NCBI RefSeq assembly: GCF_000979455.1
Contig: NZ_JJOY01000028.1
Coordinates: 1 to 64,000 of the forward strand
Direction of reading: 5' to 3'
Source of the DNA: Methanosarcina sp. 2.H.T.1A.6
Lineage (GTDB): Archaea > Halobacteriota > Methanosarcinia > Methanosarcinales > Methanosarcinaceae
Length of the DNA: 64,000 nt
A program made the translations under genes and the position numbers. Position 1 is the first letter of the stretch, and every line of letters begins with the position of its first letter. The notes below the pieces were generated by a model, which did not search any database, had not been told where the DNA came from, and saw only the letters and a program-made list of their open reading frames with translations. This document shows, piece after piece, positions 1 to 64,000 of the stretch.

Positions 1-237
1 AAGTTCAAAAGAGGAAGATTGTGGAAACCGAGATATTCTCGGTTGATGAAAGGATAACAATAATTAGTGGAATTATCGCAATTATGGGAAAAAAGGAACG
101 AGAGAGCACGTGAGGAAGATATCCTCATGTACTTTCATGCCAAGTAAATGGGAAGGTTAGCCGCTTTATTCAGGCTGCCTACACCTACCCAGAATATAAT
201 CATCCCATTTCTTCGTGTTACAAGAAAAAACACTTAT
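1..237. other. gene-free edge with two small hairpins
   Basis: No coding region can be supported here. Two perfect short inverted repeats are visible: ACCGAG/CTCGGT at 27-43 and TGAGGA/TCCTCA at 111-127. The second lies downstream of the minus-strand gene fragment that ends at 238 and could serve as its terminator, but no T-run follows it. Confidence 0.4.
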
Positions 238-954
238 TTAAGCAGTCTTATTCACCAGCAGGAATGCATTCGCTGCTTGCATCTGACCGTCAGTGTTGGA
301 GTTATCATCATCCAGCCCATTATGGAATATCGCATAATTCTGGCCATTCAGAAGGAAATCTTTGACGTCCGCAGTATCATCCCATGAGAAATCCTTGTCT
401 CGTGGATTTCCATCCCATAATCCAGAAAATACTGCTAACGGATCGCTATTCAAGTATATCTGATTGTATTCTGTGCCTGCGGATGGAGCTACAGTAATAA
501 GAGTTACAGAAGACACACTACTATTGTCCACGTTCGAGAAATTTGCCCAACACTTGGTATCACTCGGTTTTCTGTTATCTTGCCACACAATAGGAGTTGC
601 AGAGTTATCAGTACACTTGAGATATGTCAGGTCACATCCTTCATCAACCCAGTAATCGTAGACCTTACTTCCAGATTCATTGTATAATGTAAGAAGCCCG
701 ATGGCCTGAATATTGAATGATTTCTTGTCATCTCCAGTGGTGCTGGGGTCGTTACCATTGTAAGCTTTGGTGTTTGCAACAGTCACATAATACGTATCGA
801 TGTTACTTGCATTAACATAGTTAGTGACATCATAAGCATACGTCGCGCTTGGATAATTAAATGTTGGATTATTTGTTCCTTTAGCACTATCATCTTTCCA
901 GTCCACGTATTTCTCGGGTTTAGAGAGAACATTTCCATCGAAAGTTACTGTCAT
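238..954 (-). pseudogene. truncated secreted/surface protein (DUF3344-like)
   Basis: A 238-residue frame rich in Asn, Asp, Ser, Thr and Tyr, typical of Methanosarcina extracellular beta-rich proteins. The pattern, including a central YDYWVDEGCDLTYL segment and a C-terminal YAIFHNGLDDDNS, resembles DUF3344 surface proteins from memory. It has no signal peptide, and its first ATG is simply an internal Met: the frame stays open and protein-like upstream (NNSSYYDIGVEPT just before the Met) to about 1122, where a stop occurs with no ATG, GTG or TTG. I read this as the 3' end of a larger gene whose 5' half was lost. The domain name is moderately sure, the truncation more so. Confidence 0.55.
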
Positions 955-1084
955 AGTTGGTTCAACACCAATGTCATAGTAACTGCTGTTATTATTAATT
1001 TTTAATAAAATAACTCTAAATAATCTTAGTATTAAAAAAATTATTAAATATGATGCTTTCGTACATATCTTCGCAGAAGCGTTT

Positions 1085-1195
1085 ACAATAAACAGAAACG
1101 TCTCCTGAGATAATGAGCAGTATTATACCGAAAGTTCCTTGCCTGTAGAAGAAAGAGAATGCAGGCGGGGAGCTAACGGTGCAGGGGCGAAGGCA
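1085..1195 (+). repeat. structured degenerate repeat, copy A
   Basis: One of two copies of an approximately 110-bp sequence (the other is at 1672-1785). It begins with ACAGAAACGTCTCCT, has a 10-bp stem formed by 1136-1145 and 1162-1171 (two G-U pairs), and ends with GGTGCAGGGGCGAAG. The strand is unknown; the stem exists on both. It partly overlaps the end of the minus-strand HTH frame. A mobile-element end or an encoded RNA is possible, and I recognise no family. Confidence 0.5.
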
Positions 1196-1463
1196 GCATT
1201 CCGGCTTTCCGGAGATCTTTTTTGCGGTTGACTTTGTATTTATGCTTCCTCATCCACTCATACAGGAAATCATAAGTGACATGAAGTTCGTTGGCGATTT
1301 CTTTTGTGCTCTTGTCCTGTTGATAATGCACAAGAAATTCGGATTCTTTGATTTTGGTAGATTGTAGCAATTTTAACTGTGGTGGCAAACCTATGTCGTT
1401 GCGTGTATTCCATGCGATTCGAGACAAAACGCCCAGGGCTCCAGCTATTTCTTTGTAGTTCAT
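1173..1463 (-). CDS. small helix-turn-helix protein, probably a fragment
   Basis: A 96-residue basic protein with a homeodomain-like or resolvase-like HTH in its second half (KSTKEIANELHVTYDFLYEW), followed by a Lys/Arg-rich tail. The N-terminal part (MNYKEIAGALGV) looks like a second HTH start. The frame remains open and sensible upstream (DQFKRLHVEG before the Met) to about 1557 without a standard start codon, so the real 5' end is probably missing. Such double-HTH proteins commonly accompany transposases, but no transposase remains here. Confidence 0.4.
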   Translation of the reverse strand: MNYKEIAGALGVLSRIAWNTRNDIGLPPQLKLLQSTKIKESEFLVHYQQDKSTKEIANELHVTYDFLYEWMRKHKYKVNRKKDLRKAGMLPSPLHR

Positions 1464-1671
1464 TCCTTCGACATGGAGCCGTTTGAATTGATCGAGATTG
1501 ACGTTGATTTTCAGGGGCAGGGGGTATAATCTGGTTATACTTTTATCTAAGTGTAGATTTCTTTATATGCGGCGATAAGTATCTTGACTATAATAACATT
1601 TGGTATTATGAACTAAATGAAAAGTATTAAATAAAATATTCTCATACACAACATATGTCTCTGCGAACAGA

Positions 1672-1785
1672 TACAAAAACAGAAACGCCTCCTAAATCGG
1701 TTAATTGAACATGCAACTCCGTGAATTCCTCACCTGTAAGTGCAGCCAGGTGGGGAGTTTCAGGTGCAGGGGCGAAGCCAGATAA
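1672..1785 (+). repeat. structured degenerate repeat, copy B
   Basis: Second copy of the element at 1085-1195. It shares ACAGAAACG-CTCCT at its left end, a 10-bp stem (1727-1736 with 1747-1756) and GGTGCAGGGGCGAAG at its right. The sixth stem pair is A-U here and G-C in copy A, a compensatory change, and the loop is 10 nt rather than 16. Confidence 0.5.
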
Positions 1786-1808
1786 ATTGTCTATTGCCTA
1801 ATATTGAA

Positions 1809-2015
1809 CCTTTTCTGAAATCTTTTCTGAAATCTTTTCTGTTTGTCGCCTGAAAACTGCTCGTGTTTCTGGATTTTTAAGGTTATTCGGTTTGACCGGA
1901 GGGGTCAGTTACTATTAGCTACTAACAAAAAGCTGGCATGTGAGAATTCTCAGGTGAAGGGACTTTGCCATAAAATCGAAATTCAAAAAAAAGAAATTCC
2001 AAAAAAAGAAATTCC
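1809..2015. repeat. short tandem repeats in a gene-free gap
   Basis: The stretch 1786-2043 holds no convincing gene. It has two small tandem repeats: TTTTCTGAAATC repeated about 2.6 times at 1811-1841, and an A-run followed by GAAATTCC repeated twice at 1985-2015. These look like slippage products. Confidence 0.55.
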
Positions 2016-2043
2016 AAATTGTGGAAACTTTCTTTTTTGAAAA

Positions 2044-2061
2044 GCCGGCAGACAGACCGGC
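2044..2061 (-). terminator. likely terminator of the cof operon
   Basis: Stem GCCGG/CCGGC with an 8-nt loop, followed on the minus strand by TTTT. It lies 25 bp past the cofC stop codon. Confidence 0.45.
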
Positions 2062-2085
2062 AGTAACACGTTCTCTCTATTGGGT

Positions 2086-2712
2086 TCAAAGAGGGACCAG
2101 TCCAACCCTTCCCCGGCTGACCTCTAACTTGAATTTTCGGTTAATGTAGTCTTTTGCAGTTCCTTTTCCATGGATAAGGAGTTCTACCAGGTCTTCGGGC
2201 TCATCTATATCCGTGCCGGCAAGGAAGGAGTCATAGATTTCGAAGTTCTGCCCGGAATCCGTTGCAATTGAACAATGGGTCAGAAAACTCGAACCGTAGT
2301 ACCTTACCCTGTAGATAGAAGGGTTCTTTATATACAGGGCATTCGTACCTCCGCCTTTCCCGGGAACGATGCAGATATCCTTTTTAGTTGAAGTTATCTC
2401 TTTTATATGGTCAGGGGAGAGTAAAGGCAGGTCAGCCATAACAATCAGGACAGGCTCTTTTGCTTCTTCAAGGTACCTGTTAAGAGCTTCATTCAGGTCA
2501 TTTTCATCCAGTAGAACTCTCGCTTTCGTCATGTCCTCAAGCCCGTAGGCAGAAGGGCTGAGAACGTCGACTTTTTCAATTCCGGCTTCCTTGAGAGAAT
2601 CTATTACCTGGTTCAGCATGAGTTCTACAAACTCTTCCCTTTCTTCAAGGCTCAGGACAGGGGATAATCGGGATTTTGCACCAGCTTTCTTATAGGGGAT
2701 GACGGCTCTCAT
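2086..2712 (-). CDS. cofC: 2-phospho-L-lactate guanylyltransferase
   Basis: CofC activates 2-phospholactate with GTP to form lactyl-2-diphospho-5'-guanosine, which CofD then joins to the deazaflavin FO to make F420-0. The 208-residue length is normal for the family. Visible marks are the N-terminal nucleotidyltransferase signature VIPYKKAGAKSRLS (residues 4-17), the metal-site region VMADLPLLSP (91-100) and the PGKGGGTNAL loop (117-126). It is the last gene of the minus-strand operon, 52 bp after the preceding cofH, and is followed by a hairpin terminator. Confidence 0.93.
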   Translation of the reverse strand: MRAVIPYKKAGAKSRLSPVLSLEEREEFVELMLNQVIDSLKEAGIEKVDVLSPSAYGLEDMTKARVLLDENDLNEALNRYLEEAKEPVLIVMADLPLLSPDHIKEITSTKKDICIVPGKGGGTNALYIKNPSIYRVRYYGSSFLTHCSIATDSGQNFEIYDSFLAGTDIDEPEDLVELLIHGKGTAKDYINRKFKLEVSRGRVGLVPL

Positions 2713-2764
2713 ACGGACTCCTGAAAATCATGATCTTTTTATTAGTTACTGATACTTTTTTTCC

Positions 2765-3919
2765 TTATTCCCTGCTGCCTATTCCAGCTCTTCCGCAATT
2801 AGGCAGCGCGCCTTCCCGGTAAGGAAACCTGGGTTCTGCCTTCCGGTACAGGGTGTCCCTCTGCATGGGGATTCTTCCGGCACCTTTTATCATCCATTCA
2901 AACTCCGCAGGAGACACGTATTCTCCGTAGTTGCCGCCGGATGCTGTCGAGATCTGGTCTTCCATAAGTGTGCCTCCGAGGTCGTTTGCACCGCATTGGA
3001 GGGCAAACTGGGCAAGTTTTTTTCCTAGCTTTACCCAGGTTGCCTGGATGTTGTTTATATGGGTGTGCAGGATCACACGAGAAATTGCAATAAGCTGCAG
3101 GTCTTCAAGCCCTGTGCTTGAGAACTTTCCGGATGCGAGCATCTTTTCCCCTACAGGGTTGTTGTAGGGCAAAAAAGACATAGGGATGAGTTCCGAAAAC
3201 CCGCCGGTTTCCTGCTGGATTTTGCGGATGGTAAAGATATGGTCAAGGCGCTCTTCCAGGGTTTCCACATGTCCGTACATGATGGTTGAATTGGTGGAAA
3301 TCCCTGCCCTGTGAGCCGCAGTCACCGTATCGATCCACTGCTGGGTATTGATTTTTCCGGGGCAGATAATTTTCCTCACCCTGTCGGAAAGAATCTCGGC
3401 CGAGGTTCCGGTAAGAGAGTCAAGCCCGCTTTTTTTAAGTTTACGCATCGCTTCTTCTACGGACATGCCGGAAATTCCTGCTGCATAGTTTACTTCCATA
3501 GGGGATAGGGCGTGGACGCAGATATCAGGGAAACTGGATTTTATGGACTCTATAATTTCCAGGTAGAACTCCATATCAGCTTCCGGGGTGTACCCTCCCT
3601 GGATGCAGATCTCCACGGCTCCGGCTGCTCTTGCATCTTCTGTTTTTTTCAGGATTTCTTCCACACTCAGTATATAACCAGTCTCGGTCCTGTAGGCGCA
3701 GAACCCGCAGTTTCCGATACATTTGTTTGTGATGTAGATATTCCTGTTTACCACATAACTGACAATGTCGCCTACCGCATTGGCTCGAAGTTCATTTGCA
3801 AGCTCAAAAAGCTCAAATGGGTTTCCTTCAAGCAGGAGAAGGGCGTCTTCTTTAGTGCATTTTCCCTGATGTGCTCTCTCAATGACAGTCTCAGGGGTTG
3901 CCGGTTTTTTCGTGTACAT
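2765..3919 (-). CDS. cofH: FO synthase subunit 2 (CofH), paralogue 1
   Basis: Radical SAM enzyme that joins tyrosine to the pyrimidine precursor 5-amino-6-(D-ribitylamino)uracil on the way to FO. The 384 residues carry the cluster motif CIGNCGFC (C67, C71, C74), preceded by VVNRNIYITN, both CofH-typical. It is clearly paralogous to the gene at 4105-5235: both open with a matching ERAxQGKxTKEDALxLL segment and share the long GHVETLEERLDH-type block. It lies 185 bp downstream of that paralogue in the same orientation. Its C-terminus (GALPNCGRAGIGSRE) is divergent. Methanosarcina genomes are known to carry two CofH genes; which one does the main work cannot be read from the sequence. Confidence 0.9.
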   Translation of the reverse strand: MYTKKPATPETVIERAHQGKCTKEDALLLLEGNPFELFELANELRANAVGDIVSYVVNRNIYITNKCIGNCGFCAYRTETGYILSVEEILKKTEDARAAGAVEICIQGGYTPEADMEFYLEIIESIKSSFPDICVHALSPMEVNYAAGISGMSVEEAMRKLKKSGLDSLTGTSAEILSDRVRKIICPGKINTQQWIDTVTAAHRAGISTNSTIMYGHVETLEERLDHIFTIRKIQQETGGFSELIPMSFLPYNNPVGEKMLASGKFSSTGLEDLQLIAISRVILHTHINNIQATWVKLGKKLAQFALQCGANDLGGTLMEDQISTASGGNYGEYVSPAEFEWMIKGAGRIPMQRDTLYRKAEPRFPYREGALPNCGRAGIGSRE

Positions 3920-3956
3920 CCCTATCGTTCCTTTCAGATTTCATCTCTTTTAAGCA

Positions 3957-4008
3957 GGATACCCCTTCCTCGACTCCGAAGGAGGTAGGTGGGGAAGGAA
4001 TGCGTCAA
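3957..4008 (+). mobile_element. hairpin resembling an IS200/IS605 right end (weak)
   Basis: Between the two cofH genes lies a nested hairpin. The outer stem is CCTTCC (3964-3969)/GGAAGG (3993-3998), and the inner stem is CTCC (3974-3977)-GAA-GGAG (3981-3984). It is followed by GCGTCAAC. The layout (CCCC, inner hairpin, GGGG, then GTCAA) resembles right ends and omega-RNA tails of TnpB elements. No tnpA or tnpB is present. It could equally be a leader structure of the downstream cofH. Confidence 0.25.
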
Positions 4009-4104
4009 CTCCAGCCCTGCTATTTATTTAATTAATTTTTTATTATTGTAATGGGAATAAAATAATCGTTCCCCACTACCGAAGTAGGGTAATGGGCATC
4101 TGGT

Positions 4105-5235
4105 TTATTCGGAAGCTCCGCACTTTGACATCCTTCGGGAGTTCCCGGAAGCCAGCTCATGCACTTCCCTGTACAGGGTAGTCCTCTCTTTAGGGACCCT
4201 TCCGGCTCCGTGGATCATCCACTCCAGTTCTTCGACAGTGATCATTTCCCCGTGGCAGGACCCAGCCGATTTGGAGATACTTTCTTCCATAAGGGTTCCA
4301 CCAAGGTCGTTGACTCCGCAGTGGAGGGCAAATTGGGCAAATTTTTTCCCGAGTTTCACCCAGCTTGCCTGGATATTATCTATATGCCCGTGGAGGAGGA
4401 CACGTGAGATTGCATAGATTTTCAGGTCTTCTAATCCCGTTGTGGCATATCTGCCTTCCAGGATCATTTTTTCCCCTACGGGGTTGTTGTAAGGCATAAA
4501 AGGCAGGGGCACAAATTCGGTAATTCCTCCGGTTTCTTTCTGTATCTCCCTCAGGATCAGCATATGATCTATCCTTTCCTCCGGAGTTTCCACATGCCCG
4601 TACATCATGGTAGAGGTAGTTGGAATTCCTGCAGCATGCGCCTGCCTTACCACTTCAATCCATTCACCGGTCTTTAGTTTTGAGGGGCAGATTATCTCTC
4701 TCACCCTGTCAGAAAGGATTTCGGCTGCAGTGCCTGGCATGCTATCAAGCCCGCTTCTTTTGAGCCTTCTTAAGGCCTCGTTTATCTTAATCCCGCTGAT
4801 ACGGGAAGCATGGTAAACTTCCATTGGCGAAAAAGAATGAATATGCATTTCCGGAAATTCGGCTTTTATGGCTTCGGCAATCCCCTGGTAGAAGTCCAGG
4901 CCTACATCGGGGAGCAGTCCTCCCTGAATGCAGACTTCAGTGGCATTTTCCTTATCTGCCTCTCTTACCTTTGTCATGATTTCCTCGATGCTCATTACAT
5001 GGCCTTTATTTGTCCGGAATGCGCAAAAACCGCAGGTTCCCACACAACGGCTTGTGAAATTTATGTTCCTGTTCACGACGTAAGTTACTGTGTCCCCTGC
5101 GGCAAGGGAGCGGAGTTCATCTGCAAACCTGAAGAGTTCGAAAGGAGGTATCCCCAGGAGCATGAGAGCATCTTCTTTTGTGCTCTTCCCCTGGTATGCG
5201 CGTTCTATGAGGTCTTCGGGAATTTTGCGGTTCAT
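4105..5235 (-). CDS. cofH: FO synthase subunit 2 (CofH), paralogue 2
   Basis: Second CofH, 376 residues, with the radical SAM cysteines at C64, C68 and C71 (CVGTCGFC). The start ATG overlaps the cofG stop codon (ATGA), so the two FO synthase subunits are probably translationally coupled and this copy is the likely CofG partner. It shares blocks such as SPMEVYHASRISGI, ILSDRVREIICPSK and PYNNPVGEKM with the first paralogue. The C-terminal RRMSKCGASE tail differs. FO made here is the chromophore of F420, the electron donor of the neighbouring Fpo complex. Confidence 0.93.
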   Translation of the reverse strand: MNRKIPEDLIERAYQGKSTKEDALMLLGIPPFELFRFADELRSLAAGDTVTYVVNRNINFTSRCVGTCGFCAFRTNKGHVMSIEEIMTKVREADKENATEVCIQGGLLPDVGLDFYQGIAEAIKAEFPEMHIHSFSPMEVYHASRISGIKINEALRRLKRSGLDSMPGTAAEILSDRVREIICPSKLKTGEWIEVVRQAHAAGIPTTSTMMYGHVETPEERIDHMLILREIQKETGGITEFVPLPFMPYNNPVGEKMILEGRYATTGLEDLKIYAISRVLLHGHIDNIQASWVKLGKKFAQFALHCGVNDLGGTLMEESISKSAGSCHGEMITVEELEWMIHGAGRVPKERTTLYREVHELASGNSRRMSKCGASE

Positions 5236-6263
5236 TTTTCAGACTCCTTCGCGTGCCTTTTTCCGGGCAACTTCCTGTAACCTTCCCCGTCCGAGAGCCG
5301 CTCTATAAGCTCTCCGATCCTGTCCGAGTACCACCTTTCTTCCACGTACTGCGGGTAGATGGGGAGGCGTTCTCTGAGCGAGATGGCCCCGAGCTTTTCC
5401 TGCAGGTCTTTTACATCCGGCCATTCGGCCTCAGGATTGATCCAGTCAATGGTCAGGGGTGATATTCCTCCCAGGTCCGTTACACCTTTTATTATCAGGG
5501 CTTTTGGATCAATGAGGTTTGGGGCGACCTGTACTGCCACATCGCGCGGCAGGATCTGCCTGGCAAGGGCTACGGTATCCATCATCTCTTCCACTGCAGG
5601 TTCAGGGAAATTTTCCATGGGTGTCCCGGCTTTTGGGGAAAAGTTCTGGATAATGACTTCCTGAATGTGCCCGTACTCCCTGTGAAGGTTTGTGATTGCT
5701 TCTAGAGACTTTATTCTGTCATCCCTGCTCTCTCCGATCCCTACAAGGAGGCCGGTTGTATAGGGAATCTTAAGTTTCCCGGCTTCCCGGATAGTCTCAA
5801 GCCTGCGTTCCGGAACCTTGCCGGGGCAGTCTTTATGGGCTTCCAGAATTGCCGTAGTCTCAAGCATCAGCCCCATGCTCGCATTTAAGGGCTTGAGGAC
5901 TTCCAGTTCGGAACGTGTCATAATCCCCGCGTTCGTGTGAGGGAGAATCCCTATCTCGATTGCGGTTTCACAAAGAAAAACAAGGTATTCCAGGGTTGAA
6001 GAATATCCAAGCTCTTCAAGCCATTCCCTGTACCCAGGTACCTCTTCTGCATACTCCCCAAAGGTGAAGAGGGCTTCAGTGCACCCTGCCTTTGCTCCTT
6101 TTTCAAGAATCGGGACTACCTCTTCAGGCTTCATCAGCCGGGCGCCGGGTTGTCCGGGTTCCCGCTTAAAGCCGCAGTAGCCGCAGTGGTTCCTGCAGAT
6201 GTTGGTTACTGGGATGAATACGTTTTTAGAGTAGGTTACGAAAGGAGGGTTTTCCGGTGGAAT
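5232..6263 (-). CDS. cofG: FO synthase subunit 1 (CofG), possible ATT start
   Basis: Radical SAM enzyme catalysing the second step of FO formation with CofH. The first ATG (6134) lies after the essential cluster motif, so it cannot be the real start. Upstream in frame is ICRNHCGYCGFKRE, with C23, C27 and C30 if counted from 6263. Between the in-frame TAA at 6303-6305 (the stop of the preceding gene) and that motif there is no ATG, GTG or TTG. The best candidate is ATT at 6261-6263, with AGGTG just upstream on the minus strand, giving 343 residues. The stop overlaps the cofH start. The function is sure; the start is an inference. Confidence 0.88.
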   Translation of the reverse strand: MPPENPPFVTYSKNVFIPVTNICRNHCGYCGFKREPGQPGARLMKPEEVVPILEKGAKAGCTEALFTFGEYAEEVPGYREWLEELGYSSTLEYLVFLCETAIEIGILPHTNAGIMTRSELEVLKPLNASMGLMLETTAILEAHKDCPGKVPERRLETIREAGKLKIPYTTGLLVGIGESRDDRIKSLEAITNLHREYGHIQEVIIQNFSPKAGTPMENFPEPAVEEMMDTVALARQILPRDVAVQVAPNLIDPKALIIKGVTDLGGISPLTIDWINPEAEWPDVKDLQEKLGAISLRERLPIYPQYVEERWYSDRIGELIERLSDGEGYRKLPGKRHAKESEK

Positions 6264-6302
6264 GGTAAAACACCTGCTGAGTTTTGTTTTTTTTCTCTGG
6301 GT

Positions 6303-7580
6303 TTAGCCGAGGATTTTTTTCATGGTTGCAGCCACACCGAGGGCTACTCCTTCGACTTCTATGCCTCCTTTTCCCTTGGCTCCGTCCCCTACGACGTAGA
6401 GCCCGGGAATCGGGGTCTCATTGCCAGGGTCCGTACCTGAGGCTGCCCTGTTTACGGGCCAGCTGTCATGGTAGGACTGGATAAGAAGAACTTCGTATTT
6501 TTTGCCGGGAAAAAGTTCTTTGAGGTCCGCAAGTCCCATATCTATTTCGGAGTCGAGGTTCTTTACGTTCTCAGGGGCTACATACTGATGACACATAGTA
6601 AGATGCTTCCCCGGAGGTGCCAGGTTCGGGTCAGCCTGAGTAACCTCATTGACCCCATTTATACGTCTTGTATAGGGGGTTAGCAGGACTCCGGAGTGCC
6701 CGACCAGAGGCTCATCCGCGGCAAGGCAAATCTTTATGCCTGCAGATGGCTGAATGGTCTCAAGCATTTTAAGGTAACCTGCATTCACTTCTCCTGAGAG
6801 GGCTTCGCTGCAGAGCAAAGCGGTTGCAGCATGCCCCAGATTACTGATTACAAGGTCAGCTTCATGTTTCTTGCTTTCAGAAATCACCCCTGCAGCTTTT
6901 CCTTTTTCAACCAGGATTTTTGAAACTTCCTGCCCGGTATATATTTTCCCACCATTTTCCAGAATCACGGCTTCAAGGGCGTCAATAATTCCTTTACACC
7001 CTCCTTCCGGGATGCCTGTGCCTCCGAACCGGTACATATTTTCAATTATCTCAAAAATCTCCTCTACAGGGACCTCATTGCTTTTCAGGCTCAGTGCCCA
7101 GCCACAGAAAGAGTCGGCAAACTTTACCAGCCATTCGCCCTTAACCTGAGTTTTTATCCAGGCCTCAAGAGTGACTCCTGAAGGGCGATTTTTCCTTGTG
7201 CTCACGATCAAAAAAGCAATTTTCAGGCGGTCCTTATGCGAAAGTAGTGATGGAAATTCAATAAAAGAGATATCTTTGAAGCCTTCCGCATAATCAGGTT
7301 TTCCTTGTTTCAGAGGCACGCGTATAGTGGTCTGTTCTGACCGCACTATCCTCACTTCAGCTCCGGCCTCTTCGAGAAGTCGGGCAAGTGGGCCCCCGGG
7401 TCCGTGCGGAAGCATATGGAAAGCTCCGCTTGAGAGCTGGAACCCTTTATAATTAAGATTGGTAAACCTGCCTCCTGTAATAGGAAGCCTTTCAAAAACT
7501 TCAACCTCATGCCCTGCTTTCGAGAGCCTGGCAGCGCTTAAGAGCCCTCCAAGGCCTGCACCGATTACAATTGTTTTCAT
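6303..7580 (-). CDS. FAD-dependent phytoene-desaturase-like oxidoreductase
   Basis: A 425-residue flavoprotein of the NAD(P)/FAD amine-oxidase/phytoene-desaturase type. The Rossmann motif IGAGLGG opens the protein, followed about 20 residues on by the ribose-binding Glu in VEVFE. A C-terminal YVVGDGAKGKGGIEVEG is the second FAD contact. I start at the ATG at 7580, which overlaps the ferredoxin stop (ATGA); the longer frame would read through the ferredoxin gene. It is 39 bp upstream of cofG. The substrate is unknown. Isoprenoids are plausible, since reduction or desaturation of prenyl chains in archaeal lipids or methanophenazine uses such flavoproteins with ferredoxin. A role in F420 synthesis is not established. 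Confidence 0.75.
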   Translation of the reverse strand: MKTIVIGAGLGGLLSAARLSKAGHEVEVFERLPITGGRFTNLNYKGFQLSSGAFHMLPHGPGGPLARLLEEAGAEVRIVRSEQTTIRVPLKQGKPDYAEGFKDISFIEFPSLLSHKDRLKIAFLIVSTRKNRPSGVTLEAWIKTQVKGEWLVKFADSFCGWALSLKSNEVPVEEIFEIIENMYRFGGTGIPEGGCKGIIDALEAVILENGGKIYTGQEVSKILVEKGKAAGVISESKKHEADLVISNLGHAATALLCSEALSGEVNAGYLKMLETIQPSAGIKICLAADEPLVGHSGVLLTPYTRRINGVNEVTQADPNLAPPGKHLTMCHQYVAPENVKNLDSEIDMGLADLKELFPGKKYEVLLIQSYHDSWPVNRAASGTDPGNETPIPGLYVVGDGAKGKGGIEVEGVALGVAATMKKILG

Positions 7581-7738
7581 GCCGGTACCTCGATGGCTTT
7601 TACAGGGCAGTAGGGGATGCACATCCCACATTCCACGCAGGCATCTGTAGCTCGTGCTCTTCCCCTTACTTCTATTGCTCCTTTTTTGCAAAAAGAAGCG
7701 CACTGGCCGCATCCTACACAATTATCGTTTATCTTCAT
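7577..7738 (-). CDS. small 2[4Fe-4S] ferredoxin
   Basis: A 53-residue ferredoxin with two full cluster motifs, C7-C10-C13-C17 and C34-C37-C40-C44, each ending in Cys-Pro or Cys-Lys as in clostridial-type ferredoxins. I chose ATG 7738 because GGTGGATC precedes it and the added residues of the longer frame look unlike a ferredoxin. It is the first gene of the minus-strand operon and overlaps the flavoprotein gene by 4 nt, which suggests it is that enzyme's dedicated electron partner. Confidence 0.88.
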   Translation of the reverse strand: MKINDNCVGCGQCASFCKKGAIEVRGRARATDACVECGMCIPYCPVKAIEVPA

Positions 7739-8165
7739 GCGATCCACCAGCTTTTCTATCGTGAAAAGACTTATTATAATGTGTTGGTATAGCGTTTTGC
7801 TCATATTAGTTTCTCAGGGTCAATGGAAAGCGGGCTTCCCTGATGATAATGTGCTTGTTGTAATATGTAATCGGTAGCACACTATGGATTTATCCCTTTC
7901 AGAACATAATATGGCTTCAAAGAACGCTGTCAAATGGTCAAGAAGACCCGTTTTCCTCATAAATATTTATGATTCTTTTGAGTTCAGGCAGGTACAGTGT
8001 ACATATATTGCTAAGGGATTGTACTGAAGTCTAAAACGAAGGGATGTGAGTAACTGTTGTACTGTCTTTTAATGGATACATCCCCGGGGAATAGTAAACG
8101 CACATGACAGTACCCATTGCATATAGCTACTATGACCTTTCTGATATGCCACATGGTATGATGGT

Positions 8166-8305
8166 TATCGTCTTTTTCTGACGTCTATCGTCTTTTTCTG
8201 ACACCGATCGTATTTTTCTGACAAGGGCCATATTTTTCCTGACAACTTTTGTATCTTTCTTACTATAATTGTATTTTTGAATAATCTTTGTATTTTTTGA
8301 CCGCT
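8166..8305 (+). repeat. degenerate tandem repeat, about 20-bp unit
   Basis: About seven consecutive units built on ATCGTCTTTTTCTGAC. The first three are nearly identical (ATCGTCTTTTTCTGACGTCT, ATCGTCTTTTTCTGACACCG, ATCGTATTTTTCTGACAAGG); later units decay to GTATTTTTGA. A long minus-strand frame crosses it, but that is a by-product of the repeat. Confidence 0.75.
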
Positions 8306-8988
8306 CTTCTCTATCTGATGCCCTTGACCTGCATATTTGAAGGAAATTGAGTGCCGCCTTTCCCGCACTTAAGAAGGAAATTTTCAACACTTTCAGTTCC
8401 TTATTATTTTTATTTTAAAGGTTGCCTCAAGAGCCCTTTATCCTCGGGATTTATCATTATTATTTATACTATATTCAAAGGGTTTTTAATGGGGACTAAA
8501 ATAATTAACTAATATATATAATTCCTTGCCATTTCCGGAGAAAATGTTGTCATTATATTAAATTATTCACAAAATTTTGTGGCGGTTCAAAGATAATAAC
8601 ATATTTATGTTGTATATATAATTTCGTCAGCAGGTCAGGGCTTTTCCTCTGATTTTTTTCAACATATGTATATTTTAAAAACAGAGTTTTAATTATTTAG
8701 ACTTAATATTTATATAATATTAATTATCTAGCAAATAGCTATAAATAACCCCTGATTCATTTGCAGAACTAGCATAGCTACCTGGAATCTTAATTATTAA
8801 TAATATTACTTTCACGGCAATTGAATCCATGCCATCGGAAGAAGGGGTTCCCCTGACTTTCGGCAATTTATTACCTAAAATAGGGCAAGGAAAAAATAAA
8901 TTTTTCAGAGCCCGGCAGTCAGGTGTCTGTATTCAAAGGGCCCTATTCGGAAGAGGGGGTACCCGGATACGGGCATTCCCTACAGGAC

Positions 8989-9047
8989 CTGTATTCGGAT
9001 CATTGTGGTTTTTCTAAATAACCTGGGAATCCGGATACAGTTTTTTT
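8989..9047 (+). terminator. hairpin plus T-run in the fpo leader
   Basis: CTGTATTCGGAT (8989-9000) pairs with ATCCGGATACAG (9029-9040), 11 Watson-Crick pairs and one wobble, around a 28-nt loop. TTTTTTT follows directly (9041-9047). On the plus strand this is an intrinsic-terminator shape about 80 nt before fpoA. A transcript begun in the A/T-rich DNA upstream would cross it, so it could act as an attenuator or end an upstream transcript. Confidence 0.45.
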
Positions 9048-9057
9048 GTCCGCTCAT

Positions 9058-9066
9058 CTTTATAAA
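9058..9066 (+). promoter_or_regulatory. candidate TATA box of the fpo operon
   Basis: TTTATAAAT just after the hairpin/T-run and about 65 bp before the fpoA ATG. An archaeal start site would fall near 9085-9090, giving a leader of about 40 nt with AGGTGAT as ribosome binding site. Confidence 0.45.
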
Positions 9067-9127
9067 TCTAAAATCATGATCATGCGGAACTGCAGTTTCA
9101 GATTGCTGCACTTTGATAGGTGATACA

Positions 9128-9502
9128 ATGTCTGGAATAATTGATAGCTATATACCGGTTGCAATATTTCTTGCCGTGGGACTGGTCATGCCGCCCATGA
9201 CAATGTTCATCGTAAAGCAACTGAGTCCGAGGAGCAAGGCAGCCAACAAATACACGACATACGAATCGGGTTCCGTTCCTATAGGAACTGCCAGGATCCA
9301 GTTCAATGTCGAGTATTATCTCTATGCGATTGCTTTTGTTCTCTTTGATATTGAGGTGCTTTTCCTTTACCCATGGGCTACAGTCTATAAGGGGCATGGG
9401 ATTACCTCAATTGCAGTAGTTGAGATGTTTGCATTTATCTTCATACTGCTCTTCGGATACGTTTATCTCTGGAAGAAGGAGGCCCTTACATGGGTGAAGT
9501 GA
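9128..9502 (+). CDS. fpoA: F420H2 dehydrogenase subunit FpoA (NuoA-like)
   Basis: Membrane subunit matching NuoA/ND3: 124 residues with three hydrophobic helices (about 8-30, 63-82, 93-114). It carries the conserved YESG (45-48) in the loop and FDIEVLFLYPW (73-83) in helix 2. I start at ATG 9128 after TAGGTGATACA; a TTG five codons earlier is less likely. It is the first gene of the operon for F420H2:methanophenazine oxidoreductase, which couples F420H2 oxidation to ion pumping. Its end overlaps fpoB by 13 nt. Confidence 0.95.
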   Translation: MSGIIDSYIPVAIFLAVGLVMPPMTMFIVKQLSPRSKAANKYTTYESGSVPIGTARIQFNVEYYLYAIAFVLFDIEVLFLYPWATVYKGHGITSIAVVEMFAFIFILLFGYVYLWKKEALTWVK

Positions 9503-10041
9503 AGGAGAAAAAAACGAATTACTCAAAAGAAACTCCGGAAGAAATCCCCGGCGTTATCACAACAACCACCAGTGCAATCCACAAATTCCTTAAGAAAACC
9601 AAGGCTCAGGATCTTATCAACTGGGGGCGGAAAAATTCGCTCTGGTTCATGACCCAGCCAATGGGCTGCTGTGGTGTGGAAATGATCGCTACGGGCTGTG
9701 CCCACTATGATACTGACCGCTTCGGGATCATTCCCAGGAACTCCCCAAGACATGCGGATGTCATGATCATCAGTGGTTATGTGACAAAAAAATACCTGCC
9801 GGCCCTGAAGAGGCTCTGGGAACAGATGCCTGCTCCTAAATGGGTTCTCTGCATGGGTGACTGTTCAATCAGCGGCGGTCCCTTTTATGAGTCCTACAGC
9901 ACGGTGCAGAATATCGATGAGCTTTTTCCTATCGATGTCTTCATTCCCGGATGTCCTCCAAGACCCGAAGCCCTGATCCAGGGATTTGTGGAACTGCAGG
10001 AAAAGATAAAAGCCAAAAAAGACCTGGGAACGGAATACTGA
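9490..10041 (+). CDS. fpoB: F420H2 dehydrogenase subunit FpoB (NuoB-like)
   Basis: Peripheral-arm subunit that holds cluster N2, the last iron-sulfur centre before methanophenazine. The four ligands are visible as C60-C61, C125 and C155 (GCCGVE, CMGDCSISGG, FIPGCPPRPE), with family spacing. The length is 183 residues. The N-terminal 20 residues are charged and variable, as usual. It overlaps fpoA. Confidence 0.96.
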   Translation: MGEVKEKKTNYSKETPEEIPGVITTTTSAIHKFLKKTKAQDLINWGRKNSLWFMTQPMGCCGVEMIATGCAHYDTDRFGIIPRNSPRHADVMIISGYVTKKYLPALKRLWEQMPAPKWVLCMGDCSISGGPFYESYSTVQNIDELFPIDVFIPGCPPRPEALIQGFVELQEKIKAKKDLGTEY

Positions 10042-10071
10042 GGAGATTTCAGGCTTATTTGAGGGAATACA

Positions 10072-10548
10072 ATGGATGCCAGAACAATCATAGAATCATT
10101 AACCGGCAAATTTCCGGAGGCAATTTCCGAAGCCGGGATCGAATCTCCGATCCGTATCCGGGCATATGTGGATAAGGAGAAAGCAAAAGAAGTCTGCCAG
10201 TACCTTAAGGACTCCCTTCAGTTCGACCACCTCTGTTCCGTTTGCGGAGTGGACTACCCTCCGAGGAACGAGCTGGAAGCGGTGTATCATATAGCTTCAT
10301 ATGACCATCCTGTAGTTCTGATGTTGAAAGCGAGGCTGCCCAGGAATACTCCGGAAATCGAGTCTATTGTACCGGTATACTGGAATGCGAACTGGTATGA
10401 GAGAGAGACCTACGAACTCTTCGGGATTATGTTTAAAAACCACCCTAATCTGAAGCCTCTTGTGCTCCCCGAAGATATGCTGGGTGAGTGGCCTCTTCGA
10501 AAAGACTACGAGGGTTTCCCGAACAAGACCGCAAGAAACCTGGTGTGA
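10072..10548 (+). CDS. fpoC: F420H2 dehydrogenase subunit FpoC (NuoC-like)
   Basis: A 158-residue soluble subunit of the connecting module, homologous to NuoC/30-kDa. The family signature ERETYELFGI is at 110-119 and LRKDYEGFP follows near the end. It starts 30 nt after fpoB and ends 10 nt before fpoD, so it is a separate gene rather than a NuoCD fusion. Confidence 0.95.
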   Translation: MDARTIIESLTGKFPEAISEAGIESPIRIRAYVDKEKAKEVCQYLKDSLQFDHLCSVCGVDYPPRNELEAVYHIASYDHPVVLMLKARLPRNTPEIESIVPVYWNANWYERETYELFGIMFKNHPNLKPLVLPEDMLGEWPLRKDYEGFPNKTARNLV

Positions 10549-10558
10549 GGGGTGAAAA

Positions 10559-11683
10559 ATGGAAGAAATGCTTGAACCAAATGAAATGATCGTACACCTG
10601 GGCCCCCAGCATCCCATGCAGCCCGGACCTTTCAGGTTAAACCTGAGGTTGAAAGGGGAAACTGTGATGGATGCTGAAGTGGAACTGGGTTATATTCACA
10701 AAGGCATTGAAAAAATCCTGGAGAACAAGACCTACCTTCAGGGAATCACGATAGTTGACAGGATCTGTTACCTTGTAGCCCTGACAAACGAAGAATGTTT
10801 TGTGGGCTGCGCCGAAAAGCTGTTAGGCATCGAACCGCCGGAGAGAGCACAGTATATAAGGGTTATTTTAGAAGAACTCTCCAGGCTCCAGAGTCACCTG
10901 CTTGGTCTGGGAGAGTTCGGGGAGTTCATCGGCTTCGTGTCCATGTTCATGTATACGATTAAGGAAAGGGAAGAAGTTGTCGGCCTTATTGATATGGTCA
11001 CCGGGGCAAGGGTTACTCACAGCTACCTTAAATTCGGAGGGGTACGCGAAGACCTGCCGGTCGGGTTCAAGGAAAAAGCTCTCCCGATCCTGAACAACCT
11101 CAAGAAAGTTATTGAAGATTACGAGGGAATGTTCTACTCGGACAGAATTTACAGGGAACGGACCATAGGAGTCGGAGTCCTGACTGCAGATGTTGCAAAG
11201 AGCTTCGGGGTTTCCGGGCCTGCTCTGCGGGCAACGGGTGTTCCTTTCGATATCCGGAAGAATGAGCCCTACCTTGTGTATAAAGACCTGGACTTCAAGG
11301 TCTGCACGGAAACCGCAGGGGACTGTTTTGCAAGGGTGCAGGTAAGGCTTAACGAGATGCGGGAAAGCATCTACATCCTTGAACAGTGCCTTGACCAGAT
11401 CCCCAATGGACCTCTATTCCCTGAAGGGACCCCTTACGGCAGAAGGACTCCTGTAATGAGAGTTCCTGCAGGTGAGGTGTTCCACAGAGTCGAAGACCCA
11501 AGAGGCGAGATGGGCATGTACATGATCTCCGACGGCACAGACAAGCCATACAGGGTAAAAGTCAGAGGACCTTACTTCCCGACCCTTCAGGCTCTGCCTC
11601 CATTGATCAAGGGCACAACAGTTGCAGACGTTGCAGCGATTTCAGGCAGTATGGACGGCTGCACCAGTGAAGCGGACAGGTGA
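10559..11683 (+). CDS. fpoD: F420H2 dehydrogenase subunit FpoD (NuoD-like)
   Basis: A 374-residue homologue of the 49-kDa/NuoD subunit, which with FpoB forms the methanophenazine-binding pocket. It opens with the quinone-site motif HLGPQHPMQPG (13-23) and contains ELGYIHKGIEK and VARVTHSYLKFGG-like blocks. The C-terminus MDGCTSEADR keeps the family's final Asp-Arg. No [NiFe]-hydrogenase cysteine pairs are present, as expected for a dehydrogenase complex. Confidence 0.96.
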   Translation: MEEMLEPNEMIVHLGPQHPMQPGPFRLNLRLKGETVMDAEVELGYIHKGIEKILENKTYLQGITIVDRICYLVALTNEECFVGCAEKLLGIEPPERAQYIRVILEELSRLQSHLLGLGEFGEFIGFVSMFMYTIKEREEVVGLIDMVTGARVTHSYLKFGGVREDLPVGFKEKALPILNNLKKVIEDYEGMFYSDRIYRERTIGVGVLTADVAKSFGVSGPALRATGVPFDIRKNEPYLVYKDLDFKVCTETAGDCFARVQVRLNEMRESIYILEQCLDQIPNGPLFPEGTPYGRRTPVMRVPAGEVFHRVEDPRGEMGMYMISDGTDKPYRVKVRGPYFPTLQALPPLIKGTTVADVAAISGSMDGCTSEADR

Positions 11684-11688
11684 TTGTA

Positions 11689-12726
11689 ATGATAGAAATC
11701 CCTGAATTAATAATTCCCTTTATCCCCTGGATCCGCGGGCTTGTGGGCCTGTCTCTTGTGGGGGCCATCTTCCTTGGAGCAATGGGTGCTGTCTGGATTG
11801 AGCGTAAACTCTCAGCCGACATCCAGTTCAGGTACGGGCCTTCAAGAGTAGGTAAGTTCGGGCTTCTGCAGCTGGTGGCTGACGCTATCAAGCTCTTTAC
11901 GAAAGAAGACCTGAGGCCGAAGAATGCTGACCGCATGCTCTTTGACAACGCCACGATCTTCATGATGAGCTCGGTCTTCCTGATGCTTGTCGCAATCCCG
12001 GTAGGTGCAGTCTTCATCAACGGGGTCGAGTACCCTCTGGCTGTAACCGAGATGGATATCAGTATTCTTTATATTGAGGCAATGTCTGCGCTTACCATTT
12101 TCGGGATCTTCATGATTGCCTATGGTTCTAACAACAAGTATTCTCTTCTTGGAGCTTTCAGGAACTTTGCCCGAATGGTAGGGTATGAAGTGCCCCTTGG
12201 GATCACTGTTGTCAGTGTTGGTATAATGACAGGTTCCCTGAACATAGTGGAAATTGCCAGCGCCCAGGGGCTTCTCTGGAATATCTTCCTGCAGCCTATC
12301 GGATTCATTGTTTTCTTTATTGCACTTATGGCTGATATGGGTAGGCTTCCTTTTGACCAGAACGAGTCTGAAGAAGAACTGGTCGCTGGATGGATTACCG
12401 AATACAGTGGAATGCGTTTCGGTCTCGGTTTCTTTGCCGAGTATATCCACATGATCCTCGGTTCCTTCCTTGTTGCACTTCTCTTCCTTGGCGGCTGGAA
12501 CGTGCCGGCTTTTGTCTCAAACAACCCGGTGCTTGGCTTTATTGTCCCCACAGGTTTCCTGCTTATTAAAACCGTGCTTGTGCTGATGACGATCATCGGA
12601 ATGAGATGGGCTGTCCCAAGGTACAGGATCGATCAGGTAGTAGACCTGAGCTGGAAAAAACTCCTCCCCCTGTCCCTCTTGAACCTTGTCTGGGCAGTGG
12701 GCCTTGGACTCTATCTGGGGGCTTAA
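11689..12726 (+). CDS. fpoH: F420H2 dehydrogenase subunit FpoH (NuoH-like)
   Basis: Membrane subunit joining the hydrophilic and membrane arms, about eight helices, 345 residues from ATG 11689. I prefer that start because AGGTGA lies just upstream; a GTG at 11680 overlapping fpoD is the alternative. Family blocks are WIERKLSADIQFRYGPSRVG and FDQNESEEELVAGW, the acidic loop near the quinone-type site. Confidence 0.95.
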   Translation: MIEIPELIIPFIPWIRGLVGLSLVGAIFLGAMGAVWIERKLSADIQFRYGPSRVGKFGLLQLVADAIKLFTKEDLRPKNADRMLFDNATIFMMSSVFLMLVAIPVGAVFINGVEYPLAVTEMDISILYIEAMSALTIFGIFMIAYGSNNKYSLLGAFRNFARMVGYEVPLGITVVSVGIMTGSLNIVEIASAQGLLWNIFLQPIGFIVFFIALMADMGRLPFDQNESEEELVAGWITEYSGMRFGLGFFAEYIHMILGSFLVALLFLGGWNVPAFVSNNPVLGFIVPTGFLLIKTVLVLMTIIGMRWAVPRYRIDQVVDLSWKKLLPLSLLNLVWAVGLGLYLGA

Positions 12727-12730
12727 GAGT

Positions 12731-13141
12731 ATGGTTCTTAAAAACATCAGATATGCGCTTAAAAACATCCCTCAAAAACGCGTAACCAGGCTGTGCCCGG
12801 AAGTGGAAACCCCGCTCTCCGACAGGTTCAGGGGGCTTCAGATCCTCGACAAAAGCAAATGCATTGGCTGTGGAATCTGTGCCAACACCTGCCCTAACAG
12901 CGCGATTAAGATCATTAAAGCCCCGGTTGCCCCTGGCAGCGGCAAACAGAGGTGGTTCCCTGAAATCGACATAGGCCACTGCCTCTTCTGCGGGCTCTGC
13001 ATTGACCAGTGCCCCAAAGGTGCTCTTTCCAGCGGGAAAGAATACGCCAAAGGCATGGTGAAATGGACTCATAAAGACCTGCTCATGACTCCTGACAAAC
13101 TCGCAAGGGAAGTAGATATCGATGAAGGTGATGAAAAATGA
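12731..13141 (+). CDS. fpoI: F420H2 dehydrogenase subunit FpoI (NuoI-like, 2[4Fe-4S])
   Basis: Iron-sulfur subunit of 136 residues with two ferredoxin motifs, C44-C47-C50-C54 and C84-C87-C90-C94, carrying electrons from FpoF towards FpoB. The start at 12731 follows the fpoH stop by 4 nt; the longer frame would overlap fpoH. It ends in an ATGA overlap with fpoJ. Confidence 0.95.
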   Translation: MVLKNIRYALKNIPQKRVTRLCPEVETPLSDRFRGLQILDKSKCIGCGICANTCPNSAIKIIKAPVAPGSGKQRWFPEIDIGHCLFCGLCIDQCPKGALSSGKEYAKGMVKWTHKDLLMTPDKLAREVDIDEGDEK

Positions 13142-13428
13142 TCGGAATTGAAACTATCGGAGCAGCTCTGGAAATGGCTGTCTTCGGGCTTCTTGCGGTT
13201 GTCACAGTCTTCTTTGCAATCTTTGTTGTTATTGCAAAGGACGTTGTAAGAGCCGGGCTTTCCCTGATCATGTGCATGTTCGGCGTTGCAGCGTGTTATA
13301 TCCTCTTAAACGCCCAGTTCCTGGGAGTTGTCCAGGTGCTGGTCTATATCGGAGCAATCGGAGTGCTGATCCTCTTTGCAGTTATGCTGACAAAGCGCGA
13401 ACTGGGAGGTGGGTCCGGTGCGAATTAA
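13138..13428 (+). CDS. fpoJ: F420H2 dehydrogenase subunit FpoJ, N-terminal half
   Basis: A 96-residue protein with three helices that matches the first part of NuoJ, including a GLSLIMCMFGVAACYILLNA-like helix and VLVYIGAIGVLILFAVML. The C-terminal half is encoded by the next, overlapping gene, so NuoJ is split in two here, as known for Methanosarcina fpo operons. Confidence 0.93.
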   Translation: MIGIETIGAALEMAVFGLLAVVTVFFAIFVVIAKDVVRAGLSLIMCMFGVAACYILLNAQFLGVVQVLVYIGAIGVLILFAVMLTKRELGGGSGAN

Positions 13429-13669
13429 CAGACTCCCGGCTCTTCTCGTAGTCCTGCTCTTTGTTGCTGTTGTTGTTACAGGAGTTTTTGGGACTTCCTG
13501 GAATACGGTTTCGGAACTCCCTGAGAATCCGGCTGACCCGAGCAATATCGAGGGCATAGGTATGTTGATCTTTACCCAGTATGTAGTGCCTTTCGAGGTC
13601 CTGTCAATTGTCCTGCTTGCATCCCTTATAGGAGCAATCTACATGGCAAAAGGGGAGGGCAACAGATGA
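13418..13669 (+). CDS. fpoJ: F420H2 dehydrogenase subunit FpoJ, C-terminal half
   Basis: An 83-residue protein with two helices supplying the end of NuoJ ([21 protein letters not shown] is the classic last helix). I choose GTG 13418 because GGAGGT sits seven nt before it; GTG 13409 overlaps that site. The gene overlaps the first half by 11 nt in another frame, and its end overlaps fpoK by 4 nt. Confidence 0.92.
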
Positions 13670-13974
13670 CTGCTATTCCATTAACATTTTATCTCGGCCT
13701 TGCAGCCCTGCTCTTTTCAATCGGGCTTTATGGCGTAATGACGCATAAAAGCGGTATCAGGATGATCATGTGTATAGAGCTCATGCTGAACTCCGCAAAC
13801 CTGAACCTTGTGGCTTTTTCAAGCTATACGGATACCCTTAACGGGCAGGTCTTTGCCATATTCTCGATTGCCCTTGCAGCTGCTGAAGCAGCAGTCGGGT
13901 TTGCGATTTTCATGGCAATCTACAGAATGCACGAAAAAATTAATATTGATGAGCTTAACATCCTGAGGTGGTAA
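13666..13974 (+). CDS. fpoK: F420H2 dehydrogenase subunit FpoK (NuoK-like)
   Basis: A 102-residue membrane subunit with three helices. The proton-path glutamates are visible in [19 protein letters not shown] and in the later [12 protein letters not shown] helix. It starts in an ATGA overlap with the previous gene and ends inside the start of fpoL. Confidence 0.95.
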
Positions 13975-15986
13975 AAACGGCTCTGGAAGAATTTGCATTT
14001 TTGATCCCCCTGCTTCCGGCACTGGCTTTTGCGATCACCTTCTTCTTTGGCAAGAAAATGCCTTCGGGAGGGGCAATCGTTCCCATCCTTGCCATTGCTG
14101 CCTCCTTCGTAATCTCTTTTGCGATTACCCTCGGGCTGCTGGCAAACCCCGAAGAGGTCGTAAACCAGTCCTATTCCTGGTTTGCAGTGCTCAATCTTGG
14201 AATATTAATTGACCCGCTGGCTGCAGTCATGCTGTCAATGGTCACATTCGTGAGCCTGCTGATCCATATTTACGCAGTTAGCTATATGTCCCATGATGCC
14301 GGAAAGGCCAGGTATTTTGCAGAAACCGCCCTTTTCACCGCGGCAATGCTTTCCCTGATCCTCTCGGACAACATTGTGCAGCTCTTTGTTTCCTGGGAAC
14401 TTGTCGGGCTTTGTTCTTATCTCCTGATCGGTTTCTGGTTCGAAAAACCCTCAGCTGCAGCCGCAGCCAAGAAAGCTTTCCTTACAACCAGGATCGGAGA
14501 CGTAATGTTCCTTACAGGAATAATCGTGCTCACTTCCGATCTTCTTAAGGTTGCAGGCGGGTTCCAGGACGGAGTTTACCTGCTTCGTTTTGACGAAATC
14601 TTCAGTTATATCCCCCAGCTTTCGGCTCTGCAGGCAAACATTTTCGGCTTTGAAATAAGCCACCTTACTATTATCACCCTGCTCTTCTTCGGTGGAGCAG
14701 TAGGAAAGTCCGGGCAGTTCCCCCTCCATGTGTGGCTGCCTGACGCAATGGAAGGCCCAACAACCGTCTCAGCTCTCATCCATGCCGCAACAATGGTTAC
14801 TGCCGGTGTTTATCTGGTCGCAAGGACCTTCCCTATGTTTATTGCAGCCCCTGACTCCCTTATGGTAGTCGCTTACTTTGGAGGCTTTACCGCTCTCTTT
14901 GCAGGCACAATGGGCATTGTAATGAACGACCTCAAGCGTGTACTTGCGTTCTCAACCATCAGCCAGCTCGGATACATGATGCTGGGTCTGGGTCTCGGTT
15001 CGGCAATAGGGCTTGAAGCAGTTGGTATATCCCTTTTCCACCTGATCAACCATGCTTTCTTTAAGGCTCTCCTTTTCCTCTGTGCAGGCAGTGTAATCCA
15101 TGCAGTCGGCACCCAGGATATGAGGGAACTCGGAGGCGTAGGAAAGGTAATGCCAATTACTGCTGTCACCATGACAATTGCAGCTCTTGCACTGGCAGGT
15201 TTCGGTATCCCCGGGACCTCAATAGGGACAAGCGGCTTCATTTCAAAGGATGCAATTATTGAAGCTGCATACCTCTTCGGAGAACACAGCAACAACTGGA
15301 TCCCGTACATATTCTCAATTGCTGCTGCCTTCCTGACATCCCTCTACATCTTCAGGCTGATCTTCATGACCTTTACAGGGAAGCCGAGAAGCAACTATCA
15401 CGGGCACGAGTCCCCTGCCATTATGACCATTCCTCTTTCCATTCTGGCACTCTTTGCTCTTGTTTTCGGCGCACTGACCCATACAGGGTTCATGAAGTTC
15501 CTTGAAGAAACCTTTGCCAACAGTTTCGTAAACCTTGACATAGGAAGCCTTGCCGGCATAGGCGGAAACGAGCTTGTAGAGGCAGCAGGACACGAGCCTC
15601 TCTTTATTCTGTGGCTTCCGTTAATAGTCGCCCTTGCAGGCCTTGCAATTGCTTTCGTGATCTATTACCTCAGAGCAGTGAAACTCGGGCCTCTTGCTTC
15701 CATGAAGAACCCGATTTACAAGCTGCTCTACAAGCGTTACTACCAGCACGAAATCTATACCGAGTTTTTCTCAATCGGAATAGTTTACGGAGTTATTGCT
15801 TTCCTCACGCAGGTAGTTGATGTGATCGTTGACAGCATTGTGGAAGGAATAGGAATTCTCACGGTTGGTATAGGTGAAGAACTCCGGAAGGTTCAGACAG
15901 GGGTTGTCCAGACCTATGCAACCGTCATAATTGCAGGTGTGAGCCTGCTAATAATACTCGTTAAATTGATAATGGAGGTACTCTGA
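13968..15986 (+). CDS. fpoL: F420H2 dehydrogenase subunit FpoL (NuoL-like)
   Basis: Largest antiporter-like pump subunit, 672 residues, with about 15 helices and a long C-terminal amphipathic or lateral helix region. Conserved features include [18 protein letters not shown] (key Glu in helix 5), [19 protein letters not shown] (lysine of helix 7) and [16 protein letters not shown]. The start is GTG 13968, overlapping the fpoK stop, with AGGTG immediately upstream. Confidence 0.95.
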
Positions 15987-17473
15987 TGCTGCCGGTCGCA
16001 TCGTTGTTGATTCTGGTGCCGCTGATTTTCGCAGTCGTGACCTTTTTCACAAAAACAAAAGACCAGGCTGCAGGATTGGGCCTTGTCGGGTCGCTTGCGA
16101 CTCTGGGCCTTACCCTTTACGCCTATCTGAACTTTGACAGCAGTACTGCTGCAATGCAGTTCTATGAATCTGTGAAGTGGATTCCCTTCCTCGGGGTCAA
16201 CTATTCAGTTGGAATTGACGGCATTTCCATGCCTCTTATCCTCCTGAATGCACTCGTTATCCCGCTTATGATCCTCTATAGCTGGAAAGAAGATCGGGAA
16301 GCCCCTAACAGGTTCTACGGGCTGATCCTTACCATGCAGGCCGCAGTCATAGGCGTCTTCGTAGCCCTTGACTTTGTAGTCTTCTATATATTCTGGGAAC
16401 TTACCCTGGTGCCACTCTTCTTCATTGTAAATATCTGGGGTGGAGAAAAGCGGGCTCATGCGTCCTACAAGTTCTTTATCTACACGCATGTTGCATCTCT
16501 CGTGATGCTGCTCGGAATCTTCGGGCTCTTTTACGCAGCCCTGCATCAGACAGGTGTTCCTACATTTGATATAAGAGAGCTGATCGCACAGTTCCAGTTC
16601 TTCGAACCCGGCCTGATGAAAGATGGAATATTCCTTGCAATCCTCTTCGGGTTCCTGGCAAAGATGCCGACTTTTCCCTTCCACTCGTGGCTTCCGGATG
16701 CATATGCCGAGGCTCCTACTGCAGGCAGTGTACTCTTTATCCTGCTCAAAATCGGAGGGTACGGGCTTTTCAGGATTTCACTCCCTATGCTCCCGAACAC
16801 TGGTAATCCCAAGCTGATGATCATGATGCTGGGCCTGCTCGGTTCTTTCAGCATAGTCTACGGGGCTCTTCTGGCTCTGCGGCAGAAAGACCTCAAGCGC
16901 ATGATCGCTTACTCCAGTTTGAGCCACATGGGATTTGTTACCCTGGGTTCAGCCGGCCTTGTTACCCTTTCGGTTTCAGGCGCCATGTTCCAGCAGTTCT
17001 CCCACGGGCTTATCATGAGCATCCTGTTCATGTCTGCCGGTGCAATCCAGGCCACCACAGGCACAAGGATCATTAACGACCTCGGCGGGCTTGCAAAGAA
17101 AATGCCAATGCTCACAGTGGTTATGATGGTCGGGTTTATGGCATCCCTTGGCCTTCCGGGGCTAACAGGCTTTATTGCCGAGTTCCTGGTCCTGACCTTC
17201 ACTTTCGTGAACCTGCCTGGCTTTGTCTTATTTGCCCTGCTGGCAATAGTGATTACTGCAGGTTACCACCTCTGGGCAATGCAGAGGGCAATGTTCGGAG
17301 TGTATAATGAGAAGCTCGGGGATGTCAGGGACATAAATTCCCTGCAGGTCTTTTCAATGGCAGCTCTTGCCCTTCTGGTGCTTTATTTCGGCCTGAACCC
17401 GAGCCCGGTGCTTGATATGATGATTAAAAATTCGGAAGCAATAGTCAGCCTTGCGGCTGTCCTGGGGGTGTAA
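15986..17473 (+). CDS. fpoM: F420H2 dehydrogenase subunit FpoM (NuoM-like)
   Basis: Antiporter-like subunit of 495 residues and about 14 helices. The hallmarks are the acidic helix FYIFWELTLVPLFFIVNIWG, KMPTFPFHSWLPDAYAEAPT and LKRMIAYSSLSHMGFV. The ATG overlaps the fpoL stop by one base (TGATG). Confidence 0.95.
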   Translation: MLPVASLLILVPLIFAVVTFFTKTKDQAAGLGLVGSLATLGLTLYAYLNFDSSTAAMQFYESVKWIPFLGVNYSVGIDGISMPLILLNALVIPLMILYSWKEDREAPNRFYGLILTMQAAVIGVFVALDFVVFYIFWELTLVPLFFIVNIWGGEKRAHASYKFFIYTHVASLVMLLGIFGLFYAALHQTGVPTFDIRELIAQFQFFEPGLMKDGIFLAILFGFLAKMPTFPFHSWLPDAYAEAPTAGSVLFILLKIGGYGLFRISLPMLPNTGNPKLMIMMLGLLGSFSIVYGALLALRQKDLKRMIAYSSLSHMGFVTLGSAGLVTLSVSGAMFQQFSHGLIMSILFMSAGAIQATTGTRIINDLGGLAKKMPMLTVVMMVGFMASLGLPGLTGFIAEFLVLTFTFVNLPGFVLFALLAIVITAGYHLWAMQRAMFGVYNEKLGDVRDINSLQVFSMAALALLVLYFGLNPSPVLDMMIKNSEAIVSLAAVLGV

Positions 17474-17476
17474 GAA

Positions 17477-18952
17477 ATGGAAGAATTAATGTATCTTGCA
17501 CCTGAAATTGTATTAGTTGCAACCGGCCTGGCCGTACTTATGGCCGGAGTCTTCCTGTCCCCCAGGTCTAAGAATGTACTGGGTTACCTGGCAACTCTTG
17601 GAATCCTTGCAGCCCTTGTCCTGACGGTTAAAAGCTTCGGGCTTCTGAGGATGGAAGACTTCCAGGTTGGATATTCGATTTTCTCAGAAACTCTGAGTAT
17701 CGATGCCCTCTCCCAGTTTTTCAAACTGGTCTTCCTGGCAGTTGCTCTGATTGTTTCGCTTGCCTCAATCAAGTACACTGAAAACAGCGAGCACACAGAA
17801 GAGTTCTACACCCTGATGCTCTTTGCAACCGTCGGAATGATGTTTGTAGCATCGGCAAACGACCTGATAGTGCTCTTCTGTGCCTTTGAGCTGGCAAGTC
17901 TTGCAACCTATGCGCTTGCAGGCTATGAAAAGCAGAACGCAAGGTCCCTCGAAGGAGCCATGAAGTACTTCGTGATCGGCTCGGTTTCTGCAGCGCTCAT
18001 GCTCTTCGGGATTTCCTTTGTTTACGGGGCAACCGGCACTACCAGCATACCAATTATTGCTGCAAACTCCGGCCTCCTGACACAAAACCCTATAGGGCTT
18101 GTCGCAGTCGTGCTGCTGATTGCAGGTTTCGGCTTCAAGATGGCTCTGGTGCCCTTCCATATGTGGGCTCCGGATACCTATCAGGGGTCCCCTTCAGTTG
18201 TTTCCGCCCTGCTTGCAGCCGGGTCCAAGAAGATGGGATTTGTGGCAGCCTTCAGGATTTTCATTGTGGTTCTTGCAGCCCTCCAGCCTGACTGGCAGCT
18301 TGCTTTCACCATCCTGGCAGTGGTAACAATGACCTTCGGAAACGTGGTCGCAGTTGCTCAGACCAGCGTAAAAAGGATGCTTGCTTACTCCTCCCTGGCA
18401 CAGGCAGGATACATTGCAATGGCTTTTGCGGTAATGACCCCTGTAGCTCTTACAGGTGGCATCATGTACGCCCTTGCCCATGCTTTTATGAAAGCAGGAG
18501 CTTTTATCGCAGCCGGAGTAGTTGTCTGGATGGTAACCTCGGAAAAGAGAGGAAACCTCGACATCCCCGATCATCTTGACAGCTTCAGGGGCCTTGGGAA
18601 GAGAATGCCTCTGGCAGCCCTTTCCATGACGATCTTCGTCTTTGCCCTTGCAGGTATCCCCCCAACTGCCGGCTTCATGGCCAAGTTCGTGCTCTTCTCC
18701 TCAACCATTGAGGCAGGCATGACCTGGCTTGCAGTGATTGCAATCCTGAACAGTGCCCTTTCACTGTTCTACTACGCAAGGCTTGTGAAATACATGTACT
18801 TCCTTCCCCCCGAAGGTAAAAAAGTCAGCATTCCTTTCCCATACGCAGCCTCCCTTCTTGTTGCAGTGGCCGGTGTACTGGCAATGGGTCTCTGGCCCGA
18901 TCCCTTCATAAAATGGGCAATGGAAGCAGCACTGGTACTATTACCATTCTAA
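17477..18952 (+). CDS. fpoN: F420H2 dehydrogenase subunit FpoN (NuoN-like)
   Basis: Third antiporter-like subunit, 491 residues, about 14 helices. Recognisable are FCAFELASLATYALAGYEK, KMALVPFHMWAPDTYQGSPS and VKRMLAYSSLAQAGYIAMA. It follows fpoM by 3 nt. The order L-M-N matches bacterial nuo operons. Confidence 0.95.
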   Translation: MEELMYLAPEIVLVATGLAVLMAGVFLSPRSKNVLGYLATLGILAALVLTVKSFGLLRMEDFQVGYSIFSETLSIDALSQFFKLVFLAVALIVSLASIKYTENSEHTEEFYTLMLFATVGMMFVASANDLIVLFCAFELASLATYALAGYEKQNARSLEGAMKYFVIGSVSAALMLFGISFVYGATGTTSIPIIAANSGLLTQNPIGLVAVVLLIAGFGFKMALVPFHMWAPDTYQGSPSVVSALLAAGSKKMGFVAAFRIFIVVLAALQPDWQLAFTILAVVTMTFGNVVAVAQTSVKRMLAYSSLAQAGYIAMAFAVMTPVALTGGIMYALAHAFMKAGAFIAAGVVVWMVTSEKRGNLDIPDHLDSFRGLGKRMPLAALSMTIFVFALAGIPPTAGFMAKFVLFSSTIEAGMTWLAVIAILNSALSLFYYARLVKYMYFLPPEGKKVSIPFPYAASLLVAVAGVLAMGLWPDPFIKWAMEAALVLLPF

Positions 18953-18965
18953 GGAGGTATGAGAA

Positions 18966-19334
18966 ATGACAGATTGTGATCTTTGCGGGCGTGCAATCCC
19001 GACCGTCATCCCGGTCCGGGCTATCCGCCCCCTCCTCAAATTCGCCTACCCCAACGGGGTCTGGAAAGGTCTCTGTGAGACCTGCCTCGATTCCGCCCAG
19101 AAAACTTACTTAACTGTAAACAAAAATCAGACTTCATGCAGAAAAGGCAAATGCGCCCTCTGCGGAGATAAAACCGGAGTTTTCTCCGTAGAACTGCAGG
19201 TCCCTGACTTCTCAAAGGGAGTCGTAAAAAAAGATGTGGATCTCTGCTACAGGTGCCTGAAAGCAGCCGATGAGTCTTATCTCAGGCATAAAAAAGAGCA
19301 GATTGAGCAGGAACACGCTCACAGTAAACATTGA
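18966..19334 (+). CDS. fpoO: F420H2 dehydrogenase subunit FpoO
   Basis: A 122-residue soluble protein unique to methanogen Fpo operons, with four CxxC pairs (C4/C7, C37/C40, C63/C66, C94/C97) and one extra Cys (C58). This could hold an iron-sulfur cluster or zinc; its exact role in the complex is unsettled. It follows fpoN by 13 nt with a strong AAGGAGGT site. The His-rich end (EHAHSKH) is followed by the operon terminator. Confidence 0.9.
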   Translation: MTDCDLCGRAIPTVIPVRAIRPLLKFAYPNGVWKGLCETCLDSAQKTYLTVNKNQTSCRKGKCALCGDKTGVFSVELQVPDFSKGVVKKDVDLCYRCLKAADESYLRHKKEQIEQEHAHSKH

Positions 19335-19335
19335 G

Positions 19336-19368
19336 TAAAGCTGCTTTTACAGCGGCTTTATTTTTTTT
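19336..19368 (+). terminator. fpo operon terminator
   Basis: TAAAGCTGC (19336-19344) pairs with GCGGCTTTA (19352-19360), eight pairs and one wobble, 7-nt loop, then eight T (19361-19368). It begins two bases after the fpoO stop. Confidence 0.8.
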
Positions 19369-19437
19369 GATAGTTGCCGGCTATTTGGTGGAGCCCGTTG
19401 ATTGATTTTTTTTGTTTTGGCATGAATTATTGATTAA

Positions 19438-20475
19438 TTAAAACCATTTTTCTAGTGTTTGTTGGTTTTTAGATCCAATTAAGCGGGAATAATAAAAGTT
19501 GTCTACTTTTAGTTTTTCTTTTCTTTGAATTTTGCCATGCAGATCAAGATAAGTGATTACTTCTTCAGGTGTCATATTGTATTTTGGAAAAAACGATACT
19601 TGGTAAGTTCGATAATAATTACTTTTGTAATAATCCCCAATCATCTGACCGTTGGGGCTCTTTTTGCGATCCAATAGTTTATGCAATGTTGGTTTGAAAA
19701 GTTCACAAACTTCTTTTTTCCTTGAATTATTTGATGAGTTGTGGATCGTTGAAAAAGTAGCTCCAAGAATCAAGTCAGTTAATTGAATAAACTGAGATTC
19801 TTCTGATTTGCTGTTTCTGTGATCTGAGTCTATGAATTCTATTTCGTTGCAGTTTATACTCAACTTGTCTATTTCAAATTCAGTTTGTTTAATTGGATGC
19901 CAGGGAAAGAATTCGTGGTGTTCTTGACTTCCTCTGTCATGAAATATAGAGTTCACAACAATATTGGAATAATCTTTAAAAAAATAATTTAAACCACTCA
20001 TTAGAAGAGTTCTATAAAAGCGATTATAAATATTAAGTTCGGTTTTTCCACCGCTGCCAAATTCACTGTAATTTATGTTTGAAAGATTTATGCCAAGTAT
20101 ATTACAATATAACATTTTTCGATGTTTTTGACAAGCTTCCTTACTGAAGAAACTGACCCAGTCTTTTGCGATCATGAATCTTGCACTCGATCTATGAATT
20201 TCTTTGAAGTGAATTTCAGTATTGTTCTCTTTATGAAACTTACAACTTTCAGGGCAGTCTGATTCAGATGTGTTCCAATTATGGTTTTTTATACAGCGAA
20301 GATCACTCAAATTTTTCAAAACCTCTGCTTTGTAGTCTGTGGGGACAAAAAGAGCTCCTAAGTACATCCAATTTGTGTTGTCAAAGGGATCTATGCCGTT
20401 AAAAACTTCATCTGAATAAATGTCGAGTTCTATCTTTTTGGTTAAGGGCGTAAATCTTGAGCCTCCATGATTCAT
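19438..20475 (-). CDS. DUF3800 family protein (RNase H-like fold)
   Basis: A 345-residue protein, clearly more A/T-rich than fpo. The DUF3800 pattern is visible: an N-terminal acidic strand LDIYSDEVFNG (D22), IHFKEI around 89-93, an aspartate in SIFHDRG (D180) and a C-terminal IQLTDLILGA (D234). DUF3800 proteins are predicted RNase H-like enzymes that often travel with mobile or defence genes; no activity is established here. No strong ribosome binding site is seen before ATG 20475. It faces the fpo terminator tail to tail and sits next to a VapBC pair, marking an inserted accessory islet. Confidence 0.7.
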   Translation of the reverse strand: MNHGGSRFTPLTKKIELDIYSDEVFNGIDPFDNTNWMYLGALFVPTDYKAEVLKNLSDLRCIKNHNWNTSESDCPESCKFHKENNTEIHFKEIHRSSARFMIAKDWVSFFSKEACQKHRKMLYCNILGINLSNINYSEFGSGGKTELNIYNRFYRTLLMSGLNYFFKDYSNIVVNSIFHDRGSQEHHEFFPWHPIKQTEFEIDKLSINCNEIEFIDSDHRNSKSEESQFIQLTDLILGATFSTIHNSSNNSRKKEVCELFKPTLHKLLDRKKSPNGQMIGDYYKSNYYRTYQVSFFPKYNMTPEEVITYLDLHGKIQRKEKLKVDNFYYSRLIGSKNQQTLEKWF

Positions 20476-20679
20476 CAGGCTTAATTTTTTGAGTTCAATC
20501 CCTTTTAGTCTGTTAAATGTTATATGTGTTTCTTTTTGTTTGGAATTGAGGTTTTATTTTCTTCTTTGGCATTAAATGCAGGTTCAAGCAACCCGCCCCT
20601 TCATTTATTGTTCAGCTTCTTTTCAGGTACACATTTCCTATTGAAAATCTTAAATACACATACATACACAGATATTATC

Positions 20680-20919
20680 ATGCCAACCAGAACGATCAGC
20701 ATAAGCGATGAAGCCTACGAGAAACTCAAAAGCCTCAAAACCTCAGAAAAAGACAGCTTTTCTGACGTGATACTCAAGTACTATCCCAGAAAAAGAAAGC
20801 TATCTGAAGTGCTTGCAGAAATAGGCTCCAACCCCGAACTCGCTGACGCAATTGAAAAAGCTTCCAGAGATATGAGAAAAGCAGAGATGAGGGAGATTGA
20901 TTTTGATGCCAGTGCTTGA
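20680..20919 (+). CDS. vapB: VapB-type antitoxin
   Basis: A 79-residue antitoxin with an N-terminal ribbon-helix-helix DNA-binding part ([18 protein letters not shown]) and a charged C-terminal tail that would wrap the toxin. The start at ATG 20680 matches the family; the longer frame adds hydrophobic, non-conserved residues. It overlaps the toxin gene by 14 nt, the usual coupled arrangement. It should neutralise VapC and repress its own promoter. Confidence 0.85.
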
Positions 20920-21298
20920 TACCTCATTTATTGTTGACCTCCTGAGAGGAAGAGAAGAAGCTCTCCAGAAACTGGCTGAAATGGAAGCTCAGGAAATTCC
21001 CTTAAGCACAACCGAGATTAATGTCCTTGAGCTGTACCGGGGAGCGTATCTGTCCAGAAAAACACACAAAAATCTGGAAGAAATCAAAAAGCTTCTGGAA
21101 TGTTTTCAGGTTCTGGAGCTTGAAGAATCAGTCTACGAAGTCTTTGCTTCCCTTTCTGCAAATTTACTCTCAAAAGGAAGAACCATTGGGGCATTCGATG
21201 AACTCATAGCTTCTATAATATTGTGTCACGATGGAAAAATAGTTACCAGAGATAACCACTTCACAAAAGTGACAGGGCTCGAAGTGATAGTTTATTGA
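20906..21298 (+). CDS. vapC: VapC-type PIN-domain toxin
   Basis: A 130-residue PIN-domain ribonuclease. The acidic metal-binding set is present: D5 ([10 protein letters not shown]), E42 (VLELYRG), D98 (GAFDELIAS) and D116 (VTRDNHF), so the enzyme looks active. I start at ATG 20906 rather than TTG 20897 because the family begins just before the first Asp. Partner of the overlapping antitoxin. Confidence 0.88.
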
Positions 21299-21355
21299 AA
21301 ACAGGTAAAATAGGCATTTTAAAAAGAGCAGTATCTTCTCACGGATGTCGTTAAA

Positions 21356-21853
21356 ATGGATTTCGAATCACGAAAATGGGAAAAATCCGATGCTGAAAAC
21401 TTTTTCAAATATTCCAGCAATCCAAAGATCTCAGAAAATATGAGGGATGCTTTTCCCTCTACTTTGGAGGATTGCAGGAAAACCGTAGAGAGCTTTAGCT
21501 CTAATGATGAAACACAACAATGCTGCCGGGCAATTATTGTGAATGGAGAAGCTGTAGGGTGTGTCGCCTTATTCATCAAAAACGATGTATATTGTAAAAG
21601 TGCAGAAATTGCATACTGGCTTGGCGAGCCTTTTTGGGGCAGAGGAATAATGATCAGAGCAATAAAACAGCTCTGCCAGACAGCTTTTGAACAGTATGAT
21701 ATTATCCGGATATTTGCAGAGCCTTATGCATAAAATATCGGCTCAAGAAAGGCTCTTGAAAAAGCAGGATTTGTCTTGGAGGGCACAATGAAGAAAAGTG
21801 TTTATAAAAACGGCAGATTCTTTGATTATTGCATGTATGCTCTTGTAAAATAA
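21356..21853 (+). pseudogene. GNAT acetyltransferase interrupted by an in-frame TAA
   Basis: RimJ-like N-acetyltransferase of 164 codons plus stop. The N-terminal part reads through the acetyl-CoA loop region (LGEPFWGRGIMIRAIK) to FAEPYA, then meets TAA at 21731-21733. The frame continues without shift as NIGSRKALEKAGFVLEGTM and ends FDYCMYALVK, exactly the family C-terminus. A single codon change (sense to TAA) therefore breaks the gene. The stop is ochre, so pyrrolysine (UAG) cannot explain it. The truncated product would lack the last strand and the NxxSxxxxEKxGF core. Confidence 0.85.
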
Positions 21854-22186
21854 ATTCTTATTAGGGGCAACACACACAACTCCACTTTTTAGAGATTTTT
21901 TTTGCTTTTTTTTTCAGAGTTTTATTTATCATTTACCGAAATGTCTGATCAATTCGTTTTCTTCTCTGTTGAAAAATCTCACGATTGGTAGCCATTTTTT
22001 GTGTAAAAACAAAGAAACAGTTGATATATATAGTAATGAACTTGATAATATCATAAGAAATAATAGTCATTATGCACGGAAAGTGTCGGTTCAAAATTTA
22101 TCTTATTCTAAACCGGCAGGGTTGTGTAAGCATCTGGGGGGTTAGTTCTGAAAATCATACTTATCGGAGATTGTTTTACCAGGCTA
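21854..22186 (+). promoter_or_regulatory. A/T-rich leader with a TATA-like box
   Basis: No gene is seen. A good archaeal TATA-like stretch, TTGATATATATAG, lies at about 22021-22033, roughly 150 bp before the beta-helix gene. A plus-strand frame at 22072-22293 overlaps that gene out of frame and has no recognisable content. Confidence 0.4.
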
Positions 22187-23545
22187 ATGAGTGCAACTCT
22201 GGGTATTGCTTTGCTTCTGGTTTCTGCAGGCGTTGGGAGTGGAGAGGTCATTTATGTGGAGCCCGGAGCTTCAATTCAGGCTGCGGTAAATAACTCTACA
22301 ACCGGGGATTTCGTTATTGTGAAAGCCGGGGACTATGAGGAAAATATCGTTGTCAATGTTTCGGGGGTAACGGTCACTTCGGAACCTGAAGACCCTGGTG
22401 GCGTTTTTATCAGAGTGAGGGACGAGAACTCCAGCGTATTTCAGGTTAAAGCTGATAATGTAACTATCAGCGGCTTCAACATAACCGGGTCAGGAGAGTT
22501 TTTCAGTTTTTTTGAGGCTGCCAGCTTCAGAAATTCTTTTATCTCCCGAAATTCAGGCAACCTGGGTGTAACTGATAAGCCAGAAGTGAGAACGGCTTAT
22601 GGGCCCGGTTCAGGAGAGATCTTTATCTCGAGATCGACCGGGTTTGAATGTCCTCAGGCAGGAATCTGCCTTGATCAGGTTGAGAACTGTACAATCGAAA
22701 GGAACTATATTTTTGAAAATCAGTATGGAGTTTACATTCAGGGCTCAATGAACAATACCCTCTCGAACAATACTTATTTCCGAAATGGCATCTGGATTGA
22801 TGAAGGGTGCAGCAAGAATATGGCAATAAACAATTCTATTGAAGAAGGAAATGTTATTATTGGCGCACACTGCTGGGATAACACAATATCCCGGAACCGG
22901 CTTTCGAACGGAGGAGGGATAGGAGTTGCGTGCTGCGGGGGAGGAAACCTCGTTTCGAACAATGAGATCTTTAATTGCAGTACAGGGATTGATTTATATG
23001 ACACTCAGGCACGGACTGTTCTTCGTGACAATATGATTACGGACTGCGATTATGGGATTTACCTGATTTTAGTCTATGGTTCCACGGTATATAACAACAC
23101 AATTTCGAACAGCGGCAGAGGCATTTTTTTGAGAGAAAACAGCCAGAATAATGAACTGTTCAACAACACGATAACTTCCAGCAATGAATCCGGGATCTAT
23201 TTGCTGGACTACAGTACTGACAACCGCATCTATAATAATTACTTTAACAACTCTATAAATGTAAAGGCTGAAAACAGTGAAGGAAACAGCTGGAACACTA
23301 CAAAAACATCTGGAACAAATATCGTGAAGGGCCCATACCTGGGCGGTAATTTCTGGGCTGACCTCAATGGAACAGGATTTTCTCAGACCGCTGAAGATTC
23401 GAATTCTGACGGGATCTGCGACCTGCCTTACAACGTCAACGGAATCGACTTTGACTATCTCCCGCTTGCCGAACCTCCTTCTTTACCTCTCTTTTTATGG
23501 TTTAATTCTACAGGAGAAATAACAAATAATACTGATAGCTGTTGA
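22187..23545 (+). CDS. secreted right-handed beta-helix protein (NosD-like)
   Basis: A 452-residue protein with a hydrophobic N-terminus (LGIALLLVSAGVG), then the module start VEPGASIQAAVNNSTTGDFVIVKAGDYEENI, many short N-rich coils (NNTI, SNNE) and a module end (GPYLGGNFWADLNGTGFSQT). Such CASH/NosD repeats form beta-helices that bind polysaccharide or periplasmic ligands. ATG 22187 lacks positive charges before the hydrophobic stretch; the frame is open upstream with LKIILIGDCFTRL, so a non-ATG upstream start (a CTG before KIILIG) is conceivable. The protein has one module where its neighbour has three. Confidence 0.8.
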   Translation: MSATLGIALLLVSAGVGSGEVIYVEPGASIQAAVNNSTTGDFVIVKAGDYEENIVVNVSGVTVTSEPEDPGGVFIRVRDENSSVFQVKADNVTISGFNITGSGEFFSFFEAASFRNSFISRNSGNLGVTDKPEVRTAYGPGSGEIFISRSTGFECPQAGICLDQVENCTIERNYIFENQYGVYIQGSMNNTLSNNTYFRNGIWIDEGCSKNMAINNSIEEGNVIIGAHCWDNTISRNRLSNGGGIGVACCGGGNLVSNNEIFNCSTGIDLYDTQARTVLRDNMITDCDYGIYLILVYGSTVYNNTISNSGRGIFLRENSQNNELFNNTITSSNESGIYLLDYSTDNRIYNNYFNNSINVKAENSEGNSWNTTKTSGTNIVKGPYLGGNFWADLNGTGFSQTAEDSNSDGICDLPYNVNGIDFDYLPLAEPPSLPLFLWFNSTGEITNNTDSC

Positions 23546-24074
23546 TTTCGTATTTTAAACTCTTTCTTTCTTTCTTTCTTTCTTTCTTTTAATATCTTTA
23601 AACTATGATTCTCTGCCGCCTATCTTTAGAACACGTGCTTCTCTAACTTCCTATCTCTCGTAGTTTTCCAGTTGCCATTAGATAATTATATCTGCCCGTA
23701 TGCTTAGCTTCTTTCATAGGGTACTGCAAAAATCCTCGCACCTGACTACGGTTAATAGCAACTCTTGATATTTTGAAATATGGATCTATTTATTATTATC
23801 ACGTTGTCTAATGTATTACATTTACATAGATAAGTATTACATTCATCCAGATAAAAATACCCGGTTCAGAAAAGGGTTTTCACAGTTCCCATTTGTATTA
23901 GTTCACCGAACCTGTTTAAATTCCCCATATTCAATTCGGTCAGTATCTTACGTAGATAAAACAGCATTAAAACAATTTAAAACAGGTAAAAATCTGGCTG
24001 CTCTCAAAACAGAACTAAATGGAGCTTTGAAACAGGTTCACAAAAACATGAATGGTTCATGGGAGTGGGAATTA
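23546..24074 (+). repeat. gene-free gap with a CTTT microsatellite
   Basis: About 530 bp between the two beta-helix genes. At about 23561-23590 the tetranucleotide CTTT is repeated some seven times. The frame of the downstream gene stays open back to 23811 but encodes no signal-peptide-like sequence, so it is treated as untranslated. Confidence 0.55.
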
Positions 24075-27000
24075 ATGAGAGCAAACAGAATAATTATTTT
24101 AGTAGCTATTGCGCTTATCACGATTGAAGTTTACAGCTCCGCGTCCGCAAAGGAAATTACTGTAGATGACGATTCTGGAGCGGATTTCAGATCAATTCGA
24201 GAAGCAGTAACCAATTCGTCTTCTGGAGACACGATTATAGTCAGATCTGGAACCTACAGGGAAAACATTATTGTAAATGTGACCCGGCTTAAGGTCAGGT
24301 CGGAGTCAGGAAATCCTGATGTGCTGGTGGAACCTCTGGATGAAAACGAAAGCGTATTTCATATAAAAGCCGACAATGTGACTCTCAGTGGCTTTAACAT
24401 AACAGGAGCTGGAGAGCCTTTCAACTATCCCTGGGGAATTATTGCCCGAAATTTTGCAGACCCTGTGAATTTACGCGGGGAATCTTCTCCGGAATACGCT
24501 CGCACTTCTGCAGCAGAGGAGATTTTTAAGACCATGGGATACGGAAACTACCGGCCTCTATGCGGAATCTACCTTGAAAACGCCAGCAATTGCGTCATTA
24601 CCGAAAACGCACTTTTTGAAAACTATAGAGGAATTTACCTTGATAATGCCAGTTATAATACTATCTCGAAAAACCTGCTTTTCAATGATGGGATCTCTCT
24701 GAGCGAAGGAAGCGTGACAAATAATTTGACAGGGAACCTCATTGAAAAAGGTTACATTTTAATGGGCCCATGGTCATCGAATAATTTAATAGCCGAAAAT
24801 GAAATCTCAAACGGCGGAGGGGTAAGTTTCGCCTGTTGCGGGGGAGGCGATGTAGTATCCGGAAACACGATTTCGAATTGCTCCAATGGGATCGATGCAT
24901 ACGATCGGGGCATAAATATTCGGAATAATACGATTACGGACTGTTTTCACGGGGTAGATATTTCTCAGGCGAGTGGAACCAGAATTCATAATAATATGAT
25001 CTTGAACTGCAGCATCGGAATTAATCAAGGAGATGCCTGTTATGGTATTGAAATACTCAACAATACAATAACTTCCAGTGCAGAATGCGGGATCTCTATT
25101 CCAGATCTGGAAGGTGATGAGTGGATCTATAATAATTATTTTAACAACACTATAAACGTAAAGCTTGGAATTAGCAAAGGAAATACCTGGAACAATTCCC
25201 TTACTCCGGGTACTAACATTGTCGGGGGCCCGTATCTTGGAGGAAATTTCTGGGCAAACCCGAATGGTACGGGTTTCTCTCAGACCTCAAGGGATTTTGA
25301 CCTTAACGGGATTTGTGATACAGCTTATGAGATTGATGGCCCTGAAAATATCGATTATCTACCACTTTCAACACCTCCCGAATCGGTGCCCATAACTGTT
25401 GGAGATGATGAGCAGGATGCCGATTATGATTCGATCCAGAAGGCTGTTTCGGCTGCGGAGCAGGGATCAACTATCCTTGTTTATCCGGGGACTTATGTAG
25501 AAAACGTGGCTGTGGATGTGCAGGGCCTGAAAATCTACTCCCGGTCCATCAACCCTGAAGAGGTTACAGTTCAGGCTCTTGATCCTGATGACAATATCTT
25601 CCATGTGAATGCAAACAATGTCACAATCTGCGGGTTTACGGTGAAAGGCACAGGCATGAAATCCGGAGGGAAAGCGGGAATATACTTAGACTCCGTTTAC
25701 GGGTGCGGGTTATGCAACAACAGTGTGACCGGAAATGCCCTCGGTATCGTCCTTCAGTCTTCAAGCAATAATATCCTCACCAAAAACAGTGCAGGGATCA
25801 ACGGGAATTCCGGAATATACCTAAACTTTTCAGATAACAACCTTTTGATTAATAATACTGCATACAATGCGAACTCTTCTTCAGGACCTGCTATTTATCT
25901 GTCGAATTCGGGCTCAAATATCCTCCGCGATAATGAGATTCTGGCTAGTTTCTGTGGAATCTTAATGGAGGCTTCGGAGAATAATACAATCATCCGTAAC
26001 AGCCTCAGGGAAAATACGGACTGCGGAATTCTGCTGTCTGATTCCAATAGCAACAGGCTGTATGACAATTATTTCAACAATTCAATAGATGTAAAGCTGG
26101 AAAAGAGCGGAAACAATACCTGGAACACGGAAAGAACCCGGGGAACGAATTTTATGGGGGGTCCATATCTTGGCGGCAATTTCTGGGCAAAACCTGATGG
26201 TAGCGGCTTTTCGGAAACTGCTGAAGATTCCAATATTGATGGAATTAGCGATTCTGCTTACAATATCGAAAATACAGGCATAATTGATGCCCTTCCTCTT
26301 GCAAGAGCTCCCGGACCTGTATTGCTTATAAAGAACAGTTCTCCTTTTGCGGATTTTCTCACGATTCAGGATGCTGTGGACTCCGCAGTTCCGGGAAGTA
26401 CTGTTCTTGTCTATCCCGGTGCTTATGAAGAAAATGTCCTTCTGGATGTGGACAACATAAGCCTTGTTTCGGAATCGGCGGATCCCAGGAGCACAATTAT
26501 CAGGGCTTCCAATACAACCGAACCCGTGATTAAAGTGACTTCAAAAGGCGTTATGATTTCGGGATTTTACATATCCGGACCATATTCTATATGGAAAGAA
26601 GCAGCAGGGATCTACCTGTACAACACTTCCGAAAACACCATTAAGAGCAATATTGTCTCCGAATACCTTTATGGGGTGTATCTGGTTTCTTCCGACCGGA
26701 ACAACATTATAAACAACAATGTCGAAAACAACCAGAGGGGATTATACCTTAAAAATTCGGAAACTAATTTACTGAACAACAATACGGTTTTAACCAATAT
26801 TGAAGGTATTGTTTTGGATAATTCAGGTAATAATTCCCTTAAAAATAATACCGTATACCAGAACGAATATCAGGGAATCTACATTTATTCCGGAGACTAT
26901 GGTTTTGCAGATTCAAATCTGATCAGAGATAACCTTATTTCCGAAAACGATTATGGGATTTACACATCTTTCTCTGAGAACAATACAGTGAGGAACAACA

Positions 27001-27380
27001 CCATAAATCTCAATGACATGGGAATTCTCCTCTCTCATTCGAGTGATAATCTATTCAGGGACAATCTGATAGAATCAAACAGGAATTTCGGGCTTTACAT
27101 GGCTGCGGGCAGTAACAATACTTTCTATAACAACCTTTTCAACAACACCCTGAACCTGGAATCAGCCTATGGGAATAAGGATATTAGCTGGAACACTACA
27201 AAAACTTCAGGAAAGAACATCGCAGGTGGACCCAGCATAGGGGGCAATTTATGGGCAAAACCCGATGGTACGGGGTTCAGCCAGAACTGTACGGACCTGG
27301 ACGAGGACGGGATCTGTGATCTTCCCTATGAAGTCAATGAGAGCGAATTTGACTATCTCCCTCTGTTCCTCCCGAATTGA
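24075..27380 (+). CDS. large secreted beta-helix protein with three NosD modules
   Basis: An 1101-residue protein. ATG 24075 gives a classic signal peptide (MRANRIIILVAIALITIEVYS) with GGAG upstream. Three homologous modules of roughly 360 residues each start with a conserved segment (ITVDDDSGADFRSIREAV; ITVGDDEQDADYDSIQKAV; LIKNSSPFADFLTIQDAV), run through parallel beta-helix repeats rich in NNTI and GI-L coils, and end in GGPxxGGNxWAxPxGxGFS plus DYLPL. No C-terminal anchor is visible, so it is likely released or bound non-covalently to the surface. The role is probably binding or adhesion to polymer; this is inference from the fold. Confidence 0.85.
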   Translation: MRANRIIILVAIALITIEVYSSASAKEITVDDDSGADFRSIREAVTNSSSGDTIIVRSGTYRENIIVNVTRLKVRSESGNPDVLVEPLDENESVFHIKADNVTLSGFNITGAGEPFNYPWGIIARNFADPVNLRGESSPEYARTSAAEEIFKTMGYGNYRPLCGIYLENASNCVITENALFENYRGIYLDNASYNTISKNLLFNDGISLSEGSVTNNLTGNLIEKGYILMGPWSSNNLIAENEISNGGGVSFACCGGGDVVSGNTISNCSNGIDAYDRGINIRNNTITDCFHGVDISQASGTRIHNNMILNCSIGINQGDACYGIEILNNTITSSAECGISIPDLEGDEWIYNNYFNNTINVKLGISKGNTWNNSLTPGTNIVGGPYLGGNFWANPNGTGFSQTSRDFDLNGICDTAYEIDGPENIDYLPLSTPPESVPITVGDDEQDADYDSIQKAVSAAEQGSTILVYPGTYVENVAVDVQGLKIYSRSINPEEVTVQALDPDDNIFHVNANNVTICGFTVKGTGMKSGGKAGIYLDSVYGCGLCNNSVTGNALGIVLQSSSNNILTKNSAGINGNSGIYLNFSDNNLLINNTAYNANSSSGPAIYLSNSGSNILRDNEILASFCGILMEASENNTIIRNSLRENTDCGILLSDSNSNRLYDNYFNNSIDVKLEKSGNNTWNTERTRGTNFMGGPYLGGNFWAKPDGSGFSETAEDSNIDGISDSAYNIENTGIIDALPLARAPGPVLLIKNSSPFADFLTIQDAVDSAVPGSTVLVYPGAYEENVLLDVDNISLVSESADPRSTIIRASNTTEPVIKVTSKGVMISGFYISGPYSIWKEAAGIYLYNTSENTIKSNIVSEYLYGVYLVSSDRNNIINNNVENNQRGLYLKNSETNLLNNNTVLTNIEGIVLDNSGNNSLKNNTVYQNEYQGIYIYSGDYGFADSNLIRDNLISENDYGIYTSFSENNTVRNNTINLNDMGILLSHSSDNLFRDNLIESNRNFGLYMAAGSNNTFYNNLFNNTLNLESAYGNKDISWNTTKTSGKNIAGGPSIGGNLWAKPDGTGFSQNCTDLDEDGICDLPYEVNESEFDYLPLFLPN

Positions 27381-27893
27381 GATTCGGGATCGCAGGAAAT
27401 CGGAGATTTCCTGGGAGTTGCGATGTAATCGCAACAGTACGCAGTCCTTTTCGCTGCGCTCAAGAGGACTTATTTATGGACAAGTAACATTACTTTTTGC
27501 TGCGCTCAAGCAGACTAATTTATGGATTTTAGCAGTGAGATTCACTCGGATGACTAAATTACAGAGCCTTCTACCCATACAACCTTATTCACTATCTTGT
27601 GCCGTTTCTGTCACGCTCAACGCAGGAGAGCGGTCTTTCCCAAAAAGACCGAAAGAAAAAGAAAGAGTAAAATGAGAAAAAAGCCAGAAAGTAAAAACAG
27701 CTGAGGACACCTCTAAGAAACAGTAGATAGAAATAATCGGGGAAACTGATAACTTTCTGTTTTTTTCTGTTTCTTTCTCTTTTTTCCTGTTTCTTTCTCT
27801 TTTTTCCTGTTTCTTTCTCTTTTTTCTGGTTTCCCTGTTTAACTTACTGTAACAAAAAATTCATGTGCAATAAAGTACTTCATTATAAATTAT
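27381..27893. repeat. repeat-rich gap: hairpins, a 34-bp direct repeat and a pyrimidine repeat
   Basis: Directly after the beta-helix stop lie two perfect hairpins, GGAAATC-GGA-GATTTCC (27395-27411) and GTTGCGAT-GTA-ATCGCAAC (27417-27435), which may end its transcript. A 34-bp sequence containing GCTGCGCTCAAG occurs twice, at 27447-27480 and 27493-27526, differing at a few positions. A third hairpin, CGGTCTTT/AAAGACCG, sits near 27631-27651. From about 27765 to 27832 the motif TGTTTCTTTCTCTTTTTTC is repeated three times. A plus-strand frame at 27265-27675 crosses this DNA but has no coding features. Confidence 0.65.
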
Positions 27894-29393
27894 ATGAAAC
27901 ATTCATCGGGAATATGGTTATTTTTGGCACTGGGTCTGTTTTTCGGTCTTCTTTCGGGGGCGGAAGCTGCAGATCCTCTTGTTCGGGATAGCGGGGACGT
28001 GGACCTTTCGGAACTCAAGGCTTTTGATCTGTTAAGCAGATGTGAAACCGGTTGTATAGTAAATGACGTATCAATTTCTTCTACAGGGGACTATCTTGTA
28101 GCTGGCGGTTTTGATCACAAAGTTTCTTTTTTTAATTCTAAAGGGACACAACTTTGGAATTATACTACTGATGATATTGTTTATACAGTATCACTTTCCT
28201 CAGATGGGGCTCGAGTTGCGGTGGGAAGCAACGATAAAAAAGTGTACCTTTTTAACCGGGAAGGTGAGCTGTTATGGAGTCGCAAAACAGGAGGCAGTCT
28301 CAATAGTGTAGCGATTTCTTCCGATGGCATGTACATCGCAGCAGGCAGTGAAGACGGTAAGATTTATTTCCTAAACAGGGACGGTAAACTTTTATGGAGT
28401 TTTGATTCCAGAGGTGCTGTCCGCAGTGTTGCTATTTCCATAGATGGGTCTTACGTGACAGTTGGAAATGCTAACAATTACGTCTACCTCCTTGATATGG
28501 AGGGAAAAACTATATGGGAAAGAAAAACCGGAAGTTTGATTAATAGCGTAAGCATGACGCCTTCTGCTTACTATGTGGCTGCCGGGGGATCTAACTATAA
28601 CGTTTATCTTTTTGACCGTAAAGGGGAGTTTTCATGGGTGCACAAACCGGGTTACTGGGTCAGCAGTGTCTCTTTAACAACAAATGGCTCGCATCTTGCG
28701 GCAGGAAGTTTTGACGACAAGATTTACCTGTTTAACCTCACCGGAGCAAAACTCTGGGATTACCAGGTAAAAGATGATGTCTATGCTGTAGAGATATCCC
28801 CCGACTCCTCATTCATTGCAGCCGGAAGCTGGGACGATAACCTCTATGTCCTTAATATGGACGGGGAAGAACTCTGGAACTACAACTGCGAAGGAAATAT
28901 TAACAGCCTGGATGTTTCTCGCGACAGTTCAACCATTGCTGTCGGGAGTGATGCAGAAGCAGTATATCTTTTTGAACGAAATCTCACTGCTTTTGCCCTG
29001 CTGCTCGGGGACGAAAGCTTCCTGCCAAAAGAAACTATCACGGAGACAGATGCCGTTCTTGCAGAAGAAGTCCTCCAGCCCATAAAAGAAGATACTGCAG
29101 CTACAGGGGGCGTTGAAAATCGGGTTGAAGACGCTTCAGCTACCTCAAGCGGCGTGGACGGGAATACGAAAACCGGAGAAGATTCGGATTTAGTGGAGTT
29201 ACCTTCTGAAGAAAGTTCTTTAAAGGTTTTGGAAATGTTTGGTTCAGTAAAGTTTCTTTTTGCTCTTCTAATTGGAGCTCTGGCAGGTACAGTCTTCTTT
29301 TTGAAAAGGAGAATCCTCAAACAAAAGGAACTGGATGAGAGCCTTGAGGACTTTGAAAACCTTGAAGAAAACGATACACCAGGGAATAACTGA
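27894..29393 (+). CDS. membrane-anchored extracellular beta-propeller (PQQ/WD40-like)
   Basis: A 499-residue protein: signal peptide (GIWLFLALGLFFGLLSGAEA), then about eight blade repeats of roughly 41 residues with the pattern VxSVxISxDGxYxAAGSxDxKxYLFNRxGxLLW (residues about 45-365). A low-complexity acidic Thr/Glu/Ser linker follows, then a single C-terminal helix (FLFALLIGALAGTVFFL) and a charged cytoplasmic tail of about 30 residues. It resembles an outward-facing sensor or scaffold tethered to the membrane. No partner gene is adjacent. The many identical blades suggest recent internal duplication. Confidence 0.82.
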   Translation: MKHSSGIWLFLALGLFFGLLSGAEAADPLVRDSGDVDLSELKAFDLLSRCETGCIVNDVSISSTGDYLVAGGFDHKVSFFNSKGTQLWNYTTDDIVYTVSLSSDGARVAVGSNDKKVYLFNREGELLWSRKTGGSLNSVAISSDGMYIAAGSEDGKIYFLNRDGKLLWSFDSRGAVRSVAISIDGSYVTVGNANNYVYLLDMEGKTIWERKTGSLINSVSMTPSAYYVAAGGSNYNVYLFDRKGEFSWVHKPGYWVSSVSLTTNGSHLAAGSFDDKIYLFNLTGAKLWDYQVKDDVYAVEISPDSSFIAAGSWDDNLYVLNMDGEELWNYNCEGNINSLDVSRDSSTIAVGSDAEAVYLFERNLTAFALLLGDESFLPKETITETDAVLAEEVLQPIKEDTAATGGVENRVEDASATSSGVDGNTKTGEDSDLVELPSEESSLKVLEMFGSVKFLFALLIGALAGTVFFLKRRILKQKELDESLEDFENLEENDTPGNN

Positions 29394-29467
29394 GAAAATC
29401 CGGAAAGGGGGGATAACTCCGGAAATAGGGAGTTTCCCCAAAAACAGGATATGCCCGGGGATAAATA

Positions 29468-29583
29468 TGACTGTGAATAGGCTGTGAGCAAATACCATTC
29501 TTATATAACTGTGAATGGGCTGTGAGGAAGACAGAGGTGACTGTAAATAGGCCGTGAGTGAAATACCATTCTTATTACTGTGA
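29468..29583 (+). repeat. direct repeat after the propeller gene
   Basis: Two copies of a sequence of about 45 bp: TGACTGTGAATAGGCTGTGA with AAATACCATTCTTAT (from 29468) and TGACTGTAAATAGGCCGTGA with the same end (from 29538). A shorter third piece (ACTGTGAATGGGCTGTGAGG) lies between them at about 29508. Function unknown. Confidence 0.65.
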
Positions 29584-29631
29584 GTATATACAATTTTTAT
29601 GATAAGGAACCCGGATTTTCTTCAGGGCTTT

Positions 29632-30258
29632 TTAATTTTTTCCCCCGATTTCTTTACTTGCAGCCTCGGACAGTGTCCTGATGTGGAAGTCCGAACCAAG
29701 TTCCTCTGAAAGCTTTCTGCATTTTTCCACATCAATCTCGGGTATCTTAACCACTGTAACCCTGGTAGAGATTCCGGCTTCTTTTGCTCCCTTTACAAAA
29801 TCGAGCACTGATCTGTAAGCGTTTTTGTGGACCGGTCTGCAGAGCTTGTTATATTTTTCTTCGGATTCTGCGTTCAAGCTGACTGAAATAGAATCCATGC
29901 CTGCCTTTTTCAATTCTGAAACTACGTCCAGTTCGGGATTAATCAACGCAGCATGCCCGTTGGTATCGAGCCTTACCCTTATACCCCGGTTTTTAAGCCA
30001 GCGGGTGACTGCCAGCACCACATCGAACCTGAGGGTTGGCTCTCCAAGACCTGTAAACACGATTTCCTTATAGTTTGAAAGGTCCAGCCCTTCAAGGGCT
30101 TCGATTAGCTCTTCTGTTGATGGTTCTTTTGAAAGCCTCAAGTCATACCCATAAACGCCGTCTGCAAAGTTGCGGATGCAGAAGACACAGTCCGCACTGC
30201 ATCGGTTTGTAAGGTTGAGGTAAAGATTATTATGGGCTTCATAATAGATTGTGTTCAT
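29632..30258 (-). CDS. radical SAM protein of the TatD-linked type
   Basis: A 208-residue short radical SAM protein. The motif CSADCVFC binds the cluster, and GLGEPTLR and DTNGHAALI are the SAM/ribose blocks. The small size, the YEAHNNLYLNLTNRC start and the ENPELDVV-like region fit the family that is often encoded with or fused to TatD-type nucleases; no tatD gene is nearby. I start at ATG 30258, not at the upstream ATG that adds a non-conserved leader. The substrate is unknown. Confidence 0.72.
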   Translation of the reverse strand: MNTIYYEAHNNLYLNLTNRCSADCVFCIRNFADGVYGYDLRLSKEPSTEELIEALEGLDLSNYKEIVFTGLGEPTLRFDVVLAVTRWLKNRGIRVRLDTNGHAALINPELDVVSELKKAGMDSISVSLNAESEEKYNKLCRPVHKNAYRSVLDFVKGAKEAGISTRVTVVKIPEIDVEKCRKLSEELGSDFHIRTLSEAASKEIGGKN

Positions 30259-30291
30259 ACAAATCAAAATCCTTACATCCCTTATAACCAT

Positions 30292-30610
30292 GACGCATTT
30301 GTTAATTTTCTTTAATTTTTGACTTATGGGCTGAGGCTTTCCTTATATATTCCGTTTTTTGCTGATTTATCCCCGTATCTGTCTTTTGCCCTCCTTATCA
30401 AGCAGAAAGTTTATAGGTGATTATGTACTTCTAAGGTTCAATCTGCAGCATTTAGCTAGCAGTATCTATGTTTCAACTCATTTACTCTCTGCATTGAAGG
30501 ATTTCAGGTTCTTTTTTAGGGATTTGAATTTTCAATGTTGACAGATATGTGTTAAAAACCTATGATTGATGAAAAATTGCGAGATCCGCAATTTCGAAGG
30601 AGAAATTTAA
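30292..30610 (+). promoter_or_regulatory. promoter and leader of the L7Ae ribosomal cluster
   Basis: No gene. A TATA-like CCTTATATATTCCG is at about 30338-30351, some 260 bp before the L7Ae start, leaving a long leader. AAGGAG precedes the ATG at 30611. A long leader could allow autoregulation, since L7Ae binds kink-turn RNA, but I see no clear kink-turn. Confidence 0.45.
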
Positions 30611-30973
<363 letters not shown>

Positions 30974-30982
30974 TCCTGATAA

Positions 30983-31219
<237 letters not shown>

Positions 31220-31240
31220 AAAGATACGCGGTGAAAATAA

Positions 31241-31429
<189 letters not shown>

Positions 31430-31466
31430 CTGCCGTCATTAGTTCAAAGTATAGTAAGGTGTGCAT

Positions 31467-31916
31467 ATGGAACAGACATACGTTATGGTGAAACCTGACG
31501 GAGTCCAGCGCGGGCTAGTCGGAGAGGTTATCTCCAGAATCGAAAAGAGAGGCTTAAAGCTTGTCGCTCTCAGAATGAACGTCATTGCTGAAGCCACTGC
31601 AAAAGAGCACTACGGCGAACACGCAGCAAGGCCCTTTTTCCCCTCCCTTATCGAGTTCATTACCTCCGGTCCTTCCGTCTCAATGGTAGTTGCCGGAAAG
31701 GATGCAGTTAAGGTTATGAGAGCAATAAACGGGGCTACAAACCCTGTTGATGCGGCTCCAGGAACTATCCGTGGAGACTTTGCTCTGGATGTAGGCAGGA
31801 ACGTGGTTCACGCCTCCGATTCACCCGAAGCTGCAGCAAGGGAAATTGCAATTCACTTCAAGGACTCCGAAATCGGGAAGTATTCCAGAGTCGATGAGGT
31901 CTGTCTGTACGAGTAA
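31467..31916 (+). CDS. ndk: nucleoside-diphosphate kinase
   Basis: A 149-residue enzyme that transfers phosphate from ATP to NDPs. The N-terminal [16 protein letters not shown] and the active-site histidine in [12 protein letters not shown] are intact. I use ATG 31467 with AGGTG upstream, not GTG 31461. Its place between ribosomal protein and initiation-factor genes is common in euryarchaea. Confidence 0.97.
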
Positions 31917-32036
31917 TGCAGGTGCACCAAAGCCTTTTCGTGTCCATGAATTTTTTCGGGCACGATTCCAAGCCTTTGTTTATCAGGCACCTGCAAAATG
32001 GGTCCTTCCGGGGAAACCCGGGCCCTTCTGGACCTG
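31917..32036 (+). ncRNA. structured intergenic RNA candidate between ndk and infB
   Basis: A strongly folded 120-nt stretch. TGCAGGTGC (31917-31925) pairs perfectly with GCACCTGCA (31987-31995). It encloses a second stem, CGTGTCC (31939-31945) with GGGCACG (31958-31964), and a large internal loop. A second hairpin has GGTCC (32001-32005)/GGACC (32030-32034) around CCGGG-GAAA-CCCGG (32008-32021), a GNRA tetraloop. It ends about 38 nt before the infB start. Possible roles are a leader element of infB or a processed RNA. A lower stem, internal pocket and upper stem are also the plan of an H/ACA guide, but no clear ACA box is seen. Confidence 0.5.
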
Positions 32037-32073
32037 CAGCAAATAAGACGCGGGAATGAGAGAGGTTTTGTAT

Positions 32074-33849
32074 ATGACCGACAAGAAAAATCTTAGGACT
32101 CCTATAGTCTGCGTGATGGGGCACGTCGATCACGGGAAAACCACTCTGCTCGACAAGATCAGGGGTACTGCAATTGTCAGTGGAGAAGCCGGGGCCATCA
32201 CCCAGCATATCGGAGCAACCGAAGTCCCTATAGACGTGATTGTCAACAAGCTCGGAGACCCAAGGCTAAGGGACCGCTTCATGGTGCCAGGTCTTCTTTT
32301 TATTGATACTCCGGGACACCATGCCTTTACAACTCTCAGGAGCAGAGGAGGCGCCCTTGCCGACCTTGCTATTGTTGTTGTTGACATAAACGAAGGCTTT
32401 AAACCCCAGACCTACGAAAGCCTGCAGATCTTAAAAAGGTTCAAAACTCCTTTTGTTGTCGTTGCTAACAAGATCGACAGGGTCGGCGGCTGGGTTTCAT
32501 ACAAGAACATGCCTTTTGCAGCTACTTTCAAAAAGCAGTCTGGCGATGTCCAGGCACGGATTGAAACAAAGCTCTACGAGGTAATAGGTGAACTCTATAA
32601 CCAGGGCTTTGCTGCAGAACGTTATGACCGGGTCACGAACTTCCAGAACACTCTGGGCGTAGTCCCTGTAAGTGCTTTTACTGGAGAAGGCATCCCTGAT
32701 GTCCTCATGGTGCTTTTAGGCCTTGCTCAGAGATTCCTTGAGGCAAACCTGCAGTACAGTGCCACAGGCCCGGGAATCGGGACCGTCCTTGAGGTAAAGG
32801 AAGAAAAAGGTCTCGGAGCAACCCTTGACGTTATTCTCTACGATGGCACATTAAAGAAAGGGGATACGGTTGTTATCGGAAGCCTGGGCGAGCCGATCCA
32901 GACAAAGGTAAGGGCTCTTTTAAAGCCAAGGGAACTTTCCGAAATCCGTTACGAGAGCAAGTTCCAGCAGGTGAATAAGATCACTGCCGCGGCTGGTGTG
33001 AAGATCTCTGCTCCTGGCCTGGAAGGCGCACTTGCGGGCGCTCCCATAAGGGTTGCAACGGAAGAAAACCTTGAGGAAATCGTAGCCCAGGTAAAGTCCG
33101 AGATCGATGAGGTCAGGATTGATACGGGCTCCGTTGGAATTCTGATTAAAGCAGATACCCTCGGCTCCCTTGAAGCCCTTGTCCACGAGTTCCAGAAGGA
33201 TGAAGTCCTTATCAGGAAAGCTGAAGTAGGAGACATCTCTCACAGGGACGCGATTGAGGCTTCAACAGTTGAAGATCCCCTCTATTCTGTGCTTGTAGGT
33301 TTCAATGTTAAGGTTCACCCTGATGCCAGAGAGTTCCTGCAGGAAAGCACTGTAAAGGTATTCACAAGTGACGTGATCTACCGTCTGGTTGAAGATTACC
33401 AGAAATACGTGAAGGAACAGAAGGAACTGGCTGAAAAGAAGATTTTCGAAACGATTATTCGCCCCGGAAAGTTCAAGATCCTTCCCGGATGCGTGTTCCG
33501 CCAGAGCAAACCTGCCGTAGTCGGGGTAAGGGTTCTTGGAGGAGTCGTGCGGACAAATGCAGATGTCATGCTTGAAAACGGAAACGTTGTGGGCAAGATC
33601 AAGGGTCTGCAGTCCGATGGAGAAAATATTCCTTCTGCAAGGGTAGGCAAAGAAGTTGCAATGGCTATTGACGGTGCAACCGTAGGCAGGCAGATCAAAG
33701 AAGGAGACGTGCTTTATATGAACGTGCCTGAAAGGCATGCCAAAGTACTGGAGCACGAGATCTACAATTCCCTTTCAACCGATGAAAAGGAAACTTTTGA
33801 TATTTTCCTTGAACTCAAAAGAAAAGATAATCCTTTCTGGGCAAAGTAA
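32074..33849 (+). CDS. infB: translation initiation factor aIF5B (IF2-like)
   Basis: A 591-residue GTPase that promotes subunit joining and placement of the initiator tRNA. G-motifs are intact: GHVDHGKTT (G1), DTPGHHAF (G3) and NKIDR (G4). The length and four-domain layout match archaeal aIF5B, which lacks the long eukaryotic N-terminal extension. ATG 32074 has AGAGGT upstream; the earlier ATG at 32056 adds six non-conserved residues. Confidence 0.96.
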   Translation: MTDKKNLRTPIVCVMGHVDHGKTTLLDKIRGTAIVSGEAGAITQHIGATEVPIDVIVNKLGDPRLRDRFMVPGLLFIDTPGHHAFTTLRSRGGALADLAIVVVDINEGFKPQTYESLQILKRFKTPFVVVANKIDRVGGWVSYKNMPFAATFKKQSGDVQARIETKLYEVIGELYNQGFAAERYDRVTNFQNTLGVVPVSAFTGEGIPDVLMVLLGLAQRFLEANLQYSATGPGIGTVLEVKEEKGLGATLDVILYDGTLKKGDTVVIGSLGEPIQTKVRALLKPRELSEIRYESKFQQVNKITAAAGVKISAPGLEGALAGAPIRVATEENLEEIVAQVKSEIDEVRIDTGSVGILIKADTLGSLEALVHEFQKDEVLIRKAEVGDISHRDAIEASTVEDPLYSVLVGFNVKVHPDAREFLQESTVKVFTSDVIYRLVEDYQKYVKEQKELAEKKIFETIIRPGKFKILPGCVFRQSKPAVVGVRVLGGVVRTNADVMLENGNVVGKIKGLQSDGENIPSARVGKEVAMAIDGATVGRQIKEGDVLYMNVPERHAKVLEHEIYNSLSTDEKETFDIFLELKRKDNPFWAK

Positions 33850-33914
33850 CGGCTGATATGCAGGGCAGCAGCATATTCAGGATGCAGCAAGGATTCAATT
33901 AAAGAGTCAGGTAA

Positions 33915-34400
<486 letters not shown>

Positions 34401-34409
34401 TTTCAAGTT

Positions 34410-34423
34410 CCGCCTTCGGGCGG
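34410..34423 (+). terminator. hairpin after S6e
   Basis: CCGCC-TTCG-GGCGG, a stable UUCG tetraloop hairpin, 9 nt past the S6e stop, followed by A/T-rich DNA (GATTTAAAATACTCTTTGATTTTTC). The rest of 34424-34659 shows no gene. Confidence 0.65.
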
Positions 34424-34659
34424 GATTTAAAATACTCTTTGATTTTTCTTTCATCTATTTTGATTTCAGATTCTTTTTGCATCACTATTTATTTTTTCGA
34501 GTTCACTGATTTTATTTCAGAGACTTTGAGTTTTTGCATTAAACATAGTGATAGTCCGGTTCTCACTTTTACCCCTCCTGAATAAATTTAAGCACTTAAA
34601 AGAAAAGTACTTTCAGTCAACTCCTCCAGTTTTTCCAAATCTCAGCTACCGCAACAATA

Positions 34660-36456
34660 TCAGAACTCGTATATGAGTGGGGTTAGCAGGATTACGACCA
34701 GGCTCACCAGAATTGTGAGAGGCAGTCCTACTTTTATGTAATCTCCTGTAGTGTATCCTCCTGGCTCGAAGACCATGAGGTTGGTCTGGTACCCGGCGGG
34801 GTTGAGGAACGAATAACTCGTCCCGAGCATAAGGGCAACTGCGAACGGCATGAAGCTGCTACCTATGTCCCCTGCAATTGAGACCGCAATCGGGAACATG
34901 AAGGCGGCTGCTGCGGCATTTGTGATGATGTTTGTCATCAGGACACAGCTAACGAAGACAACTGTAAGTGCCACATACGGGTCGTTGCCCCCAAAGGCCG
35001 AGACCAGGCTGCCGATTACGTCTGCAAGCCCGCTTTCCGTAACCGCCGCCTCAAGCCCGACAGCGCATCCGAGCACCACGATTGTGTTCCATTCAATGCT
35101 CTTAGTCGCTCTCCTTATGCTCATGCACCCGGTTGCAAGCATCGCAAAGGTTGCCAGAAGCGCAGCGTTGAGGATCGTAAGCAGGCCGAGTGCAGCCGAT
35201 GTAACCATTGCCGCCGTAATTACAATTGCGGCGATAGCGCGGTCCGTCCTCTTTACACGGTAACCTCTCAGGCGCTTAATAAGGATAAACTCGATTTCGT
35301 TCCGGTTGTGGTAGAAAAACGAGTCTTCAACCTCAATCACGGCATTATCTCCAGGCTTGATACGCACCTTCCTGAGGGGAACTGCTGGAGGCTCTCCTCC
35401 CCGGGAAATTGCCACAATCGCTGCATTGTAAGGTTCTCCGGTCTCCGGGAGGTCTTCTATGGTGCGCCCGACAACTGAACTCTGGGGAGATACGACTACT
35501 TCCACAAGGCGGTGGCGGTACCTCTCGCCCTGCATCAGGGAAAGCGTGTTGAGGGGGGTAAGCCCTATGGTTGCCCAGAGCGCAGGCAGCCCTTCGGCAT
35601 CAGTGGTAAAGGTAAGGATGTCTCCTTTCCTGAGCACGAGGCCAGGTTCTATCGGGGGCTTTTCTTTCTTCCCCCGGCGGACCAAATTCAGGGAATATCC
35701 CGTCGGGGCAGCAAAACCGACATTCTCCAGGGTCTTTCCTGCGAGGTAGGAATCTACATCGATAAAGAACTCAGCCCTGTAGAGGCGCCGTTTTATCTCC
35801 TCCTTTTTCCCTGCATCATGCGCCGGAAGAAGTTTTGTGCCGATGAAGAGGAGGAAGACTATGCCGATGATAGCTGCAGGAAGCCCCACGACAGTCGGAA
35901 CGAAGATGGTGATCCTTTCCATCACGGGTGTTCCCGGGTCGTTTTTTGTAATCTGCTCGATTACGAGACCTGCGATAATCAGGTTTGTGGAGGTACCTAT
36001 AAGGGTTGAAGCGCCCCCGAGTATGGATGCGTAGCTTAAGGGGATGTAGATTTTTGAGGAGTCAAGGCCTGTGGTCCTAGAGAGGTCGCGGATCACAGGG
36101 ATCATCATGGCAACGAGCGGGGTGTTGTTTAGAAACGCACTCCCTAATGCCACGGGAGGTAGAATCTTGAGCTGGCCGCTGAGAAGCGATTTTGGCATTC
36201 CCACAATGCGGTCCGAGATCATTGTGATGGCCCCGGTGGAGTACATCCCCTCGGCAATCATGAAAAGTACGGCAACGGTCAGCACACCCTGATTGGAAAA
36301 GCCTTTCAATAATTCTTCTACCGGGGCAAGTCCGAACGTTATTGCAGCGGTGAGGGCTCCCAGGAAGATCACGTGCGCCGGCAATTTGGAAAATAAGAGT
36401 AGTGCAAAAGTAATTGCCAGAATCCCTACTGTAATCCAGGCATCAGCTGTCATCAT
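34660..36456 (-). CDS. SLC13/DASS-type anion transporter with two TrkA-C domains
   Basis: A 598-residue membrane protein. The N-terminal membrane half has helix-rich segments with the repeated substrate motifs NNTPLVAMM and GTSTNLIIAG. In the middle are two TrkA-C regulatory domains (about residues 210-295 and 300-390; GYSLNLVRRGK, PYNAAIVAISRGGE). The second membrane half has TNIITNAAAAAFMFP and GTSYSFLNPAGYQTN. This plan is that of sodium-coupled sulfate or dicarboxylate carriers. The substrate is not readable from sequence. It is a single gene, facing away from the next. Confidence 0.85.
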   Translation of the reverse strand: MMTADAWITVGILAITFALLLFSKLPAHVIFLGALTAAITFGLAPVEELLKGFSNQGVLTVAVLFMIAEGMYSTGAITMISDRIVGMPKSLLSGQLKILPPVALGSAFLNNTPLVAMMIPVIRDLSRTTGLDSSKIYIPLSYASILGGASTLIGTSTNLIIAGLVIEQITKNDPGTPVMERITIFVPTVVGLPAAIIGIVFLLFIGTKLLPAHDAGKKEEIKRRLYRAEFFIDVDSYLAGKTLENVGFAAPTGYSLNLVRRGKKEKPPIEPGLVLRKGDILTFTTDAEGLPALWATIGLTPLNTLSLMQGERYRHRLVEVVVSPQSSVVGRTIEDLPETGEPYNAAIVAISRGGEPPAVPLRKVRIKPGDNAVIEVEDSFFYHNRNEIEFILIKRLRGYRVKRTDRAIAAIVITAAMVTSAALGLLTILNAALLATFAMLATGCMSIRRATKSIEWNTIVVLGCAVGLEAAVTESGLADVIGSLVSAFGGNDPYVALTVVFVSCVLMTNIITNAAAAAFMFPIAVSIAGDIGSSFMPFAVALMLGTSYSFLNPAGYQTNLMVFEPGGYTTGDYIKVGLPLTILVSLVVILLTPLIYEF

Positions 36457-36730
36457 AATTTGCCCACCCTCCGGTTCACTCCTCCCTCAGAAAATGATAC
36501 CTTCCGGGATTACAGCCAACTCCTACTGTCTCTGCCTATCCCGAACTATTATTATAGTCACACTATTATATTAGTATGCGCTTTACATTTTTCAGGCCAT
36601 TTTTCCGCGGGTATGTACCTTACGGGCTTAAAAATACCTGCTATAATATCCGGTATCCAGCAGGGTTAAGATGCCTTCTACTGGAAAGATAGTATTTTCT
36701 CTATTGTTTTGAGTAGAGCTGTTTAACTTT
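36457..36730. other. gene-free gap
   Basis: Upstream DNA of the transporter gene; no gene or repeat is seen. It contains A/T-rich stretches on the minus strand that could hold that gene's promoter. Confidence 0.4.
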
Positions 36731-36785
36731 AAGGCGGGAAGTCCCCTTCCTCGCTTTCATTAGAAAGCAGGGAGGGGTAGTTCAC
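36731..36785 (+). mobile_element. solo right end of an IS200/IS605-type element (omega-RNA-like tail)
   Basis: AAGGCGGGAAGTCCCC leads into a long bulged stem: CCCCTTCC-CGCTTTC (36743-36758), loop ATTA, GAAAGC-GGGAGGGG (36763-36777). It is followed by TAGTTCAC. This order (GGGAAG, C-run, inner stem, G-run, GTTCAC) is the shape I know for right ends and RNA tails of TnpB-bearing elements in archaea and cyanobacteria. No tnpA or tnpB is in the neighbourhood, so it would be an orphan. The flank starting at 36786 would be the guide position if it were functional. Confidence 0.4.
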
Positions 36786-36879
36786 GTTGCCTGTGGCATT
36801 AACATCTGCTATTCGTTTCAACTCCATAAACTATTTTTTTCAAAAACTACTTTTACTACGTCCTATATAAGTTTTCTAT

Positions 36880-37090
36880 CCAGATCATCAAACTATAACA
36901 AAATATACTTGAGTTATATTTCTATTTTTTAGTATTATTTATTTGTATTAAAATTGGTTTGATATATTGGACAGAAATCATATATAGGTGCTAACTTCAG
37001 TGCTATATGAAGACTTTTTGAGATTTTATGTCTAATGTCCAATTAATTTGGGCAATATTCATTTTGATGAAATGGACATAAAGCAATTAT
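36880..37090 (+). repeat. dispersed upstream element, copy 1
   Basis: Shares GTGCTATATGAAG (37000-37012) and TTTTATGTCT (37024-37033) with copy 3 at 60605-60790, at nearly the same spacing, plus a looser match around ATCATATA. It lies about 200 bp upstream of a plus-strand gene. Probably a promoter/leader region carried along in duplications. Confidence 0.55.
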
Positions 37091-37294
37091 AAAAGGTCCA
37101 CAAACATATTGAGTTCGAACATTGTGAAAAAACTGAGTTTGATTCAGCGCAATCTATCAGGAAGAGCCGAATCTTCTGAATATTTACCCTAAGGCAAAAC
37201 CGCTTTGACTTTAACTTTAACTGTGCTTAAAGTTCGCTGGCTTTGCTTTTGGGAGACATACAGGATAAATATGAAGGAAAGGAGATAATTAAGA

Positions 37295-38605
37295 ATGATA
37301 AAAAGCAAAGGAATACGAATAGGCGAGCTAATTGTTGCAATGCTGCTTGTGAGCATAGCGTTCATGCCCGCTGTTAGTGCAATTGAAGTTGAAGCACATC
37401 CAGTTCCAAACTCGGGTATGATCATGGCTGATGAGGTGGTAACAGTGACCTCTGATGCCGGTTTCAATCCAGATACGGATTTTGCAAAACTCAAGATCAA
37501 TCCACGTCATTCAAACACCCAGTTAAAACCTGGAAGTAGCGATGAAATCACTGTGACTGTCACAAACAAGGACAATAAAACCATTACAGTAGAACCCAGG
37601 GTTGTGCCATCCCCGTATGTGGAGAATATCTTTGAAGAAAGTTGGGTCACCGTAACACCTGCCAGAAAAGGCATCGAACCGGATGCTAAACAGGAGTTTA
37701 CCATTAAGGTGAATATCCCACAAGATGCTGATATCGGGAACTATGGAACTGATATCGCATTCACCGATGATGTGATGCCAACACCATATCCAACACCCTA
37801 TCCCCAGTATATCAATGTCATGCATCTTTATGTCGATGTCTGGACTCCTCCGAAGATCCAGATCCAGACGCCATATCTCAATGACCGTGTCAAGGCAGGG
37901 GATGAATATGACTATGAAATCAAGCTCAAGAGCGTAGCTGACAGGGATATTGCTATCGACCCGAAAATGAGTGATGACAACCAAAGGTATTACGGTCCAT
38001 ATGGCACGGGAGGTCCTGCATTTGATGATGATGCTATCACTATTACCGGCCCTTCCATCGTAAAAGCAGGTGAAACGGCTGTTGTCAAGGTGCATCTTGA
38101 AGTTCCTGATGATGCAAAAGGCAGATACAACGGAGCCATTGATCTGAACATTGACGATCCATCTATACGTGAATGGGACGGTCAGGTCCAAATGAATTTC
38201 GAGGTATGGACCCAGCCCAGTGAACCGTACACAAAGATTTTCACCACCAGAACTGACGGTCCCATTACCATTGAAGTGTCATCCAATGACCACAATTATG
38301 GTATGTGGATGGGTGCAGGCAGTCAGAACGAGAAAGATGAGGCATCCTTTGACCTGGCACTGGAAGATGAATCAGGTGAGGTCGAACTGAATCTGGTTAA
38401 AACGACCTACAGCGGTACTGTCAGTCTTGGAGCATCTGACTTCCCTCCCTGGGAAATGGATGGAGCAGGGATCTATCATGGTGCTATTGAAGTCTACACG
38501 GAGACCTATGAGGCACCAGGTGCCATCGGAGAATGGAAGCTCGACATACTTCCGGCAAATACGGAACAGTTCAACTATTTGATTTCTATCGGGGCCGTTG
38601 AATGA
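37295..38605 (+). CDS. secreted Ig-fold surface protein
   Basis: A 436-residue protein with a signal peptide (ELIVAMLLVSIAFMPAVSA). Then come two or three beta-sandwich stretches with the look of NEW3/CARDB-like domains (LKPGSSDEITVTVTNKDNKT; VKAGETAVVKVHLEVPDDAKGRY). The middle is rich in Pro/Tyr (PTPYPTPYPQY). No C-terminal helix is present, so it is probably soluble outside the cell or attached to other surface proteins. It is followed after 68 bp by a lipoprotein-like gene. The function is not recognised. Confidence 0.7.
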   Translation: MIKSKGIRIGELIVAMLLVSIAFMPAVSAIEVEAHPVPNSGMIMADEVVTVTSDAGFNPDTDFAKLKINPRHSNTQLKPGSSDEITVTVTNKDNKTITVEPRVVPSPYVENIFEESWVTVTPARKGIEPDAKQEFTIKVNIPQDADIGNYGTDIAFTDDVMPTPYPTPYPQYINVMHLYVDVWTPPKIQIQTPYLNDRVKAGDEYDYEIKLKSVADRDIAIDPKMSDDNQRYYGPYGTGGPAFDDDAITITGPSIVKAGETAVVKVHLEVPDDAKGRYNGAIDLNIDDPSIREWDGQVQMNFEVWTQPSEPYTKIFTTRTDGPITIEVSSNDHNYGMWMGAGSQNEKDEASFDLALEDESGEVELNLVKTTYSGTVSLGASDFPPWEMDGAGIYHGAIEVYTETYEAPGAIGEWKLDILPANTEQFNYLISIGAVE

Positions 38606-38673
38606 ACAAGCGGATACGGGCGTAGTAACGCCCATTCTTTCTTTTTCAGGTGACATTTTTTCAGGTGACATTT

Positions 38674-39258
38674 ATGGACCATTTATCAAAATTGTTCATG
38701 GCTGCATTGATCGTAATGTTCCTCATAGCTGGTGTTGTATGTATCAATGACTCTGAAAATTCGTCCTCCGGGTATGAGATTACATGGGTGGGTATATCAC
38801 CGGCAGAGAGTTCCATGATCGAGACAAAGATCAAACAGCAAATAAGTCCCTACCCTGGCATGGAATACGATAACGTTACACTTAGCGCATCGAGAGAAAA
38901 TGAAAAACTCCGCATACATGCGATCGCTGAGTCGTCAGGTTCGAGGTATCCTGACCTGTATGATTTCACATACCGTGACGGTGACCTTATACAGGTTGGA
39001 TATCTCCTTGAAGCCATTCCCGAATCTGTCCGATCTGAAGCTATTGGCGTGGCTATGCAAAGTGAAGATGTCGCGAACGCTCTGAGTACTGATACGAATG
39101 CATACGGAGTTTCATCCGTAAAACGGATACTACCTGAGACAGCGGAGAAGTTCTATTCCAGAAAGACCCTGATCAGTGTGACGTGGCTGGATCATTCGGT
39201 ATCCGCGCTGATTGACATGGACACACGAGAAGTGGTCCAGGTCTGGAACGGGCAATGA
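38674..39258 (+). CDS. small secreted lipoprotein-like protein, unknown function
   Basis: A 194-residue protein whose N-terminus (MDHLSKLFMAALIVMFLIAGVVC) ends in an AGVVC lipobox-like sequence, suggesting a lipid-anchored cysteine at residue 23. The remainder is a mixed alpha/beta domain I do not recognise. ATG 38674 has AGGTGA upstream. TTTTTCAGGTGACATTT is tandemly duplicated at the start (about 38639-38673), so the ribosome site exists twice and a second, longer start (38650) is possible. Probably co-transcribed with the Ig-fold protein. Confidence 0.6.
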   Translation: MDHLSKLFMAALIVMFLIAGVVCINDSENSSSGYEITWVGISPAESSMIETKIKQQISPYPGMEYDNVTLSASRENEKLRIHAIAESSGSRYPDLYDFTYRDGDLIQVGYLLEAIPESVRSEAIGVAMQSEDVANALSTDTNAYGVSSVKRILPETAEKFYSRKTLISVTWLDHSVSALIDMDTREVVQVWNGQ

Positions 39259-39367
39259 GAAAAGTGGAGAGAAGTTTTTAGTGAAATACTGAATTTGTGT
39301 CCTATTCTATGGAAGGTGTCGGAATGTAAATCCCAGGGGATTAATAGGGTTTAAGCAAAAAGGTAGA

Positions 39368-40162
39368 TTATTCAAAAAACTTCACATACGTTTTTTCAAT
39401 TGTATCCCGATAAACAGGATTTATACTGTATATTTTACTCCTTCCCATCTTATTTTCTTCAATCAGGTCCAGCTCCTTTAATTGCTTCATATACCAGGAA
39501 ATCGTACATCTGGAAATTCCCGTTGTAAGAGCAAGGTCTCCATTGGTGTTGCATTCTTCCTCTAATATCTTTGAAATTATCTTTCGGTTCATCTCATTTT
39601 GAAGAGCTGAAATAACACGTTTTTCTTTTTCGTCGTATGTGGAGCTGTTCTGGAAGTACCGGACTTTTCCACAAGAACATTGAGCTTCTATCATATTTTC
39701 TGCTTCGAGAATTTGGAGATGGTGGCGCAATGTTCCCCGGTTCAGGCCCATATTGTTTGCAATCTCACCTATGTAGGTCCCGGGCCTGGTCTTGATATAG
39801 GTGTATATGTTTTTCCTTTTCAGAACTCCGATAGTATTTGAATAGTCAACCACTCGAAATCCGAGTATTGCAAAAATAAGATTTGCAGGTAACAGCAGTA
39901 TGTCTGTTACCGATAAGACATTCATCACGGCTAGCCAGAGCAGAAACTGCCAGTAAACTGTAAAGTCCTTTAGTAGTACTACCTCTTCTCCATTAACTGA
40001 AGCTCCGGCGTAATCACTTGTAGCCGGAGTTATGATATACTCGGTAGCCCCGGCTGTTGTTGTGAATAAAAAAAAGAATATACAGAGGATAAGCTTTTTT
40101 TCAAGCTTAGAGCTTGTAAATATTAAACGTTCAGTCTTCGGTTCCACTGACCGATTCCTCAT
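39368..40162 (-). CDS. membrane-anchored double winged-helix regulator, copy 1
   Basis: A 264-residue protein: hydrophobic N-terminus (LILCIFFFLFTTTAGA), a short outside segment (TEYIITPATSDYAG), two membrane helices (WQFLLWLAVMNVLSV; LIFAILGFRVV), then two cytoplasmic winged-helix domains (YIGEIANNMGLNRGTLRHHL, about 128-147; ALTTGISRCTISWYMKQL, about 210-227). It is closely paralogous to the gene at 60925-61683. The ancestral ATG of that paralogue is ATA here, so translation must begin upstream, probably at ATG 40162 inside the remains of the neighbouring gene. It likely senses an outside signal and controls nearby genes; the target is inferred only from position. Confidence 0.75.
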   Translation of the reverse strand: MRNRSVEPKTERLIFTSSKLEKKLILCIFFFLFTTTAGATEYIITPATSDYAGASVNGEEVVLLKDFTVYWQFLLWLAVMNVLSVTDILLLPANLIFAILGFRVVDYSNTIGVLKRKNIYTYIKTRPGTYIGEIANNMGLNRGTLRHHLQILEAENMIEAQCSCGKVRYFQNSSTYDEKEKRVISALQNEMNRKIISKILEEECNTNGDLALTTGISRCTISWYMKQLKELDLIEENKMGRSKIYSINPVYRDTIEKTYVKFFE

Positions 40163-40452
40163 AGGCTTTCAACTTTTAAATTTCCTTAGTTATGTATTCC
40201 TGCTTGAGAATTATTGTTAGTTAGTCTGCCCGTAGATTATGCGATAAGCAGGCAGAAGAATAAAATATTAAAACTCGGCATTAGAGGAATCTGCCGGGCA
40301 GGAGATTGCCACATATTCCTTTTAAGGAGGGAGTGAATAATCTTCAGGAAATGGACTTGCAATAATTCCTCTTCTGCCGAGACTGCAGGTACAACCAGTA
40401 AACCTGTAGACATACTAAGCCTGCAGCCATACATAGTATTGATACATTTCAT
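40118..40452 (-). pseudogene. remnant of the PPC-like secreted protein gene
   Basis: The intact version is at 61667-62167. Here the N-terminal signal peptide survives (GLLVVPAVSAEEE, from 40452), then the centre is deleted. The C-terminal code survives near 40130-40175 as ESVSGTED followed by a TGA in place of Tyr. The order and strand relative to the downstream regulator are the same as at the intact locus. This is part of a decayed duplication. Confidence 0.7.
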
Positions 40453-40689
40453 CTTTTCATACTGTCACATATGGGGTAAGAAACCCGAGCATATATAGTT
40501 TCTCTCCAAAGTATCAAACAATCATTCTCATGTAGTCCTTTAATATGTATTTCATAAAATATGCAGAATCATCTGAAAAAAGGCACATGCTGCCTTTGGA
40601 GGATAGATTTCTTCAAAAAAAGAGAAATTGTGGGGATGGAATTTCATCCTCCCGGACAGGATAAAATCATAAATTTTTTATATCTCGCC

Positions 40690-40805
40690 TGAAAGGCTTT
40701 CAAAGAAGCTGCTTCCGGTTCCTGCTCCGGATTTACACTCATAACCTTCTTGATCTCCGTAATGGAGAGGGCTTTTTCAGGAAACCTGTCACCCATGCGC
40801 TGATT
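40690..40805 (-). pseudogene. 3' remnant of a PPOX-like flavoprotein gene
   Basis: Minus-strand translation gives MGDRFPEKALSITEIKKV, matching MGDRFPAKALAVMKITEV of the intact gene at 62405-62812, and then frameshifted DNA still similar to the last codons (CTCCGGATTTACACTCATAA against CTCCGGATTTGCACTCATAA on the plus strand). The 5' two-thirds are gone. The spacer between it and the PPC remnant also matches the spacer at 62170-62400. Confidence 0.75.
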
Positions 40806-40913
40806 TCAACCAACTCGAGGTGTATGCCCTCTCAGATTTGATACAACATTCCTGATTAGCTACAACATTCCTGATTAGCTTCCAACATTTTTGATAAGAT
40901 TATTTCTACAGAA

Positions 40914-41585
40914 TTACAGGCTTGCGGAAGTAAACAGGAATGAATATATCTGGATAACAATAGACAGGCCTGCTGGAATACCGACAGTTATAGCGGCGTT
41001 TTTAAATGACATATTTCGGGCATGCAAGAGTGCAAATATCCAGATGTATGCAGACAGTAAGAAACATAAAATTGCAATTATTTGCGAGGTATAAAACAGG
41101 GGATTATTTGAGAACATCTGCTCTATACCCTGGGCCATAAATTGTGAGTCTAGTGAGGAAAAATCAACCGAAGATAACAAGAAATACATTGCAATAATAC
41201 TTACCACGCTGCTGAATATTTGTGGCACAAATCCATAACCTACAAACTCTAACGTTCTCTTGAAAGAACCCTTTGAAGCAAATACATAGGATATTGAATA
41301 GAAGATTCCAGCCAGTACAAACCAACTAATAAATGTTCCAATCAAACCCCCGATGGCACCTCCAATGATACCGATTGACATTACTGAAGCAGATATAGAT
41401 GAATCCATGTCAGAAGAAAACGAATCTTTAAGGTTATTCATGACCAGCAAACTTGAACCTATTGTTAATACAGCGATTACAAGTATTATCAATAGAGGAT
41501 ACTTAAAACTGACTTCATTTCCTAGTTTTTCCCTGAAAAACGAATTCGGGTCAAATAATAATTTATTTAGGTTTAGATTATCCAT
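40914..41585 (-). CDS. Yip1-family membrane protein
   Basis: A 223-residue protein with five predicted helices. The start MDNLNLNKLLFDPNSFFREK is the usual amphipathic lead of archaeal and bacterial Yip1-domain proteins. The conserved core GFVPQIFSSVVSIIAMYFLL and a final helix follow. Family members are of unclear function in prokaryotes and often sit near ABC-2 transporters, as here: the nearest co-oriented genes are the permeases at 42196-43991. Confidence 0.72.
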   Translation of the reverse strand: MDNLNLNKLLFDPNSFFREKLGNEVSFKYPLLIILVIAVLTIGSSLLVMNNLKDSFSSDMDSSISASVMSIGIIGGAIGGLIGTFISWFVLAGIFYSISYVFASKGSFKRTLEFVGYGFVPQIFSSVVSIIAMYFLLSSVDFSSLDSQFMAQGIEQMFSNNPLFYTSQIIAILCFLLSAYIWIFALLHARNMSFKNAAITVGIPAGLSIVIQIYSFLFTSASL

Positions 41586-41901
41586 ATATTTTACACCATT
41601 TTAAATTTTATCTAGTAAATGTCATACAATTTATAAAACTTCAATATGCTTAATCAAGTATTTAGGTTTTACTTCGCCAGTTCAGGTTTCGCCTGATTTG
41701 ATCACTGAGATTTCCATTCGTTTGTCTTCCTTTTATTTAGAGGAGCCGAGGTTCATTGTGATGCTCTTGAAAATATGCTTAGCACCTATATTCGGCAGGT
41801 CGACATTAGATTTTGAGTATTTTTGCTGAGGGTGTTTTTTAAACATTATGTAAATATGAAGTGGGTTTGAAACTGGTTAACATATGACCCAAATCTCACG
41901 A

Positions 41902-42038
41902 CATATATAAACAATGAGCCGTTTTTGCAATAATGTTTAGTATCAAGGATAATGTGTTTTCCAGCAAAAACACTATCAGTAAAAATATTGCGAAAAAAAC
42001 AATTTACCTGCCGAAAGCAGGTTAGCATCTTATTTTTC
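41902..42038 (+). ncRNA. candidate small RNA with its own promoter
   Basis: In a 610-bp gap without a gene, a TATA-like CATATATAAA (41902-41911) is followed by a plausible start near 41932. Two hairpins follow: GTGTTTT (41954-41960)/AAAACAC (41967-41973) and ACCTGC (42006-42011)-CGAAA-GCAGGT (42017-42022). The second is followed within 8 nt by TATTTTTCTT, a terminator-like end. No frame of note lies on the plus strand. It would be convergent with the permease gene at 42196. Confidence 0.4.
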
Positions 42039-42195
42039 TTCCATTCCAATTGATAGTAAGATCAAGTTGCTGGCAGATTTCAATCTGTAATTTTTCAAAA
42101 CACTGCTCACAATAATGGAGAAATTGCCAGCGAACGCATTCAGAGAAGGATGATCCTTGGCAATGAAATTCTGTTTTTTGTATCTCATTTATCTT

Positions 42196-43080
42196 TTACA
42201 AAGTAATATCTTTTCTAAGAAATGTAATGAAATTTATTATTAGAAGTATAATAGGTGTTATTATCAGCACTACAATGTTCATCCAGAATTCTCTAAAACA
42301 CTGAGTGAGAGTATATCTAGTATCAAAAATCCCTCTAATGATTGGTTCTACGTTAACTCCCATAAAACTCAAATCAGCTCTGCCAGTTACAGCCTCTGCA
42401 TAGTGATGCAGTGGTGATAGATTCAAAAGTTGCGTGATCAATATCCCTTCATTCGATGCTTGACCTGTCAATATGGCAACAACTGTCTTGAGAATTGCAC
42501 CAAATAATATGCAGATAAAAATCCATATAACAATGTTGCAGGTTAGTGAATCAGTGGAGTTTTTTACTATCGTGGAGATTAAAATTGCGATTCCCAAAAA
42601 TGTCACCGCATAGAAAAATGTGAGAATTGCGAACACGGCTATTCTGATAAGTTCCGAGTATCCGACCTCAACTCCATAAAAGATCAAGAGTGTTCCTACA
42701 GATACAAAAACCGAAAATACAACTATAGCAGCTATCAATAACATTGATCCAAGTAATTTCCCTGCGAGAATATTATCCCTGAATATTGGATGAGTTAATA
42801 ACACATTCAGTGATCCGGATTTCTGTTCTCTGACAACTGCATCAAATCCCAGAGCTATGCCAACCAACGGAGTAAATTGGGATATCATTTTGACATGAAT
42901 GCTACTCAGGAGGACTGAATTATTACCATATGCCATGGAACCGACCATCACGGAACCAAGCATATAGGTAGAGGCAAATACTATTACGGTATATGTTGCA
43001 AGCAACACCAAAAATCCGGCATCTTGAAGATGGTCAGCAGCTTCTTTTTGAGCAACCACAAATACATTATTATTTTTCAT
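42196..43080 (-). CDS. ABC-2 permease (NosY-like), module 1, second permease
   Basis: A 294-residue membrane protein with six helices. It shows the pattern common to all eight permeases here: an N-terminal VVAQKEAADHL amphipathic lead, LVGIALGFDAVVREQKSGSL and then NVLLTHPIFRDNILAGKLLG in the first loop, and a large outside loop with LSPLHHYAEAV before the last helix. It is of the COG1277/NosY type. It follows the other permease by 5 nt and presumably pairs with it and with the ATPase encoded upstream in the operon. Confidence 0.85.
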   Translation of the reverse strand: MKNNNVFVVAQKEAADHLQDAGFLVLLATYTVIVFASTYMLGSVMVGSMAYGNNSVLLSSIHVKMISQFTPLVGIALGFDAVVREQKSGSLNVLLTHPIFRDNILAGKLLGSMLLIAAIVVFSVFVSVGTLLIFYGVEVGYSELIRIAVFAILTFFYAVTFLGIAILISTIVKNSTDSLTCNIVIWIFICILFGAILKTVVAILTGQASNEGILITQLLNLSPLHHYAEAVTGRADLSFMGVNVEPIIRGIFDTRYTLTQCFREFWMNIVVLIITPIILLIINFITFLRKDITL

Positions 43081-43085
43081 TCAAA

Positions 43086-43991
43086 TTACCCCATATCCTT
43101 TGATACATCCTGACGCAAAAATGTTATAAATGCTATTATAATCAAAAAGATAGGAGTAATAATCAAAATTAAAACATTTATCCAGAGGTCATTCCACCAC
43201 TGTTTCAGGGTGTATTCCATGTCAAATATACCTCTCACGTTTGGTCTCTCACTCGAGACACCTCCCCAACTTAAACTAGGACTACCACTTACTGCCATAG
43301 CATAATGATGTGCTGGCGTCAATTTTTGAATATCTGCGTTGAGTCCTAAAAAACGCTCATTATTGTCTAAATCCGTGGGTTTATGATCGGTTACAATAGA
43401 AGCAGTTGTAGCACAAATCATACCAAATACAATACATAACACAACCCAGATCGCTATGTTGTATACTAGTGATTTCGTTGCGTTTTTTGTCACAATCGAA
43501 CTAAGTATGCCAAGTGACAGAAATATTGATAGATATAAGTATGTAAGAATTGCAAAGATTACCAATCGGTTCAGAATTGGTGAACTTAACTCGGTTCCTG
43601 ATGCCAAAAGTATTGTTCCGAGAACTGTGAAAATTGATATAAATACTACCAGAATTAGTGTAATCATTGCTCCAAGTGTTTTTCCAGCAATGATATCATC
43701 CCTATATATTGGATGCGTCATAAGCACACTCAAAGACCCGGACTCCCGCTCTTTGCTAATTGCATCGAAGCCAAGTGCAATTCCCATAAATGGCAAGAAA
43801 AGGGAAACAATATGAGAGATGTCAAGATAACCTCTGGATATGGAATTCCCTTCGGGCCCAATTCCAGAACCATAACTTAGAGAGAAAACAATAGTAGTGA
43901 ATACCAGGACAAGTATTGCAAACCTCGGACTCCATATATTGTCTGCAAATTCTTTTTGTGCGATTACAAACATATTCCGGTACTTTTCCAC
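43086..43991 (-). CDS. ABC-2 permease (NosY-like), module 1, first permease
   Basis: A 301-residue protein with six helices. Family blocks are VIAQKEFADNIWSPRF, GFDAISKERESGSLSVLMTH and LTPAHHYAMAVSG. It begins 14 nt after the propeller gene's stop. Within the module the two permeases differ from one another more than each resembles its counterparts elsewhere, which suggests a fixed heterodimer. Confidence 0.85.
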   Translation of the reverse strand: MEKYRNMFVIAQKEFADNIWSPRFAILVLVFTTIVFSLSYGSGIGPEGNSISRGYLDISHIVSLFLPFMGIALGFDAISKERESGSLSVLMTHPIYRDDIIAGKTLGAMITLILVVFISIFTVLGTILLASGTELSSPILNRLVIFAILTYLYLSIFLSLGILSSIVTKNATKSLVYNIAIWVVLCIVFGMICATTASIVTDHKPTDLDNNERFLGLNADIQKLTPAHHYAMAVSGSPSLSWGGVSSERPNVRGIFDMEYTLKQWWNDLWINVLILIITPIFLIIIAFITFLRQDVSKDMG

Positions 43992-44005
43992 AATTAACCC
44001 TCACA

Positions 44006-45604
44006 CTATTTTTTATGTATGCAGACGAATGCAATTAATACCCCAATAAATGCAATAATTGCAGGAAATCCAGGTAATCCAGAAGTGTTTGAAGTGGTAT
44101 CTTCAGTGCCATTTACTTTTGAATGTTCGTCTATATCTTTTTTGATAATTACAGCTTCGGATGCAGTACTGTTTGAGTAATTTCCTGCAGATGTTTGTGT
44201 GTGGGTACCTTGTTCATGTATTCCAAAAATAATATTATCTACAGCAATGAAGTGTCCGGATGGGTCTATACTTAACCTATCAAAATCGTTCGATAGTAGT
44301 TGTGTGTTCCACATATCATGTGTGCTGGTGTTTAGTACTGAGAGCTCATGATCTTTAACGAATAGAACATCTGTACCTTCCCACGAGTAATAGAGTACAT
44401 TCTCAATTGTCAATATATCTGATCCGTTGAGTAAAAATAGGTCATAAGTTCTTGTATAAGATGGAGTCGGGGAGTTGGGATTGAGACTGACTGCTGAGAT
44501 ACAACCATTAGGCACCACCCTACCGTCAATATCTTTATCCTTCTCGATCAGTTTTTTCATCTCTCCTGTTATTGAGAGAGAATACAGTGCACATGAATCA
44601 TCAGAACATTTTTTAGTTAGAATCTTTTCACTGTCTGGATACCATTGTATCACCCTTGAAGAACCAGTAGTAAAAGTTTTAATTTTTATAGGCTTCTCCA
44701 GGTCTTCATCCATAAAATATATATCGTAACTGACATCATCTATTTTTTCTGATGTTTTAATCTCATAGAATAGTAATTTTTTACTATCCTGACTCCATTT
44801 TTCGCCATACATTCCAACCTGCTCTGCAGAGTAAATCGGATTTAATGTTCCATTTTCAATATCTAAAATAATAATCTCGTGGCTGTTTTTTGAAAACACA
44901 ATTTTCTTACCATCTGGAGACCATTCCATATCGTCTATTTCTACGTTATCACCCGATATGCTAAAATTAAAATCATTTTTTTCATCCATATCGTAAATGA
45001 TAATTTTTCCAGACACGAGTAAAGCTATTTTATTCTCTTTTGGAGACCATTTAAAGTTAGATAAACCGGTTTCTAATCCTATCATTTTTGAATCTAATTC
45101 TACCTTTTCAATAAGATTTAGATCATTTGACATAACGAAAAGACTGGCAGATTTTATCTTATACCTGCTTCCTTCTACCAGCTCCATATATGCAAAATAA
45201 TCACCAGATTGGCTCCATACAGGAGGAGTAATTGTTTTTCCACCATTTCTGGAAGTCATTTCTGCCCATGCAAAACGCGTTATTCCAGATCCATCCGCAT
45301 TTGCTGCATACAACGCATCTACACCACCAAACTTAGTTTTTCCTTTCGGATATGCACTAACAAAAACATCAATCAGCATATGGCTGCCATCAGGGCTCCA
45401 GATTATATCAAAAACAGGTTTATTTCCGATATCAAGGCGGTTCGTGTCCACAAGACTTATGATATCTTTACCCACTGTCTTATTCAAGTCAGATACTACG
45501 CTTACATTCGTTTGGTTTAGACTACCACTTGCAGAAACTGGTTGAAAAGAAGTACAAATTAGAGCAGTGACCATCAGTATTAATGTGATCTGTTTATTGA
45601 ACAT
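44006..45604 (-). CDS. secreted TolB/WD40-like propeller with PGF-type anchor, module 1
   Basis: A 532-residue protein with a signal peptide (ITLILMVTALICTSFQPVSA). About six TolB-like repeats carry WSPDGSHMLIDV, WSPDGKKIVFSK and WYPDSEKILTKK-type blades. Then comes a Thr/Asn-rich linker, a Gly-Leu-Pro-Gly-Phe sequence, a helix (IIAFIGVLIAFVCI) and a short basic end (HKK). This PGF + helix + basic tripartite end is what archaeosortase-processed proteins carry, so the propeller may be cut and lipid-linked. It lies downstream of the ATPase and directly upstream of two permeases. It probably captures or senses the transported compound. Confidence 0.8.
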   Translation of the reverse strand: MFNKQITLILMVTALICTSFQPVSASGSLNQTNVSVVSDLNKTVGKDIISLVDTNRLDIGNKPVFDIIWSPDGSHMLIDVFVSAYPKGKTKFGGVDALYAANADGSGITRFAWAEMTSRNGGKTITPPVWSQSGDYFAYMELVEGSRYKIKSASLFVMSNDLNLIEKVELDSKMIGLETGLSNFKWSPKENKIALLVSGKIIIYDMDEKNDFNFSISGDNVEIDDMEWSPDGKKIVFSKNSHEIIILDIENGTLNPIYSAEQVGMYGEKWSQDSKKLLFYEIKTSEKIDDVSYDIYFMDEDLEKPIKIKTFTTGSSRVIQWYPDSEKILTKKCSDDSCALYSLSITGEMKKLIEKDKDIDGRVVPNGCISAVSLNPNSPTPSYTRTYDLFLLNGSDILTIENVLYYSWEGTDVLFVKDHELSVLNTSTHDMWNTQLLSNDFDRLSIDPSGHFIAVDNIIFGIHEQGTHTQTSAGNYSNSTASEAVIIKKDIDEHSKVNGTEDTTSNTSGLPGFPAIIAFIGVLIAFVCIHKK

Positions 45605-45766
45605 TCAATCCTTCTCCATAGGTCATCGGCTAAAGATTTTTCTTGCTTGTATGCTATCAATTGGGTAGTGGGGGCGAGTCATTGATCAAATCTAAAAAAA
45701 CGAGCACCCACTCCATAAAGGTGATTTATGACGATTCCATGATCAATAAATGATGCATAAATACTC

Positions 45767-46777
45767 TTATGTCCCCTCAATAATTTTGAGGAACAGTTTC
45801 TGCAGATTCATTTCTTCTTCCTCAAACATGGATACCGTGCCGCCTGCGGTTTTGATGGCTTTTGCAATCTCTGTACGGAGCTTCATTTTTGTATTCACAT
45901 ACAGAGTCACACCCTGAATTTCAAGGGCCTGCACACCCTCTACATTCTTTATGGCTTCTGCAGCTTCAGAGAGAGGAATATCCTGAACCTCAAGCAAATA
46001 ACGCACTCCTTCCTTTGCCCTTACAATATCCCGCAAATCCTCTACCGAACCTACTGCAAGCAGCTTTCCCCTTGCTATTATTGCTATTCTGTCACATATC
46101 TCTTCGACCTCTTCCATAGAATGCGAGCTCAGAAAAACAGTAACTCCTTTGCTCCGGTTCAGGTCCTTTATAAGGTCCCTCATCATCTGGGCTCCAAGGG
46201 GGTCGATACCGCTTGTTGGCTCGTCAAGGAAAAGGACCAGAGGTTCGTTGATCAAAGCCTGAGCAAGCCCGAAACGCTTTCGCATGCCTGTGGAAAAGCC
46301 GCCTGTTTTCTGGTCGATGGCACGGGCAAGGCCGACGGTTTCAAGCAGGCTTACGATCCGCTGTTCCCTGATTTTGGAATCCATATTATAGAGCTTTGCA
46401 TAAAACCGCAGGTTCTGTCTTGCAGTGAGATTATCATAAAAACCGGCAGGCTCAGGAAGGACACCTGTTGTTTCCCTTATGTTTATTACCTCACGGACTA
46501 TATCGAAACCTGCAACTTTCCCGCTTCCTTCGCTTGGTTCAAGCAGTCCGATAAGCATTTTCATAGTTGTGGTCTTTCCGGCCCCGTTTGGCCCGACAAA
46601 GCCGAATACCTCTCCTTTTCTTACCTGCAGGTTCAGGTTGTCAACTGCACGGATCTGGTTTTCCTTTCCGAAAATTTTACTCAAATGAATGGTTTCTATT
46701 GCAAATTGGTCTGTGTGCTGTACAATTTCACTTTGCTCAAATTCCAAACCTGTTGATTCCAAACCTGTTGATTCCAT
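45767..46777 (-). CDS. ABC-2 transporter ATPase, the only one in the cluster
   Basis: A 336-residue ATPase with Walker A GPNGAGKTT (62-70), Q-loop around VLPEPAGFYDN, signature FSTGMRKR (161-168; the usual LSGGQ is degenerate, as in many ABC-2 ATPases), Walker B VLFLDEPTSG (181-190) and the switch His in FLSSHSMEE. A C-terminal domain of about 80 residues follows. The N-terminal 20 residues contain an ESTGL repeat encoded by a 15-bp tandem duplication. It starts 2 nt after the NEW3 gene's stop. It should energise the permeases at 42196-43991, and perhaps the other three permease pairs, which have no ATPase of their own nearby. Confidence 0.9.
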   Translation of the reverse strand: MESTGLESTGLEFEQSEIVQHTDQFAIETIHLSKIFGKENQIRAVDNLNLQVRKGEVFGFVGPNGAGKTTTMKMLIGLLEPSEGSGKVAGFDIVREVINIRETTGVLPEPAGFYDNLTARQNLRFYAKLYNMDSKIREQRIVSLLETVGLARAIDQKTGGFSTGMRKRFGLAQALINEPLVLFLDEPTSGIDPLGAQMMRDLIKDLNRSKGVTVFLSSHSMEEVEEICDRIAIIARGKLLAVGSVEDLRDIVRAKEGVRYLLEVQDIPLSEAAEAIKNVEGVQALEIQGVTLYVNTKMKLRTEIAKAIKTAGGTVSMFEEEEMNLQKLFLKIIEGT

Positions 46778-46779
46778 AT

Positions 46780-48351
46780 TTACCGCCTTCCGAATTTACG
46801 TACTACAAAAACAAGCACAAGGACTGCAAATCCAAGCATTGCGATCCCAAGAAGCCCACTGCTTGCTGATTTTTCAATATTTACTTTGATACTTTTCTCA
46901 GAGCTCATAAAGTCGTCACTCTTTGCCCGTATGAAAATTTCCTTAACACCGGAGCCTGCATTGGCATTTGCAGTAATCTCTACAGGAATGCTTCTGGACT
47001 CTCCTGCTTCCAGCTTTTCTATTGTCCCAAAACTCCGGATCTGAGTGCTGATACCGCTGACAGAGTTAATTTCTAGAGTGACGTCTTTTAGCTCTTCGTC
47101 CCCCTGATTTGAGACGATGACCTGTATTTGAGCGGTACCTCCGGGATTCAGTGCCAGTTCGCTGGAGCTTGAATCAATTTTGAGCAGCTCTTCATTTTCG
47201 ATGTTATTGTTGATACTTACCTCAAGCTGCTGTGTAACTTTTTTGTTTCCGTTTGCCGCTGCCACTGTGACCGGATAAAGCCCTCCTGTAGCGTTCTGAG
47301 AAGGCTTTACCTTTACTGTAAAAGCCTGCTCCTCTCCTGCTTTTAGCATAAGGGAAGCAAGCCTTTGTTCCTTGTTTTCTTTATTGACAAAGTCCACTTT
47401 CCAGCCTTCAGGAAGGCTCAGGACTTCAAGGTCAAGTTTAAGCGACTGATCATACCGGTTTTTCAGGGTAACTGCAAATTCCGCAGTTTTTTCAGGCCGG
47501 ATTCCAATCCCGACCACATTGGAACTCAGGTCTACATACGCACTTAGATCCTCATCATGCGCAAGTTCAGGGTTTATGCTTACACTGACCGGCAAAAATA
47601 CGCTCTGGTTTCCTTTTTCCGGACATGCTGCTATCAAAATTTCATAATCTCCTTCTGTTGCATTGAGAGGAGGATTTATGAGAATTTTAAATTCCTGACT
47701 CCCGTCTCCAGGAACTCCTAACCTCGTAATTCTTGCTCCGTCTGTGGAAAGCAGGTCAACTCCCCACTGCTCGGGTTTTGATACAAGAAATATCCGAAAG
47801 TTTGCTCTACTATCATATTTATTTTCCACAAAAGCCCCAAAGCTGACAGGAATTCCCGGATGTGTCTTTTTTCCCGGAATATCAGAATAAATTTCCAGGT
47901 TAGGCATTGCAGCTCTGTCAACCGTTATCGTAAATTCCCTATATATCGTATCATCAGATTTTCTGACGTTTTCCCCATAGGGGCGAAGACCTATTTTTAG
48001 AGTATACTCACCGTCTTTTGTATTTTCAGGGATTCTGACTTTAAGAACCAGTTCTTTTTCAGCTGCCTTTTCAGGCAGGGTGATGTGGCTTACCTGACTT
48101 CCATCTGCATATATGCCTGCAGTCCAGCCTTCGGGGACTTTGCTTGTGAAAAGCATAACTGATGTGCTCTCAGAAGTATTGTATCCCTTTTCCACAGTAA
48201 AGCTGAACTCCACAAGGTCCCCTGGCCTTGCAACCTTTCCACTGATGTCGTTTCCAACTGTGATCTTGGCAAAGTCAGCTCCGGCAGGAAATGGCATAAA
48301 AATAAACAACATGAATAACACAAGGAGGAATTTTGCTTCATTTTCAGGCAC
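46780..48351 (-). CDS. NEW3-domain surface protein with C-terminal anchor
   Basis: A 523-residue protein: signal peptide (LLVLFMLFIFMPFPAGA), then four similar Ig-like NEW3 domains of about 100-120 residues. Each has a pattern such as GDLVEFSFTVEKGY, PEGWTAGIYADGSQV and IPENTKDGEYTLKIG. A final helix (LLGIAMLGFAVLVLVFVV) and RKFGRR end the protein. NEW3 proteins encoded next to an ABC-2 ATPase are common in archaea and may act as an outer scaffold of the transporter. It is the first gene of the minus-strand operon NEW3-ATPase-propeller-permease-permease. Confidence 0.82.
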   Translation of the reverse strand: MPENEAKFLLVLFMLFIFMPFPAGADFAKITVGNDISGKVARPGDLVEFSFTVEKGYNTSESTSVMLFTSKVPEGWTAGIYADGSQVSHITLPEKAAEKELVLKVRIPENTKDGEYTLKIGLRPYGENVRKSDDTIYREFTITVDRAAMPNLEIYSDIPGKKTHPGIPVSFGAFVENKYDSRANFRIFLVSKPEQWGVDLLSTDGARITRLGVPGDGSQEFKILINPPLNATEGDYEILIAACPEKGNQSVFLPVSVSINPELAHDEDLSAYVDLSSNVVGIGIRPEKTAEFAVTLKNRYDQSLKLDLEVLSLPEGWKVDFVNKENKEQRLASLMLKAGEEQAFTVKVKPSQNATGGLYPVTVAAANGNKKVTQQLEVSINNNIENEELLKIDSSSSELALNPGGTAQIQVIVSNQGDEELKDVTLEINSVSGISTQIRSFGTIEKLEAGESRSIPVEITANANAGSGVKEIFIRAKSDDFMSSEKSIKVNIEKSASSGLLGIAMLGFAVLVLVFVVRKFGRR

Positions 48352-48817
48352 TTATATCCGTCCTCAAAAACATCATACATGTAACAATCAGGAAAAATTA
48401 GTTGAGCTTTAAGCAGGGCTGTAAGGTTCAGCTGATAAAAACCATTGACTTTTTTCACATCTCATGGATCAGCTTCAATTCCCAAAACTCTACTTCATCC
48501 TGAAAAATATCTATCCTTTTCTAAAAAAAATTATTTGCTTATAAGTTTTCCGGCCAGTTTCTCGAACTATCAGGAAATAATGCTTAGATTTTGATAACTC
48601 ATTTTTATAATAATAACAAGTGCGAATTGTTAGAGACTTTGGACATAAAAGTTATATTCATGAAAAAAAGTAGCAAGTTATGGAGTTCAACCGGCGTGGA
48701 AAAAACGATTAAACTCCAACCCCTTAAAGAGGCAAATCTGCATAGTTTTAAGATTACTTAATACTTACATTTTTTTAAAGATTACAATCGCTTTCTAAAT
48801 TTGGACGGGAATTTTAT
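48352..48817. promoter_or_regulatory. divergent promoter region of two export operons, with dispersed element copy 2
   Basis: No gene. It separates the minus-strand NEW3/ATPase operon from the plus-strand propeller-permease modules. At 48540-48680 it carries copy 2 of the dispersed element: GAACTATCA (48564-48572), ATGCTTA (48580-48586), CATTTTT and TGGACATAAAAG match copy 3 at 60605-60735 in order and spacing. If the regulators bind such DNA, this is a likely shared control site. Confidence 0.55.
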
Positions 48818-50539
48818 ATGTTAAAAAATATTGTGGCAGTTATATTTTTGTTGTTGTTTGCTACAAATGTAGCGTCAGCAAACCCGGTATCCAGAGATTC
48901 AAATATTAACGTTACATCGCTTGACAAAATTCTTCAGTTCGAAGAAGGGTTCATAGTAACCTCAACAGCATGGAGTCCCGATGGACAATATTTACTGGTA
49001 ACCTGCTCCAAATGGATTCCTCCCTCAACTAATATTGTTAAACATTACTTATTAGACACGAATTCTCATACTTTCGGGGAAATTGATTATGAGGTCCATG
49101 GCCCGGATACCAATGGCATATTGCAAGCAAAGTGGACCCCCTCTGGTGACAAAATATGCTTTGAAGTTTCAGGATATGGACCAACGGGGCCTGGTAATTG
49201 TTATATATTTTGCAACCCGGACGGAACGAATTTAAGGGGTGTAGGGACCAACTTTACCGATCTTTCAAAGATATTAGAGAACCTTGGGGATATTGGTTTT
49301 CAAAGGAATCTGAAGTGGAGTCCTGATTATAGTAAAATTGTGTTTGAGTGGCAAAAACCCGGAAGCTCTTCTACTATAGTATATATAGCAGATGGAAATG
49401 GAAAAAATGCACATGAACTTTCTTCAGCTACATATCCACAACCTGTCTGGTATGACTCAGATAAAATCTTTATTGTTAAAGATGAAGGAAATATAGAGCT
49501 TCTCAGTGAAGGCGGTGATTTAATTCAGAATTTTCAACCGGAGAATAAAGATGAAAAATACTGTGTTTTTTCACTCAGCCCTGACAGAAAGAAAATCCTC
49601 TTAGTTTCAGGGTTACCAGGTAGCTTCGATTCACAGACTTATATCTCTAATACCGATGGTTCAAATTTAAAAGGAAACATTTCTTATTATGATGGAGACA
49701 ATCCAGAAGATACCAATCTCTTGACAAAAGAATATTGGCAGCCAAATGGTTCGCTTCTTCTGGTACGTCAGAATGGGAATCTGTATATTGTAGAGGGAGA
49801 CGAAAACAATAAGCGTCTTTTGTATGAAAGCAATGCCAGCGAACCTCAGTGGTTCCCTGATGGAAAGAAAATACTGTTTGTTGAAAATGGATACAAGCTA
49901 TATTCAATCAACGTTGACGGAACCAACCTAACCTTTATCACTAATTTCGGATCGACACCATCTCATTCCTGGTATAATTCAGACAAAATCGATCGTTTTT
50001 CAATTTATTCGATAAGTCCGTCTGGTGATGTTATTGTATTTGCTTCTGCCCTTAACCCAGCTACCGGAAAATTTTATGAAAATGGAACTGATAAAATTAT
50101 TGAAAGTGCGAATGACTCATCTAAATATTCAAGCATTGCTGCCCCTTTGTTTATTGTTAATTCCAATGGTTCCAATCTCACTCAGGTGACACCCACAACA
50201 AGGGGTAGATTCGATATGCTCCGAAAGTGGAGACCTGATGGAAAACAATTTACGATTGAGTCTTATTCCCTTTATATAACTGATTGGGAAGACTCTTTGG
50301 TCGAGTTAAACAATCAAAACTCTTCTTCTATGTGGACTAATATGCCTGTAAAGGAAATTATCGGGGGTGGAAAATCTGGCAACTTTGATAAAGTTCAAAT
50401 CAAAGAACCAGGTTCCAAAAACACATCGCAGGTTACTGAGAGTCAAGAAATTATCAAGCAATCTCCGTCCTTTATGTTTTTACAACTATTTACCTGCATA
50501 ATGGGAATTTGGCTACTGCATAAAAGCCGGGAGATATGA
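48818..50539 (+). CDS. secreted TolB-like propeller, module 2
   Basis: A 573-residue protein with a signal peptide (IVAVIFLLLFATNVASA). TolB-like repeats follow (AWSPDGQYLLVTCS, KWSPDYSKIVFEW, SLSPDRKKILLVSG, WFPDGKKILFVEN, WRPDGKQFTIES). Then come a linker and a C-terminal helix (FLQLFTCIMGIWLLH) preceded by Pro-Ser-Phe, in the place where modules 1 and 4 have Pro-Gly-Phe. It is near-identical in layout, and 573 residues long, like module 3. The permease gene begins 4 nt later. Confidence 0.82.
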   Translation: MLKNIVAVIFLLLFATNVASANPVSRDSNINVTSLDKILQFEEGFIVTSTAWSPDGQYLLVTCSKWIPPSTNIVKHYLLDTNSHTFGEIDYEVHGPDTNGILQAKWTPSGDKICFEVSGYGPTGPGNCYIFCNPDGTNLRGVGTNFTDLSKILENLGDIGFQRNLKWSPDYSKIVFEWQKPGSSSTIVYIADGNGKNAHELSSATYPQPVWYDSDKIFIVKDEGNIELLSEGGDLIQNFQPENKDEKYCVFSLSPDRKKILLVSGLPGSFDSQTYISNTDGSNLKGNISYYDGDNPEDTNLLTKEYWQPNGSLLLVRQNGNLYIVEGDENNKRLLYESNASEPQWFPDGKKILFVENGYKLYSINVDGTNLTFITNFGSTPSHSWYNSDKIDRFSIYSISPSGDVIVFASALNPATGKFYENGTDKIIESANDSSKYSSIAAPLFIVNSNGSNLTQVTPTTRGRFDMLRKWRPDGKQFTIESYSLYITDWEDSLVELNNQNSSSMWTNMPVKEIIGGGKSGNFDKVQIKEPGSKNTSQVTESQEIIKQSPSFMFLQLFTCIMGIWLLHKSREI

Positions 50540-50543
50540 TATT

Positions 50544-51404
50544 GTGAACAAAGACAGCGTTTTAACACTGGCGCAAAAAGAATTCTCGGACAAATTGTAT
50601 GAGCCCAGTTTTATTATACTGCTGGCCATCTTTACGGGCACTATATTTGCATATTTGCAAAATCGTGCAGGTGGAGATAATTTTGGGGATGTCGTCCAGG
50701 TGATTGCAGTATTTTTTCCGTTAATAGGCATAGCCCTTGGATATGACGGGATCATTAAAGAAAAAAATAGCAAAAGCCTCAATGTTTTATTGACACAACC
50801 GGTTTTCAGGGATAATATTATTACAGGTAAATTCCTGGGGATTTCAATAACTCTTGCTCTGGTAGTATTTTTATCCCTCGTAATAATTGCAGCTTCAGAC
50901 TTTATTATTTCCGGAAAAATTGCTGAGTTTGATTCCCTCTTGCGGCTGTTTATTTTCGGGATATTTACCTTTCTTTATCTTTTACTTTTTGCCGCATTTG
51001 GGCTTTTTACTTCAGTCTGGTGTAAAACCGAAATTGAGTCCCTTACCTTTGGAGTTTTTGTCTGGATCAATATGTGTTTCGCCCTTGGCCCCACTATAAT
51101 AATGCTGGCGTCTTTCGCATCAGGTCAAACACTGTTTGATATGACAAAAGAATTTGCTTCTACAGCATCCTCATTTTACAATATATCGCCTTTGCATCAT
51201 TTTGCTGAGGTAACCGTTGGAGCCCAGGATTTGAGTTTTTATGGAGGGTTCAATGTTCAGAATGATGTACATGGATTTCTGGATACCGGCTATTCACTAT
51301 CTTACCTGCTTGGATATTACTGGCAAAACGTGATGATTTTACTAATTCTTCCGCTTCTGTTTCTGGCAGCCTCATACATTTCACTTTTGAGAGATGATAT
51401 TTAA
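50544..51404 (+). CDS. ABC-2 permease (NosY-like), module 2, first permease
   Basis: A 286-residue protein with six helices. TLAQKEFSDKLYEPSF opens the protein, followed by GYDGIIKEKNSKSLNVLLTQ and FRDNIITGKFLG; a later outside loop holds ISPLHHFAEVTVG. The start codon is GTG. It is the closest relative of the permease at 54166-55023, with nearly identical helices and divergent loops. Confidence 0.87.
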   Translation: MNKDSVLTLAQKEFSDKLYEPSFIILLAIFTGTIFAYLQNRAGGDNFGDVVQVIAVFFPLIGIALGYDGIIKEKNSKSLNVLLTQPVFRDNIITGKFLGISITLALVVFLSLVIIAASDFIISGKIAEFDSLLRLFIFGIFTFLYLLLFAAFGLFTSVWCKTEIESLTFGVFVWINMCFALGPTIIMLASFASGQTLFDMTKEFASTASSFYNISPLHHFAEVTVGAQDLSFYGGFNVQNDVHGFLDTGYSLSYLLGYYWQNVMILLILPLLFLAASYISLLRDDI

Positions 51405-51416
51405 GGAGGAAATAAC

Positions 51417-52301
51417 GTGGAAAATATCTCAAATGTCAAAGTAATAGCCCAAAAAGAGTTTGCTGATCATCTGAAAAGTCCTGTATTCCTTTTATTTACG
51501 ACCACTTTCATGCTGGTTGTCCTTGCCTGGTCGTATGTACAGGGAACAGAAGTCGAATATACTGTAAATGTTCTTGGCAGTCCTGATTTTATGAGAGGAT
51601 TTGAAGGAGTCGCAGAGGTTGTCAGCCGTTTTGCTCCAGTTATGGGTATTGTACTGGGTTTTGATGCAATTGTCAAAGAAATAAAATCAAGTTCCATGAA
51701 TGTTTTATTGACACATCCTGTGTTTAGAGACAATATAATTCTTGGTAAAATCCTTGGATCAGGCTTATGTATTCTACTGGTGCTTTTCTTTTCCATAAAT
51801 CTGGCAACAGGAGTTATGCTCATGGCTTCTGGTCTTCCTGTTACGATGCAGCAAATCATAAGGATTGAAATGTTTGTATTTCTGACTTTTTTCTATGCTT
51901 TAATATTCCTCGCAATATCTATTATGATCTCAACAATATCAAAAAAATCAAATAATTCACTTATGTTCAACCTTATTTTCTGGCTTATCATAACAGTATT
52001 GCTTGCCAAGCTAATATTTACTGTAAGTTATGCCTTTTCTGAAAATCTAAATATAGCAAATGACCAGACTCAGGCATTAAAGAACTTCTTACCTGATTAT
52101 CATTTTACTGCAACTGCCGTGGGAGTCAAGAGTACTGATACAGGAATGACTTCCGGAATCGGAGGGATATTTGACACACGCTACACACTTGGAGCCTGGG
52201 CAGGGCAGTTCTGGCCAAACTTAGCATATCTTTTTGTGCTGCCTTTCATCTTGCTTATAGGCTCCATACTTGCGTTTTTGAAAAAGGACATAACGTACTG
52301 A
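51417..52301 (+). CDS. ABC-2 permease (NosY-like), module 2, second permease
   Basis: A 294-residue protein with the block VIAQKEFADHLKSPVF, GFDAIVKEIKSSSMNVLLTH and a C-terminal FDTRYTLGAWAGQFWPN, ending in FLKKDITY. The start is GTG after AAGGAGG. It is paired with the preceding permease 12 nt upstream. The last 140 bp are almost identical to the end of the module 3 gene. Confidence 0.87.
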   Translation: MENISNVKVIAQKEFADHLKSPVFLLFTTTFMLVVLAWSYVQGTEVEYTVNVLGSPDFMRGFEGVAEVVSRFAPVMGIVLGFDAIVKEIKSSSMNVLLTHPVFRDNIILGKILGSGLCILLVLFFSINLATGVMLMASGLPVTMQQIIRIEMFVFLTFFYALIFLAISIMISTISKKSNNSLMFNLIFWLIITVLLAKLIFTVSYAFSENLNIANDQTQALKNFLPDYHFTATAVGVKSTDTGMTSGIGGIFDTRYTLGAWAGQFWPNLAYLFVLPFILLIGSILAFLKKDITY

Positions 52302-52439
52302 AGAAGAAACTCTTATGAAAACAACTCTCGGTTAAGTGGCACAGCAAAAATATCCTTTCATTCTGGTGCCAAAACCAGAAGAACTAATTTTTTTAGATTG
52401 TAATAAATCTAACTTTCAAAATTCAGGATGGGAATTCAA

Positions 52440-54161
52440 ATGTTAAAGAATATGTTAATTCTTTTTTTGATATTATTTGCTACAAATATAACATTAGCAA
52501 ACCCAGTATCAGAAGATCCAAATCTTAACGTTACATCGCTTGAAAAAATTCTTCAGTTAGAAGAAGGATTTGTAATAACTTCAACAGACTGGAGTCCTGA
52601 TGGACAATATTTGCTTGTAACCTGTTCCAAGTGGGTTCCTCCTTCAAAAAATATTGTTAAACATTATCTGTTAGATATGAATTCTCATACTTTTGGGGAG
52701 ATCAACTATGGAATTGAAGAGTCAGATACAAACGGCATATTGGAAGCAAACTGGGTCCCATCTGGAGACAAGATCTATTTTGGAGTTTCAAAGTTTGCCG
52801 GGCCGAGAGACTCAGGTAGTTGCTTTGTTATTTGTAATCCAGACGGTACAGATTTGAGGGGTGTAGGAACTAACTTTACCGATCTTCAAAGCGTAATGAA
52901 GGATATTGGAAATATTGGTCGTCAAAGAAATCTTAACTGGAATTCCGATTCCAGTAAAATTACATTTGAATGGCAAAAACCCGGAAACGCTTCTACTGGA
53001 GTATACATCGCAAATAGAGATGGAACAAACGCCCATGAACTCTCTTCGGCTACGTACCCACAGCCGGTCTGGTATGACTCTGAAAAAATCTTTATTGTTA
53101 TGGATGACGGAAATGTGGAGCTAATTAATGAGAATGGTGTTTTAATTCAAACTTTCCAGCCTAAAAACAATAATGAAAAATATTGGGAATTTTCACTCAG
53201 TCCTGACAGAAAAAAAATACTCTTAATTTCAGGGTTACCAGGTAGTTTCGATTTACAGACTTATATCTCTAATACAGATGGTTCGAATTTAAAAGGAAAT
53301 ATTTCTTCTTACGATGGAAAAGACACAGAGATCTTGACAAAAGAATTCTGGCAACCAAACGGTTCTCTTTTGCTGGTAAATAATGATGGAAATCTGTATA
53401 TTGTAGAGGGAGACGAAAATAATAAGCGTCTTTTGTATAAAGGCAATGCTAGCAAACCCCAGTGGTTCTCAGATGGAAAGAAAATACTATTCGTTGAAAA
53501 TAAAAATAAACTATATTCAATTGACATTGATGAGACCAACCTAACCTTTATCACTAATTTCGGACTTACATCTTCTTATTTCTGGGATTTATTCTGGAGC
53601 CCTCTATATAAGGCTAAACAATTTTCGATAAGTCCATCTGGAAATATCATAGTCTTCACATCTGCCCTTTATCCTGATAGCGGAAAGCTCATTGAAAATG
53701 AGCCCGGCCCTTCAAAACTTCAAAGTATTGCTGCTCCATTATTCCTTGTTAACTCTAATGGATCTAATCTCACTCGGGTAACGCCTATAATAAAAGGTAG
53801 ACACGACATGTTTAGAGAGTGGAACCCTGATGGAGAACAGCTCACAATTGGATCTATAGTGTTTACTTCAGATAGCGATTGGAATTATGGAGAGAATTCT
53901 CTGGTCGAATTGAACTCCGAAAATTCTTATCCCATCTGGAAAAATATGCCTGTAAAGGAAATTCTCGGGAGCAAAGAGCCCAGTACCATTGATGAAACTA
54001 AAACTGATGAATCCAACTCTACAAACGCCCCACAGTTTTCAAATTCATCACAGGTTACGGAGCCTGAAAACACAAACAAACAATCTCCTTCTTTTATATT
54101 CTTACACCTTTTTGTCTGTATATTAGGAGTCTGGCTAATACATAAAAACTGGAAGTTGTGA
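52440..54161 (+). CDS. secreted TolB-like propeller, module 3
   Basis: A 573-residue paralogue of the module 2 propeller (same length, signal peptide, repeat positions and end, PSFIFLHLFVCILGVWLIH). I start at ATG 52440 because it aligns with the module 2 start and the DNA before both ATGs is similar (GGGAATT). The region around residues 395-420 is one of the least conserved, so ligand preference may differ. The linker carries an added Asn/Ser/Thr stretch. Confidence 0.82.
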   Translation: MLKNMLILFLILFATNITLANPVSEDPNLNVTSLEKILQLEEGFVITSTDWSPDGQYLLVTCSKWVPPSKNIVKHYLLDMNSHTFGEINYGIEESDTNGILEANWVPSGDKIYFGVSKFAGPRDSGSCFVICNPDGTDLRGVGTNFTDLQSVMKDIGNIGRQRNLNWNSDSSKITFEWQKPGNASTGVYIANRDGTNAHELSSATYPQPVWYDSEKIFIVMDDGNVELINENGVLIQTFQPKNNNEKYWEFSLSPDRKKILLISGLPGSFDLQTYISNTDGSNLKGNISSYDGKDTEILTKEFWQPNGSLLLVNNDGNLYIVEGDENNKRLLYKGNASKPQWFSDGKKILFVENKNKLYSIDIDETNLTFITNFGLTSSYFWDLFWSPLYKAKQFSISPSGNIIVFTSALYPDSGKLIENEPGPSKLQSIAAPLFLVNSNGSNLTRVTPIIKGRHDMFREWNPDGEQLTIGSIVFTSDSDWNYGENSLVELNSENSYPIWKNMPVKEILGSKEPSTIDETKTDESNSTNAPQFSNSSQVTEPENTNKQSPSFIFLHLFVCILGVWLIHKNWKL

Positions 54162-54165
54162 TACA

Positions 54166-55023
54166 ATGAACAAAAACTGTGTTTTAACACTGGCACAAAA
54201 AGAATTCTCGGACAAACTGTATGAACCTAGTTTTTTTATACTGATTACCATTTTCATGTGCACAGTTTTTATATATATGCGAAGTAATGAAAGTGGTGAG
54301 AATTTTGTGCAAGTTGTCCAAGCAATCGGGGTATTTTTCCCGTTAATAGGCATAGCTCTTGGGTATGATGGAATTATTAAAGAAAAAAATAGTAAAAGTC
54401 TCAATGTTTTATTGACACATCCGGTTTTCAGGGATAATATTATTACAGGCAAATTTCTCGGAATTTCAATGACTCTTGCTCTTGTGGTATTTTTGTCCTT
54501 AATATTAGTTGCAGCTTCAGATTTTATTATTTCAGGAAAAATTGCTGCATTTGATTCCCTTTTGCGCCTGCTAATCTTCGGGATATTTACTTTTCTTTAT
54601 CTTTTAGTTTTTACAGCGTTTGGACTTTTCACTTCAGTCTGGTGTAAAACAGAAATAGAATCCCTCACCTTTGGAGTCCTTGTCTGGATCAACATGTGTG
54701 TCGCCTTAGGACCTACAATCATGACACTTGCGTCTCTCGTGTCAGGTCAATCGCTGTTTGATATGACAAAAGAATATGTTTCGACTACAGCTGCAATTTA
54801 CAATATTTCACCTTTACATCATTTTGCTGAAGTGACTGTTGGAAAACTGGATTTGAGTTTATTCGGGTTTCATGTTATGGCAGATATAAATGGGTTTCTT
54901 GATACTCGATATTCTATGTCCTATCTAACTGGATATTACTGGCAAAATGCGATAATTTTGTTAATTCTCCCTTTTCTATTTCTGGCAGCTGCATATATTT
55001 CATTTTTAAGAGATGATATTTAA
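54166..55023 (+). CDS. ABC-2 permease (NosY-like), module 3, first permease
   Basis: A 285-residue protein with six helices, paralogous to 50544-51404. It has the same lead TLAQKEFSDKLYEPSF, GYDGIIKEKNSKSLNVLLTH and WCKTEIESLTFGVLVW. It begins with ATG 4 nt after the propeller stop. Differences concentrate in the large outside loop before the last helix (KLDLSLFGFHVMADING). Confidence 0.87.
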   Translation: MNKNCVLTLAQKEFSDKLYEPSFFILITIFMCTVFIYMRSNESGENFVQVVQAIGVFFPLIGIALGYDGIIKEKNSKSLNVLLTHPVFRDNIITGKFLGISMTLALVVFLSLILVAASDFIISGKIAAFDSLLRLLIFGIFTFLYLLVFTAFGLFTSVWCKTEIESLTFGVLVWINMCVALGPTIMTLASLVSGQSLFDMTKEYVSTTAAIYNISPLHHFAEVTVGKLDLSLFGFHVMADINGFLDTRYSMSYLTGYYWQNAIILLILPFLFLAAAYISFLRDDI

Positions 55024-55035
55024 AGAGGGAACAGT

Positions 55036-55920
55036 ATGGAAAATTTCTCCAACGTCAAAGTCATAGCACAAAAAGAGTTTGCTGACCATTTGAAAAGTCC
55101 TGTATTCCTTTCTTTTACGGCAACTTTTACGCTGGTCATCCTTGCTTATTCGTGTTTACAAGGCATGGAAGTCGAATATACTTTGAATGTTCTTGGCAAT
55201 CCTGATTTGATGAGAGGGTTTGAAGGAATTGTACAGGTTGTAGGTCGTTTTGCACCTATTATAGGAATAGTATTGGGTTTTGATGCAATTGTCAAAGAAA
55301 TAAAATCAAGTTCTATGAATGTTTTATTGACACATCCCGTATTCAGGGATAATATAATTTTTGGCAAAATCCTTGGATCTGGCTTATGTATTCTACTGGT
55401 GCTTTTCTTTTCCATCAATCTGGCAACCGGAATCATGCTAATAATTTCAGGAGTTCCGGTTACGATGCAGCAAATCACAAGAATTGAGATATTCGTACTT
55501 CTGACTTTCTTTTATGCCTTATTCTTCCTTGCAATTTCCATAATGATCTCGACAATATCAAAAAAATCAAATAATTCTCTTCTGTTCAACATCATTTTCT
55601 GGCTTGTAATAACAATATTAATTACCGATCTGCTCTTTACTGTAAGTCTTATTTTATCTGGAGATAGTCATTCAGCGCAGGCTCAGACTCAGATTTTCAA
55701 GAATTTCCTTCCTGATTATCAGTATACTACGACTGCTATAGGAATCAAGGATGCTGACACAGGACATACTTCAGGAATAGGAGGGATATTTGACACACGC
55801 TACACACTTGGAGCCTGGGCAGGGCAATTCTGGCCCAACCTGGCGTATCTTTTTGTGCTGCCATTCATCTTGCTTATAGGCTCCATACTTGCGTTTTTGA
55901 AAAAGGACATAACGTACTGA
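55036..55920 (+). CDS. ABC-2 permease (NosY-like), module 3, second permease
   Basis: A 294-residue protein paralogous to 51417-52301 with the same length, the same VIAQKEFADHLKSPVF lead and the same last segment. It ends the tandemly duplicated unit. A hairpin terminator lies about 195 bp downstream. Confidence 0.87.
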   Translation: MENFSNVKVIAQKEFADHLKSPVFLSFTATFTLVILAYSCLQGMEVEYTLNVLGNPDLMRGFEGIVQVVGRFAPIIGIVLGFDAIVKEIKSSSMNVLLTHPVFRDNIIFGKILGSGLCILLVLFFSINLATGIMLIISGVPVTMQQITRIEIFVLLTFFYALFFLAISIMISTISKKSNNSLLFNIIFWLVITILITDLLFTVSLILSGDSHSAQAQTQIFKNFLPDYQYTTTAIGIKDADTGHTSGIGGIFDTRYTLGAWAGQFWPNLAYLFVLPFILLIGSILAFLKKDITY

Positions 55921-56114
55921 AGGAGAAAATTCAGAGCATGAAATACTAACCGATAAAGAGATAAAATCTATGGTTTCAAACACAAACAAATATTTTTTTA
56001 GGTTCTTTGCCGTTTACAGCAGATTACGTAGCTTAATTTAAGGACGAACCTGTGTTGTAAGAGTTCCACACAAAAAAACGCACATGAAATTTTTCCAAAT
56101 AGCAGGCACAAAAA

Positions 56115-56140
56115 ATGAAAGTACTTGAAAGCACTTTCAT
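56115..56140. terminator. bidirectional hairpin between convergent operons
   Basis: ATGAAAGT (56115-56122) and ACTTTCAT (56133-56140) form a perfect 8-bp stem with a 10-nt loop. It lies in the 269-bp gap where module 3 (plus) and module 4 (minus) converge, and A-rich and T-rich stretches surround it. Confidence 0.5.
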
Positions 56141-56189
56141 TCCAAGACAAAGAACTCAGTTAAAAGACAAAAAACTCATTTCCCTCACA

Positions 56190-57098
56190 TCAAGCACTTA
56201 TATCCTCCCTCAAGAATTTCAGATATGCAACTATCAGAAGGATTAGAGGAGCTATGGACAGGACTACAAGATTTGTCCAGAATTCTTTTAACCACTGAGC
56301 CAGAGTAAAACGAATATCCAGAATCCCACTTATATTTTCCCTTTCTCCTCCTGCCCCCCAGCCAAGGTTTGCCCTTCCAGTGCTTAGTTCTGCATAGTGG
56401 TGCATTGGGGACAAAGCAGAAAGACTGCTGGTTATATCAAACCCAGCACTTACTATAGGTTCAAGAGAATAACGGATAAAAGTGAGTATCCAGGTAAACA
56501 TAATACAAAGAGTTAACCAGATAACAATATTATAGACAACTGAGTCCGTTGCTTCTCGAATAAAGATAGAACAAACAAGCCCTATACCAAGAAACGCCAG
56601 AGCATAAAGGAAAGTAAGAATGAACCAGACCGCAATTCGGCTTAATTCCATTACGCTTACTTTTGTTCCCAGAAGGAGAATAATTGTTCCTAAGGAAATT
56701 CCGCTTGAGACCAGCATAACCACCAGAAGAAGAAGTACAGATCCAAGCATTTTCCCAAGAATTATCGTGTCCCTGAATACGGGATGTGTTAACAAAACGT
56801 TCAAAGATGCCGACTTTCTTTCCTTTATCACACTATCAAAACTTAAAGCGATACCTACAAGTGGGCTGAACCAGGTCATCATCAATGAGGTATTATAAAA
56901 CCCTTCCAGAACTGCTGATAGAGGTGCAGGTATCTCTCCTAACTGGCTATAGAATTCTGTCTGAAGGATTTCTCTATAGGTGACTGCAAATATTGCCAGT
57001 ATTAAAGTTCCGAGTAAAGACACAAAAATAGGGCTCCAGAGCCTGTCTGCAAACTCTTTTTTGGCAATAATCAGAGCTTTTTCGAAATCACAATTCAT
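56190..57098 (-). CDS. ABC-2 permease (NosY-like), module 4, second permease
   Basis: A 302-residue protein with six helices and the shared blocks IIAKKEFADRLWSPIF, SFDSVIKERKSASLNVLLTH and LSPMHHYAELSTG. Its start overlaps the stop of the preceding permease (ATGA). It is more like the module 1 permeases than those of modules 2 and 3. Confidence 0.86.
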   Translation of the reverse strand: MNCDFEKALIIAKKEFADRLWSPIFVSLLGTLILAIFAVTYREILQTEFYSQLGEIPAPLSAVLEGFYNTSLMMTWFSPLVGIALSFDSVIKERKSASLNVLLTHPVFRDTIILGKMLGSVLLLLVVMLVSSGISLGTIILLLGTKVSVMELSRIAVWFILTFLYALAFLGIGLVCSIFIREATDSVVYNIVIWLTLCIMFTWILTFIRYSLEPIVSAGFDITSSLSALSPMHHYAELSTGRANLGWGAGGERENISGILDIRFTLAQWLKEFWTNLVVLSIAPLILLIVAYLKFLREDISA

Positions 57099-58000
57099 CC
57101 CTTCTCCCCTCCTATATCCCTTCTGAGAAATACCATATACGAAAGTATAAAAATCAGTACAGGTATGGCTGTCAGTACAACCAGATTTGTCCAGTAATCC
57201 GCAAGCCAGGTTCCAATTCCGAATCTGGTATCAAAAATTCCATTAGTATCTTTACCTGAAGAAATTCCAAAGCTTCCATAACTTACACGGACTCCGGTTA
57301 CAGCTTCAGCATAATAACTTGCAGGAGAAAGTTTTTGTAAGTCTTCGCTCATGCTCATAGCCTCTTCATTGTGTCCAAGATCGACTATCAATTCCCCGGT
57401 AATGATGGATGAGGCAGCAGTAACTATAGCCCCGAAGATCAAAACCAGATTTATCCAAACTATAAGCCCGGAAATAAAAGAGCTTTCTGAACTCTTCGAA
57501 ATAATTGACATTAACAGGCTGAAGGCAAAAAAACCTGAAAGGTACAAAAAAGTGAGCAGTGAAAAGATGAGTATCCGGTTCAGTTCAGAAAAGCCAACAT
57601 CTATCCCCGTTAATATCAGAAGTATACCTATTGAAGCGATGACCGAAATAAAAACTACAAAAATAAGAGCTCCAAGACCTCCTATGATTTTACCACTTAT
57701 GATATTGTCCCGAAAAACAGGATGTGTCAGTAATGTATTCAACGATTTCGAATTTTTTTCCCTAACAACCGAGTCAAAGCCAAGCGCAAGGCCGAGAATG
57801 GGGATAAAAAGTGTTATTACCTGAGCAATATCAAGAAAGCCAAATTCAAAGATGTTATATCCGTTTATTCCATATTCAATACTCATTGAAAGAAGAATCA
57901 ATGTGAAAATCCCAAGAAGCATCTTGAAACTAGGGCTGTACAGGCGGTCTGCAAATTCTTTCTGAGCAATGACTTCAATATTTTTCACGTCTGCCTTCAC
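57095..58000 (-). CDS. ABC-2 permease (NosY-like), module 4, first permease
   Basis: A 301-residue protein: VIAQKEFADRLYSPSF, GFDSVVREKNSKSLNTLLTH, LSPASYYAEAVTG. It is translationally coupled at both ends by ATGA overlaps, to the propeller gene before and the second permease after. This is the most compact of the four modules. Confidence 0.86.
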   Translation of the reverse strand: MKADVKNIEVIAQKEFADRLYSPSFKMLLGIFTLILLSMSIEYGINGYNIFEFGFLDIAQVITLFIPILGLALGFDSVVREKNSKSLNTLLTHPVFRDNIISGKIIGGLGALIFVVFISVIASIGILLILTGIDVGFSELNRILIFSLLTFLYLSGFFAFSLLMSIISKSSESSFISGLIVWINLVLIFGAIVTAASSIITGELIVDLGHNEEAMSMSEDLQKLSPASYYAEAVTGVRVSYGSFGISSGKDTNGIFDTRFGIGTWLADYWTNLVVLTAIPVLIFILSYMVFLRRDIGGEKG

Positions 58001-59814
58001 AGAGAATTCCTCCTTCGGATGAATAAAAGAAGGAGCAAGATTAAAGTAGTTCCTCTGAATCCCGGAAGCTTGTATTCAGATTTTGAATTGTCCTCATTTC
58101 CAGCATCAGAGGATAACTCCAAATCTGCAGATGTTACCTGAGATGCGGAGGAGGATTCTTCCACGACAAGAACTTTACTTGCTGGACTGTATCCTGTTTT
58201 ACTGGCATTTATCACAGATCTGCCTGCATCAGGACAACTGTAGTTCAGGAAACCTGAACTATTGGTAAAACCTATTTCTTTTTCATTAAGGGTCAGCAAG
58301 GCATCTGCAATAGGTTCCGACATGCAGCGAACTCTTAGTTCGCAGTTTTCTCCTTCTGCAGGCGTCAGGAGATCAATTGAGAGAGGGTCTTCATATCCTT
58401 CGAGTTTTATTATGGATAAATCTGTGAACTCGTTTCGAACGAGCAGTCTGCTTCCATCAGGACTCCAGCCCCTCAGATACCTATCTTCCAGAAACCTATA
58501 ATTATTACCATTTTCAGTAAGCTGTATTTTTGTTGATCCGTCCGGGCTGGCAACAAAAACAGAATCTGATGAAATAAAACTGATAAAATCTCCTGAAGGA
58601 TGCCATTCATAGTCGGTTATTGCGGATGCGATAAGGCTTTTTTCGCTTCCATCAGGGTTAATCGTATAAAGGTTATCTTCCTGTGCATAAGCTATTTTAT
58701 CTCCTTTCGGGCTCCATCTGGGCTTGAAAACAATATATCCTGTAAACTCTTCAAGCACTTTTGCATTTTTTCCTATCGAGTCTGTCTGAAATATAGTGAC
58801 TCTGTCATCGTTTACGGTACTGAAAATAAGACTTTTTCCATCCGGGCTGAAACTAAAAACATCTTCATTTCTCACAAAACTTGTTGAAAGCTGAACTTCA
58901 TCGGTTCCATCAATTTTAATTGAATAGAGACCAAAATTTTCATCAACATAGAATATTCTGCTGTCATCAGGGCTCCAGGCAATCAGTATTCCTTTATCAA
59001 CAAGTCTATTATTCTCTGTCCCATTTTCATTTATTATCCAGAGGCCTGTTTCCTCGTCTTCAGTCCTGCCAGTAACACTATATGCTATTTTTTTGCCATC
59101 ATTGCTCCACAGCGCAGTCTCTACACGATTGGATGTATCTGTAAGCTGCTGGAGCACATAGCCATCCGGGTCAAGTAAATATAATTGATAATTTAGAGGG
59201 TTCTGATCCATTATTATAAGGGCCTTTGTGCCTTCTGGATTCCACATAAAATTAGTTTGCCATTCAATGTCCAGAATATTTTCCATTAATTCGTCAACTG
59301 TTGTATAATTACATTCACCTGCAGTTTTGATTAGTGTTTTATCCGGATCGGCAGTTACATAAAAGTCCCTTACCGTATTAATATTTGCAAAAATTCCGAT
59401 ACGATTTCCATCCGGACTCCAGGTTGTTTCCTGTGTATTGGGGTTTTCCAGGATGTGCAAGCTCAGGGATTTCTCTTTCGTGTTACCTGGAGTTGATACA
59501 AGTTCCCGAATTCCACTTCCGTCTGCGTTCATGATATAAATTGAATGAAGAGTAGCTCCATACTGAGAGTTTATAGATGCTTCTACCACCAATCGGCTGC
59601 TATCCGGACTCCATGAACCGCTAATTATAGGTTGCTCTTTGAGATTGGTTCCAGAAGATTCTACAAGGCCGTCAAAATAAGGGTTCACTATTTGTGATAT
59701 ATATGTGGTCTCTTCAATGCTCATGCTGAGGTTTTCGGATGAAGCTGCAAAACCCGTGGATATACTTGAGATTAGCAAGATTAAAAACAAGCTTATTTTC
59801 AGTAGTCTTAGCAT
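57997..59814 (-). CDS. secreted TolB-like propeller with PGF-type anchor, module 4
   Basis: A 605-residue protein, the longest of the four. It has a signal peptide (LFLILLISSISTGFAA) and about nine blade motifs (WSPDSSRLVVEA, WSPDGNRIGIFA, WSNDGKKIAYSV, FSPDGKSLIFST, WSPKGDKIAYAQ, WSPDGSRLLVRN and others). A small extra domain around residues 490-560 (SEPIADALLTLNEKEIGFT, SSGFLNYSCPDAG) resembles a carboxypeptidase-regulatory-like beta sandwich. A Ser/Glu linker, Leu-Pro-Gly-Phe, a helix and RRRNSL form the archaeosortase-like end. Confidence 0.83.
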   Translation of the reverse strand: MLRLLKISLFLILLISSISTGFAASSENLSMSIEETTYISQIVNPYFDGLVESSGTNLKEQPIISGSWSPDSSRLVVEASINSQYGATLHSIYIMNADGSGIRELVSTPGNTKEKSLSLHILENPNTQETTWSPDGNRIGIFANINTVRDFYVTADPDKTLIKTAGECNYTTVDELMENILDIEWQTNFMWNPEGTKALIIMDQNPLNYQLYLLDPDGYVLQQLTDTSNRVETALWSNDGKKIAYSVTGRTEDEETGLWIINENGTENNRLVDKGILIAWSPDDSRIFYVDENFGLYSIKIDGTDEVQLSTSFVRNEDVFSFSPDGKSLIFSTVNDDRVTIFQTDSIGKNAKVLEEFTGYIVFKPRWSPKGDKIAYAQEDNLYTINPDGSEKSLIASAITDYEWHPSGDFISFISSDSVFVASPDGSTKIQLTENGNNYRFLEDRYLRGWSPDGSRLLVRNEFTDLSIIKLEGYEDPLSIDLLTPAEGENCELRVRCMSEPIADALLTLNEKEIGFTNSSGFLNYSCPDAGRSVINASKTGYSPASKVLVVEESSSASQVTSADLELSSDAGNEDNSKSEYKLPGFRGTTLILLLLLFIRRRNSL

Positions 59815-59893
59815 ACAATCCCTTGCAAATGTAGATTTTTTTATTTATCAACACTTCACATCTATTTTAAAAAAATAGAACAGAGGGGGAAGT

Positions 59894-60085
59894 TTAAGAT
59901 CTCTGTACGAAAAATTGGTAATCTGAGTGCACCCGTGAATAATCATTCTTAAGTTTAAAATAGACGGGAGAATATGTAACAAAACCTGTTCCAGCTGAAC
60001 CATATCTTAGACTAGTGTCTAGAAAATTTAGTTTTGTGTCCTCGGAATTAATAAAGGGACTACGGATGATGTATTGTCTAAGCAT
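59894..60085 (-). CDS. short hypothetical frame, doubtful
   Basis: A 63-residue frame starting 13 nt after the frameshifted gene at 60099-60444. The composition is protein-like (Tyr, Phe, Asp, Ser), but it has no domain I recognise, no ribosome binding site and no signal peptide. It could be a fragment of a larger lost gene. Confidence 0.2.
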   Translation of the reverse strand: MLRQYIIRSPFINSEDTKLNFLDTSLRYGSAGTGFVTYSPVYFKLKNDYSRVHSDYQFFVQRS

Positions 60086-60098
60086 TAAAGCCTAGTAA

Positions 60099-60444
60099 TT
60101 AAATTGCCATGGCACTAGTTCTTGTTATCAGGGATCCGTCTGAGTTTTCCGCCTGTCCGGATACATAATCAAGATATACAGTGCCATTTATCAGCATGTC
60201 TATACTGTTACTATAAGCTATATTGGATTTGTACCAATCTACATCGCTTCCAGGATTGATGTTTGCATGGTATACGTCAGAGGTTCCAGAAGGACAATTT
60301 ATCCAAACAGCGCTGCTCCTAGTGCCAGTTACATCCCTGATTCTTCCATATATCTGTCAGTTATTGCTGCAGCCAGACCTGTGAAGGTTCCCAGTACCAA
60401 CAGCACAACAATTGTTGATTTTATGCTTTTCTTTATCCCTTCAT
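60099..60444 (-). pseudogene. small secreted protein gene with two 1-base frameshifts
   Basis: GAGGT precedes ATG 60444, but the fourth codon is TAA. Adding one G to the GGG at 60437-60439 restores a signal peptide (KKSIKSTIVVLLVLGTFTG). Adding one G to the GGG at 60335-60337 restores the rest (VTGTRSSAVWINCPSGTS ... NSDGSLITRTSAMAI, stop at 60099-60101). The repaired product would be about 115 residues, secreted, with a single beta-rich domain of a type I do not recognise. Either the gene is decayed or the G-runs are miscounted. Confidence 0.65.
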
Positions 60445-60604
60445 TTTACCTCGCGATTTTGCTCCCGAGGCAAGATTAACAAGCCTTAAGTATTTGTGAG
60501 GCTAGAATAACCTGCCTCCGGGCATATGGAGTTCAAATGGATCCTTCCGAGAAATCTTGAACTCCATAAATTACTACAATCTCTCATTATATAAACCACA
60601 AAGG

Positions 60605-60790
60605 TTTTAGCCCGATTATTGAACTATCAAGGTGATGCTTAATTTATGATTTCATTTTTCTGCAATGTTACTTAATATAACGAGTTGCTTGACGCCCTGG
60701 ATATAAGTCATATACGAATGTGAAAAACCGTGCTATATGAAGGTATTTTGATCTTTTTATGTCTGAGATATAATTCTTTAGAAAATGAGG
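60605..60790 (+). repeat. dispersed upstream element, copy 3
   Basis: Contains both sets of shared strings: GAACTATCA (60621-60629) with ATGCTTA (60635-60641) as in copy 2, and GTGCTATATGAAG (60730-60742) with TTTTATGTCT (60755-60764) as in copy 1. No plus-strand gene follows it, so it looks like an orphan promoter region. Gap 60471-60924 holds nothing else of note apart from an inverted repeat, ATGGAGTTCAA/TTGAACTCCAT, at about 60524-60577. Confidence 0.55.
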
Positions 60791-60924
60791 CAAAAGGACA
60801 CTAAATTGTAGGAATAAAAATTAGGTCCCATTTTGTGGGAAAGCTCATAATATAATTTCAGGAGAATAATGGGGTTTAAGCAAAAAAAGATAGAATTCAA
60901 AGTACTTTCATTTATTTGAGCCCG

Positions 60925-61683
60925 TTATTCAAAGAATTTCATGTACGTTTTTTCGATTGAATCCCGATAAACAGGATTTATATTGTATATTATACTCTTT
61001 CCCATCTTATTTTCTTCAATAAGATCTGACTCCTTTAATTGTTTCATATACCAGCTAATTGTACTTTTGGAAATTCCTGTTGTAAGGGCAAGATCCCCAT
61101 TGGTGTTGCATTCTTCCTTTAATATTTTCGAAATTATCTTTCGGGTAATCTCATTTTGAAGGACTGAGATAACCAGCTTTTCATTTTCACCGTATGTGGA
61201 ATTATTCTGGAAGTATAGGACTTTTCCGCGATCAATGTGAGCTTCGATCATGTTTTTCGTTTCTAGAATCTTGAGATGATGGCGCAGAGTCCCTCGGTTC
61301 AGATCCATACAATTTGCAATCTTACTAACACAGATCCCTGGATTGGCTTTTATAAAGGCATATATATTCTTTCTCTTCATAACCCCAACAGCGTTTGAAT
61401 GGTCTACCAATCGAAATCCGAGTATTGCGAAAATAAGCTTTGTAGAGAACAGCAGTATATCTATTACCGACAAGATCTGCATGATAGCCAGCCAGAGCAG
61501 GAACTGCCAGTAGGGTATTACGGTATCTTCTAATATCTGTACATCCTCTCCGGCTACGGATACTCCAAATTCATCACCTGGTGCTGGGCTTACGATATAT
61601 TCCGTAGCTCCGGCTGCCATTATTAAATATAAAGAAAAAAAGAGAAGGAAATCGATTCTCCTGCAATTAATGCTGCGCAACAT
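60925..61683 (-). CDS. membrane-anchored double winged-helix regulator, copy 2
   Basis: A 252-residue protein paralogous to 39368-40162: N-terminal helix (IDFLLFFSLYLIMAAGA), outside segment (TEYIVSPAPGDEFGVSVAGED), two helices (FLLWLAIMQILSVIDILLF; LIFAILGFRLV), then two winged-helix domains (CVSKIANCMDLNRGTLRHHL and ALTTGISKSTISWYMKQL). I start at ATG 61683, which overlaps the PPC-like gene's stop by 17 nt; the longer frame would read antisense-like residues through that gene. Coupling to a secreted protein suggests that protein is its ligand or sensor partner. It may regulate the adjacent export modules. Confidence 0.82.
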   Translation of the reverse strand: MLRSINCRRIDFLLFFSLYLIMAAGATEYIVSPAPGDEFGVSVAGEDVQILEDTVIPYWQFLLWLAIMQILSVIDILLFSTKLIFAILGFRLVDHSNAVGVMKRKNIYAFIKANPGICVSKIANCMDLNRGTLRHHLKILETKNMIEAHIDRGKVLYFQNNSTYGENEKLVISVLQNEITRKIISKILKEECNTNGDLALTTGISKSTISWYMKQLKESDLIEENKMGKSIIYNINPVYRDSIEKTYMKFFE

Positions 61684-62167
61684 TAAACGTGTAATCTTCA
61701 GTACCACTAACCGATTCTCCGTAGACTTTGAACATCCATGTTCCCTGTACCACATATCCCTGTGAGGGATCTATATTAAGGCGTATCCGGCCGTTCACAC
61801 TTCCGTCATAGTTATCCCGGTAAGTTCCGATTTTGCTTCCTGACGGGGTGTAAATGCTAAGAGTCAGAGAATCACTTGTATCTCCCCAATTCAAATCTAC
61901 TTCAAGATAATCTACTCCTGAGCCTACGTTTACATTATGAGGTATAGTCTGCCCCTGGCTTATGTACTGGGTTGATCGTAGAGAGATAATCGAATTTTCA
62001 GTACTAAGAGAATTTTCTGTCCAGGGGCTAACAATGTAATCTTTTACGGTAGAAGCCAGAGCGTCTTCCGTGTCAGAGTTAACCGCGCATTCCTCTTCGG
62101 CCAAAACTGCAGGAACAGCTAGTAGCCCTATAATTATGCATAATACACATACTTTCCAGGTTCTCAT
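61667..62167 (-). CDS. secreted PPC-like beta-sandwich protein
   Basis: A 166-residue protein with a signal peptide (VCVLCIIIGLLAVPAVLA) and a single C-terminal domain with the pre-peptidase C-terminal (PPC) look: VDYLEVDLNWGDTSDSLTLS, IYTPSGSKIGTY, GRIRLNIDP and GTWMFKVYGESVSGTEDYTF. I start at ATG 62167 with GGTGAC upstream. It overlaps the regulator gene, so the two are made together. A decayed copy sits at 40118-40452. Confidence 0.78.
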   Translation of the reverse strand: MRTWKVCVLCIIIGLLAVPAVLAEEECAVNSDTEDALASTVKDYIVSPWTENSLSTENSIISLRSTQYISQGQTIPHNVNVGSGVDYLEVDLNWGDTSDSLTLSIYTPSGSKIGTYRDNYDGSVNGRIRLNIDPSQGYVVQGTWMFKVYGESVSGTEDYTFNVAQH

Positions 62168-62404
62168 AGTGTCACCCGAAAGTGGGTAAGAAGTCCAAGC
62201 ATATATAGTTTCTGTAATAAGTATCGAACAATCAATGTTATACTTCTTATTAAATATTGCTACGAAACTAAAAAATGTCCGGAAAAAGGCATAATGATAC
62301 ATTTTTCCAGGAATATTTCTTAAAAAAGAAGAATTTGTGAGGACGTTTATCCATCCTCGATGTCAGGATAAAATAGTAAATGTTATAAACTATTCTGAGA
62401 AACT

Positions 62405-62812
62405 TCATAGGAGCTGCTTTCCGGCTCCTGCTCCGGATTTGCACTCATAAACTTCCGTGATTTTCATGACGGCAAGGGCTTTTGCAGGGAACCTGTCTCC
62501 CATACTCTTGACCATCTTATGCATCTTCTCGTAGTCTTCCCCTCCGGTCTTTATCTCAAAGTCCCCTTTTATCTGGTAACACCCCTTAACCTCAGGGCCC
62601 CATACGTAAATCGCACCCCTCGGGTTTTCTTCAAGGTTCTGGCGGGTCTTATAAAAGTAGTTGTCTGCAATCCAGATAGTTTCTCTGTCTTCCTGGAGCT
62701 TACAAAAGCCGATTGGTATTACGTTCGGGTCTCCGTTTCCGGAGGCAGTTGCAAAGGGAAAAACCTTCATTTTTGCAAAATCTTCTACCATTTCGCTGCT
62801 CAATTTGACCAT
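62405..62812 (-). CDS. pyridoxamine-phosphate-oxidase-like flavoprotein
   Basis: A 135-residue split-barrel protein of the PPOX/FMN-binding family (VFPFATASGNGDPNVIPIGF; TIWIADNYFYKTRQNLEENP; AIYVWG). Such small members bind FMN or F420; which one cannot be told. The C-terminal ECKSGAGAGKQLL is a common tail of methanogen homologues. GGGGTGA precedes ATG 62812. An inverted repeat overlapping its TATA-like box at 62859-62891 suggests repressor control. Confidence 0.82.
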   Translation of the reverse strand: MVKLSSEMVEDFAKMKVFPFATASGNGDPNVIPIGFCKLQEDRETIWIADNYFYKTRQNLEENPRGAIYVWGPEVKGCYQIKGDFEIKTGGEDYEKMHKMVKSMGDRFPAKALAVMKITEVYECKSGAGAGKQLL

Positions 62813-62858
62813 TCAATTCACCCCTTCGTTAGATCTGTTTTTGTTGGAATAATATACT

Positions 62859-62891
62859 CTTACTCTACTATTAAATATATAGTAAGGTAAG
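62859..62891. promoter_or_regulatory. imperfect palindrome over a TATA-like box (operator candidate)
   Basis: CTTACTCTACTAT (62859-62871) and ATAGTAAGGTAAG (62879-62891) are reverse complements at 11 of 13 positions, with a 7-nt centre (TAAATAT). The centre reads as a TATA-like box on the minus strand, about 60 bp upstream of the PPOX-like gene. Confidence 0.55.
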
Positions 62892-63633
62892 GAGTTGGAG
62901 ATATATTGATTATAAACAATTAAAGAGCGACAAATATATGAGCTCATCCCAAAACCAATTTTATTCTCAAATCATTAAATTTTTAGAATGGTTTTTCGTG
63001 ATCTGAAACTCGATTGATTACTCGGAATACTGGATTCAGAGAAGCAAATTTTAAGTTTTGGGATCGGCTCTATAAGAAATTGGTTATCGGATATAGGTGC
63101 AAAAGAAGAACACTGTTCTGAAATTCGTAAAAAATAAAGCCATTTGAAGTGAATGAAAACAAAAATTTATTTTAAAAGGTCTGAATTCCCACTAAAATTA
63201 AATTATCATTGGAATATATTTATAAGCATCTGTCTGAATGGATCTCCTTTTCCAAAGAGAGGAGATTGGTTTACTCAAATTCGGATGAAATTTTATGATT
63301 ATTTTTGAAATTGAAGAAAAACCAGAAAAAATTGAAAAGACGCTGATTTTGCTTCCTTAGTTTATCCTGTTTCTATCGGCAAAACTTCTTCTCTTCCAAA
63401 TATATTATAAACTTCCTGTAATTTCAGAATGAGTAAAAGGAAAAGGCAAGTCTGCAAGTTTATCTGAATAATTTGTCCTTGGGGATGCGTACAAGGGATT
63501 CCAACAGGCGTCATTGGGACAAAAACGTCAGTGAATTTTTGTTTTGGGCCACGTTTCCCAATATTTATATGCTATATTTATATACTATATTATTTTTTAT
63601 ACAACGTCGCCTGGATATTAGGGAGTATCAGAT
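62892..63633. other. gene-free gap
   Basis: About 740 bp of A/T-rich DNA. A plus-strand frame at 63473-63775 overlaps the PH-domain gene antisense and shows no family features, so I do not call it. One TATA-like ATATATTTATAAG lies near 63212-63224. Confidence 0.4.
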
Positions 63634-64000
63634 TTATATGTATCCACCAAAATCAGAATACCACCTGCTGATCATTGCACTTTGTTCCTTATCCATACCG
63701 ACCAATTTTTTACTGGCAGTAATGCTGCCGGAGGCAATCGCTACATGCAATGTAGTCAGTTTACGTTTTATTTGAAAATAGGTGTTAGAAACAGCTAGAG
63801 ACTGTATTCTCTGCCTGGGAACTATAGTAGTAACCTTACCCAGGGTCCTTGAACTGATAAGCAGTTTATTATTCTGTATATTAAAGCCTGCATCCTGATA
63901 TTGAATAAAGCCCAGCCAAACTGCCAGAGGCCACAGCAGGAGTGAGAACCAGCCATAAGGTATGAAGAACATTGCTAATATAGTTACAAGAAATGCCGGT
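63634..64000 (-). CDS. bacterial-type PH-domain membrane protein, 5' end outside window
   Basis: The frame runs off the right edge: before the first internal Met, codons for AFLVTILA are in frame to 64000, so the start lies beyond the window. What is visible is a hydrophobic hairpin (GWFSLLLWPLAVWLGF) followed by a C-terminal PH-like domain (DAGFNIQNNKLLISSR, VPRQRIQSLAVSNTYFQIKR) as in YdbS/YdbT membrane proteins of unknown role. At least 122 residues are present. Confidence 0.72.
   Translation of the reverse strand, partial: PAFLVTILAMFFIPYGWFSLLLWPLAVWLGFIQYQDAGFNIQNNKLLISSRTLGKVTTIVPRQRIQSLAVSNTYFQIKRKLTTLHVAIASGSITASKKLVGMDKEQSAMISRWYSDFGGYI

Follow-up and report, generated by a model that had tools for sequence, protein, structure and literature searches.

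Within positions 42196-59814 (about 18 kb) of the window, by which we mean the whole stretch of 64,000 nucleotides from Methanosarcina sp. 2.H.T.1A.6 that was analysed, ORF and Pfam profile searches find eight PF12679 permeases arranged as four adjacent a/b pairs, and directly 5' of each pair, in all four modules, there is a gene for a secreted PD40 beta-propeller. The propeller and permease a genes are separated by 14 nt in module 1 (W1-P1a) and by 4 nt in modules 2 and 3 (W2-P2a and W3-P3a), and overlap by 4 nt in module 4 (W4-P4a). By Pfam profiles the cluster encodes one ABC_tran protein and one NEW3/CARDB protein. A sequence-only reading of this DNA had described eight NosY-like permeases in four pairs together with a single ATPase and a single NEW3 protein, and the profiles confirm it on both counts, all eight permeases being PF12679 proteins. 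The genes of the cluster and the two regulatory genes linked to it are as follows.

39368..40162, minus strand: HTH1, linked membrane-anchored double winged-helix regulator (profile match; 66% identical to HTH2)
42196..43080, minus strand: P1b, permease b of module 1 (PF12679, 1.4e-30; b-clade)
43086..43991, minus strand: P1a, permease a of module 1 (PF12679, 5e-41; a-clade)
44006..45604, minus strand: W1, propeller of module 1 (signal peptide, WD40/PD40 blades, PGF, TM and basic tail)
45767..46777, minus strand: ABC ATPase of the DrrA/NosF/ABCA class, the putative common motor (PF00005, 3e-28)
46780..48351, minus strand: NEW3/CARDB Ig-repeat membrane-anchored scaffold protein (PF10633, PF07705), directly upstream of the ATPase, an order conserved in complete loci
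48818..50539, plus strand: W2, propeller of module 2 (PD40, 3e-9)
50544..51404, plus strand: P2a, permease a of module 2 (PF12679; a-clade)
51417..52301, plus strand: P2b, permease b of module 2 (PF12679; b-clade)
52428..54161, plus strand: W3, propeller of module 3, by its identity to W2 a duplicate of it (propeller profile match)
54166..55023, plus strand: P3a, permease a of module 3 (PF12679; a-clade)
55036..55920, plus strand: P3b, permease b of module 3 (PF12679; b-clade)
56190..57098, minus strand: P4b, permease b of module 4 (PF12679; b-clade)
57095..58000, minus strand: P4a, permease a of module 4 (PF12679; NosY-like model)
57997..59814, minus strand: W4, propeller of module 4 (PD40, 8e-19; C-terminal beta domain, PGF and TM tail; structure modelled)
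60925..61755, minus strand: HTH2, linked membrane-anchored double winged-helix regulator (HTH_24/HTH_5)

On the minus strand the NEW3 gene is followed after 2 nt by the ATPase gene and, 162 nt further on, by module 1 (W1, P1a, P1b). Modules 2 and 3 occupy the plus strand and are read away from NEW3; module 4, again on the minus strand, is read towards module 3. The whole genome (4.07 Mb) has 11 PF12679 matches, 8 of them in the cluster at 82-140 bits, and the 3 outside it score 22-63 bits and each lie beside an ATPase of their own. The clustering of the eight permeases as four propeller-led pairs is not chance. Judged by their identity (65% for W, 79% for Pa and 81% for Pb), modules 2 and 3 arose by a recent duplication.

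Proteins of the cluster

In the case of the permeases, all eight score well above the PF12679 cut-off (86-141 bits against 27.2; E 3e-24 to 5e-41). A tree of 103 permeases divides into an a-clade and a b-clade, the two permeases of each pair thus being different subunits, and on this basis a module most likely contains a Pa/Pb heterodimer. A profile of the a-permeases run against PDB sequences gave a single match, NosY (E 4e-18), and NosY is also the best fold match for a model of P4a (mean pLDDT 76; Foldseek 4.6e-7, TM 0.72/0.80).

The ATPase (PF00005, 99.5 bits) has intact motifs as read in its sequence, with Walker A GPNGAGKT, an FSTGM signature and LFLDEP/H-loop. It matches NosF at 2.8e-46, with ABCA-family NBDs scoring higher than NosF.

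W1 to W4 all match PD40/WD40-like models. In the W4 model (mean pLDDT 82) there is, besides the beta-propeller, a second beta domain at the C-terminal end, where the protein also has a TM. The PDB structures that it matches are propellers of a generic kind, including TolB, and their TM-scores over the whole chain are low; against the TolB model TIGR02800 W4 scores 82.7 bits, below the cut-off of 343.15. At their C-termini W1 and W4 have an archaeosortase-type tail (PGF, TM, basic residues), recognised by eye and giving no match to the PGF-CTERM model at E<=1, and the genome has an archaeosortase A (TIGR04125, 256.7 bits). The tail makes it probable that W1 and W4 are anchored at the cell surface. 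The sequence-only reading had a secreted propeller before each pair with spacings of 4-14 nt or short overlaps; the spacings stand, but for W1 and W4 free secretion is probably to be replaced by surface anchoring.

HTH1 and HTH2 are the only two copies of their kind in the genome and flank the cluster, and their relatives adjoin homologous clusters in most of the loci read. They are likely to be its cognate regulators. We also considered a role in defence, which was rejected as a PADLOC scan gave generic ATPase and HTH matches only.

Modules and motors in related genomes

Orthologues of the ATPase are present in 12 of 31 Methanosarcina genomes, always as exactly one copy and 87-94% identical to that of the window, while permeases of this group are present in 13 of the 31, with 2-12 per genome, equivalent to 1-6 pairs. 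The ratio of modules to ATPases is 6:1 in G024, 4:1 in the genome of the window, 3:1 in G001 and G025, 2:1 in G005, G020 and G028, and 1:1 in G002, G007, G013, G015 and G022. Thus 12 genomes have both, one has modules only and none has the ATPase only (Fisher p 9e-8, a value that carries no correction for relatedness). The sequence-only reading had pointed to a survey of modules with and without an ATPase, and the outcome is that the ATPase stays at one while modules vary from one to six, with G004 as the exception. This one-contig genome has an intact module 1 and no orthologous ATPase or NEW3 gene (1:0). A module can therefore at least outlast its motor, and G004 stands as an unexplained point against motor sharing.

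Over the 238 genomes of the class there are 10 with more modules than ATPases, several of the multi-module genomes being draft assemblies: the seven Methanosarcina with at least two modules, G111 and G172 (both 2:1) and G135 (3:2). Relatives such as G128, with two modules and two ATPases, have one motor per module, which counts against sharing. Beyond Methanosarcina the genes usually form a single operon of five, W-Pa-Pb-NEW3-ATPase, as in Methanococcoides, Methanolobus, Methanoperedens and others, and this distribution suggests that propeller, permease a, permease b, NEW3 and ATPase in one operon are the likely ancestral unit across Methanosarcinales. Some relatives have extra propeller genes without permeases (L024, L030 and L031), so that the one propeller per pair of the earlier reading applies to the window but not to all related loci.

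The orthologous ATPase can be the only one beside modules of different types. It is next to a sole type 1 module in L029, a sole type 2 module in L025, L026 and L027, and a sole type 4 module in L022 and L103. In another genome the ATPase adjoins a type 5 module (L033) and the type 4 module is on a different contig (L034), and L028 has a type 5 and a type 4 module together with a single NEW3-ATPase in one run of eight genes, whose overlaps or gaps never exceed 22 nt. The ATPase tree groups by organism and not by module type. The ATPases of L029, where the sole module is of type 1, and of L103, where it is of type 4, are sisters (support 100/99) and 98.5% identical. At the DNA level the two loci are 98.3% identical over 1541 bp of NEW3 and 97.3% over 1004 bp of the ATPase gene; the match starts within the NEW3 signal peptide, and the modules before this breakpoint differ in type. 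L103 is from a metagenome-assembled genome with a run of N (a scaffold gap) between NEW3 and ATPase, and the P4b-NEW3 junction is free of gaps. On these alignments, L029 and L103 are a natural case of module exchange on a fixed motor.

Two loci carry relics of a motor. G001 has at L021 an extra ATPase copy that is 5'-truncated and frame-broken and 94% identical to the intact gene of the same genome, in which all three modules are intact. In L034 an intact type 4 pair is followed by a remnant in which ~138 N-terminal residues of NEW3 run into ~29 C-terminal residues of the ATPase, and the working motor of that genome is at L033. A spare motor has therefore decayed twice while its module was kept. 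By simple pairwise estimates, dN/dS in modules with no adjacent motor is 0.07-0.25 for permeases and 0.22-0.37 for propellers, close to the values for the ATPase (0.10-0.12) and NEW3 (0.14-0.16). On these estimates the modules without a motor of their own are under purifying selection, and the propellers, as expected for the outward-facing part, change fastest.

Interpretation and rival explanations

We think it probable that the cluster encodes a NosDFY-like ABC machine in which one common motor, an ATPase homodimer with NEW3, serves four interchangeable modules, each a propeller with its permease pair. Comparative genomics argues strongly that the single ATPase drives all of the modules; that the sharing is physical, and likewise the stoichiometry, docking, direction and substrate, is inferred. 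The motor would be the ATPase homodimer on its NEW3 scaffold, and each module a permease a/b heterodimer with a surface-anchored beta-propeller. The motor would engage one Pa/Pb pair at a time, the modules docking in turn on the ATPase through the conserved cytoplasmic coupling helix. In NosDFY, NosF and NosY act on NosD, and in the same way ATP binding and hydrolysis may act, by way of the permease pair, on the propeller at the outer face, the output being either work on an extracytoplasmic partner or expulsion of an envelope-directed compound that the propeller recognises. Whether the system can be generalised as an ABC-2 tool holder, with whole heads duplicated, swapped as cassettes and diversified at the surface, up to six outputs per motor and cognate membrane-bound regulators, we regard as evenly balanced.

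The first matter to be weighed is whether other cellular ABC ATPases, with promiscuous NBDs of DrrA type, could drive modules 2-4 in place of the cluster ATPase. The genome has about 70 ABC_tran domain matches, and in G004 an ABC ATPase of 36% identity, with its own permease, lies ~1.1-1.9 kb downstream of module 1. But in the 47 regions whose neighbourhoods were read, covering nearly all other ABC_tran matches apart from a few weak PF00005 ones, there is no orphan ATPase of the ABC-2 class, every such ATPase adjoining its own permease, and orphan ATPases as partners of modules 2-4 were rejected on this ground. All of the other ATPases scoring at least 130 bits against the class have an adjacent TM partner. 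The sole clearly unpartnered single-domain ATPase is LolD/MacB-like and beside formate dehydrogenase genes, and the next-best identity to the cluster ATPase is at most 42%. Dedicated ATPases elsewhere for modules 2-4, which the sequence-only reading had named as evidence that would count against it, were thus not found in the neighbourhoods read in the window's genome, and the cluster ATPase is the simplest available motor for those modules. Given also that modules and cluster ATPase go together among the Methanosarcina genomes, use of other ATPases seems quite improbable. We give slightly less credence still to the view that the extra modules are ATP-independent or decaying paralogues, receptors or leftovers that need no motor. 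It can draw on the motorless module of G004 and on the multiplication of propeller genes without permeases noted above, but in modules with no adjacent motor the permeases and propellers are all intact and show purifying selection just as the others do, and the NBD-contacting segment is kept in all modules. That segment lies between TM2 and TM3 and in this class is the coupling helix; no other part is so well conserved across all module types, at 67-78% identity between types against ~43% overall. It is also 61% identical to distant relatives, most with their own ATPase, which were found through a pattern in the same segment. Since the conservation is family-wide it does not discriminate, and we take it as consistent with sharing but reject it as proof.

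It may also be that the motor is shared but that the machine simply expels membrane-active compounds, in export or in LanFEG-type immunity, and does no NosDFY-like work on a protein outside. We think this rather unlikely. LanFEG-type systems likewise combine one ATPase with a surface protein and two ABC-2 permeases that differ from each other, and the two membrane-bound regulators linked to the cluster point to an envelope response that can be induced. The ATPase scores 189.4 bits against the lantibiotic-protection subfamily TIGR03740, but the cut-off is 309.75 and all such scores are below the curated cut-offs, while the closest permease by both sequence and fold is NosY and not LanE or LanG. 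With regard to the reading that we prefer, a NosDFY-like machine with a common motor, the proposal of exchangeable pairs on a common ATPase made from the sequence alone is in good part upheld by the genome comparisons: one ATPase against one to six modules, the swaps, the relic motors and the lack of an ABC-2 orphan in the regions read all point to it.

Comparison with known systems

The earlier statement that no described system of this plan was known needs modification: NosDFY is built along the same basic lines, with a beta-helix in place of the propeller, and the ECF, MsmK and MceG importers are known cases of a shared motor. NosDFY (PDB 7o0y, 7znq, 7qba) likewise has an ATPase, a PF12679 permease and a secreted repeat protein docked outside, and NosY is alone among solved proteins in matching the a-permease profile, besides being closest in fold. 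The differences are that the outside partner NosD is a beta-helix (CASH) and not a PD40 beta-propeller, that NosY is a homodimer whereas here there is an a/b permease pair, and that here there are an added NEW3 protein and several modules per motor. The cluster ATPase and permeases also match models for GldA/GldF and LanFEG (TIGR03522, TIGR03518 and TIGR03740) below threshold, with 35.1 bits for TIGR03518 against a cut-off of 288.5 and 228.5 for TIGR03522 against 402.6, and those systems are without propeller modules. Archaeoglobales, Methanomicrobiales and Bathyarchaeota have adjacent genes homologous to the ATPase, permease and NEW3 genes, but in the order ATPase-permease-NEW3, usually with one permease and with no propeller matching W1-W4. 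Methanoculleus has further permeases away from its ATPase-permease-NEW3 unit.

In the literature searched, with most subscription papers outside the search, there is no description of this archaeal gene set, and motor sharing is described for ABC importers with no NosY/ABC-2 case. One ATPase gene with up to six permease pairs per genome resembles the shared-motor ABC systems of ECF group II, MsmK and MceG type. With the importer ATPases MsmK (PMC4519317) and MceG (PMC9947336), several membrane complexes whose genes lie elsewhere depend on a single ATPase gene, but the transporters are of other classes (sugar and lipid import) with no propeller and no ABC-2 permeases. For Group II ECF transporters, competition of different S-components for a single ECF module has been proposed (PMC7755397), and as in our case several exchangeable membrane specificity units are associated with one motor. 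Those are importers, and their shared module includes the membrane subunit EcfT, whereas here the ATPase and NEW3 alone would be common and the whole permease pair exchanged. The cluster thus represents a large uncharacterised envelope system of methanogens in which whole permease pairs appear to be swapped on one ATPase, with a natural swap breakpoint at the start of the NEW3 gene, and if the motor is physically shared the modules would be a natural set of heads from which to learn how an NBD and a permease recognise each other.

Genes around the cluster

37295-38605, upstream of the cluster, secreted protein whose NEW3-like match is weak
39368-40162, membrane-anchored double winged-helix regulator
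40914-41585, Yip1-family membrane protein adjoining the cluster
60925-61755, membrane-anchored double winged-helix regulator

The two regulators, one on each side of the cluster, are a paralogous pair (66% identical) and the only proteins of this kind in the whole genome, and in most of the loci read in other genomes their relatives likewise border homologous clusters. Yip1-family homologs also adjoin the cluster in L025, L029 and L032.

Additional propellers and a broken ATPase in relatives' loci

L024 8542-13899, L030 9163-10896 and L031 717-2600, additional propeller genes
L021 9043-9796, ATPase copy, 5'-truncated and frame-broken

The additional propeller genes adjoin modules and have no permeases, and therefore propellers multiply independently. 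The broken ATPase is 94% identical to the intact ATPase of that genome.

Modules apart from the motor

Module 1 is intact in the one-contig genome G004 (L023 6119-9507), in which no ortholog of the NEW3 protein or ATPase was found. Downstream of it are an unlike permease-ATPase pair and a lone module 4 propeller.

In Methanoculleus, related permeases (L081, L083, L087) have no ATPase in the stretch fetched, and the same genome has an ATPase-permease-NEW3 unit. These permeases may be an independent instance of motor sharing.
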